Shown: one piece after another, positions 1 to 64,000 of the stretch | Numbering within the stretch: position 1 is the first letter of the stretch | How the letters are laid out: every line of letters begins with the position of its first letter | NCBI GenBank assembly: GCA_032622095.1 | Contig: CP136069.1 | Location: forward strand, 184,875,122 to 184,939,121 | Length of the DNA stretch: 64,000 bases | Origin: Siphonodentalium dalli | Lineage: Eukaryota > Mollusca > Scaphopoda > Gadilida > Siphonodentaliidae | Direction: 5' to 3' | Position numbers and translations under genes: made by a program | The notes under the pieces: model-generated | What the model was told of the DNA's origin: nothing | Databases searched by the model: none | Seen by the model: only the letters and a program-made list of their open reading frames with translations

Positions 1-235
1 TAGTAGAATACACCGTTGGTTCGACATCGTTTCAACGTCGGGTGCCCGACGGCGCGCCAACGTCGGCTCGACGTCGAGCCACCGTCGAGTCGACGACGGG
101 ATCCGACGTCGAGCCGACGCCCAGCCAGCGGCAACAGCCATAGTTGGCCCAACGTTGGATTCCAACGTTGGCCCAACGATAGAAATGACGTTGGCCCAAC
201 GTTGGCCCAACGTGTGTGTGCTATCTGGGTATATA
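1..235. repeat. GC-rich palindromic repeat patch
   Basis: Positions 20-120 are packed with GTCG/CGAC words (ACGTCG, GTCGAC, CGACGTCGAGCC). Positions 140-215 repeat TTGGCCCAACG and CCAACGTTGG, which are self-complementary. The base composition differs sharply from the AT-rich flank after 240. Related CCAACGTT/TTGGGT words recur at about 30060-30145. The patch is probably the end of a repeat element cut by the window edge. A short reading frame across it (16-273) looks like a by-product of composition. Confidence 0.6.
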
Positions 236-2130
236 TCAAAATATATGATGATCTGTCGTGGTCATATTCGTGATACTGCTGTGAGCACACGTATTTCTGT
301 TTGTGGAAAATGTCACACAATCAATGCATAGTAGCCTGTCATTTGTAAAAAAAAATGGGTTTCGTAAATGTTTTTGGGGATTTTGTGGAACATATTTTTT
401 CGTAAAGCCCATATACTGGAGACAATAGAAACCAATGTTTACGAGTTCTTTTCGCTTATTTGCCTAATAAATGGTGTTACCATAGCAATGGTGAGTGATT
501 TCTGCAAATCATTGTTCCTCGAGTGTGTGTTCACTTTTATAGGACTAGCTATTCCATTTTGCCCAGCATGTAAATTTTATTCGATTTTGTCCATTTTGGA
601 TGTCATTTTGATTCTGAGCGCCGTTTATCTCCCAAATTGTCGCGAAACACGCCCAATACACAACCCTACCCAATTACGTTCTTTGTTGAATTTGCCGATA
701 TCGAGTACACCCACAATATGCTCGATTATGAAACGTCGCGCACACATCTAGTAGAGGGTTTTTGATATGTTGATTTGACTTGTGTACTGATTCGAAAATG
801 ATCAACCAATTTCTGTACAAATTTTGTCTCGGTTTGACCATACTTTGACTGAAGTATAGGTGTTTTCCTTAAAATATCATTTCCATAAAACGTCTGACAC
901 TTGACAATATTATTGACACTTCTGTTTTCCTTTCGATGACGGATGACGTCATGCTACGCACAACGTTAACTGCACGGGACGCCGTTCTCGTTACTATTCT
1001 ATCGCGTTTCCCAGCTAATTTAACTCATTTTAACTGGTTCAGAACTATTTTCAGAATTGGCGATTTAATTCAGTTGATTCCTTATTACCATTTCAATGTC
1101 ATAAGGGTGGTCGCCAAGCTCTATCGGCAAGGAATCCATTCCATTATTTCAGCTCCCTGCATGAATAAACGGTTTGAACATGTGCATGTAGGCGGAATTG
1201 TCGTGTGAATCAGGTGGTAACACACATCGCAAATTACACAACATTGTGTTTCTGGAATTGTAAATGGTCTGGTCATTGTTAGGCGTGCCTAGTTATACAT
1301 TTTTAAAGCAAATGGAATTGGAGGACAAGTGCTGACTCACTTATGAGTACCTCCTCTCCCATTTGTTATTACACTGAAAAATAAATCAAGAAAAATGGCA
1401 TTGCAACATGACTACAAAAAGCAAGTTGAACATATATACAAATACATATCACCAGTCGTTCCCCTCCCCCGAGTCAGTCTTGTGTTTATATATGAATTAC
1501 TTGAAAGTCGTGTTTGTTTGAGTCATTTGCTGGCTTGTATATGAGTTTGCTAGACTTAGTCAATAGAATCTAGTTTTGTCTCACGGATGAATAATTGTAC
1601 AGCTAAAAAAAAAAATTTCGTTGTCGCAATCGGGTAGAGCATGGTCTCCAAATAGCAGAATTTTTAGTGAGTAAATATTATACGGAAGTAATTTATTTAA
1701 TAGGCGATTTCTTGGGATCGAGTGTAGGTAACAATCAAAGAAATAAAGGAAGGCATTTTCTTCTCCGTTTCCATATGAGCAGTCTTTGCAACTTGTGATG
1801 TAATTTTGAACCTTATCTGAAAGGAGGTTGGTACATTCACATCGTAATCTGCAGTGATATATATTTTCAGTCCGCTTTCCTACATTGTAATACTTGGGGG
1901 GTTTGGTATTTGAGGTTTAAATGTGTTTAGATACAATTGTAGGTTAAGATCTCGAGTCTTAATTTTGGTTGCATTCCAATTTGTTTACACACGTTAGCAT
2001 GAACGTTGACTCCATTTAGTCCAGGAGATATTGTTCGACCTCTGCACCACCAGGACTCAACTTCAGCCACTAATGTTCTTTCTTAATGTCTCCTCTATTT
2101 TGTTTCGGTTGTTAACAAGAAGAAAAAAAG
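236..2130. other. unassigned AT-rich DNA
   Basis: No reading frame here shows a recognisable domain or splice-bounded exon. A stretch at about 1065-1215 shares words (ACGGTTTGAACATGTGCATG, AGGCGGAAT, ATCAGGT) with about 14330-14480, so it is probably a decayed dispersed repeat. The rest holds only homopolymer runs. Confidence 0.5.
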
Positions 2131-2139
2131 TGGCCGCAG

Positions 2140-3225
2140 AGACTCCAGACAAAATGGTGTCCACCATGGAGGCCATTCTTTTTTATATGAACCAGGTCTC
2201 TTTGATCGCCGTTATAGTAAAGATGATATCAAATGCGGTCTTGTTTTCCGCTTACAAATTAGCCAAAAATCCGACACCAGAATCCAATATGGCGGCCAAG
2301 TAGGCCGCCGAAATGTGAAAATATGCTATTTTTCTGACATTTCACCACCTTTCGTTTGTCTCTGTGGGAAAATATTGGCATCTTGGTGTGAAGTTATACA
2401 TTTATCGTATAGAAGATTCATTGACGAACACACGGGGACCATAATATACATTCACTGTGCGATGTTTTTGTCCGATATTACGTTTTACCAAATGCCGGTA
2501 TAATAGTTCAAAGCCGAATCGACGCTAATAACGCGATGTAATACTTCGAATCAATTAATGTTATTAATGTTATAATAACACCCATGCATATATATGTGCA
2601 GGAGATATTCGAACTCGCATTCCTCTTATACCTGAGTTGAGGAATATTCACCCAAATCGAAGATGGCGGCCAAAATGGCCACCAAAAATAGAAAAATCGC
2701 CGAAAATCGCTGATTTTAACATCGGTGACCGTTATTGTCATGACAACCACACACCTGCTTACTATTGTGAGTTGGGAACACTTAGGTGAAGAAGTGTCTT
2801 TGTACCATATTCAAATAAAAGTCCCCCAGATCCAAAATGGCGCCCACAATGGCGGACAAATTTTGAAAAATCACCGAAATTTCCTCATATTCACATCATT
2901 GGGCATTATTGTCGAGACAACTCCACCCATGCTTACAGTTGGGTTGGAGATACTGAGGTGAAGTAATTACCTTACATCTGATGCAAGAAATTATTTTCTA
3001 AATTGAAGATGGCTGCCAAAATGGCGACCGAAATTTGAAAACAAGCTCACATTCATTTACTTTCTTACAATGGGCGTTATTGTTACGAGAATTCTGCCCA
3101 CAATTACATGTTCATATGGGACATTGGTGTGAAGTATTCATTTGAGTTTGGCAAACTCTTACAGTCAAGATGGCGGCCACACTGGCGGCCAGAAATTGAA
3201 AAGAAGTCGATGTTTTCTCATACCA
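2140..3225. repeat. degenerate tandem repeat, ~172-bp period, with ATGGCGGCC core
   Basis: Variants of AAGATGGCGGCCAAAATGG occur at about 2155, 2287, 2663, 2835, 3008 and 3169. The last four are 172, 173 and 161 bp apart. Between cores the same order of motifs recurs: a CACCGAAAATC-like stretch, then GGGCATTATTGT, then a GACAACTCCACCCATG-like stretch, then a TTGGTGTGAAGT-like stretch. It is a diverged satellite-like array; the first copies are the most decayed. Short frames across it on both strands are by-products. Confidence 0.65.
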
Positions 3226-6200
3226 ATTTCAACTTTTAGTCATAATATCGATCTGTATGGACGAAACGGTTCATAATATAAGCCATCCATTTGTTCCAAC
3301 ATAAGTCGTAGACTTTTGGAAGGATATAAATCCACAATTAATAATCGCGATTTGGCATTTCGAAATCCATTCTCCACTAAGCGCCCATACTGGCCGTAAC
3401 AGTATATAGGTGTGCTGAATAGTCATATTATAACTTCCAACAATATAAACAGCAGTACCTGAGCTTATTCTGATTTGCCACATTCATTATTATCTGGAAC
3501 AGTTTCCGTGTCTTCGTCAGATTAATCTAGCTCGCTCACACCAACATAGTTCTCTACACTTCGTTGTATAAGGGTCCCACTAATCGAAATGTTTCAAACA
3601 ATACATATGCCGATGTCCAGCTCACGTGTTTGTCTCGAAAGCTGGGAATTCTTGTCCTTATTCTTGGCTAGCTTCATTCGTGGTATAGCTTATGGTATAA
3701 TTAAATTGCTACATGTGGGATCTGAGCGTCATCTTGTGCAATAAACTAGAAAGGTGTGCGCTCGATGCGTATACTTGCTTTCAGAAGGACCTCTCTATCA
3801 GAAGACCATATTGCATAATATGCCCACACTTCTTGACCATGATCCAAAGAACAATCTTGTTGGTGTCCAGCAATCAACTCACCGAACAGATCTCAGCAGA
3901 TAATAACAATACACTTGGTGCTAGTTTATGGGCATGTTTCATGATCGTGGAAATGAAATTGGACCATGACTGCACCGCCCCTTCTTTGGGTATGTTTTTG
4001 ATTCTGACAGGATCTCATACGTGGCTTTGCTTTCCTTGTATGCTAAACTTGTATGTTCCCATCCGTTTGGAAGCCTTTCTTAATCAACTGGACCAGGCCT
4101 GTGCCATTGGCTACTGCTATATAAGCCCCACACATACTGGGTGCAGTCTTAAAGGCGACACCTTTGATAGTTGGTTGATATGTCATACTCACGCTGGGCG
4201 GTGGTGGGTATGGTTCAAGAAAGTACAAATGCCACCAACCCCAATGGTGAAATGTTCAACGCGAGGAGCATCCAGAGGAATGTTACTTTGATGAGATCTT
4301 GCATTCAGTTCATCACACATTGGGTACACCAAGTGATTTCTTGGTAACATCACCATTCCGAACATTTTTCTACATGAGACATATTAACTACTCTATTCTT
4401 AAGTTATATATATAAAGCTATATGATCGTAAAGGTCACGTTCCCCTACGTTCACAGCCATTGCCGTCGAGACTATAAATTGTTCTTTAAATACATAGTAA
4501 AATAAATGCACCACAGTTCCTGACATTTTCTTGAATAATACGGCCCACATACTGACACTGACCATGGGAGAGGATAACAAAAACGCATACCTTTATACTA
4601 TAAAGACATTATCCTTTGGTCCATCCGACTGTTCTGGGGGGACGCTAGCATAATATTATCCAGACAAAACAGTACGTCTGGTCACGTTGAATCAGAACAG
4701 CTTCGAAATGGATGTGGAAATACAATCTTGCCACACCAAAAAACACCGACACGCATGGCAGTCTATACCTTAAACATGCACCATGTGTAGGGGTGGTGTA
4801 TACCATAGCCCTTTCCATTCCCACTATCATGGCGCATGTCCATAAACTAGAACCACGAGTTCTTCTCTGCTGGGATACATTCGACGAGACGACTGCGGGA
4901 CGTCACACAGTTTGCTTAGTAACATGGTCAAGAAGTATGGGTAGTCGGTACATTATGGTCTTCTCCTTCGCAGATAGACATCTGTCCAAGGGAATGAGAC
5001 AGCTACCAACATTCGATACACTGTCGATGTTGTCCATGTATGCCAATGCGTTCACTAAGTTTGTGAGTTGACGAACCATCTATTGAGAAGTGACTAGCTA
5101 ACAGTTTTACTGGTTCGCCAAGTGTACATGTCGTTATCCCCATGGGGTATGATACACATACATACATATGACATTCTGTAAGCAGATAATAAAAGTTTAG
5201 TGCTGATGCTCCTAATGTCGTGGATTAAAATGGGCTCATGGGCGTAACCCCGCCCTTTTTTTTAGCCGCAAAACCGCCATATCCTGTAAAACAATAATTA
5301 GTACATCCTTTGAACTCGCTTTATTAGTCATTTGATTTCGAGAAACATGGATATTGAGATGGTTTGGCCAAACAAAATTACTTATGTTTCCGATAACCTG
5401 ACCCTTTAATAAACACTTTAGTGGTTCCTCAACAAAATTAAATTGCATTTATATTGCTAACCCGTGGCCTCCGGTGGGTACCTGAATGTACCTCGGCAAT
5501 AAGGGTGCGTTTAAATTGTAACACTTTTCTTAATTCTTCTTTTCATGTTCGCTGTCAATAAAAACGATAACGTTGGGGTGCGACCGTTTAGTACTTCAAC
5601 GACCGAATCCACCAGAAACCCCTTGCTCCGGTTTATCAGAAATAACGTGAATTCAATGGGCGTGCGAAGGAATGTTTTTGGGAACCACGATGCCCAACGA
5701 CTTTGATTATCGCGATCGCATCAGTTGGTGTCTGAATTAAACTGTTAACAAAAACGTGTTTATAGAGGATCGTCCTGTTATGAAGACACCTATTGTTTTC
5801 GGTAGCTTGAGTAGAGGTGTGAATAATTATCTTAATGACTACTTAGGCCTTTCCTAGTTGGTTTGATTGGATTCGTTTTTTTTTCTCGTAGCCAATTTGA
5901 TTATGAGAAAGAGCCGAAGTTTGTGTTGCATTTATGAATGTTTATTAGTTTTGGATAACATATACATGTTAAAAGATCAAACAAGAGCATGAGGTACAAA
6001 CACAAGGTTGTCATATAGTCTGTCTACTGCGCTACCCTAGGGTCGACTTGTTGGTCGTTGGTCAGTGATATTTCGAGGGTGGCGAAGCAAGCATCGCTAA
6101 TATTGTCAAGCGGTTGAAATGGCAGCGCGATGGCTCGTCTGATTAATGGTTTCACGATTTCTTCAGCCTTCGTGTTTCCGTGGCATGTTTCATTACTCTC

Positions 6201-7870
6201 TGGTCGTAGTAGAAAGCACCCTTTGATGATGGCTGCCGTATGGCATTCTGAGCCGCAGTTTCGTATAATCGGTGAAGACAATTGACGGTGAAAGGTTGAT
6301 GCCCATTTCTGCAGATTTTTGCTTCAGATGACCGATTAATCTCGTGTATGTTTGTTGCGTCTTGTTCGGCAAGAGAACGACGATTTCAAACTATAAAACG
6401 TTGGCACTTTGCTGATCGACATCGGGTCGGTTTCGCCTGTTCTAATCGAAGTCAGTTCTTCTTGGTAGATTGATGAAACTGTTTTAGAATCATTCACTGT
6501 CGATTTCATCTTGCTCAAAGTAGTTATTTTTACAAATATTACATCAAAATTTACACCATATACCGTCATTCTTATATATTCATTAAATGATGAGATTCTC
6601 GAATGTGAAATAGGTCCAAAAATATATATTAGATTAGATGGTTCCAGGAATCAATTATACAATATAGTCACAACGGGTGAACGAAATGACAATCAACGGC
6701 CGGCTTAATTGAGATGTTAATTTGAGTCTGGCGTACATAGTTGTTCAGTATAAATACTAAAGTTGACGTTGAACCACCTATCATTTGTAGCTAAAACTAA
6801 ACCCACGGTGTGAAGAAAACAACATTTAGTTCCGCGTTGCGATCGATTAGTTTACTCCACCCAACAAGGTTTCGCACGAGAGTACGACGAGTTTACTTCG
6901 GACGACAATAAGCTAGTAGTGGTGTCAGAATTAAACTGCGATTATATTCATCGAATTTCAACATGCCGTCGACCCGGAACCATATGTACATATCTATTAT
7001 ATATATTGATATATGTCTATTGTATATATACTTCTAGTTATATATCTCAATATCCTTTACGTAACACACATTGTATGTAATGCATTTACTTGGATGAGAG
7101 AATAAAGCATTGCTTGGTATTAATTTGACCTCCCATGACCTCAGACGTCTTAAAAGGGCAACAATAATTAATTTAACTAAATAATTAATGATATATTCCA
7201 AATGGATGCATCTGGTTCGTGAAAATTGAAACACGTAAATAAATTGACCTGTAGGTGTCATGAGATATATGCCGCTGACTTTCGACGACTGAAAGAGGCG
7301 AATCTGAGCAATAAAGAGCTACCATGATCATCTTAGAATTTATGTAGGAAACACGGTTAATGTGTCAATCATATATTTATGACTTGTGTACTCGTGGTTT
7401 TCTTTGGTAAACATGTCACCAAAATAAGCATTTAGAAACATTATATTCTGCAATTTTTACAAACATATACATGTTAATTGTACCTGTCTCCTCTTGTGTC
7501 AGTAAATGTGCCAGTGTTTTGATAGTCACGGCACTGTCAATCTCATCATCAACACTGAGTAGAATTAAGTCAGGTCACAGCCGGACTCTTCTCGATGACC
7601 TGGTATATGGCCCACTTGTTACAATTTAGTGGAAAATCACAGGCTGTCGATGATTAAGCCGGTTTTAATTAAAACGTGTCCGGTTCACATAGGAACCTGT
7701 CAGACCATCTTAACATTAGTCCACAACTGTATAGGTAACATTTACCCAACACACACTAGTTGGTACAGAGCCTTCGGTGGAATAGGCAAAATGACAAAAG
7801 AAAATTCGTATCTGTACCCATCCTTTATTGACTTAAAATGGCTTAGAAATACTGACAAATATGTATGAGA
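3226..7870. other. unassigned intergenic DNA
   Basis: The longest open frame is 3713-4291 (+, 192 codons). It has no recognisable domain, is overlapped by an antisense frame, and has no convincing splice sites. A TATATATATTGATATATG simple stretch lies near 6990-7030. Nothing else can be supported. Confidence 0.45.
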
Positions 7871-8336
7871 AGGTTGACTATGCGGCTAAATTACCAGAAA
7901 GAATAACCCATGATTTGAAATCATCATTGGGGTCAAACAACGATATGTACTCAGCCCCACATTGTTCTCATTATTTGCTAATGATATTCCATGTATTTGT
8001 GATGAATCATGTGACCCAGTAACACTTGCTGATAAAACGCTTTCGTGCATTCTTTATGCAGATGACATAGTCCTAATATCGAAATCCAAAGATGGACGTC
8101 AATCCTCACTCAATAAGCTACATGACTTATGTAAGCTGTGGGATTTCACCATTAATATAAATAAATCTAAACCCATGGTTTTTTTTATTAAATATGGTAA
8201 GCTATTAAATTTTCAAATTAATTACCAAAACACAGAGAACGTGAATGAATATACACATCTCGGCTCCATCTTCAAACCACCAGGTGTGTTGTCGGCTGCG
8301 CTAGGATACTTAGATAAGAAAGTCACAAAAGACTAA
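7871..8336 (+). pseudogene. non-LTR retrotransposon reverse-transcriptase fragment
   Basis: Conceptual translation from about 7929 gives a motif-B-like stretch (GVKQR, VLSPTLF) followed by the catalytic motif C, LYADDIVLIS, at about 8055-8085. Downstream are NINKSKPMVFF and YTHLGSIF, all in RT order. The frame closes at 8336 and shifts just upstream of 7929; the fingers, endonuclease and C-terminal parts are absent. It is a dead, doubly truncated copy. Its motif C and following text resemble the LINE at 30678-32532 (LYADDTV, VNEYKYLG), so both may belong to one clade. The exact clade cannot be named without a search. Confidence 0.85.
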
Positions 8337-9280
8337 TTTTGTATAAGAAGTAAATTCTCACATGGAGGAACCAATCCCGGGAAAACAAGGATGGCCAACG
8401 CGGCAACAAGTAAAATTTGTGTTTTCCGTGGCGGTGAATTTGAGTTTTCGCCGCCAAAGTCCGTTTGTTAGGACAATGGAACGGTACGTATCACCTATCA
8501 TTGTTTTAACCCAGTGAACTGGTTATTGTGAAGGGTGCTGGCAGTGGTTAAATGTCTGAGCAAACGATACACGCTGCCGTAGTGGTGCCACCAGCTGGAT
8601 ACCCTTGGCCAAAATACCGACATTGTTGACAAAACATCCATCATTTGTTTCAAAAATATTCACTTATCGGTGGGTGCGATTGAGCCGATTCGAAGCCAAA
8701 CATCTCCCAAGCATTTCCACAAAATTTCAGTGCAAATGTCCCACAAATAAGCATTTTATTGAGCATAACGTGAAGGTGGTGCAACGATTATTTGACAACG
8801 CGGATGACGAGGAAGTGCTAACGCGGAATACAAGATACGAATGTATTCAAATATGATATTCGAAAATAGGTCTGTGAAGCTATGTGGTACATATATCACT
8901 ATTGTTGTTGATATATATGCCGTAAGATGCAAATCAAGTATCATATGATTATTCAGCTATGGAATGTAGTAGTTATATAGCTATGTGGTATACACAACAC
9001 GTGTACGCTTTTTCAATAACCCCTATATATGCGACCAAGTTAAATATGTTAACTAATTTTATATTTACAGAACGAGATCGTTTTCGTCGTCCTCGTCGTC
9101 CAGACAGCATCACCGTAATCTCGTCATCAGTATCAATGTCTTCGTTGTCATCACGTTATCGTCTTCGTCTAATCGTCGCCAATGTATCATTATCATCATT
9201 TTTCTCCAACAACAACAACCACAACAACAACAACCACAACAACAACAACAAACTGCATATTATTCAATATCATTTAACTT
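8337..9280. other. unassigned DNA with CGTC-rich and (CAA)n simple repeats
   Basis: About 9075-9180 (+) is rich in CGTC/TCATC words. 9209-9252 is an imperfect CAACAACAAC tract. Frames across these tracts are compositional. No gene is seen. Confidence 0.55.
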
Positions 9281-9493
9281 AAGGTTTATCAGTCGGATGA
9301 ATGAACATAGTCTGCGCAGGCAATCCACATCTTCCAAATTCAGAATGTCATCTAACATATCAATAGTTGCATGTTATATGCTGGTATATTTGCTAGGCAA
9401 AAGCGATGTATGGCCTCACAGAAACGTTCACATTCTGATAGATAGTGCAGTTCATCTCCGATATGTCTTTTAGTGCAAAGTGGAGATAGTCTA
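9281..9493 (-). pseudogene. older LINE, 3' half of split C-terminal domain
   Basis: On the minus strand from 9493 the frame encodes a zinc-binding-type stretch with Cys, then GDELHYLSEC. This matches the C-terminal CxxC...DExH...C signature of the LINE ends at 19393, 50260 and 30940. After a frameshift near 9355 a second frame continues the C-terminal tail to about 9281. The sequence just upstream in the host copy lies 4.1 kb away at 13633-13705; the two parts are separated by the L1-like LINE and joined by a 10-bp target-site duplication. The copy predates that insertion and is not functional. Confidence 0.8.
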
Positions 9494-9503
9494 TGGGATA
9501 TGT
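9494..9503. repeat. target-site duplication of L1-like LINE, 3' side
   Basis: TGGGATATGT is identical to 13623-13632. It lies directly outside the poly(T) (minus-strand poly(A)) end of the LINE. Confidence 0.85.
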
Positions 9504-10229
9504 ATTTTTTTTTATTGTGAACAAAGAATAACAAAAGAGAAAAGTCATAATGCACGCACTCGCTCGTGCTCTCGATCCAGGACACGGAAGAGCGGACTCT
9601 GCCATGACCTAGCCTAATATTTAAAGGCACATATTGTGTTGGGACTATATCTTTCTTTAGGCACCGTTCAACTTAACAGCCAGACGAAGCAGTGATATTA
9701 GTTTCTTCCTTGAAATATCTTTGACCGAAAATTTGCTTTCTTTAGCTAAAATAATGGTGATAAAACAATAGACTATTTTGTTTCCTTCAGAATAACATTC
9801 AAAATCCCGTACTAAAGCAGCTAAAGTGGTTGATGGTGTGTAGTAAGTATATCAGGTTTGCAGAATCAAAGTTCCAAACAATATGTGTAACTTTAATTAT
9901 TTTATGTTCAGAGTTTACCATAAACAGTATAATTAATAAATTAACGATATTGAAACTGTATTGTAAATATTGGTTCGACAGCTATCTGGAAAATACACAA
10001 CGCTCGCTGTTTTTGCTTTTCGGACAGTGTTGTGATGTGTTTAATAAAACAGGTGTATCAATTGCAGTTATCGTAGAATATGATTGGTCAAATTATAATG
10101 ATCAGTGTAACTAAATTGGATAGATATCTTACGCTCGGGTACCGGGTAATTCATTTTGTTGTGTGCTATATTCAGGGTCACTGTTTATGTCGGGTGTATT
10201 TTTGAGTCTGCAAATATCGGGGTTTCAGT

Positions 10230-11153
10230 CTATTTTATTTTTAAGGCATTTCGAAGTGTCATCCACTGGTTATCGAAGTCATAATTCATGTTACATTTTG
10301 CATTGTATCTCTCGCATTCATACCTAAATTGAAGATCGCAAAGGAATGAGCAAAGCGACAGTTGTGTTGGCGTGAATTTTGTCCTGTATATATACTGTTT
10401 CATCACTAACAGGAAGAGGTTACTTATTGACTTTCTGTATTCGTGATCTATACCGATAATAATATTCTTCTTTGTTAGATCAATGGGAAACTGGTTGTTT
10501 TCCGTCCATATTTCAATTTCCTGTATAAAGGTTTGTACATGGGGACAGTCCCAAAAGATATGAGAAATTGTTTCCTGTAAATTTTGACACCGATTGCAGA
10601 AGTCGTCGACTCGAAGGTTAGCCAACTTCAGAAATGTATTGGTACAGATAATTCGCGTGTTTATTCTGAATTGGAGCCACTGTAATTTCGTATCGGTTGT
10701 CGTTTTAAAGGGCATGCTCAAATATTCTTCCCAATTTTCTATCTTCTCGGAAATTTCGGATTCCCATTTTTGACATGAATTTGGCATAATTTTCTCACTT
10801 TCTAGCACTTTATAAAATAATTGTCCGCCCTTTTTGTCACGGAGTATCGCAGTAAGATTGTTAGGTAGGTATGGGCAGGGTATACGGATTAATGGTTGAT
10901 TAAGAGAACTTGCCAATGACATAATCTGACGTTTTATGTTGCTGATAGTTATGAAATCGACGCGGATGTTGAAATTTGCATATAATGTGTGTGGGGTATT
11001 GAATGTATAATTTGATTGGAATAAATCGTTTATAAAATATATTCCCGCATCTCTCCACGATTTAAAGTTGATTGATGAACCTCCAATTTTTATGTTCGGA
11101 TTATTCCAGATAGTCGAAGCCATAATAGTATTATTTGAATTATTTAATCGCAT
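10230..11153 (-). pseudogene. LINE ORF2 C-terminal region (frameshifted)
   Basis: This 307-codon stretch continues ORF2 in another frame and overlaps the RT frame by 10 bp. It carries a Cys-rich motif, CNRCQNLQETISHIFWDC (C-x2-C-x8-H-x4-C), typical of the ORF2 C-terminus in L1/Tx1-type elements and thought to act in nucleic-acid binding. The methionine at 11153 is not a real start: the upstream RT frame runs straight into this text with a one-base phase change. It is best read as the end of the same polyprotein, broken by a single indel. The stop is at 10230-10232. Confidence 0.88.
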
Positions 11154-13186
11154 AAATTTACACCATGCACGAAAACATCTCTCCAGAATGGATTTGCGAA
11201 CTTGTTTGTTTGCTTTGCAATATAACTTGAATGGTACGTGAAAAATAGTTGGTCGTTTAAGAAATATGTAGTGTTACACAATGAAGCCCATTTTGATTGT
11301 TTGCAAACCAAGCGTCGTATCCAGGTAATTTTCATGGCATTATCAAAGTTTTCAACATTAATCATCTTCAAACCTCCGTGCATACGATTGGCACATAATT
11401 GTTTTCTTTTTATTCGACCGCGTTTGGAATTCCAAATGAAATTATATAAACAGGTATTTAGGGCTTTCAAAAAAGTTGTACCTGGACTTGGTAGAGTCAT
11501 AAATAGGTTTGTCAATTTCGGTAAGATGAGGGATTTGACATCGGTTATTCTACCTAGAGGGGTCAGGAGTCTGTGTTTCCAAATTTTTGTGGTCTTTTCT
11601 ATATCTTCGAGTTTATAATTGTAGTTTATATTCATGTTGGTTAAATCAGTGTCGAAGTGTATACCTAGAAAATTGAAAGTGTTTACAGTGGACAGGTTTA
11701 AATCTATAAGAACATGCCGTATTTTATTTGGTGACCCTATCCCTATCCATGCTGATTGACATTTATCAGGATTTATGCGCAGACCCGATACCCGAGCAAA
11801 TTCGTCAAGTGTTAAGTACGATTCACGTAGACTTTTTTCAGAAACATCAAGTATGAGCGTCGTGTCGTCCGCATATTGTGTTATTTTGTACTCTGAACCG
11901 CCGAGGAAAATCCCTTTAATTGTATTGTTTTGGCTTATCATCAGCCCCAAGACTTCTGCGCAGATGAGAAAAATATACGGTGATATTGGGTCACCCTGGC
12001 GGCAGCCTCTCCCTAACAAAAAGCTCTGAGAAATATGACCATTAATCAGAATAGATGAGCTGGCATTATCGTACAAAATTGATAGCCACTTCTTTATGGT
12101 ATCTCCAAAATTAAAAAGGTCAAGACATTTTCTTATAAATGACCAGGAAACAGTGTCAAACGCTTTTTCAAAATCGATAAGAAGTAGTAGACCAGATTTA
12201 TTTTCTTGCTTTGTCCTGTGAATTATGTCATATATTAGTCGGGTGTTGTCTCCTATATACCTACCAGCTAAAAACCCAGTTTGATCGGGATTGATTATAG
12301 ATGGGAGCACACGTTTTATTCTGTTCGCTATACATGACGAGGCTAGTTTGTAAGATGTATTCAAAAGGGAGATGGGACGCCAGTTTTTTAGCATCTTTCT
12401 ATTTTTATCCTTTTTTGGAATCAAAGTTATAATACCTTTCTTTTGTGTGATTGATAGTTCCCCTACCGAAAACGATTCATTGAGCGAGTCTGTTAAAAGG
12501 GGACTTAAGTCAGACCAATTGTTTTTATAAAATTCATAGGTGTATCCGGATGGCCCTGGGCTTTTATTATTTTTGGTGTTCTTAAGCGCGTCTGTTAATT
12601 CTTGCAAAGTTAATGGTCCTTTAATACTTGAGGCCTGCGTAGGGTTTAGTTTAGGAACTGTTCCATCTTTAAGAAGGGAGTTTAGATCGCGATCGTACAT
12701 GGACCTATGTGAGTATAAATTAAGGTAAAATTTTCGGGTTTCTTTCATAATATCGTTTTGTTTCGTGATTGTACTACCATCGGCGATTGTCAGACTGGTC
12801 AGGTTTTTGGAGATGTAGTTACGTTTTTCTAAATTTAGAAAATATTTTGTTGGTTTTTCACCTTCCTCTATCCATTTAGCACGAGATCGAACCATGGTTC
12901 CGCGGATTGTTTCTTTTCGCATTGCTTCAATTTCGGCTTCTAATTTTTCCAAGTCTTTCATTATTTTCTGTTTGTCACCAGAGATGTTGGATTCAAGATC
13001 TGAAATAATTTTTGCCTTTTTTGATGTCAGATTTTTCTCGATTTTTGTTCGCTCACGTTTTCGATTTGCGGAAAAGCGTATGGTGGCGCCTCTGATATCA
13101 AGCAACACTGCGTCGAGGAAGAGTCGTTTTCCAATTGAACATTTTATCTTGCTTTCGTTTTCGGTTACATTTGTGGAGTAAGAATA
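11144..13186 (-). pseudogene. LINE ORF2 reverse transcriptase domain
   Basis: The frame encodes a complete RT in the usual order. A Lys/Glu-rich linker at its start is followed by KSPGPSGYTYEFYKNNW, LIPKKDKNRKMLKNWRPISL, motif A (LLLIDFEKAFDTVSW), motif B (GCRQGDPISPYIFL) and motif C (QYADDTTLILD, near 11857-11880). The aspartates of motifs A and C are present, so the catalytic core is intact. The frame is the same as that of the upstream endonuclease and is separated from it only by a TGA at 13187-13189. No ATG lies near the start, so this is an internal part of ORF2. The order and wording fit the L1/Tx1 group. Confidence 0.93.
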
Positions 13187-13622
13187 TCAAATTTTATTTT
13201 CAGCTATGATTGATTTTACTAAATTAACATATTCTCTACAGTACAGAAGAGAATTATTAAATTTCCAAAACCCTGGACCAGTTTTGATGTCACTGACGTT
13301 TAATGAGAGTGAAATAATAGAATGATCTGATTTGTACCTAGGTAAAATTTCCGGTCCTTCTCCAGTTAGATTAAGGAGGTCCTCAGAGATTAAAAAATAA
13401 TCTAGCCTCGCCATTTTAACTGGGGATTTTCTTCTCCACGTGTAACGTCTTTCTTGTTTATTGAATAGTCTCCACACGTCAACTAGTTCAAGGCTGCCGG
13501 CAAGGTCAACAACTTCATTTATTGCATGGGGTTTATTTATATGTTTGTAGTTATAAGTGTCTAGGTCTTGTTTCTGAATAAGATTCCAGTCTCCACACAT
13601 GATTATTTGCGTGTTCCCAATC
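13187..13622 (-). pseudogene. LINE ORF2 endonuclease domain, 5'-truncated
   Basis: The frame encodes the C-terminal two thirds of an APE-like endonuclease: IIMCGDWN (the GDxN motif), then ARLDYFLISEDL, then SDHSIISLSL, whose SDH includes the catalytic histidine. This nuclease nicks target DNA to prime reverse transcription. The N-terminal part is lost by 5' truncation at 13622. The open frame extends to 13705, but the last 83 bp belong to the host LINE (13633-13705) plus the duplicated target. A TGA at 13187 ends it in frame with the RT. Confidence 0.9.
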
Positions 13623-13632
13623 TGGGATATGT
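13623..13632. repeat. target-site duplication of L1-like LINE, 5' side
   Basis: TGGGATATGT matches 9494-9503 exactly and marks the truncated 5' border of the LINE. Confidence 0.85.
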
Positions 13633-13705
13633 TGGTGTCATTCCATCGACCTTTCTCTATTGGCAAGCGATGATTACAAGTACGGAATTGACAAAGAGTT
13701 ATCAC
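13633..13705 (-). pseudogene. older LINE, 5' half of split C-terminal domain
   Basis: The minus strand encodes FRTCNHRLPIEKGRW, the same motif as KLRTRNNRLPIEVSSW in the LINE at 30940-31443 and FRVRNHYLPVESGS at 19393. If the 4.1-kb insertion and one copy of the duplication are removed, this frame runs on into the Cys/His motif at 9281-9493 without a break. Upstream of 13705 the frame is closed. Confidence 0.8.
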
Positions 13706-16561
13706 GTTTCACCAGCAGACGGCACTTAGCAACGATGATACACCCATTTTTTATTATTTTCATTCCATTAGTATTGCATTGTCATAAGCCAAAACGTTCA
13801 GATCATACGCTTGTTGCATGTAATACTAGCCAAAATGTATACCTGTCTGAAAATTCAAATCGGCGAAATATCGAAATCATATTCAACTCATACTCTTCAC
13901 AGATAGTAAGTGTTGGAGAACAATACCAACTTAAAGAAAGAATGCATTAGAATGGTACCGTCTCTGTGATACATATATTACTGTTTCTACTGATTTCATT
14001 ACAGGAGGTGATAATAGCCTGGTGAAGCCACACATCCATGTAACTTGTAATGCGTGCTAATATGGCATTGCTATGGATACACACTTGGCAGGAAGTCGTG
14101 TGATTTTACGGCGCCAAAGCTACACGTTTTGAGATATCGACCCAACTTGTAGAAGAATGTGTAAACAATAATCTAGCGGTAAGCGACATGTCCACAGTGA
14201 AACCGCCGTTACTTCAATCAAGACACAATATGTCCACTCGGAACATTTTATTGTCCTATATTCTCCTACTGCAAGAATAGCGTTGGTTTCTCACTATATA
14301 ATATCTTATCAGAAGATTGGATTATTCCACTTTGCTATAAGTTTCGTAATGCTACACATTTTACACAAAACTTCTAAACGGCTTGACCATGTACATGCAG
14401 GCGGAATGTTCACATTAATCAGGTTACTTTGGTTGGCAATGGCAACACACGTTACAAGTTACATGTATAAGTGGCTGAACCTAGTTATTGTTCTTCATAA
14501 TTTACAGAAGATAATTCGTTGATTTTATTATCAAAATTAAAAATGTTCCATACTTAAGAGTTGTATTAGCGAACAAAATCCTGAACCTACAGAATTGAAG
14601 AATGTTAAGACATATGAGTAAGCCATCGGACCACTCTCACAGATGTGCACCCTGGTCAAGCAGTGTATGGGGAATTTGATTATAAGCGGAGATGATCACA
14701 TGATCACAGCATACTGGCAATATGGTCATCAATGGAAACAGGCACATTGGTGGCCAAGTTTCAGGATGCGTATGGTGATATTGGTGCTCTCGAACTGCAT
14801 TCCAGGATATGGGTAACCGGATCACCACACGAGAAGTGCTCTATGTCAGTCAATGGCAGTCATGCGGGTTCTGGATATGTCTAACTTGACCGACCACTGC
14901 TGGAATTGTATTTGAGTGGCCAAGTCCCATGATAAGAATATATTGTTATTGCTAGATATACTTGTATGCCGCGCATTTCACAACAGTTCGAGTATAGTGA
15001 CTTCTTGAAATTGACCACCACAATATGAATACATAATATTGATATTCTAGACATCTACAGACAAGATCATTGGCGATCCAGTATCGGGATACGTACAATA
15101 AACCGCCCCAGATGACTCGCAATTGCCCCCCCCCAGTCCAACCCAGTCCAACGGTACAGGAAAACTAGAGGAGTCATATACCGTATCTGTTATCTGGTCA
15201 CCACTTAAATTTGGCACATTGATATATCAGTCCCTATGTATCGCCATGCCACTACCTGGTAAGTCCTAGTTGCAGACGCTCCGATGCCAAAACATATTGG
15301 CACGGATATGTGTGGTGTGTATTTTAGCTGATATATGAGTGATTTGATCGCTGCTTTCGACCACCCACCACGATGACGTGACCCAGTCCCTAGATACCAC
15401 TACTATGGCACTATTGAGGTACCGGATAACATACTATGGGGAGACTATAACCCAGTTCCAAGACATCGCTGTTCTATACTGGCCAACTGACCAACAGCTT
15501 TCTGAATACCGGCACTATGATCCATGTTGAGATACAGGTAACCTGCCATTAATGTGAATATACCCAGTCCATGTACATTTTATGCGACCCCTTGATACAT
15601 AGATATATTATAATGCTGGCCACCACTGATGACCAATTCACACACTGTCTACCAAATCGGAGATGTAATCACCAGAGAGCCAGCCTTAACATGCCACAAT
15701 ACTAACTTGCTTCAGGGATCAATGTCGTAGTATTTTGGCACTCAATACAAGCAATGACTTATTGTCTACTATAACATTGTTTGAACATTTCTTTCAAAAC
15801 TAAACTTCCTTGCTTCAAGAGAAAACCAATCAGTGTTACCAAGAGGGTATATCTGATGAGTTAGTGAATCATAGGGTATGCTATATCACGATGCTAGCCA
15901 CTAGTTCGGCGACAACTGTGGAGGATCCGCTCCTCGAAATCTCATTCCGCCCTAGCAAATGCCGATTCCGTTGTGAGTTTTTACGCTTGTCGATCGAGCA
16001 AATTTCAAATTTACCAGCCGAAAAACTTAAAAACAAGATATAATGCAAGTGTAATAACATATTATGTTAATATTTACCTCTAGCTTCAACCGGGACATGT
16101 TCTCCTATAATGTTGTTGCCTAAAAAGCCAGCAAAATGCTGTAATCGGTGATTTATGTATTCATCGTTGAAAACTTTCCTACATCAGTTTCGCGCCGGAA
16201 GTCGCACATTTTACTTTGAAATTGTGCTGAGCGATCGATATATCGATTAGCAGGGCAAATAATCAACGATGACACCAGAGATAACTATGGTTTTTGACTG
16301 AAAACGAAAATTATCATGAATGAGTACAAGCAAATACCGGTTGGAAAATCGATATTTGCGTGTACATCTACCCACGAATGATATAATGTCAGTCAAAAGC
16401 AGTAGGTTTCCTTTTTATAATATGCGGTTTCGTGATTTCAATTTACAATTATTGCTGTCAGGCGATTGTTTCGCCGAATTAACTGTAGATGGAATTGTAC
16501 TTAAGTGCAATACGAATATTCATTATTGCGCTTAAGCGCAATTAGATCTTCCTTATTGTGC
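13706..16561. other. unassigned DNA, weak dispersed repeats
   Basis: About 14330-14480 resembles about 1065-1215. About 14600-15800 has recurrent words such as CCAGTCC, TATTGGCAC and GGCCAC and looks like decayed repeat. A C9 run lies at 15126-15134. Short open frames (e.g. 15810-16043, 16320-16535) show no domain and no splice context. Confidence 0.4.
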
Positions 16562-16995
16562 TTAAAGGTGCATAGTTGGAATTATTATTTCCTAGGCTTC
16601 GGTGGTGAAAAATATTTGATTCGAGTCGAGGAACCCACCCATCAAAGTTCAGAGTGATCAAATATTGATTTTTGAAATCTATTATTTTTACCACCGATAA
16701 TTTTTAGTGGCCAAGTAAAAGGTCGACGAGAAGACGGTTTCGGGCCAAATTGCGGATCAACATGGATAACTCTAAAATCAAGTGGCTTTTTGTGTCAAAT
16801 AATTGACAAACCGGCAAAATTTCGTTGAACAAAATGTTGATAAATAAGAGGTTTTGGGCAATTTTGTACTATAGTTGACTGGTTTATTTTTGGGCAATTA
16901 ATCGATTCTGATAACTGGAGCAGCAATTAAAACATTGTTGTTGTTGTTGGAATATGATGATATGGGGACCATCGAATCGGATTGAGTACATTTAA
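16562..16995. mobile_element. TTAA-flanked MITE, copy 1
   Basis: The ends read TTAAAGGTGCATAG and GGATTGAGTACATTTAA, inverted versions of the family terminus AGGTACTCAATCCGATC seen at 43437, 57278 and 58971. Inside the left end are the shared words GGCTTCGG, TTTGATTCGAGTC and GAGGAACCCACCCATCAAAG. TTAA lies at both ends. There is no coding capacity. Confidence 0.8.
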
Positions 16996-18090
16996 GCTCA
17001 ATTATTTATAAATGTCAATTTGACTTCCCATATACATGTACATCTATGTTTTGTCTTTTTAATAAAGTACCTCAAGATATTATAGGAAAATAAAAAAAAC
17101 ATCGCATCAAAATCAACACCAGTGACGTTGTAGATCTGTTGTAGTATAAGTTACTAATTCGTTGTACTTTGTTAATCATTATAGGACAATTTACAGTCAT
17201 GTAGAACCGATGTGGAGCCAGCAAAATGAAGCAATTAATTGGATTACAGTAAACATTTATCCATGTCAGGAATCGGAACGCTGAAAATGTGCGTGTCGTA
17301 AATCGGAACACTCCGAAAACAGACATCGGAACGTATGGTAGTGATACTTTTAAGGCAACATGTCAAGCTAAAATAGCGTATTTTGATCAACTCTATTTTT
17401 AAAATAACGATGGGTTGTTTGCGGATACATGTAAGCAATTTGTCCAACTACAGAATAAGTAATTGGAGAGTAGAATACCTTAGAAACAAATCCTAACATT
17501 TGAATGTGTAATCCCATGAGTTGCTCCCTCGATATACACCAATTAGTAAACATGGTCGTGGAACATCGAGCAAAACGTTCGTGGAATCGTAACTTATACC
17601 GCTCGGAATTGGAATTTTGCTCGGGCGGAATGACATTTCGAGGAGCATATCCCCCACAGTGTCGGCGACCATAGTGATGGCTAGTAGATGCTAGAATTTA
17701 TATGACTCGGTATATGTATGCTCGTGTCCAACATGAGATGATTTTAGCACAATAACTGCTGGCATGACTTTCAAAGGACCACTTTCTCTAATTTGGTGAG
17801 ATATCAACATTCACTGGGAGCGAACTTCTGTTTTTATCGATGAGCTCAATCTCAATTGATGGCTGAATAAACAGAATTAGCACAACGTGTATAAGATACA
17901 TATTACGGTCTCACGTTTTAAGTAAGGAATATGTCTATGCTCAATGCTCCTGTATCCACACTCTAGTTCTGTCTTTAACTCACTGACTTAATCTTTCATA
18001 TCAAGGTATTCAACAGCTAAATTATATTCCACCATTTTGATTCCAAAAACATGATGGTGATATTATATTCTGGACAATAGGTACTAATTC
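16996..18090. other. unassigned DNA
   Basis: Only short overlapping frames on the minus strand (17072-17553) occur, with no domain. No exon or repeat is evident. Confidence 0.4.
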
Positions 18091-18250
18091 TTGGACGCGA
18101 CGGTAATGGTAGTTATATACTCTCATAACAGCCTGTTCTCGTGTTTTGGACGCGACGGTAATGGTAGTTATATACTCTCATAACAGCCTGTTCTCGTGTT
18201 TTGGACGCGACGGTAATGGTAGTTATATACTCTCATAACAGCCTGTTCTC
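18091..18250. repeat. 55-bp tandem repeat, 2.9 copies
   Basis: TTGGACGCGACGGTAATGG starts at 18091, 18146 and 18201, giving an exact 55-bp period. The copies are essentially identical, so the expansion is recent. The last copy lacks its final ~5 bp. Confidence 0.95.
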
Positions 18251-18960
18251 CTGAAAAATCTCACGTTATCTGAACGTCTTTTAGGTCGATACGATGCTTA
18301 TAATCGCCTCGTTTTGAGTCGATAATGTGCTGAAAATGAGAACGTTGTAGTCACATTATATCGACTCATAATGGGGCAATTCTAAGCAGATGATATGCGG
18401 ACAATGACACAAATAAACCAACTCACGAGCTTTCAGGTGAATGCTCTTTAACATGTGTTTTCAATGTGGCCCGCGCCATAACACGAAATAACGGCGATGA
18501 CTCCATTATCTGCTTATTTCAGAATCAAATACTCACATTGTGCACATAATTCCCATTATATGTCGATTGTGTGTGTATTTGTGGGAGGATATGCTGCTCA
18601 TAATTGCTACCAAATTGAATACATGTAGGTTCGACATATTCAAAATATAACCTTTCTAAACATTGCCCACATGTGATTGTCCTTTTCTTGAATACTGACC
18701 AGAGAATCGATTAACATGTTAGCATGCCAATTGTTTCCCACCGCACGTAGTGCCTATATGTCAAAGTTTGGGCAATACATGTATTCTGCAATGCGTTGGG
18801 TGATTAACATGAGGTAAATTTACTTAATAAATTATTTTTGGCCAAATCCTTGTTACCCACATCTTTAACACCTGTTCCTATAATGTATAACTTGGTGGCA
18901 TATAGTTGGTATTTTATTTCTGTGACCTTACGTGTATATATATATTGAATTTTTCAAATT
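18251..18960. other. unassigned DNA
   Basis: Words GTCGATA/TATCGAC recur at about 18283-18365, otherwise no structure or gene is visible. Confidence 0.35.
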
Positions 18961-19250
18961 GTTTGGAAGAGAAAACGAGATTTTGATCTTTTAACCAACA
19001 TTTACTTAAATATATCTCATACTAGCTGGTGGACCCGACTTCGTCCGGGCTGTTTCCCGTCTGCTTTTCGGCGAATTGCGCGATTTGACCTTGAATTGAC
19101 CATTTTGAAGGTCAAGATCAGGTTGAGGTCACGATTTAACCCGTCCAAAATACTCCCCGGACAAAAGTACCCGACAAAAGTACCTTGGAAGCGAAAATGA
19201 GTTTTTAATCTTTTAACCAACATTTACTTAAATATATCTCATATATTGAC
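18961..19250. repeat. 222-bp-spaced direct repeat around a GACCCGACTTCGTCCGGG segment
   Basis: A ~60-bp stretch containing TTTTAACCAACATTTACTTA then AATATATCTCATA occurs at 18961-19020 and again at 19183-19243, 222 bp apart. Between them lies GGTGGACCCGACTTCGTCC, a motif of a kind common at the edge of invertebrate retroelements. This is probably 1.3 units of a tandemly repeated element tail. Confidence 0.6.
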
Positions 19251-19380
19251 CCCCATATCATGAACTATATATATATATACCAAGTTTCATGATTTTATCC
19301 AATTTTGCACATTTTGGCCATTTTTAGGATCTAAGATAAATTTCGGTCGTGAGACATATATATCGAGTATATACAATAAC

Positions 19381-19911
19381 TTAGTAACCGCCATGTTACG
19401 GTTCAGGGTCAGAAACCACTACTTACCAGTTGAATCGGGATCCTGTGTAGGTTCAGGTTATTCAGACAGAAAGTGTAATTTATGTAATTTAGAACTCGGT
19501 GATGAATTCCATGTAATTTTAAAATGCCCTGCACTGCAGACTACGAGAGAAATATATCAAACACTACTTCCACCAAAAACCGAATATTATTAAACTGAAT
19601 GAACTATTCAATTCGGGAAAGGGGAAGAGAACACAAAATCATTCACTATTCATTAAAAGGGTTATGCCATTCTTTAGGCTCTACTGAGGCATTATATAAC
19701 CGCACACGTTAGAACACCACCATGGGTTGTTGAATTAAATAATTTTTGAATTTCACTATATATTGTGTATTATCTTGCACAGAATAATCACTCAAAACTC
19801 ATTATGCATTGCACACTATATACTATACACGTGTTATTATATTATAATTATGCACATACTCTGTAATATCTAACATGATGAAGAGTAAATGAATTGAATT
19901 GAATTGAATTA
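19381..19911 (+). mobile_element. LINE 3' end with AATTG-type tail
   Basis: An open frame (19393-19593) encodes FRVRNHYLPVE followed by CNLCNLELGDEFHVILKC, the C-terminal motif also found at 50260, 30940 and 9281-9493. A frameshift near 19592 leads into a further ~30 residues that end near 19684. About 210 bp of 3' UTR follows, then the tail GAATTGAATTGAATTGAATT at about 19891-19910. Only the last ~530 bp is kept, so this is a strongly 5'-truncated copy. Confidence 0.85.
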
Positions 19912-20508
19912 GTAAGGGTATAATAGTGCACATATGTGCGGACATAGGTCGTTTAAGTGTATAGTAGTGCACATAGGTACGGAGATAGGTCGGTAAGTGT
20001 ACAGTAGTGCATTAACCCTGATACGTTTGACATATAGGTCGGTAAGTGTATAATAGGATAGTAAATAACAAAACTCATGTTCTGTCCGATACAGCGCGTC
20101 GTTGCTTTCTTGCAAATGGAAAATGAAACTATGACCTTGTTAATTACCCACCACCTTGTTAACACGTCGCTTGCATATATCTATGACAGAGAAAGATACG
20201 GAAGATTAAGGAATAACTCGCGAAAACGGAAACCAATGTGGCGGCCTCGCATCTACGATCTAATTTGTCGCTTGCATGTTCTCGAACAAATGTCAATGAA
20301 CACAAAGGAATAAGGCCGAATTATTTCTGACAAAAAAATCGCAATTTCAAACTATCAATTTGAAGGAAAAACTTCATAATCATTTATAAACAATGTATGC
20401 TCTAGTACAATTTATAATAACATCTGTTCATATACCCTCACAATATGAGCCATTTGACGAACTATTTTTTGGTGGAAAATCACAATAAAACAACATATTG
20501 TCTGAAAA
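19912..20508. other. unassigned DNA before the minisatellite
   Basis: About 19915-20060 has imperfect repeats of ATAGGTCGGTAAGTGTATA and TAGTGCACATA (period ~35-50 bp). An open frame at 20077-20313 shows no domain. Nothing else is seen. Confidence 0.45.
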
Positions 20509-23500
20509 GATGAATCAGCGTGGTGTGTTTATGATGAATCAGTGTGGAGTGTTTATGATGAATCAGTGTGGAGTGTTTATGACGAATCAGTGTGGTGTGT
20601 TTATGACTGTCATAAGATGAATCAGTGTGGTGTGTTTATGATGAATCAGTGTGGTATGTTTATGATGAATCAGTGTGGAGTGTTTATGACGAATCAGTGT
20701 GGTGTGTTTATGATGAATCAGTGTGGAGTGTTTATGATGAATCAGTGTGGAGTGTTTATGACGAATCAGTGTGGTGTGTTTATGACTGTCATAAGATGAA
20801 TCAGTGTGGAGTGTTTATGATGAATCAGTGTGGAGTGTTTATGATGAATCAGTGTGGAGTGTTTATGACGAATCAGTGTGGTGTGTTTATGACTGTCATA
20901 AGATGAATCAGTGTGGTGTGTTTATGATGAATCAGTGTGGTATGTTTATGATGAATCAGTATGGAGTCTGTATGCTGAATCAGTGTGGTGTGTTTATGAT
21001 GAATTAGTGTGGAGTGTTTATGATGCATCAGTGTGGTGTGTTTGAGATGAATCAGTGTGGTGTGTTTATGATGAATCAGTGTGGAGTGTTTATGATGAAT
21101 CAGTGTGGAGTGTTTATGATGAATCAGTGTGGAGTGTTTATGACGAATCAGTGTGGTGTGTTTATGACTGTCATAAGATTAATCAGTGTGGTGTGTTTAT
21201 GATGAATCAGTGTGGTATGTTTATGATGAATCAGTATGGAGTCTGTATGCTGAATCAGTGTGGTGTGTTTATGATGAATCAGTGTGGAGTGTTTATGATG
21301 CATCAGTGTGGTGTGTTTGAGATGAATCAGTGTGGTGTGTTTATGATGAATCAGTGTGGAGTGTTTATGATGAATCAGTGTGGTGTGTTCAAAATGAATC
21401 AGTGTGGTGTGGTTATGATGAATCAGTATGGTGTGTTTATGATGAATCAGAGTGGAGTGTTTATGATGAATCAGTGTGGTGTGTTTATGATGAATCAGCG
21501 CGGTGTGTGTATGATGAATCAGAGTGGAGTGTTTATGATGAATCAGAGTGGAGCGTTTATGATGATTCAGAGTGGAGTGTTTATGATGAATCAGTGTGGT
21601 GTGTTTATGGGGAATCAGTGTGGAGTGTTTAAGATGAATCAGTGTGGAGTGTTTATGATGAATCAGTGTGGTGTGTTTATGATGAATCAGAGTGGTGTGT
21701 TTATGATGAATCAGTGTGGTGTGTTTATGATGAATCAGTGTGGTGTGTTTATGGTGAATCGGTGTGGAGTGTTTATGATGAATCAGAGTGGACTGTTTAT
21801 GACGAATCAGAGTGGACTGTTTATGATGAATCAGAGTGGAGTGTTTATGATGAATCAGAGTGGAGTGTTTATGATGAATCAGAGTGGAGTGTTTATGATG
21901 AATCAGAGTGGAGTGTTTATGATGAATCACAGTGTACTGTTTATGATGAATCAGTGTGGTGTGTTTATGATGAATTAGTGTGGTGTGTTTATGATGAATC
22001 AGTGTGGTGTGTTTATGATGAATCAGTGTGGTGTGTTTATGATGAATCAGTGTGGTGTGTTTATGATGAATCAGCGCGGTGTGTTTATGATGAATCAGAG
22101 TGGAGTGTTTATGATGAATCAGAGTGGAGTGTTTATGATGAATCAGAGTGGAGTGTTTATGATGAATAAGTGTGGAGTGTTTATGATGAATCAGTGTGGT
22201 GTATTTATGATGAATCAGTGTGGAGTGTTTATGATGAATCAGAGTGGACTGTTTATGATGAATCAGAGTGGACTGTTAATGATGAATCAGTGTGGAGTGT
22301 TTATGATGAATCAGAGTGGAGTGTTTATGATGAATCAGTGTGGTGTGTTTATGATGAATCAGTGTGGTGTGTTGATGATAAATCAGTGTGGTGTGTTATG
22401 ATGAATCAGTGTGGAGTGGTTATGATGAATCAGGGTGGAGTGTTTATGAAGAATCAGTGTGGTGTGGTTATGATGAATCAGAGTGGAGTGTTTATGATGA
22501 ATCAGTGTGGTGTGTTTATGATGAATCAGCGAGGTGTGTTTATGATGAATCAGAGTGGAGTGTTTATGGTGAATCAATGTGGAGTGTTTATGATGAATCA
22601 GTGTGGTGTGTTTATGGTGAATCAGTGTGGTGTGTTTATGATGAATTAGTGTGGTGTGTTTATGGTGAATCAGTGTGGAGTGTTTAAGATGAATCAGTGT
22701 GGAGTGTTTATGATGAATCAGTGTGGTGTGTTTATGATGAATCAGAGTGGTGTGTTTATGATGAATCAGTGTGGTGTGTTTATAATGAATCAGAGTGGTG
22801 TGTTTATTATGAATCAGTGTGGTGTGTTTATGATGAATCAGTGTGGTGTGTTTATGATGAATCAGTGTGGTGTGTTTATGGTGGATCAGTGTGGAGTGTT
22901 TAAGATGAATCAGTGTGGAGTGTTTATGATGAATCAGTGTGGAGTGTTTATGATGAATCAGAGTGGTGTGTTTATGATGAATCAGTGTGGTGTGTTTATG
23001 ATGAATCAGTGTGGTGTGTTTATGATGAATCAGTGTGGTGTGTTTATGGTGAATCAGTGTGGAGTGTTTAAGATGAATCAGTGTGGAGTGTTTATGATGA
23101 ATCAGTGTGGTGTGTTTATGATGAATCAGTGTTGTGTGTTTATGATGAATCAGTGTGGTGTGTTTATGATGAATCAGTGTGGACTGTTTATGATGAATCA
23201 GTGTGGTATGTATATGATGAATCAGTGTGGAGTGTTTATGATGAATCAGTGTGGTGTGTTTATGATGAATCAGTGTGGTGTGTTTATGATGAATCAGTGT
23301 GGAGTGTTTATGATGAATCAGCGCGGTGTGTTTATGATGAATCAGAGTGGAGTGTTTATGATGAATCAGAGTGGAGTGTTTAAGATGAATCAGTGTGGAG
23401 TGTTTATGATGAATCAGTGTGGTGTGTTTATGATGAATCAGAGTGGTGTGTTTATGATGAATCAGTGTGGTGTGTTTATGATGAATCATTGTGGTGTGTT

Positions 23501-25827
23501 TATGGTGAATCAGTGTGGAGTGTTTATGATGAATCAGAGTGGACTGTTTATGATGAATCAGAGTGGACTGTTTATGATGAATCAGAGTGGAGTGTTTATT
23601 ATGAATCAGAGTGGGGTGTTTATGATGAATCAGAGTGGAGTGTTTATGATGAATCAGAGTGGAGTGTTTATGATGAATCGCAGTGGACTGTTTATGATGA
23701 ATCAGTGTGGTGTGTTTATGATGAATTAGTGTGGTGAGTTTATGATGAATCAGCGCGGTGTGTTTATGATGAATCAGAGTGGAGTGTTTATGATGAATCA
23801 GAGTGGAGTGTTTATGATGAATCAGAGTGGAGTGTTTATGATGAATAAGTGTGGAGTGTTTATGATGAATCAGTGTGGTGTGTTTATGATGAATCAGTGT
23901 GGAGTGTTTATGATGAATCAGAGTGGACTGTTAATGATGAATCAGTGTGGACTGTTAATGATGAATCAGTGTGGAGTGTTTATGATGAATCAGAGTGGAG
24001 TGTTTATGATGAATCAGTGTGGTGTGTTTATGATGAATCAGTGTGGTGTGTTGATGATGAATCAGTGTGGAGTGTTATGATGAATCAGTGTGGAGTGTTT
24101 ATGATGAATCAGAGTGGAGTGTTTATGATGAATCAGTGTGGTGTGGTTATGATGAATCAGAGTGGAGTGTTTATGGTGAATCAATGTGGAGTGTTTATGA
24201 TGAATCAGTGTGGTGTGTTTATGGTGAATCAGTGTGGTGTGTTTATGATGAATCAGGGTGGTGTGTTCGTGGTGAATCAGTGTGGAGTGTTTAAGATGAA
24301 TCAGTGTGGAGTGTTTATGATGAATCAGTGGGGTGTGTTTATGATGAATCAGAGTGGCGTGTTTATGATGAATCAGTGTGGTGTGTTTATGATGAATCAG
24401 AGTGGTGTGTTTATTATGAATCAGTGTGGTGTGTTTATGATGAATCAGTGTGGTGTGTTTATGATGAATCAGTGTGGTGTGTTTATGGTGGATCAGTGTG
24501 GAGTGTTTAAGATGAATCAGTGTGGAGTGTTTATGATGAATCAGTGTGGTGTGTTTATGATGAATCAGAGTGGTGTGTTTATGATGAATCAGTGTGGTGT
24601 GTTTATGATGAATCAGTGTGGTGTGTTTATGATGAATCAGTGTGGTGTGTTTATGGTGAATCAGTGTGGAGTGTTTATGATGAATCAGTGTGGACTGTTT
24701 ATGATGAATCAGTGTGGTATGTTAATGATGAATCAGTGTGGAGTGTTTATGATGAATCAGTGTGGTGTGTTTATGATGAATCAGTGTGGTGTGTTTATGA
24801 TGAAACAGTGTGGAGTGTTTATGATGAATCAATGTGGTGTGTTTATGATGAATCAGTGTGGAGTGTTTATGATGAATCAGTGTGGTGTGTTTATGATGAA
24901 TCAGTGTGGATTGTTTATGATGAATCAGTGTGGTGTGTTTATGATGAATCAGTGTGGTGTGTTTATGATGAATCAGTGTGGAGTGTTTATTACTGCCACA
25001 AGATGAATCAGTGTGGAGTGTTTATGACTGCCATAAGATGAATCAGTGTGGAGTGTTTATGATGAATCAGAGTGGTGTGTTTATGATGAATCAGTGTGGT
25101 GTATTTATGATGAATCAGTGTGGTGTGTTTATGATGAATCAGTGTGGTGTGTTTATGGTGAATCAGTGTGGAGTGTTTAAGATGAATCAGTGTGGAGTTT
25201 TTATGATGAATCAGTGTGGTGTGTTTATGATGAATCAGTGTGGTGTGTTTATGATGAATCAGTGTGGTGTGTTTATGATGAATCAGTGTGGAGTGTTTAT
25301 GATGAATCAGTGTGGACTGTTTATGATGAATCAGTGTGGTATGTTAATGATGAATCAGTGTGGAGTGTTTATGATGAATCAGTGTGGTGTGTTTATGATG
25401 AATCAGCGTGGTGTGTTTATGATGAATCGGTGTGGAGTGTTTATGATGAATCAGTGTGGTGTGTTTATGATGAATCGGTGTGGAGTGTTTATGATGAATC
25501 AGTGTGGAGTGTTTATGATGAATCAGTGTGGAGTGTTTATGATGAATCAGTGTGGTGTGTTTATGATGAATCAGTGTGGTGTGTTTATGATGAATCAGTG
25601 TGGAGTGTTTATTACTGACACAAGATGAATCAGAGTGGAGTGTTTATGACTGGCATAAGATGAATCAGTGTGGAGTGTTTATGATGAATCAGTGTGGTGT
25701 GTTTATGATGGATAAGTGTGGTGTGTTTACGATGAATCAGTGTGGTGTGTTTATGATGAATCATTGTGGAGTGTTTTGATGAATCAGTGTGGAGTGTTTA
25801 TGATGAATCAGTGTGGAGTGTTTATGC
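20509..25827. repeat. 5.3-kb minisatellite, 24-bp unit (~220 copies)
   Basis: The unit core is ATGAATCAGTGTGG followed by (T/A)GTGTTTATG, 24 bp per step. As 24 is a multiple of three, two forward frames (repeating MMNQCGVF and VYDESVWS) and one reverse frame (LIHHKHTT) stay open for up to 385 codons. Common variants change CAGTGT to CAGAGT or CAGCGC. An 11-bp frame-shifting insert (ACTGTCATAAG or variants) occurs near 20611, 20787, 20897 and 21169, and again near 24991, 25028, 25616 and 25651. It is absent from the middle. Higher-order repeats are visible, for example the block ending GTGTTTAAGATGAATCAG recurs near 21627, 22683, 22900, 23069, 23380, 24289, 24506 and 25177. The frame-breaking inserts and the open frames on both strands argue against a coding role. 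Confidence 0.97.
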
Positions 25828-25958
25828 CTGCCAGATTATTGCACACGTCTGTTGATTTTATGTTATTTTGGTCATTCACTCGATAAAATATTAGCTCTGC
25901 AAATGGCTAGTAAAAACTAAACTATGCAATTGAAAATGTTTGATTTATTTTCTCGCAG

Positions 25959-26207
25959 ACAGTCGTGATTTCAGAGAGTAGATTTCGAAGATTGCCCCTG
26001 TCTTCCTGCAAACGAAGACCACGGCCTTGTTGGCTAACCGCAATCTTATGTACTTACGGTCAGTTAACGCAGGATAATAGAGAATACATTGTGATTCCCG
26101 ATGAAGTGTGCCCTTGTCTTATACTGGAAACGTCCGAAACGGATACCACAGTATTGTTGTTATCCCACGACACTGCATACTCGTCGTCACACATGTCGCC
26201 GATAAAG
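25959..26207 (+). CDS. candidate internal exon of unknown gene
   Basis: The stretch is bounded by a good acceptor (pyrimidine-rich tract, TCTCGCAG, ending 25958) and a good donor (AAAG then GTAGGT at 26208). It is 249 bp, exactly 83 codons, open in phase 0 across its length. The translation has several Cys and a polar C-terminal half (SETDTTVLLLSHDTAY) and no recognised domain. The same frame stays open past the donor to 26309, so it could equally be an unspliced fossil frame. No partner exon was found within the window in a matching phase. Confidence 0.3.
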
Positions 26208-26309
26208 GTAGGTAAACACAGAAGATTCTCACGGTTAAGTGGTCCTGCTAATAATGATGTGATGCTGGTGGATCCTACTGAATTGATATTATGCCCTAAC
26301 ATTTTATAA

Positions 26310-26610
26310 AGTTGTGAATTTTTCCGTGTTTGGCTAATCCGAGCGATTTGTGGAAAGGCGAGTGTCTGAATGAAACGTTCAAGAACATATTTATTTAAAA
26401 GAATTTATAAAATGGCGGCGCTGATGTTTATAACACGATATAAATAGATATCCCCACGAGCGTCTCTTTGCAATACTAACACAGTCATTATTAAAATATT
26501 TTACAATATACATTTCTTTAATGAATTGTACATAAAATGGTTGTTCCTCGATTAATCCAAATGAGCACAAACCGCGAAAATGAAAACCTGATAAGATTTA
26601 CGTCATCAGT
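26310..26610. other. unassigned DNA
   Basis: No gene or repeat seen. AAAATGGCGGCGCTGATG at about 26410 resembles the ATGGCGG cores at 2.1-3.2 kb but stands alone. Confidence 0.35.
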
Positions 26611-26708
26611 TATTTAGTCGGAAATATGGCTTGTTGTCGTTCACCGGAAAGCTCTCAGTGAGATATTTCCGATGAATGGCAACAAGCCATTTTTCCGACT
26701 AAATCCTG
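26611..26708. mobile_element. fold-back MITE
   Basis: TTTAGTCGGAAATATGGCTT near 26613 pairs with AAGCCATTTTTCCGACTAAA near 26684-26703. The inner bases (TTGTTGTCGTTCA and TGAATGGCAACAA) also pair. The arms are ~36 bp around a ~24-bp loop. Confidence 0.75.
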
Positions 26709-27150
26709 AAAAGTTACCCATAATTCTGCTGTGATTAAGCAGTCGATTATTTAAGGCATTACTGTAAGTTAATATACAGTAACAGAGTTATACTGCTGGC
26801 CTAACATGATAATGTGCTGGATGCTAAGTTCGAGTCACACAATAGTATTAGATGCATATGCGTGCTCAGATGCAAATAAGTGCGTTGCCATCATATATTG
26901 CGTATATAAATACAGAATTACATGTATACTGTAAATAGCGCAAGAATAATATGTTATGATATTTATACGCAGGTCGACGCTTGACTTTGAACAGAGTCGT
27001 ATATGCTTATATTTGCTTTTCCAGCACGTGTAGCGACACCATACAAAGCTCTCTATGTATATGGACCGGGTCAATGGACGTGATGTTGTTCTCAGCCAAA
27101 AACATTAGTGACCCGCCATATCAAATCCAGTCGTAAGTCGGGATTTTTTT
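26709..27150. other. unassigned DNA
   Basis: Short minus-strand frames (26835-27074) have no domain. Nothing to report. Confidence 0.35.
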
Positions 27151-27152
27151 TA

Positions 27153-27754
27153 CCCTGTGCCAATGCATTCTCTTATATATGCGAGTCGACCATAGGTCGC
27201 CTCGCATATATAAGAGAATGCATTGGCCCAACAATTTTTAACAATTTTATAATTTTACCCACACAGAGCCCCAGACAAACATGAGCATATAGTTGGGGAG
27301 CCCGCATATGTTCTATTTACACTTTTGCGTACAAAAGGTTTGACCCCCTAAAGTTGGTACCAATAATGGAACATTCTGAAAACCAATTTCTTAAGTTGCG
27401 CATTCTTGGGGTTTAGGGGCCGCTGAACCCCAAAAAGTGCCAAAAATCACTTCTATTTACACTTCCGCGTACATCAATGAATTTTGGTTTGATGATACTC
27501 CTAAATGTACTGATTAAGAAAACACAACTTAAGGAAGGGATTTTCCTGGGGTTTTCAGATAAGAAAGGGGGTCCCATGCTGAACCCCAAAACGTGATTTT
27601 TCACTTTTGTTTACACTTTCGCGTACATCCATAATTTTTGGTCTCAATGTACTTTGATATATACTAATTATAAAAACACAACTTAAGAAGCAACTTTTCC
27701 TGGGGTTCGACCTATGGTCGACTCGCATATATTAGAGAATGCATTGGCACAGGG
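27153..27754. mobile_element. 602-bp non-autonomous element with 44-bp inverted repeats
   Basis: The left end (27153-27196) starts CCCTGTGCCAATGCATTCTC and the right end (27711-27754) is its inverse with one mismatch in 44. A further inverse copy of the left arm (27198-27228) follows immediately, so the left end is also a hairpin. Inside are three copies of a ~150-bp unit containing TTTACACTTT(T/C)GCGTAC (about 27317, 27452 and 27608) next to a CTGAACCCC(AAAA) motif. There is no transposase. A clear target-site duplication was not found. A partial relative is at 47743. Confidence 0.85.
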
Positions 27755-28933
27755 CCGTTCTGTTGGGTAAAGGGTTAATACCCGATTGATTGAGTCGTGA
27801 TAACTCAGCACCCTTTTTACTTTACTTTAAACATATTTTAATGTATCTTGAAAGATAATATACATACGGATCGGGGCACAAGTTACAAAACTTACAATTT
27901 GTCCATCTCCTGATACTATCAAGGAACATCCATAAAGAAACATAGCAGATATAGCACAAAGTGTTTATAAATAGTAGTGCAGAGTGTGTGTGCTGTGGAT
28001 GTCGGGTTTTCATCTGTATTCCAATCTCTGTTACGAAGAAAAACCTAGAATTCAGTGAGTTTGAATATGAATGTCGAGATTAACCATGATATTATATATG
28101 GGTTTGTTCAAAACGCTTTGTTTTAACTATGAAAGATTGAGTAGTGCGAAAAAGAGTAGTGTAACTCAGCACCGTTCTTAATGCATTGCAAGACCAAAGA
28201 GGACCATGAGATAACCACACCCGTAGTTATAGTTCATCGTCAACTACAGCTCACAAACAATCTACATTTATGTTGATAAGCGAACAATTGACGAACTTGT
28301 ATGCCATAAAATTAATCAATATTTATTTTCTCTGCTATAGCCATTAATATGTATAATTGAATTCAATATGTTATTTTGAATCAACATTGGAATTAAGTAA
28401 TACGCGGTAGAATAATCAAATGACTGTGTTCCTTGTCGAATGTCGCACGCATCTAGTAGGTGCAAACAAAGTACATATGAATTATATAAACCCGTTTGAT
28501 TAATTCAATTGCGTCACGTTCGTGTGACTTTCCACCATTACTAATATAAACGAAAGCCGCTAATGTCATATAACCAGGATCCAAAAAAGTAAGATTCGTT
28601 TCAGGCGGAACTGGCTTTTGTGAAACTTGAATTATCATGAAGTTAATCGAATTTGCTACCCAACCCATGGCTACGTGGCAGTTAAGCAGTTCGATGTATA
28701 TCATAATATAATGCAAGTCATATCATGTGAGATATCTTCTTTTGTCGACAAGTAAACATTTCAGGTGGGAATGGCGTCATCTATATATCTTTTGATCATC
28801 ATCACGATCATTACAGTTGGTACCCCAGGCAATATCCTGTATGTGTTTTTGTTGAATATATTTTAATTCACGTCACTATACAAATGGCATAATAACTAAT
28901 AGGAGCGAATATAAAAAAATATATAATACACCT
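27755..28933. other. upstream region of the EGF-like gene
   Basis: This is AT-rich DNA without a supported gene. An ATG at 28771 opens a short hydrophobic frame (MASSIYLLIIITIITVG) with a GTATGT 33 bases before its stop, but no compatible downstream exon was found. A minus frame 28453-28716 has no domain. Confidence 0.4.
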
Positions 28934-28970
28934 TATATATATAAATCCCCGTGGGATTACAAGTCAGTTG
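28934..28970 (+). promoter_or_regulatory. core promoter: TATA box and initiator
   Basis: TATATATATAAA-type TATA box at 28934-28944. A TCAGTTG initiator lies at 28964-28970, which puts the likely start A at 28966, about 30 bp from the TATA box as in classical metazoan promoters. It sits 113 bp upstream of the ATG of the EGF-like gene. Confidence 0.7.
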
Positions 28971-29099
28971 TATCATCATCCACCACAGAACTCACGCCGA
29001 TTTCTGCACCGAAAGTCTACACCCAGCAACCTATTCATCTCAGTAACAGCTACATATTATTTGAGACTCACCTACAATATGATTCTTATCCATATTTCG
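28966..29099 (+). CDS. EGF-like gene exon 1 (5' UTR + codons 1-7)
   Basis: The 5' UTR runs from the initiator to 29078. The ATG at 29079 gives seven codons, MILIHIS, before the donor TTTCG/GTATGT at 29100. The exon ends on a codon boundary (phase 0) and matches the phase-0 start of exon 2. Joining the two yields an uninterrupted hydrophobic signal peptide, which is the reason for choosing this ATG. Confidence 0.75.
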
Positions 29100-32000
29100 G
29101 TATGTATTTCTTTAAAATTGTATATAATATAAAGAGTACGACATGTGTTGAACGTGTACAATTATATGATAATAAAGAAACTACATTGAAGTAATGTAAT
29201 GGTGGCCGTGCAACATATCAGGAAAAAAACCGAAAGTTAAAAACCGTATTCTAGTTAAATACACCTAATATATAGTGAACGATTTCTTGGGGTTCGAGAT
29301 AGGAAATATTCACATAGCTATCTTACACGCGCTGTATTTTCTAATATCCACGTTACTGCTGTTTCAAATCACCATAAATTAAATATTGTGTCAACTAAGA
29401 CAATAGCGACCAACAGTAACACTTCATGCTCCAAGTCAATAAAAAGATATGAATTCGTGATGCTAATGAACATTGAGATATGCATGCCTCCATCAGATTA
29501 AACACGGGAACTTTCAAATAAATCCACATGCAAATGTATAGTTGCATTAAAATTAATATAAACGATTATAGGCATGGACACATTTGATAAAAGGATTATT
29601 GTGAAGATTCTGCAATGAGCTGTTCTTTATGATTTTATGTATGTAGATGTGTAACATCAGGACACAATCACGCAAAGTGACAGATATTTTGAATTAATTA
29701 AACCACCCCGAATAAACAGAGGCTGCATAGGTTCCGCTGTACAGAACGCTGATCTTCAGAACCCACATAAGGGTGGATACACACATGGATGTAATCTCTG
29801 TAATTATAGGGTGGATACACACATAAATATTTTGGTCCATCGAAATAAATTGGCTATGTTTTTCCAGATATATCTGAATATACTGACGCTAAAATAGTTA
29901 TTTTTAACCCAACGATAGTGTTAATAAATCCCCTAACATTAGTAGATTTGACCCAACAATTCAGTAATTATTCACCAAAATGTTCGGGTACGAAAAATCG
30001 TCGAACGCAGTAGGGAAATTAATATTGTTAATATAATAATATTAAGTGTTACCCTGCGTTGAGTAAAAACAATGCCCAACATTGGGTAAAATTTATCCAA
30101 CGTTCGCGTTCACCAATTGTTGGGTAAACATTTTAGCCAACGCAATTTAGAGTGCAAGAACCTTGTGAAAGGGTTAAACGGAACTTGGGTTAAGGGTGGA
30201 TACACACATGCATGTAATCTCTGTAATTATCGTGTATTTGGCGTTTTACATGGATCATACAGACAATGTAATATGTGTCCACTGAAAACCAAATCATTGC
30301 CGACGTGTTGACCGCACTGAGTTCTAGTTCCAATTAAGTCGGATGCAGAGAAACCGCTATCTTGGACCCAGTCGCCAGGCCACTTAAAATAATTGTTCGT
30401 GGGATAACCCATATGGTGGACGTTCTATTTAAATAATTACCAGTCCTATCTTGATATTTATAGCAGTGGTGGATCAATATTTCCCCGACGCAGGGGGCTA
30501 TATATGATCCCCGACTTGGGGCCATATATGATCCCGAAAGCTACCAGGCGATGGTGGCTAACGCTGAGCTTTTTAAGTTAAACATATTAAATTGTACCTT
30601 CTTGCTCAGATTATTCCGACCGATACATTCAACTAAGTCCCTTAGCGATTTGAAGCTTTCGAGACCCCACGCAATCAATTCAATTCAATTCTTTATAATC
30701 TCCGTCCACTAATTGGTGGAACTGGAGGTAGACATTTATATATTACCATACATAATGTCAACAAAAGTTTAAAAATAATAGAGATAAATACACTAGGTAA
30801 ACTCACACAAAAAGATAACAAATTCGAGATAATAACATACTGAAATATAATTAAATACACACTTGGCTGGGAAAGCTGCACTGGGACCATGTTTATATAC
30901 GCAAAGGAGGGCATGCATTTGGATTCGATTTAAACCAAGTTAAATGGCTGTTTTTGTCACTATTTCCGATGCAAATCTGGCTAATTTCAACATGTTCGTT
31001 TTATTTCCGTCATTAAAAAGAAGTTTTAGTTTTTCATAAGTCGGATTACTTTGAAAGTATGTTTTCAGATAGGTTCCTCGGAAGGATGAAAGTTCGTTGC
31101 ATATGAATAGATAATGGTAATCGTTACCCGGTGTATCATCACCGCAAAGTTGGCAAGGTGAACAAGGAACATCTGAGTTTTTCCAACTGGAAACTTCAAT
31201 AGGGAGCCGATTATTTCTAGTTCTCAATTTGATCAGGTATAAACTGAATTTTGGCGGCAGTTCTAAAAGATATTTCTCTATGCCAAAAGATACTTTAATA
31301 ATTTTATATAGAGTATATTTTGAGCTCTGGACTAAAGTTTCGTTCCATGATTGCAAGTATTGGTCCGTTATACTGTTCAACATATCGAGCAAGGTATTCA
31401 CCATCAACAACCGACTGAGCATCCCATATATAGGTGAGACCACATTTATTGAGTATAAATTTTATTCTATTAAGCCAGGGGTTTTCAATCTCAGAACGAA
31501 TCGCAAAAGAGTACAACTATTGATATATAACACTCGACAGGTTATATGAATATCGGTTGACTAGTTTTGCCCATAATCGTATCATAGACGTTTCAATATG
31601 AATACATATCGGATAGCATCCACTTTCTCCATAAACCATACAACTAGGCGTATTCGTTTTCATTTTAAAGATTATTTTCAAAATTTGTAGTTGCACCCGT
31701 TCAAACCAATCAGTGTTCTCAAACCCAAACACATCACACCCATACAGCATTACTGGAAGGACCATTTTATTAAAGATGTCAATTTGGCAATCGAAAGCAA
31801 GATGATATTGTCTAATTTTCCTTATCACGCCAAACATAGACGAAATCGCTTTTTTCTCATTGTTGCGTCTTGCTCTGTAGAATGAGCCACTGTGAAAAAA
31901 GGTATCCCAAGATATTTGTATTCATTCACTACATCGATATTGGAATCGCCTAGGTTGAATTTCTGTTGTTTTATGTGTCGATGCGAGGAAGCAAAAATTA

Positions 32001-35000
32001 TCACTTTCGTTTTGGCAGTGTTAACGGTTAATCTCCAGTCTTCACAGTATTGATAAAATGCATTTAAAGCTTTATGTAGGCCATCCTTAAATTCAGCTAG
32101 CGGTACAGTATCATCAGCATATAGAAGTACAAAAATTCTTCGATAAAGCGCCACTGTGTTTTCTATGTCATTAGATATTTATTTTAGGCCGTCAATGTCC
32201 TTGCTTAAAAGGAAAGATTCAATGTCATTCAAAAATAGACAAAATAGCATCGGTGATAAGTTTTTCCTTGCCTAAGGCCGACATTACTTGGGCAATAGTC
32301 CGAGTGCAGCTCACCCACCTTAACTCGTGACTTAATACCCTGGTAAATATTATGAACAACATTTAAAAATTTACCATTAATTCCCTGCATCTGGAGCTTG
32401 AACCACAACCCGGCACGCCACACCGAATCAAATGCCTGTTTAAAATCTACAAATTCACAGAATAACTTTTTCTTCATATGGTTAGTAATGTTGATTAAAG
32501 CAGACAAAGTAAATATATACGCCAAACAAACATCATGGTCGAAAATGTTCTATATCAAGCCTGTATATGCCAGATGTGTCGCTTATGGTGTTCGTGCATT
32601 AATACAATGCCAGGTATCACACAGACTTGATTAATTTCCGCATCCGTAAGAGAAGATATGTTTTGGACTGGCCTTAAATGTCCTGGTACTCACTTGTCTG
32701 GCCTGTTAACAATGAACCGCTCGCGCACAGGTGATAAATGTTGTCAATTATTGTTTGCCATGTACAATACATGTATTTTACATACATAAATTACATGCAT
32801 GTATCAACCCTTAGGGTGGATACACACATGCATGTAATCTCTGTAAATATCGTGTATTTGGAGTTTTACATGGATCATATACACCGTGTAATATGTGTCC
32901 GCTGACAACCCAATCATTGCGACTGTGTTTGACCACAGTGAGTTAAACTCTGAACCGCTGAAGAGCCGTTGACTGGGACGAAGTCGTCAGGCCGCTTACA
33001 ATAATTATTCGCGCGATAACTCAAATGGTCGACGTTCTGTTTAAATATCGTCAGTCTTCTATTGATGTTAATACCAGTGATGGCCTCTTCCCCAACGCAG
33101 AGGGCTATGACCCCCAACATGCACGGGGAGCTATATTATCCCAGAAGCTACCGAATTCACCATTGCACATTTCCTCGACGGGGGGTGTGCATGCAGCACC
33201 CTGAGTCCTGACACCCTGCTTTATAAATATCGTAGTCTTGGCTGTCGTGTCTGTTTTCTACTAGTGATTAATCTAATATGCAGCAATTTATGCTATTCAT
33301 ATAATTATGAACATACTATACAGCTTTAAATTTGAATGCATGGTGTTGCTGTTTGTCTTCATTCGGCGAAAGGGTTGCCTAGCTACGAGTTCCCAACTAC
33401 GTCACCTTTCCTCTCTTGTGTTATACAGTTATACATGTATACGCAAAATTTACAACTATGGAATATTTAAGTAAAACATTATATAGTAATTCTTGCCCAG
33501 ATAATCCCGGCTGATACATTCAATTAACTCCCTTAGTTATTGGAAGCTTTCGAGAACCAGCCCCTCCCCCAATCATGGATTATGGTCGAAAATGTTATAA
33601 TTCAAGCTTGTGACAGGTAGGAGCTTGTTCAACATTTGGCTTGAGAAACATATATATAAATGGGGGGGGGGGGTGTCACTCTTTTTAATTTCAACGCTGT
33701 ACCTGCATTAGTTTTTGGCGCTATAATGAATATTTGCAATCCCAATTGAATTAATGTTATCACATGAGCTCGCTCTCAAATTATCAGAGAAATCTCAACA
33801 AGCCGGTATCATCCTATAAAAGAATTCTGCATATTTTATTTTTGTTTTGGATGACCCTGTTTCCAAGAAATGACAGAAACAAATCAAGTATAAAATCGAC
33901 CGGCTCTAATCCACTTTTCGAAATGAATTATAACTCGTGAAAAACAGCAACATATATCAGACAAGAATTACTCATTTCGGCATCCATGAAAGAAGACATG
34001 TTTATGACTGGCCTGAAATTTCTTGAAGGCAGTTTGTTTGATAATGGCTTATAACTACTCACTGGTGAAATTGACCTCTCGCGCGCAGGTGATTACTTTT
34101 GTCAATTATTGGTGTGGCCATGTAAAATACATGTATTTTACATACAGACATTACATGCATGTGTGTATCCACCCTTACTCGGACATACCGACATCTAATC
34201 ACTGAAAGTAAAAGTCATATAACCATAATTCCTTTGATTTTGGTGGCACATATAGTGCGAATAATATTATCTTGTTTGATTTTGGTGGCACATATAGTGC
34301 GAATAATATTATCATGTTTGATTTTGGTGGCACATATAGTGCGAATAATATTATCTTGTTTGATTTTGGTGGCACATATAGTGCGAATAATATTATCATG
34401 TTTGATTTTGGTGGCACATATAGTGCGAATAATATTATCATGTTTGATTTTGGTGGCACATATAGTGCGAATAATATTATCATGTTTGATTTTGGTGGCA
34501 CATATAGTGCGAATAATATTATCTTGTTTGATTTCGGTAGCACATATAGTGCGAATAATATTATCTTGTTTGATTTCGGTAGCACATATAGTGCGAATAA
34601 TATTATCTTGTTTGATTTCGGTAGCACATATAGTGCGAATAATATTATCTTGTTTGATTTCGGTTGCAGATATAATACGAATAGCATTATCAAGATGTAA
34701 CGTTGGGTACATCGTATATATAAGTTTAGATCATGCCATGAATCTTTACTCTGGCAAACGCCCGTACATATCATATTCCACCATTACAAAACCTGGGAAC
34801 TTTTTGTAAGTTTTGACAGGGAACCTTATAAAATTTAAAAAACAACACAGGGAATATATTTCTTTGTTATTATCTGTTTCTTAATAATGTACTTCGCTGT
34901 AAGTGAAGATCCCAACTAGAAACTTTACGATTTAAGTGACTTGGTGAGCGATTTTGCATTTGCTTTGCGTTTCATAAAATTATGGAATTTTTCCTGGGTA

Positions 35001-38000
35001 ATTAATTGAATATGTATTACGATATCGGCTCTCAAAGGTCCCAGAAAAGCATGCAATTTAGAGTTGGCACCTTCACATATAGTGGATTACACTATTAAGG
35101 GACAGAAAATCATTAAGAAATATATTCCCCGTGTTATTTTTCCGACTTTACAAGGTTTCCTGTCAAAACTTCAAAATGTTCCAAGGTTTTGTCCTGGTGG
35201 AATATGATCTCTACGTGCATATATAGTTAAGAGAAGAGATTCATGGCTTGATCTAATATGTGTTATTCTTCTGTCACATAGCTTAGACAGTAAATCTAGC
35301 TTACCTCAGACATTAGCTTAGACAGCAAATCTAGCTTACCTATATAGCTTTTGATTCAGGTTCCAGTGTAAAATATAACATGTGTTGGAACGAGAATTGC
35401 TATTGTATACATGTGGGGTAACATGGCAGACTCTAGTTGCTTCATATTGAATATGAATTGAACCATTTTTAAATATCTTTTCGATTTACCAAATTAGAAA
35501 AAAAATCTAACTATTGTTACATGCTGGAGAAACACGAGGCTTTTAATTTGCGCAGACGGTAGTTTGTGCACTAATAAGTCTATACGGAACATATATACGG
35601 TGTAGTCCACCATTTGCAGATTTTGCGCTTTGATTTTCATTGGACCGTAATTTTGATGTTGTTCATGTCAGAATTAACCAAGACAAGATATTGATTATGT
35701 ATTGAATATATATAGAGGATATCTACACTTTATGGTTGGATATGGGAATTATCTCATGAGTGATGACCAAAAAAAATGAATTTCCACGAGTGGCTCTGCC
35801 ACGAATGGAAATTCATTTTTGTTGTCATCACGAATGAGATAATTACCATATCCAACAAAAAAGTGTAGATTTTCTGTTTATTATATGCTCCGCTCATTTG
35901 GACCATTACGACTAAACTCGAAAGAAGAGTCAACAGAGAAAATTTGTATACACAAGCACAACCATGGTAATGAGCTTGTGCATATACAAATAGTTCCATT
36001 TTTCAGACAGATTGGTTGAGGGATAAATGGGTTAACATCATAGTATGTTTAACAAAATTATTTAATATATATCATATATCACAATTTTTTCAACCTGAAC
36101 ACTCAGGTACGTTTAGCATAGTTTTCATCAAGAAACCTAATCACTTTTAACGTTAGCGCGGATGGATACGAGTGAGATATCGATATCTCACTAGACGGAT
36201 AACGGTTTGTATCTGATGCAAAAATACTATTATTTGATATCTTAGCATATAATAAATATATATATCCCATTATGTTATTCTTTGCAGTGTGTGTGCTTAG
36301 TTTTTGCGTTGGCAGAAGCCGCCTATCTCGGCCAGATGTGCTCCTTACGTATCAGATGCACCGTGAGGAATTCCATCTGTCAAGCGCAACCAAGCCTACC
36401 ACTTAAACCCATTGCAATATGCCAATGCGAAGCAGGATTTTGGCAGTACCCAAACAACAGATATTCATGCCAGCCAAGTTAGTATGGCTTCCTCACTAAA
36501 GGGTCTCCAGGTCTTCAACGTGGGTTCATTCACATACATTTTCTCACCAATAAAGAGATTCCGTATATCAAAACCGTTGTTACTCAAACATTACTGTTAC
36601 AGTAGAATTGTCGATAACAGTCCAACTATTCCCACAAGACGCTAAAGTTTAATCAATTATTGACGGTAATTAAACACTGGAAAAGGTCAAAGCATTGAAA
36701 AATATTCTGAAAATCATATTCTGACTAAAATATTTGAATTTGCTAAACGATTAACGTTGTTTTTTGACAACAAAACTATACCAGATTTGTGTACATATAT
36801 GAAACAATTGTTTCAACATGAGAAAGTTCGTTATTGGAAAACTATCAACAATGAATATAAGAAAAAAGTTTATCTCTATGTTCTTCTTAGTGGTGATGTT
36901 TTTAGACTTTTATATTTTATGCACATTTACCCACTGCGAGTACCTTGCGTCCCTTTAATTGTTAAAATACGATTTTGATTTGTTTCTCCAGATGCTGATA
37001 GCCCGTTTATTATATACACGAGTGTATTCACAACACATAACAGTACCAAAGCAGGCGTGGTTTTGACTGTGTATTTTAGCCACTTTGAACATGACGGTGG
37101 TTGGCCGTAACATGCTACAAGGCGTACATTACTGTTAGTCGGGGTAATCACGTTCTACTGAGGTTGTTAGATTTGCATTGGGCTGAGCAGATGTTATGTT
37201 TGAACTCTATGTCTGAAATAAACGCATCTTTTATACTAGAATTAGCTTTCGGAATCTTCTGATAGGAGAATATACTGTTCACTTCACCGCCATGTGGACC
37301 TGATATGAAATGAAAACGCCCGGTGCCGATCACACGGTAACTTCGCGCAGCGCTATATTAGGTAACAGACACCTTTCACATAATGAACGACAACAGATAG
37401 TTATTATCAATAGGATACTACGTCACTTGAATTTGTGTTCTTTCTATTGTTTGTCGCTTTTTCCTAACCATTGTTACGAATACGGTTTTTGATTTTCAAC
37501 ACAACTCACAATTACACCATATATTAATAAGTTTGCGATCGTTTCGCAGCTCCTCAATGTGGGATATGACTGAGATTATGTCCTTAAATTGTGAATTTGA
37601 GCCATTGAGTTAGAGCAAATTACACCGATTTGCATTATGACCCACGCAAAGAACACGGTAATTATAAAGAAAATAAGTTTATGACTGTAATTCATTTTAA
37701 TTATGACCATGTTGTTTGTAGTGTTCATACGGTAAATGCGTGTATTTTGCACTCATGGTGGCTCAAATTCATTCATTTGTTGCATATATGATGTTGAGTA
37801 TAAAGGATATGTCCGACACATGGCAAGATTTATGGTACAGTACCCCTTTAAGTCAGAGTGGTTTGCACGTGTAAATAACTTGTTGATTCTATTTTTTCTC
37901 GAACTGGAACAGGAATATTAATATTCGTAAAACATGGAATTTTATTTAGGATCTGGTTTTTTAAAAAACATTTTCAAAAGTCAAAAATATCATGAACATC

Positions 38001-38967
38001 GGGGCAATCATGATTATGTATATACAAAAAGAGCTTGTTTACACACATTTATTGTTGGTAGAAGTATGATGCGAAGAGGTTGTAACAGTATTGCTTTGTT
38101 ATGTCATAGATAAAAGATAATAAAAAACGAACAACAGATATATCGTATTCCAAGACAATATGACCCGGGATTGAATGTCAAATTGTGGGATGTATCGCTT
38201 TCCTGATGTTTATTACAGAGAGGGTACCGGGTTATTCCTGCAACCTAAATTATCCCAACGTGGACCAATGTGTGGACAATGCCGTCTGTCAGACATCGTA
38301 CACCACCCACCAAGGACGTAATTTCGGCTCCGGTGACAGATACTACTACAACAACGCCATCTGTATGTGCATGCCAGGGTACCACTCTACTGGAATAGCA
38401 TGCGAGCCACGTAAGTTTATGTGTTATTTTATCATCGCGAGCAAATTAGATTTATCTGCATTGTTACTCTCACAAACCAGGTAAGTTTATACTTTGTTTG
38501 TCCTCTGTGTCCAGTGTTATATTTATGTGCCAAGTAACAAGCCTTGAAATAGTGAGCTGTCATTTGCAGAATGAGGTCCCCAGAGGGTGAATTTTGTGAT
38601 GCTACCCCGCATAGCGGGCTAGCATCACCAAATTCACCCTCTGTGGACCTCATTCTGCTTACACCTCAGCTGAATGAGGTCCCCAGAGGGTGAATTTGGC
38701 GATACTAGCCCACTATGCGGGGTAGCATCACTATTCACCATCTGGGGACCCCATTCTGCAAATGACAGACACACTATTTATGAGGCAAGTAAGATTATGT
38801 GTCTAGAAACATTTATACAATAAAATCGAGGAGAGTCTCCCGGGACAGTTTTAATATCTTATGAATATTTAATCTTTTCAATTTTAACTTTATTAAACTA
38901 ATAGATTTAGAAATTAATATAAAATCACTAGCACAGAACAATTAGAATAGAAATATTTTCGTTTAAG

Positions 38968-39012
<45 letters not shown>

Positions 39013-42000
39013 AGAGAAAAGGTTTGAGTGCCAGTGACCCCCACCCCTCTCCATCTCGTAGTATTATATCAGTAAATGGTTGTGTTATGTATGCAATACT
39101 ACATGTACAATATATAATATATATAAAAATTGAATAAATAATAAAAAAAAGAAGTGATTATGTGTCTAATTGATATACGCACGAACCAAGTAAGTTTATG
39201 TGTCTTACTATGCTCACAAAGTAAGTGTATAATTAGTTTATACTCTGGCTCCGTGTTATAGCAACCACCTAGGGTGCTTATACCTCAGGCAGGTGAATGA
39301 AGTCATATATTTTTTTCTATTTCCATCAGTGATTTGTTAGATTACGGGTATGAATTTTGGAGAAATTATCACGTGACTTCCGGTTAGCAACAGTGCGGAG
39401 ATTGTAAAAACGCGGAATTGGGAATAAACCATCGCGATGAAAGTAACTAATTCACAACTTACGAAGAATTCACATGTGATTTAAGTCTATTAATTTCAAT
39501 TAGACCAATTTCTTTCGTTAACTTAATGAAAAACGAAAAATGAAGACGCCATGACACGGTTTCTGACGTCATTTTGGATTTGTGGGCCAGAATCTAGACA
39601 AGATTGCACAATCCACGACACGTCTTGTCTAGTTGGCATGTCATCTCAATCGTGATCACTGCGTGATGTTACATAAATTATTCTCAGCGCTATATATATC
39701 GCCGATAAAAGGCAAATTTGAGGCACAGCATGTGTGGTTGCTCCACTACGTGTCACGTACGATTCATATTATTTACGACCCAACTAAGTTTATGTGTCGT
39801 GTTATGCTCTCGAGCCAAGTAAGTTTAGGTGTCTTGGTCTGCTCACGAGTCAAGTAAATTTAGGCGTCTTGGTATGACCACGAACCATGTATTGGTTATG
39901 CTTGGAGCAAAGTAAGGCTGGATTGGTCACTCTCACTATTTTTTGTGATAAATTTACCCATGTTGGCGAGAATTATGATTATATATAACTGCCAAGAAAG
40001 TATATGCATCTTGCTATACTGATAGATACTCGCGAGCAAAGTAACTTTATGCATCTTGCTATAATAACGATCCAAGTAAGTGTATATGTCTTACTATGCT
40101 CACGACCAAGTAAGTGTATATGCCTTAATATGCTCACGAGTCAAGTATGTTTTGGAGTTTGGCTGCACTCTGCATGCATATGTTATCACATCCGCGGAAG
40201 TCTGTGTGTCATTTTCTGACCGTGTGACTTAGCATCGACCACGGTGATATATATTACGACAGCAACGCCATGTGAAAGCTACGCTAAAGCGACACCGAAG
40301 CAGCGAGCTTGGCATACGGTATAGTGTTTGTGAAAGTGACGCCGAAGCAGCGAGCCAGGCATACGTTATAGTGTTTGGTAATATCGTCTTAGTGACTCAT
40401 ATTGTTCTCAAGAAAAGTCCATTGTAGTGTGGTAATATTTTGCTGTATTATTTTTTATCGCGTATGCGGAAGTTTGTATGCGATTGTCGAACCGTGTGAC
40501 TTAGCATCGACCACGGTGATATATATTACGACCGACATTTAACATGTATGCCGTGCATGGCACGATAAAAACTGTACTGGACCAGCGACCTACGTGTAGG
40601 TACAAGCTATTGTGTTTGATACGCATCAGCTACTTAAGGTAGGATTCCCCTAAATTTGGGAATATGCATTGTCGATGAGGGTGGGCTAGGTTCGGAGGCT
40701 CGTTCTTGGCGATAACTGCGAGCACAGACTAAAGTGATATATCAAAATGTAGGTCCAGGTTTGGAGTATCGGAAACCAGTGGCACTTTCCGCATGAATGT
40801 ATTCTAAGTGGCAGAAAAATGTCTTGGAAAATAGCCCTTGGCATTCGTACGCAAACAACGCGAAACCACATTTCACCCCAAAAAATAACTAAGTGACAGA
40901 TGACCACGTGTCCCGACAACAATTCCATTTGAAAACATTTAACGTTTTCCACCTGCAATACCCATACAACCGAATTCACCAAACCCACAAAACACTTGGA
41001 GCCGGAATCCATTTTATCGATTTATTCGTTATCCGCACCAAAGTGCAAAGGTCAACTGCGGCGAGTGCAGGTACCGATATATATGGAAGACCATAATTAT
41101 CACTTTTAAAAGCGATTTGGGTTATATGAATATGAATTACTTGAGTCAAATGGATGTGCGACAAGTAAGACGTCCTTTCTGAACGTGATTCCAGTAATAA
41201 CTGTATTATATTGTAGTGATCGACTCCGTGCACATACAACTTCTCCACCACCACCACCATACAACAACAACCATACAACAACACAGTACTAGTACAGTTT
41301 GGAATCTCGAATTACGTTCCCGTTTGTTAGAACCCGGTCCAGTTCCATTAGATCATAATTTACGTAACGGAATGTAAAAAAATGAGTTTTGTGTGTATCG
41401 GTACCCATTACCCAATACTATACGACACAATATATTTGCATAAACATCAATAAAGGAGCAGTACGCTACAAAACAATACAATATAATAATACTAATAAAT
41501 AAAACTCATTTCTGTTTTGTTTGTCTGTCGGGCTATTGTTATGTAGCTTTTTATTCCGAATACCCAATAATCCGAAGGTCTCATAATCCAGAGGTCCGAT
41601 ACTACGAATATCCGGTATATATTCCGCACAACACCTCCTGAGAAAGTTGACATTATAATTACACCAAGAGGCGTAATGGCAATGCATATTTGTAGTACAA
41701 TTATGCTTTAAATATGGCCATTTGTTATCAGCATATTTTAGATTAGTATAGTATCACTGCATGGACGTGGCTAGAAGGTCTTCGAGGGGGGGGGGGGGGG
41801 GTGTCCACCGTGGGAAATTCCAACTCCACCCCCTTGAGTCAGCATCAGACCAACACAAGTTTTTGCATAATTCCATTTGCAGCCCCCCCCCCTTGCACCT
41901 CACTTAGGCCTAATTTCCTATATATTCATAAGCCATGGTTCTATATTCCCGGTATGAGAACATTAAGATATTTTAACCTGAAAATTGCCACAAAAAAACA

Positions 42001-45000
42001 ACTAGTTGCCTAATTCCAGACAAATGCACACAGCTACAGTGTTGGAAATTTTAAACCTCATACTCCCCCTCAGGTTGGAAAATTCTTCTACTGATGACCA
42101 TTTCTGTCCACAAGTTTGACCAAATGTAGTAAAATATTGTTTTGGGGATGGGGAAATGACACACCGCGCCCGGTGGGCGATAATTTTGAAATCTGAACAA
42201 GAAAGTCGCAAAATCCTAACATCTAGACTAGCCTCAAGCCTTCCTACTGTTGGAAATTTCAAACCCAACACCCCACTTAGGTTGGAAAATTTCCAACTGA
42301 TGACAATTCCAATGATAATGTTGACCAAATGTATGACAATATTGTTTTCTTAAATTAACTATAAGTTTTTGACTGGCCACGGGAGAGGGACCAGGAGCCA
42401 AGCTTTCCAAGTGTTGGAAATTTCCAACCTGTCATCCCCCCTAAGGTTGGAAAATTTCCAACTGATGACCATTTCTGTCCATATTTTTGACCAAAAATAA
42501 GAACATACATGTATGCAAATATTGGTCCAAAAACAATAAATTCCCCCAATAAATTGTTCTGTAATCAAACTACAAGAACATTTTCAACCTATTGTTGGTG
42601 TGAAATTACCAACTAATGTTTTGGCAGGTATTATATTTCCAACTGTTGAAAATTTTGACCAAAGTTGGGGGGGGGGTGAGACCCCCCCCCCCCCTGTCGC
42701 CACGTCTCTGAGTATCAGACTCAGGACTAAATTTGTGCCAGTTTGTGGTTATCACAGGCGTCTACTTGTAGTTCAATCTGGTACTCGGTGCGGGTTCAGA
42801 GAGTTTTCAGATATATATTTAAGAATATTTCAGCACACATATCACTGAATACCTTTTGTGTAAGAACACCCATTGTCAGTGTTTGGCGCAAATTTATTTT
42901 CCAAATTGCTGTTTGCTGATTTAGCAAATTTCTTAAATCAACCCATTGAGAATAATTGCCATTATTATCATTTAAATGTCTTCTAATGCAAGGCGAGCGT
43001 GTCTGTTTATACAAAAACAGGGAACTATCATAGCCAGTTTTCATACCGCTTACCGATGTGGGCACCCAAACTGCAGGTGCCAAAACAAAATATTTTGTTT
43101 TTTGTTAATTCAGGTCCCAATTCATATCATAACAAAACATTTATATACCGGTACCAGTATATTGACATAAGACATTTATTTTACAAAAAGATGGTTGGAA
43201 TCATATTTTTTTTTTGTAAAGCATGTTTGGCTTTCATCTGTGAAAACTTCCAATAGTTTGAGTTCAGGTTTGTTACCATTCAGCTACTTCCGTATTTCAA
43301 TAAAATTCAAGTGAAATTACACAATACAGTGCAGGAACAGTGACAATTTGATCAATACAACATGGTTATTAGGTGGAATCTCATAATACCAAATTAATAA
43401 TTAACATAGAGATTAATACTAATAGTAATTACTAACTTAAAGGTACTCAATCCGATCAGAGGGTCCTATATTATTATTTCATTGGCTTTGGGGGTAAAAA
43501 ATATAATTGATTCGAATCGAGAAACCTACCAATCAACACTCAGGGTGATTATCGATATTTGAAGTTTTGTTATTTCTATTCTTTGTCCCAGAACATGGCG
43601 TCAAAAGGAAGTTCTCGGTCAAAATTGCGCTATTATTACCATTTGATTTTAGAGTTATCCATCCTTGTCTGTTTGAATAGTGTTTCTGGTGTACACATCT
43701 CGAGCAAATTACGAAGTTATGGGCAATTATTAGTACTGATCTCGGGAAAATAAAAAAATTCAAAAAATCAATATCTAATAACTCTGAGCTTTGTTTGATG
43801 GGTTCCTTGACTCGAATCAAATATGTTTTACCCCCAAAGCCAAAGAAATGGTAATATAGGATCCTCTGATCGGATTGAGTACCTTTAATATACATTATTT
43901 CTGCACTACTACATGTAGTATATTATATGTACATGTATAAAGTGTCTCTCACTTGAATATTTATAAAATAGCCTAATATATGAATTTAATATCGTAGAGT
44001 GATATTACACGGAACTGGTAAATCTCATTTCAAGCAGGATAATCATAATCCATTGAACCAAAAGATATCTGACAATAACTTATAATCATTTACAATCCCA
44101 TACATATATAAAAATATCCAAAGTTACTCTTGACAAATTAAACTCTCAATACAATGGATTTAACAAAAAAGTTCAGGGGTACAACTGCCAGACCCAACCA
44201 TCAGCAGGGGGCACCCCCTCCCGAACCTCCCTGCTCAGGCCTTTTGGCAGATCATTCCCCGATAACAATGTCCCCAAAAATCCCTGGATCATTTAATGAT
44301 ACATGTACGGTATATGTAATGTATAGGCAAGGGGTTGCACGCGGTCCTTCAGCCGCGAAACACGTTTTTTTTATCAAAATAATATTGTATTTGACCAGTA
44401 AAACATTATAATTTAATACCTGTAAATAAACAATATAACATATAGCATCAAATAGTTGCTTAGTTTGGTTTCGAGGTCAGATATCGGATGATTCAGGTCG
44501 AGTCATTTTATGCACACAATATGTCTTAAGTATAGAATAGTGTTAAAATGCTTTCGTTCAATTCATCACAACTGGAACATAGAATGGAATGATCTACAAT
44601 GGGGTCTCGAGCAGTTTACCCCTTCGCATATTGAACAACGATGCCATTAAAATGGCATTTCCAGCCCGAGGACAGGAGCGATCCGTCATATTGTAGTCAC
44701 CCGACTAAGCCCAGTTGATGAATTGACTGTAGAAACATTTTAAAATTATCATCCATACCAAGTTTCGCATGGATGTACTATATAATATATCGGATCAAAC
44801 CCATATTCGAACTTGATCTGCATTTTGGTGTGATTAATTTACATACCAAACATGGTGTCGATCAGATGAAAAATGTTCGAGTCATAGCTGCATGTGTGAA
44901 CTCTTTAAGTAAAAACAAAAGCAAAAATGGTTAATTACACAATATAAAAAAATCATGTTGTATGTACAGATGAAGAACGTGATAAGAAAAACCTAGGTAA

Positions 45001-48000
45001 GACATTTGAGGCAGAAGAAATATGTTTGACTTACTACTAGTAGTATGGCATCAGATAGCATGTGCGTACGTGAAGGGTAGATTATTTTCTAAACAGATCA
45101 ATGAATCGATGCGGCAGCAAAACATACACAGGTGAGGGGATCACTGGGGGTGTGTCATCACACATGAATTAAATAGGAACACAATCGGACAAAAAGTAAA
45201 TAGGTTTATATGGTATCAGATAGCACATGCCAATTTGGCATTTGTGAATGCAATCTGTAAAGTGTTAATAATTTCTGAACCGATCGATACAAAAACTATA
45301 CTATTACAGGTGAGGGGTGTGTCATCATAAACATGTACATAAAATTTGAACAAGATCCGATAAATTATACCGGTACTTGAGTTATCGTGTCGATAGCAAG
45401 TGTCTACGGATGGACAGACAGACAGACGAACGATAGCTGGTTGATCCAGACACTGGCATTATGTGTTCCATACATGCCTACACATAAACACATGCAACAT
45501 ACACTACTTTCTAAACGAAATATTTGGATAAGAAATTTGCCAATCAAAAAGATCGATAAAATTTGACATTGATTTACCTTTTATACTCAATCGATCTGCG
45601 GGGTCAAATGCTTCATTTTCAGGGCGGAAACAATATGGTTCCAATTGGTCATTTGAAATGTACATGTACACTTACATAGACCAATTAGCAATCAAGTTTG
45701 GTCACTCATCTCAGATGTGAATGGATCACGTGGTCAAAATGTCAGCCGATTGGAATTCCGAACAGTCAAAATGTTGTGTTAAATTGTTCTGGCGATGACT
45801 AGAACATTGACAAAACGCTCCCAAACTAATATATGGCAACAAATCAGTATACTAATTATTAGATAACAGTTTACGAATACACTGAACTCACCTGAATGCG
45901 AATATAGATGATCAATTCCAATCCAAACAGACGATAATACGATGTAACCCAAACATCCATGCTTTGACAAGCCGAATCACACACTTTCCACTTCGCGAAT
46001 TAACCTGTTCGATGAAATATAGGGCGGTGGTCACTGGTTATTTGAACTTATTTCACAAAAATAGTGACACATTACAACAACCAGCTCATGATACGAATGA
46101 TATTTAAGTTATTGCGATCGAATATTGATTCGAATGCACGAACAATTCAATGAGACTATACGTACATGTGACAAATCAGTCCGCACGTGAAATCGCTGTC
46201 TGTAGACTGTATTTTTAAGTGTAAACACGTAGTATTGACTAATGTCAAAGCGCTAATAACTAAACAATTATTGCGATCCCGAGACACATTCCTCCCCTCA
46301 CATGTCCACGAATGAACGAGAAAATATCTCACAATTAAAGTGACATACACAATTAACAATTAGAACTGAAGGAAGTCAGAAAATTTTAAATGATTCGTTC
46401 CCGCCCGACTGCAATTTGTTTTAATGTTGTTCATTGTCACGTGACCATGATTCAATCAAAATGGCGTCCCCATAGTAACGATTTCTTCCAACTGGCAAAT
46501 CTTATTTCTACAATAATAGCACCTAGTAACTTGACCATACTATCGTATAATTGATTTACGGTGTCGGGATGACAATACCGCTGGATAATTTGGCCAAAAT
46601 AATGAAAATTAATGGATTTGTGATTTTGTCATAAAAAAAATTCAAATACCATTTTCTCCACCAAAAACACCGTTGAAATTTTTTTCAGTCTCGGTTATGA
46701 CTTCAGATTACCGATTTATACAATATCTGAGCTTGGGAACTCTCCAGGTCCCCTATTTCATCATGTGGTCACTTTTTTTTCATGGCATAATTTAGGGGAA
46801 TCATACCTTAAAACCGTCTGGGTTTTCATATGGAAAAGTCCATTGTGGTGGGTTTCACAGATTGAACATATTTTTGTCTAATAAAAATTTCTTCATATTC
46901 TGACCAATGCACTGATGGGGAATTGTTAAGATAATACTGTATCAATACGTTGAACAAAGTTGTTTAGTTGTATTTATTATCTTGACATTTCCCACCAATG
47001 GATATAAATGCTTCTTTTATTGTCCGTTCGCATGTTTTTCGCCAACTCGTATTTCATGAACATCCATCTAAATGAATAATCGACCATTCCAATCTATATG
47101 TTTGTAACTTGGTGGAAGAATCCGTCCAGTTAATACTTGGTTAATAGACAAATGCCGAAGCCAAACATACCATCATAGTCTCAGTATATCTAGTATATAC
47201 CCCTCGGAAATGCACGCGCAGTTATGTCGCTTGATAATAATATCCGGTCACGTGTTCTACTTCCAGGTATCGATCTCGGCGAACCATGCGTCTACCACGA
47301 GACATGGTGCAACGAATGTCGCGACTCCGGCGACGGTCAATGTAAAGAGCACGCCGCCTGCAGAACGCATGTTGACGCTAACGGCACCACAACTCATATC
47401 TGCAAATGCGTCGAGAAATACTACGTCGAGCATGATGGGGTTTGTGTGAAAGGTACTGAACTAAGTATCTAGTCTGTTTTTAACGTCTATACAACCATTT
47501 AACCCGTGTCTATTATACATTCCGTTTCCAGTCAAAATGTGTCTTTTGAGGAATTGTATGGGCGGCCAATTTGTCTAAATTATGTCAAATAGATATTAAC
47601 CCTTTATCCAACAAACCGGCCAAAACCGGCCAAATAAAGCTTCAACAGCCTAAAATATCTTCGGTCTGTCTCAATAGAACCATACAAATATGGGTATCAT
47701 TGGAACCGGCTCATTGACCACATCGTGATGGTTACAGTTATGCCCTGTGCCACTGCATTCTCTTATATATGCGAGTCGACCATAGGTCGCCTCGCATATA
47801 TAAGAGAATGCATTGGCCTAAAAAAAATCTAGGCGACCTATGAATTGGATTTTCAATCGATCTTTAAAATTGGATTTTCCGTACGCGCTCTTTAAAATTG
47901 GATTTTCCGTACGTGCACCCCACAAGTCATGCAAACAAAAGATCGCACCTCACAAGTAACACGTGGTGCGTATAGCCGGACAAACATAATTTCATTGATA

Positions 48001-51000
48001 TCGCGAATTGTTTAATATATCCCACTAGAGAGCGTTTTTAATGTAATGTAGTGGGAAAGAACTCAATTGTATATATTGTAATCAAATGTGAAAACACAAT
48101 TCAATAGACGTCACCCAAAATTGTTGGCTAGTTTCTTTTCAATCGATATGTCAATTCCAATTTAATATACATCGTTTAAATTAAATTACGTTTTCCACAA
48201 TTTGTTACCATATATACGAAAGAGTTTATTCCGCACAACATTATATGAACATTAAGAGCGCCAAATGTGTTGGCTTCTCTCAAATCATGTGCATACGTGT
48301 TATACTTATCTGACTCTCATTTCACAGAAATTCCACTTGGCGGAACCTGCAACCACAACGGAGAGAATGAGTGTGTCACAGACAACGCAGAATGTGTCGC
48401 CAAGGATGGAAAATCAACCTGTGGGTGTTCAGATGGATATGAGCAGGACGGAAATCATGATTGTGGTAAGTATCGGGATATCACTCTTGAAGAACGACAA
48501 AAACAAAACAAACATACAAATACACAAATAAACAAAACACATATGACGCTGACACCTCCTATGTAAGGTGTGTGATGTACACCGTCTTTGTGTCGTCATG
48601 AGTTTGTGTTGGAATTCTTAATTAGAAATAAGAATTGTTTAATGTAATCAAATGGTGCCCATATAAAGGGGATATATCGCTTACGTATTCCAATGTATCA
48701 ATAAATGCGCATCTGTTACTTAACATTTACCAGTGTTTATAAAACCTTGGATATTCCAAGTTAAAGTTTGAACGCACGTGAGTGACCTTTGTCTTCACTT
48801 GACCAGCAGTTTCGGGTGTGATCAATCGTCGCAATTATGTGCCATGAGAGTATCAATTACACCGTATATCGAATTTAGACGTATGAGGATTTTTATTTTG
48901 TTTGTTAAAGATTGTCTACCACTTCCGGACCACAATTATTACACCGAAAAACAACTTATTTGTTATAAAACCCGATTACCATAATAAAATTACCATTTTC
49001 TGTGAATAAATCAGAGACCAAACTGAAGATTATTTGTCTTTAAAGCACAATATAGTGGTTGATTCCTACAATATATATGAAATTAAATTATATTTTTCTT
49101 GATGGAAAGTTCAAAAAGATATGGTTTTCCCTCTTGTTGCCCCGAACGTTTCCGATAGAACAAGTTTCTTATCTAAAAATATCCAGTAAAACTGTTGCAT
49201 ACATAGATATTGTACCAGACAAGACAAACTTGGAATAAAATCAATGTTAGTTTATAGAAGCACTTCCGGACAGTTGTCTTCGATTGATGTTTTTATTTAA
49301 TGCCCCTGAAACTATGTAACACTTGTTAGAAAGAGACAGAACATTATTAAGGTTTAACATCCATTTGTTCGCTAAGCCATATCACGCCAAACGAATGAAC
49401 ACAAATAATTACGTGTGTAATTTTGATAAGGCAGTGTTGAGTAAGTGACTACAAGAACACAATGATGATCATCTGGCCACGTCACTGTCCGACTCGCGGA
49501 CTCTATACTAGTTATTTTCTGGGGGGTTTAGCCAACTTGGACCTACTCTAAAGGGTTCTGTTTAATATAAAAATATACACAACCAAAACATGGATACAAA
49601 GTAACTTGTCTCTTCTCGTTCTCTTACAGTGCCTTTCTGGTCAATCGTGGACGATTTTCTGAACTTATTTTATTACGAAACAAATACGAAAGCATATGTT
49701 ACGGACAAGTAGATATAAGTTGGTGATATGCTTTAAAATGGACGTAGCACAAAGCTATCGGTTGTCGAAAATACCAAGATTAATAAATTTGTTGATTTTG
49801 ACAAAATATTTCAAATAGTTTGTATTGAACTTCGTATACAAGTCAAATCTCAACGAAAATATACATCTGAGTTTGAAAATAGTCCTGGAAGTACTATAAT
49901 TTATATGGGTTGATTTTCATTGCTAATTATTTCTATTAAACCCTATCGTTTAAACCCTAGCGTTCTGTGGTGTGGATCTGAACCACTGGAATTCATATAC
50001 GGCATTGGTCCTGGTCCGAAATTTACGTTTATCTGCGGCTAGTTAGTCACTTACGTTTATCCGAGGCTAGTTAGTGACTTACGTTTATCTGACGCTAGTT
50101 AGTCACTTCCGTTTATCTGAGGCTAGTTAGTCACTTACGTTTATTTGAGGCTAGTTAGTCACTTCAGTGAAATCAATTCAGTTTCGGTGGTAGCTTTTGT
50201 CGAAAATACTAGCAACAATATCCATTTCGGCATGACATTATTGTGGCTCACCAAGTGTCGTCAACAATGAGCTGAACCAGTATCAATGTACCCTCTGTAA
50301 TTTAGAACTGGGTGATGAATACAACATTATACTTAAGTGCTCACAAATTCACGAGTTGAGACTAAGATATATTCGCCCTTATTATTTTCGAAGACCAAAC
50401 TCACATAAGTTACTGCAATTATTTAACTCCCGAAATGAAAAAACCACAAGGAAACTGTCGATTTTCGTCGGAAAGGTCTTAGACTTGTTTAAGTCCTCTT
50501 GAGGCTAAGTAGCATCCATAACACAAACCCCACTAACTGGACCACATTGATCAAATCTAATATTATTATTATTATTACCATCTAAAAGCAACAAGCATGA
50601 ACATTACTGTATTTTCGTATATATGTGCTCTATATATTATAACGCAGGTGCATGGATTATATATATTATGTATCTGATTCTGTAATTCTATCTGTAATAT
50701 CACAATATGATAACCAGAATAAATAAATTGAATTGAATTGAATTAGGATGTATGGCAACTTTAATGCCAGACAAACATTTTTCCAGGCCGATATGACACA
50801 AAATATAGGTAGGCATTACATAAAGTGTTTCGGTTGCCATGGCAACTATTTTCGAAAATATCCAGAAATTGGTTATTTTTTACTGATATTTCAGGGAGTT
50901 TTTTTTGTTGAAATACGCAGTTTCCTTCAATGGAAAATAAACATAAACCATATTGCATTGGAAATATATCTTATATATCTTGAATATATAGCATTATAAC

Positions 51001-52410
51001 TTGAATTCCATTCATATATATAGTTTATTATTGGCAAATAAGTCATAAAGCATGATGATTTAAACCCAAAATAAAACAATTTGAATACAAGTCACGCAGA
51101 GACTGAGTGTCATTTCAGAGAATTCGTTAATTTTTAGATTCACAATGCATACATGTGTAATGTAGGTATTACTTGCAGAAAGCAATCAGTTTAGATAATA
51201 TTGTTTTCTCCCATCAATTGCGAAACGATGGTCAGATTGACAAGTAAATCGAATCCATCGTAGAAAGATATAAATGTTCAAGACCATCTGTATCATATCA
51301 CAAATATTACCAATGAGATTGGTTAGTTCTAGCTAAAGGAAACGCACAATTTGGTGTAAACAATATTTATTTCAACAATCAAACATATCACACAAACACA
51401 ATACACATTTAGGTACATAGAGATTTAGAAAGAGGATTGGACTACAAGCAAATGCTTTCTTAAAGTCCTCTCCTCGTGGAACAAATGTTACGCCTTGTTA
51501 CAGAAATATCACTTGAGGTAAAGCAGACGGGATATATAGTTTTGTTTTATTGGAATATTATTACATGTTTAGGATTGAGATATGGGTATAACATTGTAAT
51601 ACGGGAGTTAAGGGTGAGGGTGGGAGATATAATAACATTCCAATCAAACAAAACTATATATCGAGAGAGAGAAAGAGAGAGAGTGAGAGAAAGAGTGATA
51701 GAGAGAGAGTGAGAGAGAGGGGGAGAGAGGTTTGACACAACATGCATTCGATACAAAACAACACAACAGTATCCGTTCAGTGGGGAAATCACTTGCACGA
51801 ATGCGTCACGACCACGGATGAGAAAAGGCGATTCATGCAAATGGAATCTAGCCGCGTCACCTGAAGTAAGCTATGAGCAATGACTACCCACATTTTGTTG
51901 TATCTATCGCGATAACCAGTTTGCCACATGATAATTCTACTGGGCCATAATGTGCAAGAAACCGGAGCAAATGTTAATATAAATCCCGTTTCTTGTGAAC
52001 AAATTGTCATAAGACCCATATATCGCAGGTATATTTTAGAACACGATTGCTTACGCCTGACTACACATTTGCGAAGTCAACTTTTTACACGGCCTTATAC
52101 GGAGTGTGTCTGACTGGGCTACACACAATAATATATGCACTGCATACATACATATATATAGATAGTTTTATATTTGAGAGCATTCCAGTACAATTTACTT
52201 TCAAATAAACTGCAATTTATGGATGTATTATTCAAATGGTTGCAATTCTACTGGGCAAAGGAAAAGTGCATGGTCATGATTTTTTGATATTTTATAGCAC
52301 TGCCACATCACAAACATTTCATAATATTCATGCATGTGTGTTCTTGATATATTTCAGTCGTTTCGACCGGCCAAGGCAACGGTAATGGCAACGGTAATGG
52401 CAACGGCTAA
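29079..52410 (+). CDS. secreted protein with four EGF-like Cys-rich modules (6 exons)
   Basis: Six exons join in frame: 29079-29099, 36288-36477, 38219-38410, 47267-47452, 48328-48465 and 52358-52410 (780 nt, 259 aa). Every intron begins GT and ends AG. Residues 1 to ~18 (MILIHIS + CVCLVFALAEA) form a signal peptide split by intron 1, with a likely cut after AEA. Four modules follow: about 26-69 (six Cys), 77-132 (six Cys), 138-195 (eight Cys) and 201-242 (six Cys). Each has the CxC then Gly/Tyr-aromatic then C end typical of EGF-like folds. The C-terminus is a Gly-Asn repeat. There is one N-glycosylation sequon (NGT) in module 3. No membrane span is seen after the signal, so secretion is inferred; partners and role are unknown. 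Introns 2-5 are all phase 1, the arrangement expected for shuffled extracellular modules. Extra exons hidden in the 8.9-kb intron 3 cannot be excluded. Confidence 0.85.
29106..30190 (+). other. intron 1, first part
   Basis: Intronic AT-rich DNA. Two solo fragments of the GGGTGGATACACACATG terminus lie at 29768-29796 and 29809-29826. A self-complementary stretch around 30060-30145 uses CCAACGTT/TTGGGT words related to 1-235. Confidence 0.6.
30940..31443 (-). pseudogene. LINE C-terminal domain
   Basis: The frame encodes KLRTRNNRLPIEVSSW and then CQLCGDDTPGNDYHYLFIC, a Cys2-His-Cys-type motif found at the end of this LINE family. It is the last coding part; the stop at 30940 is followed by ~245 bp of 3' UTR. 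It lies in a different frame from 31517-31837. Confidence 0.85.
31517..31837 (-). pseudogene. LINE region between RT and C-terminal domain
   Basis: The frame encodes FDCQIDIFNKMVLPVMLYGC followed by a stretch rich in aromatic residues, the segment that follows the RT thumb in CR1/RTE-like LINEs. It overlaps 31825-32154 by 13 bp in another frame, so an indel separates them. Confidence 0.8.
31825..32154 (-). pseudogene. LINE RT fragment with motif C
   Basis: Encodes LLYADDTVPLAE (motif C, catalytic Asp pair) then VNTAKTKVIIF and VNEYKYLGI, the standard order after the active site. The frame opens after a break from the fragment at 32229-32525. Confidence 0.88.
32229..32525 (-). pseudogene. LINE RT fragment with motifs A and B
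   Basis: Encodes CEFVDFKQAFDSVWR (motif A with its Asp) and NVGLRQGK (motif B). The RT fingers and endonuclease are missing because of 5' truncation at about 32532. A frameshift after motif B ends the frame. Confidence 0.88.
32814..34174. mobile_element. Harbinger-like element, copy 2, 1.36 kb
   Basis: The ends are inverted repeats: GGGTGGATACACACATGCAT on the left and ATGCATGTGTGTATCCACCC on the right. TTA lies directly outside both ends (32811-32813 and 34175-34177). It aligns along its length with the two halves of copy 1 (shared words GAAGCTTTCGAGA, GGTCGAAAATGTT, ATACATGTATTTTACATACA). Its left TTA is also the right TTA of copy 1, so the two elements abut. It contains a G10-12 run at 33661. 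No transposase frame is present. The superfamily call rests on target and terminus only. Confidence 0.82.
34233..34694. repeat. 42-bp tandem repeat, 11 copies
   Basis: TTTGATTTTGGTGGCACATA begins each unit at exact 42-bp steps from 34233 to 34653. The first seven copies carry GGTGGC; the next three carry CGGTAGC; the last is diverged. Because 42 is a multiple of three, frames on both strands are open (e.g. MFDFGGTYSANNII repeated), but this is intron 1 of the EGF-like gene and no coding role is inferred. Confidence 0.95.
34695..35720 (+). other. intron 1, middle part
   Basis: A short duplication, CTTAGACAG(T/C)AAATCTAGCTTACC, lies at 35282-35306 and 35317-35340. CATATTCCACCATTACAAAACCT near 34770 pairs loosely with AAGGTTTTGTCCTGGTGGAATATG near 35184, suggesting another ~450-bp fold-back element at about 34765-35210. 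Confidence 0.5.
35721..35870. mobile_element. 150-bp fold-back MITE
   Basis: ATCTACACTTTATGGTTGGA at 35721 is mirrored by TCCAACAAAAAAGTGTAGAT ending at 35870. The arms continue inward (GAATTATCTCATGAGTGATGAC with GTCATCACGAATGAGATAATT, then AATGAATTTCCACGAGTGGC). They meet at a 4-base loop near 35795, so almost the whole element forms one hairpin. Confidence 0.88.
36288..36477 (+). CDS. EGF-like gene exon 2 (signal peptide end, module 1)
   Basis: Acceptor TTCTTTGCAG ends at 36287; donor CCAA/GTTAGT at 36478. It encodes CVCLVFALAEA, the rest of the signal peptide, then a six-Cys module with spacing C-x5-C-x6-C-x13-C-x-C-x13-C. 190 nt, phase 0 in and phase 1 out. Confidence 0.85.
36478..38218 (+). 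other. intron 2
   Basis: 1.74 kb of AT-rich DNA. Short frames on both strands (36757-36978, 37148-37333) have no domain. No repeat element was recognised. Confidence 0.6.
38219..38410 (+). CDS. EGF-like gene exon 3 (module 2)
   Basis: Acceptor GTTTATTACAG ends at 38218; donor CCAC/GTAAGT at 38411. 192 nt, phase 1-1. The module has six Cys, with an unusually long third loop of ~25 residues rich in Tyr, Gly and Asn (FGSGDRYYYNNA) before CMCMPGYHSTGIAC. Confidence 0.9.
38541..38786. mobile_element. double-hairpin MITE, copy 1
   Basis: Outer inverted repeats: CTGTCATTTGCAGAATGAGG on the left and the matching CATTCTGCAAATGACAG on the right. Each half is itself a hairpin built on GGTGAATTT, GATGCTA, GCATAG and GGGCTAGCATC. 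A second copy is at 57802-58045. Confidence 0.88.
38968..39020. repeat. (GA)n microsatellite
   Basis: About 20 GA dinucleotides from 38970 to 39009, followed by GGGGAGAGAAAAGG. Confidence 0.97.
40206..41757 (+). other. intron 3, direct repeats and unassigned DNA
   Basis: ACCGTGTGACTTAGCATCGA followed by CCACGGTGATATATATTACGA occurs at about 40219 and 40494. GAAGCAGCGAGC then GGCATACG then TATAGTGTTTG repeats at 40299 and 40342. CCACCACCACCACC and CAACAACAACC simple repeats lie near 41240-41282. A 23-bp stretch at 40633-40657 (CTTAAGGTAGGATTCCCCTA) is inverted at 46789-46811. Confidence 0.6.
41758..42710 (+). mobile_element. hAT-type MITE of the GACGTGGC family, copy 1
   Basis: The left end TGCATGGACGTGGCTAGAAG and the right end TGTCGCCACGTCTCTG are inverted. 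Outside them AGTATCAC and AGTATCAG match at 7 of 8 positions. The interior has a repeated ~190-bp unit built on GTTGGAAATTTCCAACC then AACTGATGACCATTTCTGTCC, plus G and C runs near both ends. It is homologous, in opposite orientation, to 60021-61070. Non-coding. Confidence 0.82.
42711..43436 (+). other. intron 3, unassigned
   Basis: About 42735-43080 is mildly conserved-looking but has no domain; overlapping frames on both strands are short. Nothing supported. Confidence 0.35.
43437..43888. mobile_element. TTAA-flanked MITE, copy 2
   Basis: TTAA AGGTACTCAATCCGATCAGA at the left and TCTGATCGGATTGAGTACCT TTAA at the right are exact inverted repeats at the tips, and the inversion extends ~120 bp inward with mismatches (GGCTTTGGGGGTAAAA and TTTTACCCCCAAAGCC). 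This is the best-preserved copy of the family. No coding capacity. Confidence 0.9.
43889..47266 (+). other. intron 3, remaining part
   Basis: About 44790-45440 contains two diverged copies of a ~190-bp unit (GGTATCAGATAGCA..., then ...ACAGGTGAGGGGTGTGTCATCA) ending in GGACAGACAGACAGACGAACG, a repeat style also glimpsed at 56460-56590. A C- and G-rich segment lies at 44175-44345. No exon with a matching phase was found. Confidence 0.45.
47267..47452 (+). CDS. EGF-like gene exon 4 (module 3)
   Basis: Acceptor TCTACTTCCAG ends at 47266; donor AAAG/GTACTG at 47453. 186 nt, phase 1-1. The module has eight Cys: the usual six plus a CNEC pair in the first loop. It carries the sequon NGT. Base composition is more GC-rich than the flanks, as expected of coding sequence. 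Confidence 0.9.
47453..48327 (+). other. intron 4 with partial 27-kb-type element
   Basis: 47743-47818 is a hairpin made of CCCTGTGCCACTGCATTCTC and its inverse, nearly identical to 27153-27228. AGGCGACCTATG follows at 47831-47842. The internal unit and right terminus of the 602-bp element are missing, so this is a partial or a shorter palindromic form. Two copies of AAAATTGGATTTTCCGTACG lie at 47868-47886 and 47893-47912. Confidence 0.75.
48328..48465 (+). CDS. EGF-like gene exon 5 (module 4)
   Basis: Acceptor TCTCATTTCACAG ends at 48327; donor TGTG/GTAAGT at 48466. 138 nt, phase 1-1. It encodes a compact EGF-like module, C-x7-C-x6-C-x8-C-x-C-x11-C, ending CGCSDGYEQDGNHDC. This is the closest of the four to a canonical EGF repeat. 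Confidence 0.92.
48466..50024 (+). other. intron 5, first part
   Basis: No gene or recognisable element. A frame at 48778-48984 has no domain. Confidence 0.4.
50025..50164. repeat. 28-bp tandem repeat, 5 copies
   Basis: ACGTTTATCTGAGGCTAGTT begins at 50025, 50053, 50081, 50109 and 50137. Each copy differs by one to three bases. Confidence 0.93.
50260..50745 (+). mobile_element. LINE 3' end with AATTG tail
   Basis: From 50260 a frame encodes QCTLCNLELGDEYNIILKC and a basic C-terminal tail to a TGA at 50500-50502. The text NLELGDE is identical to the copy at 19393. A 3' UTR leads to AATTGAATTGAATTGAATT at about 50726-50744. Only ~490 bp remain, a strong 5' truncation inside intron 5 of the EGF-like gene, on the sense strand. 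Confidence 0.87.
50746..52357 (+). other. intron 5, last part
   Basis: A (GA)n-type tract (AGAGAGAGAAAGAGAGAGAG) lies at 51664-51728. AACTATATATCCCGTC / GACGGGATATATAGTT-like pairing brackets about 51527-51662. No gene is seen. Confidence 0.5.
52358..52410 (+). CDS. EGF-like gene exon 6 (Gly-Asn tail and stop)
   Basis: Acceptor GATATATTTCAG ends at 52357. The exon enters in phase 1 and encodes VVSTGQ followed by GNGNGNGNGNG and a TAA at 52408. The coding DNA is a GGCAAC/GGTAAT hexanucleotide repeat, so the tail could vary in length between alleles. Confidence 0.8.
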
Positions 52411-52700
52411 GGGTAGAATGCCAGCCAACAAGAGACTATTTGACAGGCAATTCACCAGATGACAACAGCAGATAAATAATGGCGACAAGTGCGCCACCAT
52501 GCAAGAACTGAATATGGAAGTGCCATGTAACCGTTGTCCACAGCGAAGATCTTGACCGACATATCACTGAGACCACCATTCCCTCCCCTTTCACCTCCAA
52601 AATTCCGGATGCGTTAGGTCGGATCGCCGGATTGCGACGCTTTCGTGCGCTGGATTGCGACTTTAACGTACGTCGGATTCCAATAAAATAACGGGGTCAA
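52411..52700 (+). terminator. 3' UTR and polyadenylation signal
   Basis: AATAAA at 52682-52687, about 272 bp after the stop codon of the EGF-like gene. No better signal lies between the stop and this point. Confidence 0.65.
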
Positions 52701-53297
52701 GTTGCTAGGGTTATTTTAGTTTTTATTTGTTTTCTGTTCTTATCTCTTTTAAACATATTTCACACTTTCCGAATAATTATGTAATGTAAATATTTCGTTG
52801 CATGCCGACTAAGGTAGTTCGTTCCCAGATTCCGCGAGCATCATCTAGACGTTACCTTTCTCTAATGTATGACACATGATCTCACACCAACATCACTATT
52901 ATGTGTCCCCCGAATTACACTGTTGTGGACATAAAGCCTTTATTTTGTCAAATATATACTACGTCTAATGTGTTTTTTTTTCTCATGATATTATTTTATC
53001 ACGCAGTGTCATTACACTGCATCCTGTATTCCGTGTTCTTCTTAAAACAAAATTCCGAATCCCAGGGGACGGGGTGGTGGTTTCCACCATCGGTCATGAG
53101 AGAGTGTTGTTCTTGTTTGTCGAATTGTATTAAAATTTTGTTTCTGATGTGGGTATTCTATTATCTTCAAAATCCATCTAAAATATTGCACACACATGGG
53201 GTCGATGACATGGGTTGGCACACCGTATTCAACTCCACGCTCCATCGATGAATACATACTTTGATATTTATCCATGTAATTGCACGTTTTCTATATC
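52701..53297. other. downstream flank of the EGF-like gene
   Basis: Frames at 52901-53251 (+) and 53042-53275 (-) overlap and lack domains. Nothing supported. Confidence 0.35.
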
Positions 53298-53905
53298 AAG
53301 GGACGTGGATATAGAGGGTCTCCGCTGGTCGGAGTTCACCTTGAATTTTCCAGCTACATCTCCTTGAACGAAACCAAACTCACAAGATCGCTAAATAATT
53401 CAATTAGAACTCCTTCTTCTTTGGGTAAGATTTCCCCAGTTGATACCACAACCATTTTTCTGATATTTTTATTTTCAAACTGTTATATATACCATAAGAG
53501 AACACAATAATGATGCCTCTTGACCTGCCCAACCAATTAATGTACGTACAAATGTATATATAACACTTCCAGAAGGTGCAACAATTAATGGTAATAATCG
53601 TAAATGTATGGACAAGTCGAGAGCGTCCCTATTTATAAACACATGCGCCGTTCCAATTGTTGAAAAGTTCCATTCTAACGCCCACTAATTAAGTCGGAAA
53701 TTGTTCAACTGATGGCCATTTCATTATTTTGACAGAATGAGGACAATTATGCGAATTTTGGCCTAAAAACTGCTAATACTGGTTGTAAATTAAAATCATT
53801 GGAACAGTTTCAACCTATTTTCAACATATGCCTGACATTTCCAACTGTTGAAACTGATAACCAAAGTTGGAGGAGAAACACCACCAAAACTCCCTGTCCA
53901 ATTCA
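53298..53905 (+). mobile_element. hAT-type MITE of the GACGTGGC family, copy 3 (decayed)
   Basis: Begins CAAGGGACGTGGATATAGAG, close to the CAGGGATGTGGCTAGAG end of copy 2. It then follows the same order: GAGTTCACCTTGAATTTTCC, then a stretch like CAACTGATGGCCATTTC, then ATTTCCAACTGTTGAAA and CCAAAGTTGG. The right terminus is eroded. It is older than copies 1 and 2. Confidence 0.65.
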
Positions 53906-54550
53906 GAAAAATAATGTGATCCATATATACACTATAGTCGCTTCATGTGCGATTGTCATGCTCAAATATAGACATACACACGAGGCATTTGTCAGGATAT
54001 AAATTTGGTCAGGTGCTTACAACTCAAAATATGACCTTGATTGAATTTGCACATTATATCAGAATTGAGAATTCGAAGGTTCAGATTGGAGACAAGACCA
54101 CGGAGAGGCACGACTAGACAAATGCGTGAGTCGTGATAACTCAACAACCGGCGTCGCATCAGAACTATAAGGTCGTAACTCCCATTTTCAACTTTCCGAG
54201 AAAATGAAGGTAGATGTGTTCAGACAATATTTCTCATAATGTTGACAAGCATGACGTATTGTTGTATTTATCACAATGAAAACTGACATTAGCTGTCCAC
54301 TGAACCACATACTTTTTGTCTGTTTACGCCCTCGTTTTCTTTTAAAAAGCAATAACTTATTTGGAGATACGACCTTTTGCATACGCCAACGGCGATTGGT
54401 TTCCGTGCTATAAGGAAGGTGTGCTAATAAATACAGATTAAGCTAAATATGGTGGCAATCGCATGTGTCTATGAACTAGAAGTGCCTATTGTACATTATG
54501 CATATTCACTCATGTTCATCATCATACTACGGTGGCTGGATGCGGACATG
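53906..54550. other. unassigned DNA
   Basis: No gene or repeat recognised. GAGTCGTGATAACTCA at 54129 recurs at about 27793, a possible minor dispersed repeat. Confidence 0.35.
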
Positions 54551-54905
54551 GGCAATTTTATTTTTATCTCGTTTAAACGAGATAGCAGGTGTGAAATTTT
54601 ATTTTTATCTCGTTTAATCGAGATAACTTATCTCGTTTAAACGAGATAGCAGGTGTGAAATTTTATTTTTAGCAGGTGTGAAATTTTATTTTTATCTCGT
54701 TTAAACGAGATAGCAGGTGGGAAATTTTATTTTTATCTCGTTTAAACGAGATAAATTATCTTGTTTAAACGAGATAGCAGGTGGGACTTTTTATTTTTAT
54801 CTCGTTTAAACGAGATAACTTATCTCGTTTAAACGAGATAGCAGGTAGAAATTTTATTTTTATCTCGTTTAAACGAGATAACTTATCTCGTTTAAACGAG
54901 ATAGT
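54551..54905. repeat. cluster of ATCTCGTTTAAACGAGAT palindromes
   Basis: The perfect palindrome TATCTCGTTTAAACGAGATA or a one-base variant occurs about ten times between 54567 and 54902. Single palindromes or back-to-back pairs (joined by ACT or AT) alternate with the spacer GCAGGTGTGAAATTTTATTT. The unit is ~45-65 bp. Confidence 0.93.
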
Positions 54906-57277
54906 TATAATACAACAGTTACTAGTGGCCAGTCCAGACGGTTGCACCGGGAATGTATAGGGAACTTCTTGTACCATATCCATACTCAACAAAGTATATG
55001 CAACACATGAATGAATTTGGTTTTCCAAGTTCGACATGTAAAATTATAATGAAAATTAATTTATGACTCAAGTCATAAATTGATTTTCATTATAATTACC
55101 AATCCATTGATATATTAAAGGGCTAAGTATAAAAGGCTTTAGACTCAGGATGGCATACAGTCTGAAACAGATGCCACCAGATTCCATTTCCAGAACAAAA
55201 ATTCAGCTGATCACTTGCATACTACCGGCTATCAAATTTCTATATTATGGCTTTCATACCCTGCCACAAACATACATGTACATGTATATGGGTTCTTTTT
55301 GCCAATTGGTCAAATCTTATATTATACGAAAACCCATTATTTTTGATGGTTTCTACCATAATAATGTTGGTTGCCATGTAAACAGAAAATAAACGGTGAC
55401 TATGTAATTTTTTTGTTTATGGTTATCACTTATTTACTGTTTACACAGTCCTGAAATTATTGTGATAGAAACAGTTGGTCCGCAAACAGTCAAGTGTTTC
55501 TCACATAATTTTGTGATGAATTTTTCAAGAGTGCATGCTAGCATAGAACTAAATTCCACAAGATGCTGCAAAATGTGGCAAATTACATGCAAAACTTTCT
55601 GAAATCACAAACCTCTGAGGACTATTCTACCATTTAATTGCTGTCAGTAACCTTAAATTGAGGCATGTAATTTGCCTGCACATGTGAGGGCCACCCCATT
55701 CATGAATCATATCATAAGCAACCAAAATTAAGAGTCGAAGATGAAGTAAATTGTCCAAATGACATAATTGGTTGCATCAATGTTGAATGAAGTTTTAAGA
55801 TAAACATCAATGAAGACACAGTGAGATTTTGGTAATTAAACTTTAATTCAAACATATCAAGCAGGAATAATTGTCATCCTAGCCATTCTTCCACAGCAGT
55901 GTATATTCCTAATGTATGTACACACCTCACCATTGCAACAATTGCGATGAATTAACACTTAATATATAGTTCATCACACCCTTCTTATATTGAACATTCC
56001 CAAGAATGACAGCTCATCTGTTTTTACACCTGTCATGCAGTAAAAATTAAAAATTCAGCAAACTCCTTTACATTGGCATCTGATGAATATAGCAGCACTT
56101 GACAGCATAGCATGTTACTAACTTCCCACAGGTTGCACCACACTTGTATATTGTGGTGCAATATTTATGAATGAAAAGTTGACGAATAAAATATTGTATC
56201 TGCACAGATAACACACATGCCTCCTCTGTATGTTGTGCACATTCTGGTACTAAAGTTTCCAATGCCAGTGAACAAACATACTCTGAAAAGAAATGCATAA
56301 AATACTATGTTTAGGAAAAGTCAGATTTAAAGACATATATTGCAGACTTATTTCATTGAATATTAAAAGCATTGTTTGGGCATGACAAAATATGCCCATG
56401 GCAATTCCAACAAAAGGCCTTTAATTGGTGAAATTGACGTGCTGAACCAAAACTCCAACTTGACCTGTATTTTGTACAGTAAAACACACAAATTTCAAAT
56501 TTCATTCAACTCAGTTGAGACTATCTAAAGTTATCATCTGACATCTGGAATCCAAAAGCGAACTAACAGACAGACACGCAGCATAATACATCCCCTTTTT
56601 TTAAACAGGCATATATGGGTGCATATAAACAATCAGTTAGTATCCAAACACTATCCCCACTGGAATTATGTAGCAAAAACCTGAGATTGAGAACTAAAAT
56701 TCCAACCATATCCACTGTAGCATTTCAGAGAATACAACGGTTGAACCACGCACAAATGTAAACATTTACTACTTTATTCAGGGCACCTTATTGAGTATAA
56801 ACATTACTGAAATGATTGTCCCAATACTAGTCACTGAGTTTAATTTGTTTATAACAATGATGTTGTTTTCTGACTATTTGGATAACTTATTTTGGCATGA
56901 TTATTTATTATTCCATCAGCAAGTCTGGGAACACCTCACTGGATTGTTTCACATCACTTTAATTTGTCTTTAAAAGCACATCAGGTTATTGGATATTTAC
57001 AAGGCCATTTATAAGCCCGTCATGGCTATAGTTTATATAGTGTCATCAGTATTCTGTGAATTAAAGTGCAAAATGCGGTGATTATTCACCCCCCCCCCCA
57101 ATTGCCGCTGTTTTTTTTATCTCCAGTTACCCTTCACAGGTATTATTTTATTTAGTCTTATTCCATACCATGACACTTATACGTACACAATCTGCTAGAG
57201 ATTATTTGTTTGGACTCTTTTCCATAGATATGGAATTTAGACATAAATTCAACAAACATACAACATAAGGCTTTTTG
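54906..57277. other. unassigned DNA with one short hairpin
   Basis: 55046-55099 is a near-perfect hairpin (ATAATGAAAATTAATTTATGAC, with TCAAGTCATAAATTGATTTT on the other arm). About 56460-56590 resembles the GACAGACAGAC-ending repeat of 44.8-45.4 kb. No gene is supported; frames are short. Confidence 0.5.
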
Positions 57278-57637
57278 TTAAAGGTGCACAATCCGATCTG
57301 ATTGTCCCCGGATCATCCAGTTACAACATGAACAACAACGGAAATTTACACAAAAAGCCAATAGTCACCCAACATTACTTTTCATCATGTTATCTTCTGA
57401 AATTGATTTGCGATGACCTTGCGAGACCTCTCAATATCTTGTATATCTGTATATTTCTAGAAGAAGTCAGTGGAATGTTTGGTAGGCTGACAAATAATCG
57501 AGGTGGATACAATTAACAGATTTGAAAACTCAGAGCTTTGAGGGATAGGTTCCTCAACTCAAATAAAATATTATTAAAACCCGAAGCTGAAAAAATAGTA
57601 ATTTAGGGGGCGTCAAATCAGATTATACATCTAAGTG
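57278..57637. mobile_element. TTAA-flanked MITE, copy 3 (right end eroded)
   Basis: Left end TTAA AGGTGCACAATCCGATC matches the family. The inner right part (GAGGGATAGGTTCCTCAACTC, AAACCCGAAGCTGA, AATAGTAATTTAGG) also matches. The terminal GGATTGAGTACCT has decayed to CAGATTATACATCTAA. Confidence 0.7.
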
Positions 57638-57801
57638 ATCAGTATTTATATAAAAACTTACAGTTGTAAATTGAATACATCCAAGTTCCAACTTTGGTCC
57701 AGTGTACGTCTTCCAGTCAATTTACTTCCACAGCAAGACTTCTAGCTGACCGTCCTCTATAAAATATAACATACAGGTCTTATAAAATGATACACACAAG
57801 C

Positions 57802-58045
57802 CTTGAAATAGTGCGTCTGTCATTTGCAGAATGAGGTCCCCAAAGGAAGAATTTAGTTATGCTACCCCACATAGTGGGCTAGCATCATCAAATTCACCCT
57901 CTGTGAACCTCCTTCTGCTGAGGTGTAAGCATCATGAGCTCTCAAGAGGGTGAATTTGGTGATGCTAGCCCACTGTGCGGAGTAGCATCACTAAATTCAC
58001 CCTCTGGGGACCTCATTCTGCAAATGACAGGCACACTATTTCAAG
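57802..58045. mobile_element. double-hairpin MITE, copy 2
   Basis: Starts CTTGAAATAGTG and ends CACTATTTCAAG, a perfect 12-bp terminal pair. The internal order (CTGTCATTTGCAGAATGAGG, GCTACCCCACATAG, GGGCTAGCATCATC, and the mirrored half) matches 38541-38786. Confidence 0.9.
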
Positions 58046-58970
58046 ACTTGGACATGCACTACTAGTAGTATATGAAATGACATGTACATCTATAGATTTA
58101 CTTAAAATATCACATATTGTTCTGGATATAAATCTTTTCAATGTACCGGCCACGACATATAGGATTTCAAACAAAGAAAACATTATTGCAGGCATGTTCA
58201 TAGCATGGTCTGATGACAGGCGAAATACCCAGAATGGGTGGGGGTGTGAGTAATCACATTCTTCATGACTTCGGGGCGGGCGGCCTTCATTGAGGTTATA
58301 GTTTAGAAATAACATTTATCAAATTATGATAATTTCCTCAAGAAGATTATATTATATAGTATAGCATAATTATTATATGAATGTGCTATTATTCACAAAA
58401 CACGCTTTGTGTCAGAGAAAATGCAAGTCGAGCAAAAAGAGCAGTGAATTGTTTATAAGCAGAGTCACGATAATGCGTCGTTTCCTTATATTTAGATTTG
58501 CGTTTGGTGCGTCTACAACTTACAACTCACAATACTATCATAGTAAATTCCTTATTTGGTATGTATTACCATATTTTGGTTAAGAGAGAATCCTAACTGG
58601 ATAAGGGGGAGGTCGGAACAAATTTCAGGCACGTATGCTGATTTTTACTTTTCGACCCTAGCTGGGACTCACTCACCCCCACATCCAAATTGTTTTTCTG
58701 TTTTCGGCAGTTTTTTACGACCATATTTGGACACCCAACCCCCCTTTTAACACTAAAACAGAGATTTGCGATGGTGGGGGGGGGGGAATTCACTGTAAAC
58801 AGCTGTATATGAATTTCTGTGCATTCATGGATGTTAGCAAATAGGAATGTGCCATTTTGGGGTCATTCGGGCATTTTGGATTTCAAAATTTGCAACAAAA
58901 TACAACACGATAACTGCTTGCAGCCAGTTTAGCAGTAAGAATTACATTATTTCTCTTATTCTAAGGTGTT
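58046..58970. other. unassigned DNA
   Basis: G9 run at 58777-58785. Short overlapping frames (58377-58793) without domains. Confidence 0.35.
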
Positions 58971-59247
58971 TTAAAGGTACTCAATCCGATATTACTATTT
59001 CTTTGGCTTCGGGGTTAAAATATATTTGAATCGAGTCAAGGAACCTACCTGTCAAAGCTCAGCGTGATCAGATATAGATTTTTCAAGTTAGTTATTAAAT
59101 TGTTTCTGAGCCAGAAACTAGAGTTTAAACAGAAAAAAAACTAGTGGTAAATTATTACCACTCGAGTTTTCTGTTTAAACCACTTAATAACCCCGAAGCC
59201 AAAGAAATAGTAATTTAGGAACGTCTGATCGCATTGAGTACCTTTAA
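58971..59247. mobile_element. TTAA-flanked MITE, copy 4 (short form)
   Basis: TTAA AGGTACTCAATCCGAT at the left and GCATTGAGTACCT TTAA at the right. The centre is replaced by a second palindrome, AGAGTTTAAACAGAAAA with TTTTCTGTTTAAACC, around 59117-59182. At 277 bp it is the shortest of the four copies. Confidence 0.87.
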
Positions 59248-59795
59248 GCCAAACTCATTGCAAAAAACAGTAAAAAAAACATGCAGGAAAAAAAATTTGA
59301 GTGGCGGAACAAATTTGTTGGTCCCACCTAGAGCCCGAAGCCGCCATCGCACGCCGCCGCCGCCAGCCATATTGGCCACAAGCCGCCGCCAGCCATATTA
59401 TTTCTAACGCCAGTCACATTTAAAAATCTCCGCCACCGGAATTGTAAAATGGCTGAGCCGTGTGCATGGGCTTATATGTCAAGCACAACTGTTCTGTGAA
59501 TCGCAAAGAACTAAACCGCATTGCCTAATATTGGCATACTCGCATGGACACGGCATGGTTGTTATATTATCGGAACACCTGGCCCCTTAATGTGGAATAG
59601 ACTATCCCAATGCATGCTTTCATATAACTGAATGGGCGCATCCACACGGTATTGAAAGGATTAAAATATAAATTGTTTATATCGACAACACCCAGTCTCA
59701 GACATCACTGGCATTTGTCCATATATACACATAAGAATAGAAAATAGTTTGAAATATTATATATCATTACTATCGGGTTCATCATTCAATGATGC
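59248..59795. other. GCCGCC-rich patch, possible outer terminus of a nested element
   Basis: CTAGAGCCCGAAGCCGCC at 59330 resembles, inverted, GTGGCTTCGGGGTCTAG at 62900-62916. The flanking sequence on both sides uses AGCCGCCATAT and AGCCAC words. This may be the left end of an element into which everything up to 62.9 kb was inserted. The rest is unassigned. Confidence 0.4.
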
Positions 59796-60012
59796 ATGCA
59801 TGAGGGTATCACCCCCCCCCCCTTTTCGGTACGCGGGATTCAGGGTGTTTTGAAGCCGTACGCGGGATTCATACCCCCGAATTAACTGGTATTCGGGTTC
59901 AAGCAAAACATCTTGGACGCAGGTTTTGATGGCGCAAAATAATATTTTGTGCTAGTTATATGTATGAATGAGTGGGTAGAATAGCTTCTTGGGCATATTC
60001 GACCACCATGCC

Positions 60013-61078
60013 ATCATAAACAGAGACGTGGCGACAGGGGGGGGGGGGGTCTCACCCCCCCCAACTTTGGTCAATATTTTCAACAGTTGGAAATTTCATA
60101 CCTGCCAAAACATTAGTTGGAAATTTCACTCCTATAATAGGTTGAAATGTTCTTGTAGTTTGATTTTCAAACAATTTATGGGGGGGGGGGGGGGGGAATT
60201 AATTGTTTTTGGACCAATATTTGCATATTTTCCTATTTTTTGTCAAAATTTTGGACTGAAATGGTCATCAGTTGGAAATTTCCAAAACTTGGAAATCTTG
60301 TGTCCTGATCCCTCCCCCGTGGCCAGTCAAAAAATGCTAGTTAATTTAAGAAAACAATATTCTCATACATTTGGTCAACATTGGCATTGGAATTGTCATC
60401 AGTTGTAAATTTTCCAACCTAAGTGGTGTGTCAGGTTTGAAATTTCCAACTCTAAGAATGCTTGACGCTAGTCTAGATGCTAGGATTTTGCGATTTTTTG
60501 TTCAGATTAAAATTTTTTCCCACACCATGGTCGGCCCGGTGTGTCATTGTCTCTCCCCTGTGGCCAATACAAAAATGCTAATAATTTTAACAATATTTTA
60601 CTACATTTGATCAAACTTGTGGTCATCAGTTGGAGAATTTTCCAACCTGAGGCGGAGTATGAAGTTTGAAATTTCCAACACTATAGGAAAGCTTTATGCT
60701 AGGATGCTAGGATTTGTGATTTTCTTGTTCAAATTTCCAAATTTTCTCACACCGGCCGAACAACGATGGTCAGCTCGGTGTGTCGTGGTCTCTTGTCCGT
60801 AGCCGTGTGCATTTGTATGGAGTTAGACCACTAGATGTTAGGATTTATGCAATGATTCAGGTTAAAATATCTGAATGTTCTCATACCGGGAATATAGAAC
60901 CATGGTTTATGAAGATATAGGATATTAGGCCTAAACACTGAGGTGGAAGGGGGTGTGCAAATGGAATTATGCAAAACTTGTGTTCGGTCTGATTCTGACT
61001 CAAGAGGGGGTGCAGTTGGAAATTCCAAAGGTGGACACCACCCAACGGAAGCCCTCTAGCCACATCCCTGATCATAAA
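60013..61078 (-). mobile_element. hAT-type MITE of the GACGTGGC family, copy 2, with 8-bp TSD
   Basis: The element proper is 60021-61070. It starts CAGAGACGTGGCGACAGG and ends CTCTAGCCACATCCCTG, inverted with each other. The 8 bp ATCATAAA flank it exactly on both sides (60013-60020 and 61071-61078), the signature of hAT transposition. It is the reverse complement of copy 1 in gene order. Non-coding; the short frames inside are by-products. Confidence 0.92.
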
Positions 61079-61245
61079 GTATCATTAATGGTATCATAAC
61101 GGCCTCATAACGCGACCGGCATCATAATGTGTCTATGTAACTTCTGCTTGTATCTGTCTGATATTAAAACAGTCAATTTGTATGTCATTTATCGCATATT
61201 ATTTCTTAACATGTATTCAGGATTCACCCCCCAAAATTAACTCGT

Positions 61246-62449
61246 ATTCAGGACAGGGTTGGGGCGATTACATGCCAATGTAATCGATTACGATTACAAT
61301 TACTTTTGATTTACATGATTACGATTACGATTACTGATTACATTTTTTCGAATGTAATCGATTACAATTACTTTATAAAATGTAATCGATTACTGTTTGA
61401 TTACATCTGATTACAATTGTTAGTTTCCAGCCATTTTGATCGCATAGGAATAAATAATTAAATAATTAAAATTAACATTTCAAATTTGATTGAATAAAGA
61501 CATCACTGCATAACATGGAAACAAGAAACGACTGAAACAATAGAAAGAAGCAACCAATAAACATATAAACTTTTTACATTTACATGTATTGGAAATGTTT
61601 CATCATGAAGTTATGCACCAACTTATTGGGAATACATTATGTTTTATGTGTATTTATTTATGTAAATATATTTTAATATATTTTAATTTTTTTTACATGC
61701 ATTCAAACTAACGCATACTATTTATGAAAATATCACCAGAAGCAATTATAAATTATTTGCATGTTCTATTAGATTCAATACGCAACACAATGAAGATAAC
61801 ACTAAGATTTATTTGATGATCATCCGTTGTTAATCCTGATGAGGATTAAATTAGGCTTAATCCCATGGTGCAGTAAATGACAAACCAGCTAAGTAGGTCT
61901 ACCGATGGACATCACACCTGCTTTGTTCAGTTAATTAGCCCTATTGTACCAGTGTGACTCTACAGCCATTGTTTGCAGTAGTCAATATAATCCTAATTGA
62001 AGTCGGCTAGCCTATTTATTCATATTAGAACATTTCATTGTCTGTATCACAAGTTTATTGCCATCCATGCTGATCCATGCTGTATTCAACAATTGTGTGC
62101 TGTTATCTGTGTCCACTGCCAGAATGTACATACACACTGTACCACCAACATAACACATGAGAAAATTCTACTAACTTTCTAACATGTTGTTGGTATTTTG
62201 CACACTCCACAGTACCTCATTATGAGACTATGAATATCCAATAGCCATCCATATGGATAGTTTAGCAAAAGTAATCAAAAAGTAATCAAAATGTAATCAT
62301 GATTACAGGTACATTTGAAAGTAATCAATTACGATTACTTGTAATCAAGAAATGTCATGATTACTGATTACAGACGATTACTCCAAATTGTGTAATCAAT
62401 TACTTTGATTACGATTACTGATTACGATTACCCCAACCCAGATTCAGGA
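61246..62449. mobile_element. non-autonomous hAT element, 1188 bp, with 8-bp TSD
   Basis: The element is 61254-62441 with ends CAGGGTTGGGGCGATTAC and GTAATCGTAATC-rich text closing in CCCCAACCCAG. ATTCAGGA flanks both ends exactly (61246-61253, 62442-62449). Subterminal regions are packed with GTAATCGATTAC and ATTACGATTAC words, likely binding sites for a transposase supplied elsewhere. The centre is AT-rich and has no transposase frame. Confidence 0.93.
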
Positions 62450-62513
62450 TTCACCCCCAAAATTAACTCGTATTCGGGATTCAGGGGGGAGGGGGGGTGA
62501 TACCCTCATGCAT

Positions 62514-63429
62514 ATATCACAAGATGACAGTGATGATAGCAGTCTGAAGTCGACAGAAGTCCCAATGTAACTACTTATACCGATTAGATGGGAAACTACA
62601 TAGTATATCCATGCCAGTCCTTCGTGAATTTTCGCCATAATGGAAAAGCCCAACATCAAACGATTACGTGTGATCTGGAATTCTACGGGTTCACCACAAA
62701 CCCTAAAAAAACGGCGTCTATAACCGGTAACAGGGGATTAGGAACATTTCGGAAACGAAAATACGCTGAATGATAACATCTCAGCCGGCTGAGCCGCCAT
62801 ATTTCTTCAGCCACGAACGTCGTGATTGAGCCGGCTTAGCTAGCTAACCAGCCACGAAAATCGGTTGAGCCAGCCATGAAAACTATTTGTCGTGGCTTCG
62901 GGGTCTAGTCCGACTCCCATCGACCACACACCCACCCCGGCACACGTGCCCTGAACAAAATCCCCCCCACCTCCGACTGGATTGTGAAATATTCAATTCT
63001 TTGCAAGAACAATTACATTATTTTTATCTGATGATTTCCCAATCATGAAGTAATGTGGATTAGCTAGATTATGAACTGACAGCGGGTAGAGTGGGTCGAT
63101 TACAATCAAATTTGGTGTGATTTCAATGCGATTATTGATTGCGCCAATAATTTTATCTTCGCCTTCCACAGCGCAACGGAACATTTTCATTGAACGATCC
63201 GATAGTTCCGAGTGTCCATTCGGAAGTAATGTAGTTTCCCATTGAAATTGATGTTTGTAAATAAATCACTGTTTAATTGTTATATATTCATCGTGGATTT
63301 GCGTGTGAAAAATCATTGTAAATGTGTTAAATATTGACGAATGCGTAGTTCCCAAATTGCGAACTAGAATCAAGCATGATGTGGTCATTTTTCCAAGAAT
63401 TCTTTGAGCGCCCTGTAGGCCTATGTATT
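62514..63429. other. unassigned DNA with AGCCGGCT repeats
   Basis: 62783-62916 is rich in AGCC(G/A)GC(T/C) and CCACGAA words and may be the right end of the outer nested element. Frames at 62588-62773 (+) and 62993-63190 (-) have no domain. Confidence 0.4.
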
Positions 63430-63431
63430 TA

Positions 63432-63729
63432 GGGGCTTGTTACATGAGCGGGACAACTCGGTTATCCGGGACAACCCGGTCTGCCGGGTGCCTCGGTCCT
63501 CTGTCCTTTCTCACTAAAATAATGGTGTGCTGTTACATGAGCCGGGTCAACTCGGCAAACCGAGTTAGCTGGGACAACTCGGTTAGCTGGGACAACTCGG
63601 TTGACGTTGACTACCGAGTTGTCCCAGCTAACCGAGTTGTCTCAGCTCATATAACAGCATGATTGATTTGTCCCCGCAGACCGGGTTGTCTCGGCTAACC
63701 GAGTTGTCCCGACTCATGTAAAAAGCCCC
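63432..63729. mobile_element. 298-bp TA-flanked MITE
   Basis: GGGGCTTGTTACATGAGCGG at the left mirrors CGACTCATGTAAAAAGCCCC at the right, continuing inward as ACAACTCGGTTA and TAACCGAGTTGT. TA lies outside each end (63430-63431, 63730-63731). The interior is a series of ACAACTCGGTTAGC(T/C) motifs in both orientations. A 79-codon frame across it is a by-product. Confidence 0.87.
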
Positions 63730-63731
63730 TA

Positions 63732-64000
63732 AGTGACATGACCGACAACATGTTCGTACTCTAGCATAAATTTTCACGCGAGGAAATTCTTAATTTATTT
63801 TATAAGTCAACAAGACAGGTAACAAAATTGCTATTATATCTGATTATTATGACAATATATCATCTGGCCATCATATCGGTTGACAGGCATGTCAGTCCGG
63901 CACAAATATGTCCGGGCGTTCCGCTGGTGAAACGTTCAGACGACCACGATTCAATCGTAAGTGGAGAAATCGGGCCTGACAAAAATAATGGATTGTTTGT
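63732..64000. other. unassigned end of window
   Basis: An ATG at 63909 opens a short Arg-rich frame (MSGRSAGETFRRPRF) with a GTAAGT at 63958. It could be the start of a gene beyond the window but cannot be supported. Confidence 0.25.

Follow-up and report, generated by a model that had tools for sequence, protein, structure and literature searches.

Gene structure and paralogs

The window analysed here, a stretch of 64,000 nucleotides from Siphonodentalium dalli (contig CP136069.1, positions 184,875,122 to 184,939,121), contains on its forward strand a gene of six exons, whose structure was reconstructed at single-base level. Every intron is GT-AG, the phases are 0, 1, 1, 1 and 1, and the exons join in a single open frame coding for 259 amino acids. 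The coding part of exon 1 (29079..29099) encodes MILIHIS, the putative start of a signal peptide, and is followed by the donor GTATGT. Exon 2 (36288..36477) encodes the remaining signal peptide and module 1 (6 Cys, residues 25-68), exon 3 (38219..38410) module 2 with 6 Cys and a 24-residue Tyr/Gly/Asn loop, exon 4 (47267..47452) module 3 with 8 Cys (6 core Cys and a CxxC pair), and exon 5 (48328..48465) module 4 with 6 Cys, the most conserved among the modules. The Gly-Asn tail VVSTGQGNGNGNGNGNG, built from 12-base repeat units, is encoded by exon 6 (52358..52410, stop included). A TATA-type core promoter lies at 28934..28946, 145 to 133 bases 5' of the ATG, and a polyadenylation signal AATAAA was read from the window sequence at 52682..52687. 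Intron 1 carries approximately eleven copies of a 42-base tandem repeat (34233-34691, 97% matches).

Repeated and mobile sequences were also observed in the window. A 5.3-kb minisatellite of 24-base units (20509-25826, ~211 copies), with a GC skew of up to 0.63 per 4-kb step, opens several long reading frames, which are probably meaningless. Reverse-transcriptase-like frames recognized by eye at 10230-13705 (minus strand), 7962-8336 (plus strand) and 30940-32520 (minus strand) resemble non-LTR retrotransposons or pieces thereof. An array of a palindromic unit around TTATCTCGTTTAAACGAGATAA occupies 54554-54904, and two similar inverted-repeat elements (AGAATGAGGTCCCCA...), also noted by eye and perhaps representing a small DNA transposon, are at 38560-38770 and 57820-58030.

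When the genome (2.23 Gb in nine contigs) was searched with the product and all 71 candidates were scored, 54 matching pieces were obtained, the window's own four counted. Forty-four of these are on contig C9, at 184.84-185.28 or 186.98-187.24 Mb, and two more lie at 116.7 Mb of that contig; the remaining pieces are on C3 (six) and C6 (two). Excluding the two pieces at 116.7 Mb, the exon matches were grouped by order and strand into 17 loci lettered A to Q; the window gene is B, and the other 16 loci contain related exons. A second search, using exon 2 of one paralog as query, located this exon in further copies, of which those in P and Q were weak matches (E 0.02 and 0.01) accepted on position and Cys pattern. 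All four module exons were located, in the same order, in 12 of the 17 loci (A, B, C, E, F, G, K, L, M, N, P and Q). The module-2 exon was not found in H, I and O in the genome searches, and loci D and J contain broken exons. The family multiplied recently within the genome by tandem and seemingly inverted duplication.

A DNA search with 181 bases around exon 1, promoter included, found 10 places on C9 (window counted) and none near D, F, G, H, I, J, N, O, P or Q. The exon-2 frame of H, I, N and O is open upstream through MLVVSFQ, therefore their leader may be built differently. Apart from the first exons of A, B, L and M, two extra exon-1 copies precede each of C, E and K, six in all; these may be additional genes or alternative first exons. 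Copy F (C9:185101650-185102450) has two exon-2 units approximately 60 bases apart, with a full module 1 in each. The C9 cluster at 184.83-185.10 Mb seemingly has a second, oppositely oriented version about 2 Mb away, at 187.14-186.98 Mb, with look-alike locus pairs A/M, B/L, C/K and F/J between the two clusters; this doubling stems either from an inverted duplication of large size or from the assembly.

Conservation of splice sites and reading frame was determined in 48 aligned paralog copies of exons 2-5, a number that leaves out one distant exon 5, which gave no end-to-end alignment, and ten later exon-2 stretches. The acceptor AG was kept in 5/5 copies of exon 2, 11/11 of exon 3, 15/16 of exon 4 (lost in D) and 16/16 of exon 5, and the donor GT in every aligned copy (5/5, 11/11, 16/16 and 16/16, respectively). 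Seventeen of the 48 copies differed in length from the window exon, 16 of them by a multiple of three, the sole exception being exon 5 of the broken copy J. Internal stops were seen only in exon 5 of D and J. The frame was kept in all five copies of exon 2, and the six Cys in all eleven copies of exon 3. The nine non-window copies of exon 1 all had the donor GT; eight had the ATG (one CTG), and one contained an in-frame TAG; both deviations occur among the six extra copies near C, E and K. Since paralogs elsewhere in the genome keep the splice sites and the frame, the gene is more than a product of chance and, judging by the frame-preserving length changes in the copies, its reading frame is in use.

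These comparisons confirmed, at the level of sequence, that the locus is a real gene with exon borders as first drawn. The sequence-only reading had described a complete six-exon gene, and its borders, phases and 259-aa product were all reproduced, with borders and frame kept in the paralogs. Its leader split across exons 1 and 2 and its four Cys-rich modules (6, 6, 8 and 6 Cys) were upheld by paralog conservation, and the eight Cys of module 3 and the enlarged loop of module 2 were both seen. It had taken the locus for one gene, which is real but not single, being a member of a family of about 17 loci. The leader was judged by eye to be a signal peptide; it is hydrophobic, and a hydrophobic N-terminus is conserved in the paralogs. 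The motif TATAWA was present at -103 to -145 in all ten exon-1 copies examined (window counted), but because this region is AT-rich, isolated TATA matches carry little weight. The AATAAA signal occurred at a comparable distance in two (A and L) of the five paralogs whose 3' sequence was examined; it was not found at such a distance in M, nor in the shorter 3' stretches of G and D.

Tail exon and module type

The window tail consists of five GN pairs and a final G (11 residues). A DNA search for exon 6 found six places on C9 (window counted) and one short match on C4. In all eight exon-6 copies read (A, B, C, D, G, K, L and M) the acceptor is TTTCAG and the exon encodes a Gly-X tail: VVSTGQGNGNGNGH in A and M, VVSTGQGNGNDNG in L, VVSTGQRNGQGNDQRNGKGNP in G, VVSTNDQGNGRGNGHGYGQGNGQGNGQGSGEGNNKG in C, a similar tail in K (read by eye from DNA) and 27 residues in D. 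The tails of A, L and M stop after 13-14 residues. Thus, of the (GN)n C-terminus proposed earlier, the tail exon itself is real and supported by the paralogs, but the repeat amounts to only the five pairs and a G, and is a variable Gly-X sequence in the other copies. To judge from these copies, the common trait of the tail is frequent Gly alternating with other residues and not Gly-Asn itself, and its length is free. Of six distant copies compared over approximately 10 kb 3' of exon 5, C and K had a homologous exon 6 and none was found in F, N, O and P, which may end differently or have their exon 6 too far off. Because the tail is short, is curtailed in A, L and M, and has an exon that was not found in four of the six distant copies, it may be dispensable.

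It is extremely improbable that the last exon is a segment at 49630-49712 (VPFWSIVDDFLNLFYYETNTKAYVTDK) and not the Gly-Asn exon. This segment, whose DNA is 96-98% alike in four paralogs (A, D, L and M), has a good pyrimidine tract, an AG acceptor and a compatible phase, and its acceptor and frame length are intact also in copy L. However, A and M lack the acceptor and are frame-shifted, D is frame-shifted, and six short copies matching part of the segment are dispersed over the rest of the genome. Because it has decayed in three of its four paralogous copies and is in part dispersed-repeat sequence, the candidate was rejected and exon 6 was kept.

Among the Pfam profiles, the EB module (PF01683) matched the whole product with 37.6 bits (cut-off 24.3) in two stretches. 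The best EB stretch, residues 182-242, comprises the end of module 3 and module 4, and spans eight Cys, the final two of module 3 plus all six of module 4. The Pfam EB unit has eight conserved Cys. Taken singly, module 1 (20.2 bits) and module 2 (11.9 bits) scored below the cut-off, and modules 3 and 4 gave no EB match with E up to 1. In the paralogs, module 1 of F (28.0 bits) and modules 2-4 of P (24.7 bits) exceeded the cut-off. All EGF profiles remained below their cut-offs both with the whole product (cEGF 15.2 bits, cut-off 26.6; EGF_MSP1_1 15.5, cut-off 27) and with module 4 alone (EGF_MSP1_1 17.4, cut-off 27; EGF_3 15.9, cut-off 28.5; EGF_CA 15.3, cut-off 27). Because the EB cut-off was passed and those of the EGF profiles were all missed, we regard the product as a tandem EB-module protein, which, going by the profile scores, is a protein type already known. 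The earlier description of the modules as EGF-like was right about the Cys pattern but not about the profile that is exceeded, and its statement that they do not form a standard EGF tandem was correct.

A search of the genome with the EB profile, in which 150 of 289 candidates were scored, did not have this gene family among the eight loci listed. The eight other matches above the cut-off, from the same 150 scored candidates, are located on C5 at 108.7-110.8 Mb and on C6 at 51.6-53.1, 75.0 and 192.5-200.5 Mb. No family was matched in a search of the NCBIfam profiles, and the best hit among solved structures searched by sequence was an unrelated protein (E 0.31, not significant).

The number of Cys in module 3 ranges from 6 to 11 among the copies (11 in I and 9 in O). 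With the WCNEC pair the window module reaches eight Cys; 4 of the 14 aligned rows (N, H, P and Q) lack it as a pair, which fits a disulphide gained or lost.

Modules 3 and 4 of the window protein were each modelled from an alignment of four rows. The mean pLDDT was 81.4 for module 4 and 64.5 for module 3, and Foldseek returned no match at E 0.001 or better for either model. The best E obtained with the model of module 3 was 0.57. Several of the higher-ranked PDB matches of module 4 were EGF-like domains; these matches were weak, none better than E 0.3. In VIA the module 4 model gave no Z of 5 or more, and inhibitor-cystine-knot peptides ranked above EGF domains, all with Z of 3.6 or less.

Parallels were sought among known proteins. 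The mollusc Gly/Asn-rich shell matrix proteins N16 and nacrein have a Gly-Asn repeat beside a Cys-rich part. Compared with this general description of them, the repeat of the window protein is 11 residues long, and variable or cut short in the paralogs. The window protein shares with EGF-like tandem proteins the six-Cys modules with a C-x-C pair and the phase-1 module borders; it differs from them in reaching no Pfam EGF cut-off. Some EB-module proteins carry the name prion-like (Q/N-rich) domain-bearing protein 25. One protein of this name was listed in the Ascaris larval fraction AsL3ES; at 141.5 kDa it is far larger than the window protein (PMC7169012). The closest described proteins found are the EB proteins of Anisakis, which resemble the window protein in the EB profile and in having several adjacent modules: EB module 2 is reported to have four adjacent EB modules and EB module 1 three to five, and the tandem EB-module proteins were upregulated in tissue PX, read as pharynx (PMC5763927). 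Set against what is described of them, the protein studied here has a Gly-X tail, one module per exon and about 17 loci in one genome. Unlike in EB-module proteins, the window modules fall below the EB cut-off when taken singly. Among the open-licence matches listed, no report combined tandem EB/EGF-like modules with a Gly/Asn tail.

Unequal evolution along the protein

Rates of replacement and silent change were compared in nine recent pairs, which are all pairs among B, A, M, L and G except the near-identical A-M. In these pairs dN/dS was 0.27-0.41 for modules 2-4 together and 0.73-1.83 for the mature module 1. Fisher tests of module 1 against modules 2-4 gave p values of 0.012-0.048 in six of the nine pairs, and of 0.19, 0.26 and 0.36 in the other three. 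Change between copies thus seems unusually rapid in one module. When F, a more distant copy, was the partner, the dN/dS of module 1 was 0.16-0.34, and the contrast between modules vanished. Because the pairs share branches, the module 1 contrast is a lead and not proof of positive selection. Modules 2-4 of A and M gave a dN/dS of 0.52, derived from only 6 changes. Values for other close pairs, over the exons held, were 0.28 (C-K), 0.32 (C-E), 0.36 (P-Q) and 0.53 (E-K). For H and N, in exons 4-5 only, dN/dS was 1.51 (2.5 silent and 14.5 replacement changes), which speaks against uniform purifying selection.

Silent divergence also varied along the gene. Between F and B, dS fell from exons 2-3 (1.11 and 1.09) to exons 4-5 (0.30 and 0.18), and between C and B it fell over exons 3-5 (0.86, 0.34 and 0.21), whereas the fall was not clear between N and B (1.01, 0.64 and 0.72) or G and B (0.30, 0.27, 0.19 and 0.23). 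The matches of F and C continue into the introns flanking exons 4 and 5. The drop in dS, found in several though not all comparisons, suggests gene conversion of the 3' half.

Possible role of the protein

The simplest reading of a protein that is secreted, disulphide-rich, modular, tailed and present in many local copies is a component of a secretion or matrix, in line with the matrix or mucus role suggested in the sequence-only reading. We infer, tentatively, that it could well act outside the cell, lending structure or adhesion to a secretion such as mucus, glue, cuticle or shell matrix. After signal cleavage the secreted protein would have approximately 240 residues, with four EB/EGF-like modules stabilised by disulphides, each encoded by its own exon and with phase-1 borders between them, followed by the short Gly-X tail. 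The conserved modules 2-4 would form the body, the tail could provide flexibility or self-association, and the variable module 1 might set the binding target of each copy.

The fast module 1 and the local expansion, however, suit immune, venom or reproductive secretions equally as a matrix, and the main rival is a secreted recognition or defence family, in which module 1 would meet changing partners (microbes, parasites or gametes) and modules 2-4 would serve as a scaffold. Such a family would account for the high dN/dS of module 1 relative to modules 2-4 with the low p values in six of nine pairs, for loops that vary in length while the Cys are kept, and for the many local copies. We consider it rather unlikely: three of the nine pairs, which are not independent, gave high p values (see above), the ratio of module 1 is low against the distant copy F, and relaxed constraint accounts for the same numbers.

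The structural or adhesive role was also weighed against two readings of the module type. A modular secreted protease inhibitor appears improbable, as the window protein had no TIL or Kunitz match with E up to 1 (the HMMER filters drop most matches above 0.1), and the weak TIL match of module 2 in paralog N (15.2 bits), which points towards an inhibitor, is under the cut-off of 24.5 bits. The Anisakis report describes EB modules of nematodes as 'often associated with Kunitz domains', which is consistent with an inhibitor as well (PMC5763927). We give very little weight to a role as an EGF-type ligand that signals through a receptor: the EGF-type C-x-C pair of module 4, its weak EGF profile scores and the EGF-like domains among its Foldseek matches argue for it, but every EGF profile fell short of its cut-off, and VIA placed cystine-knot peptides over EGF domains at low Z.

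A more specific proposal, which the sequence comparisons make conceivable but which we think unlikely, is that of a newly expanded secreted recognition or adhesive family, in which selection would drive the diversification of module 1, while purifying selection and gene conversion would homogenise modules 2-4 and the 3' part of the gene. The most interesting aspects of the locus are the family and its uneven evolution. As a well-supported family it offers many natural replicates, in which splice borders, gain and loss of disulphides and uneven evolution can be tested from sequence alone. If the proposal of a diversifying module 1 is true, each copy would combine a conserved scaffold with a variable head of its own, and the family would point to what the secretions of the animal must recognise or stick to.
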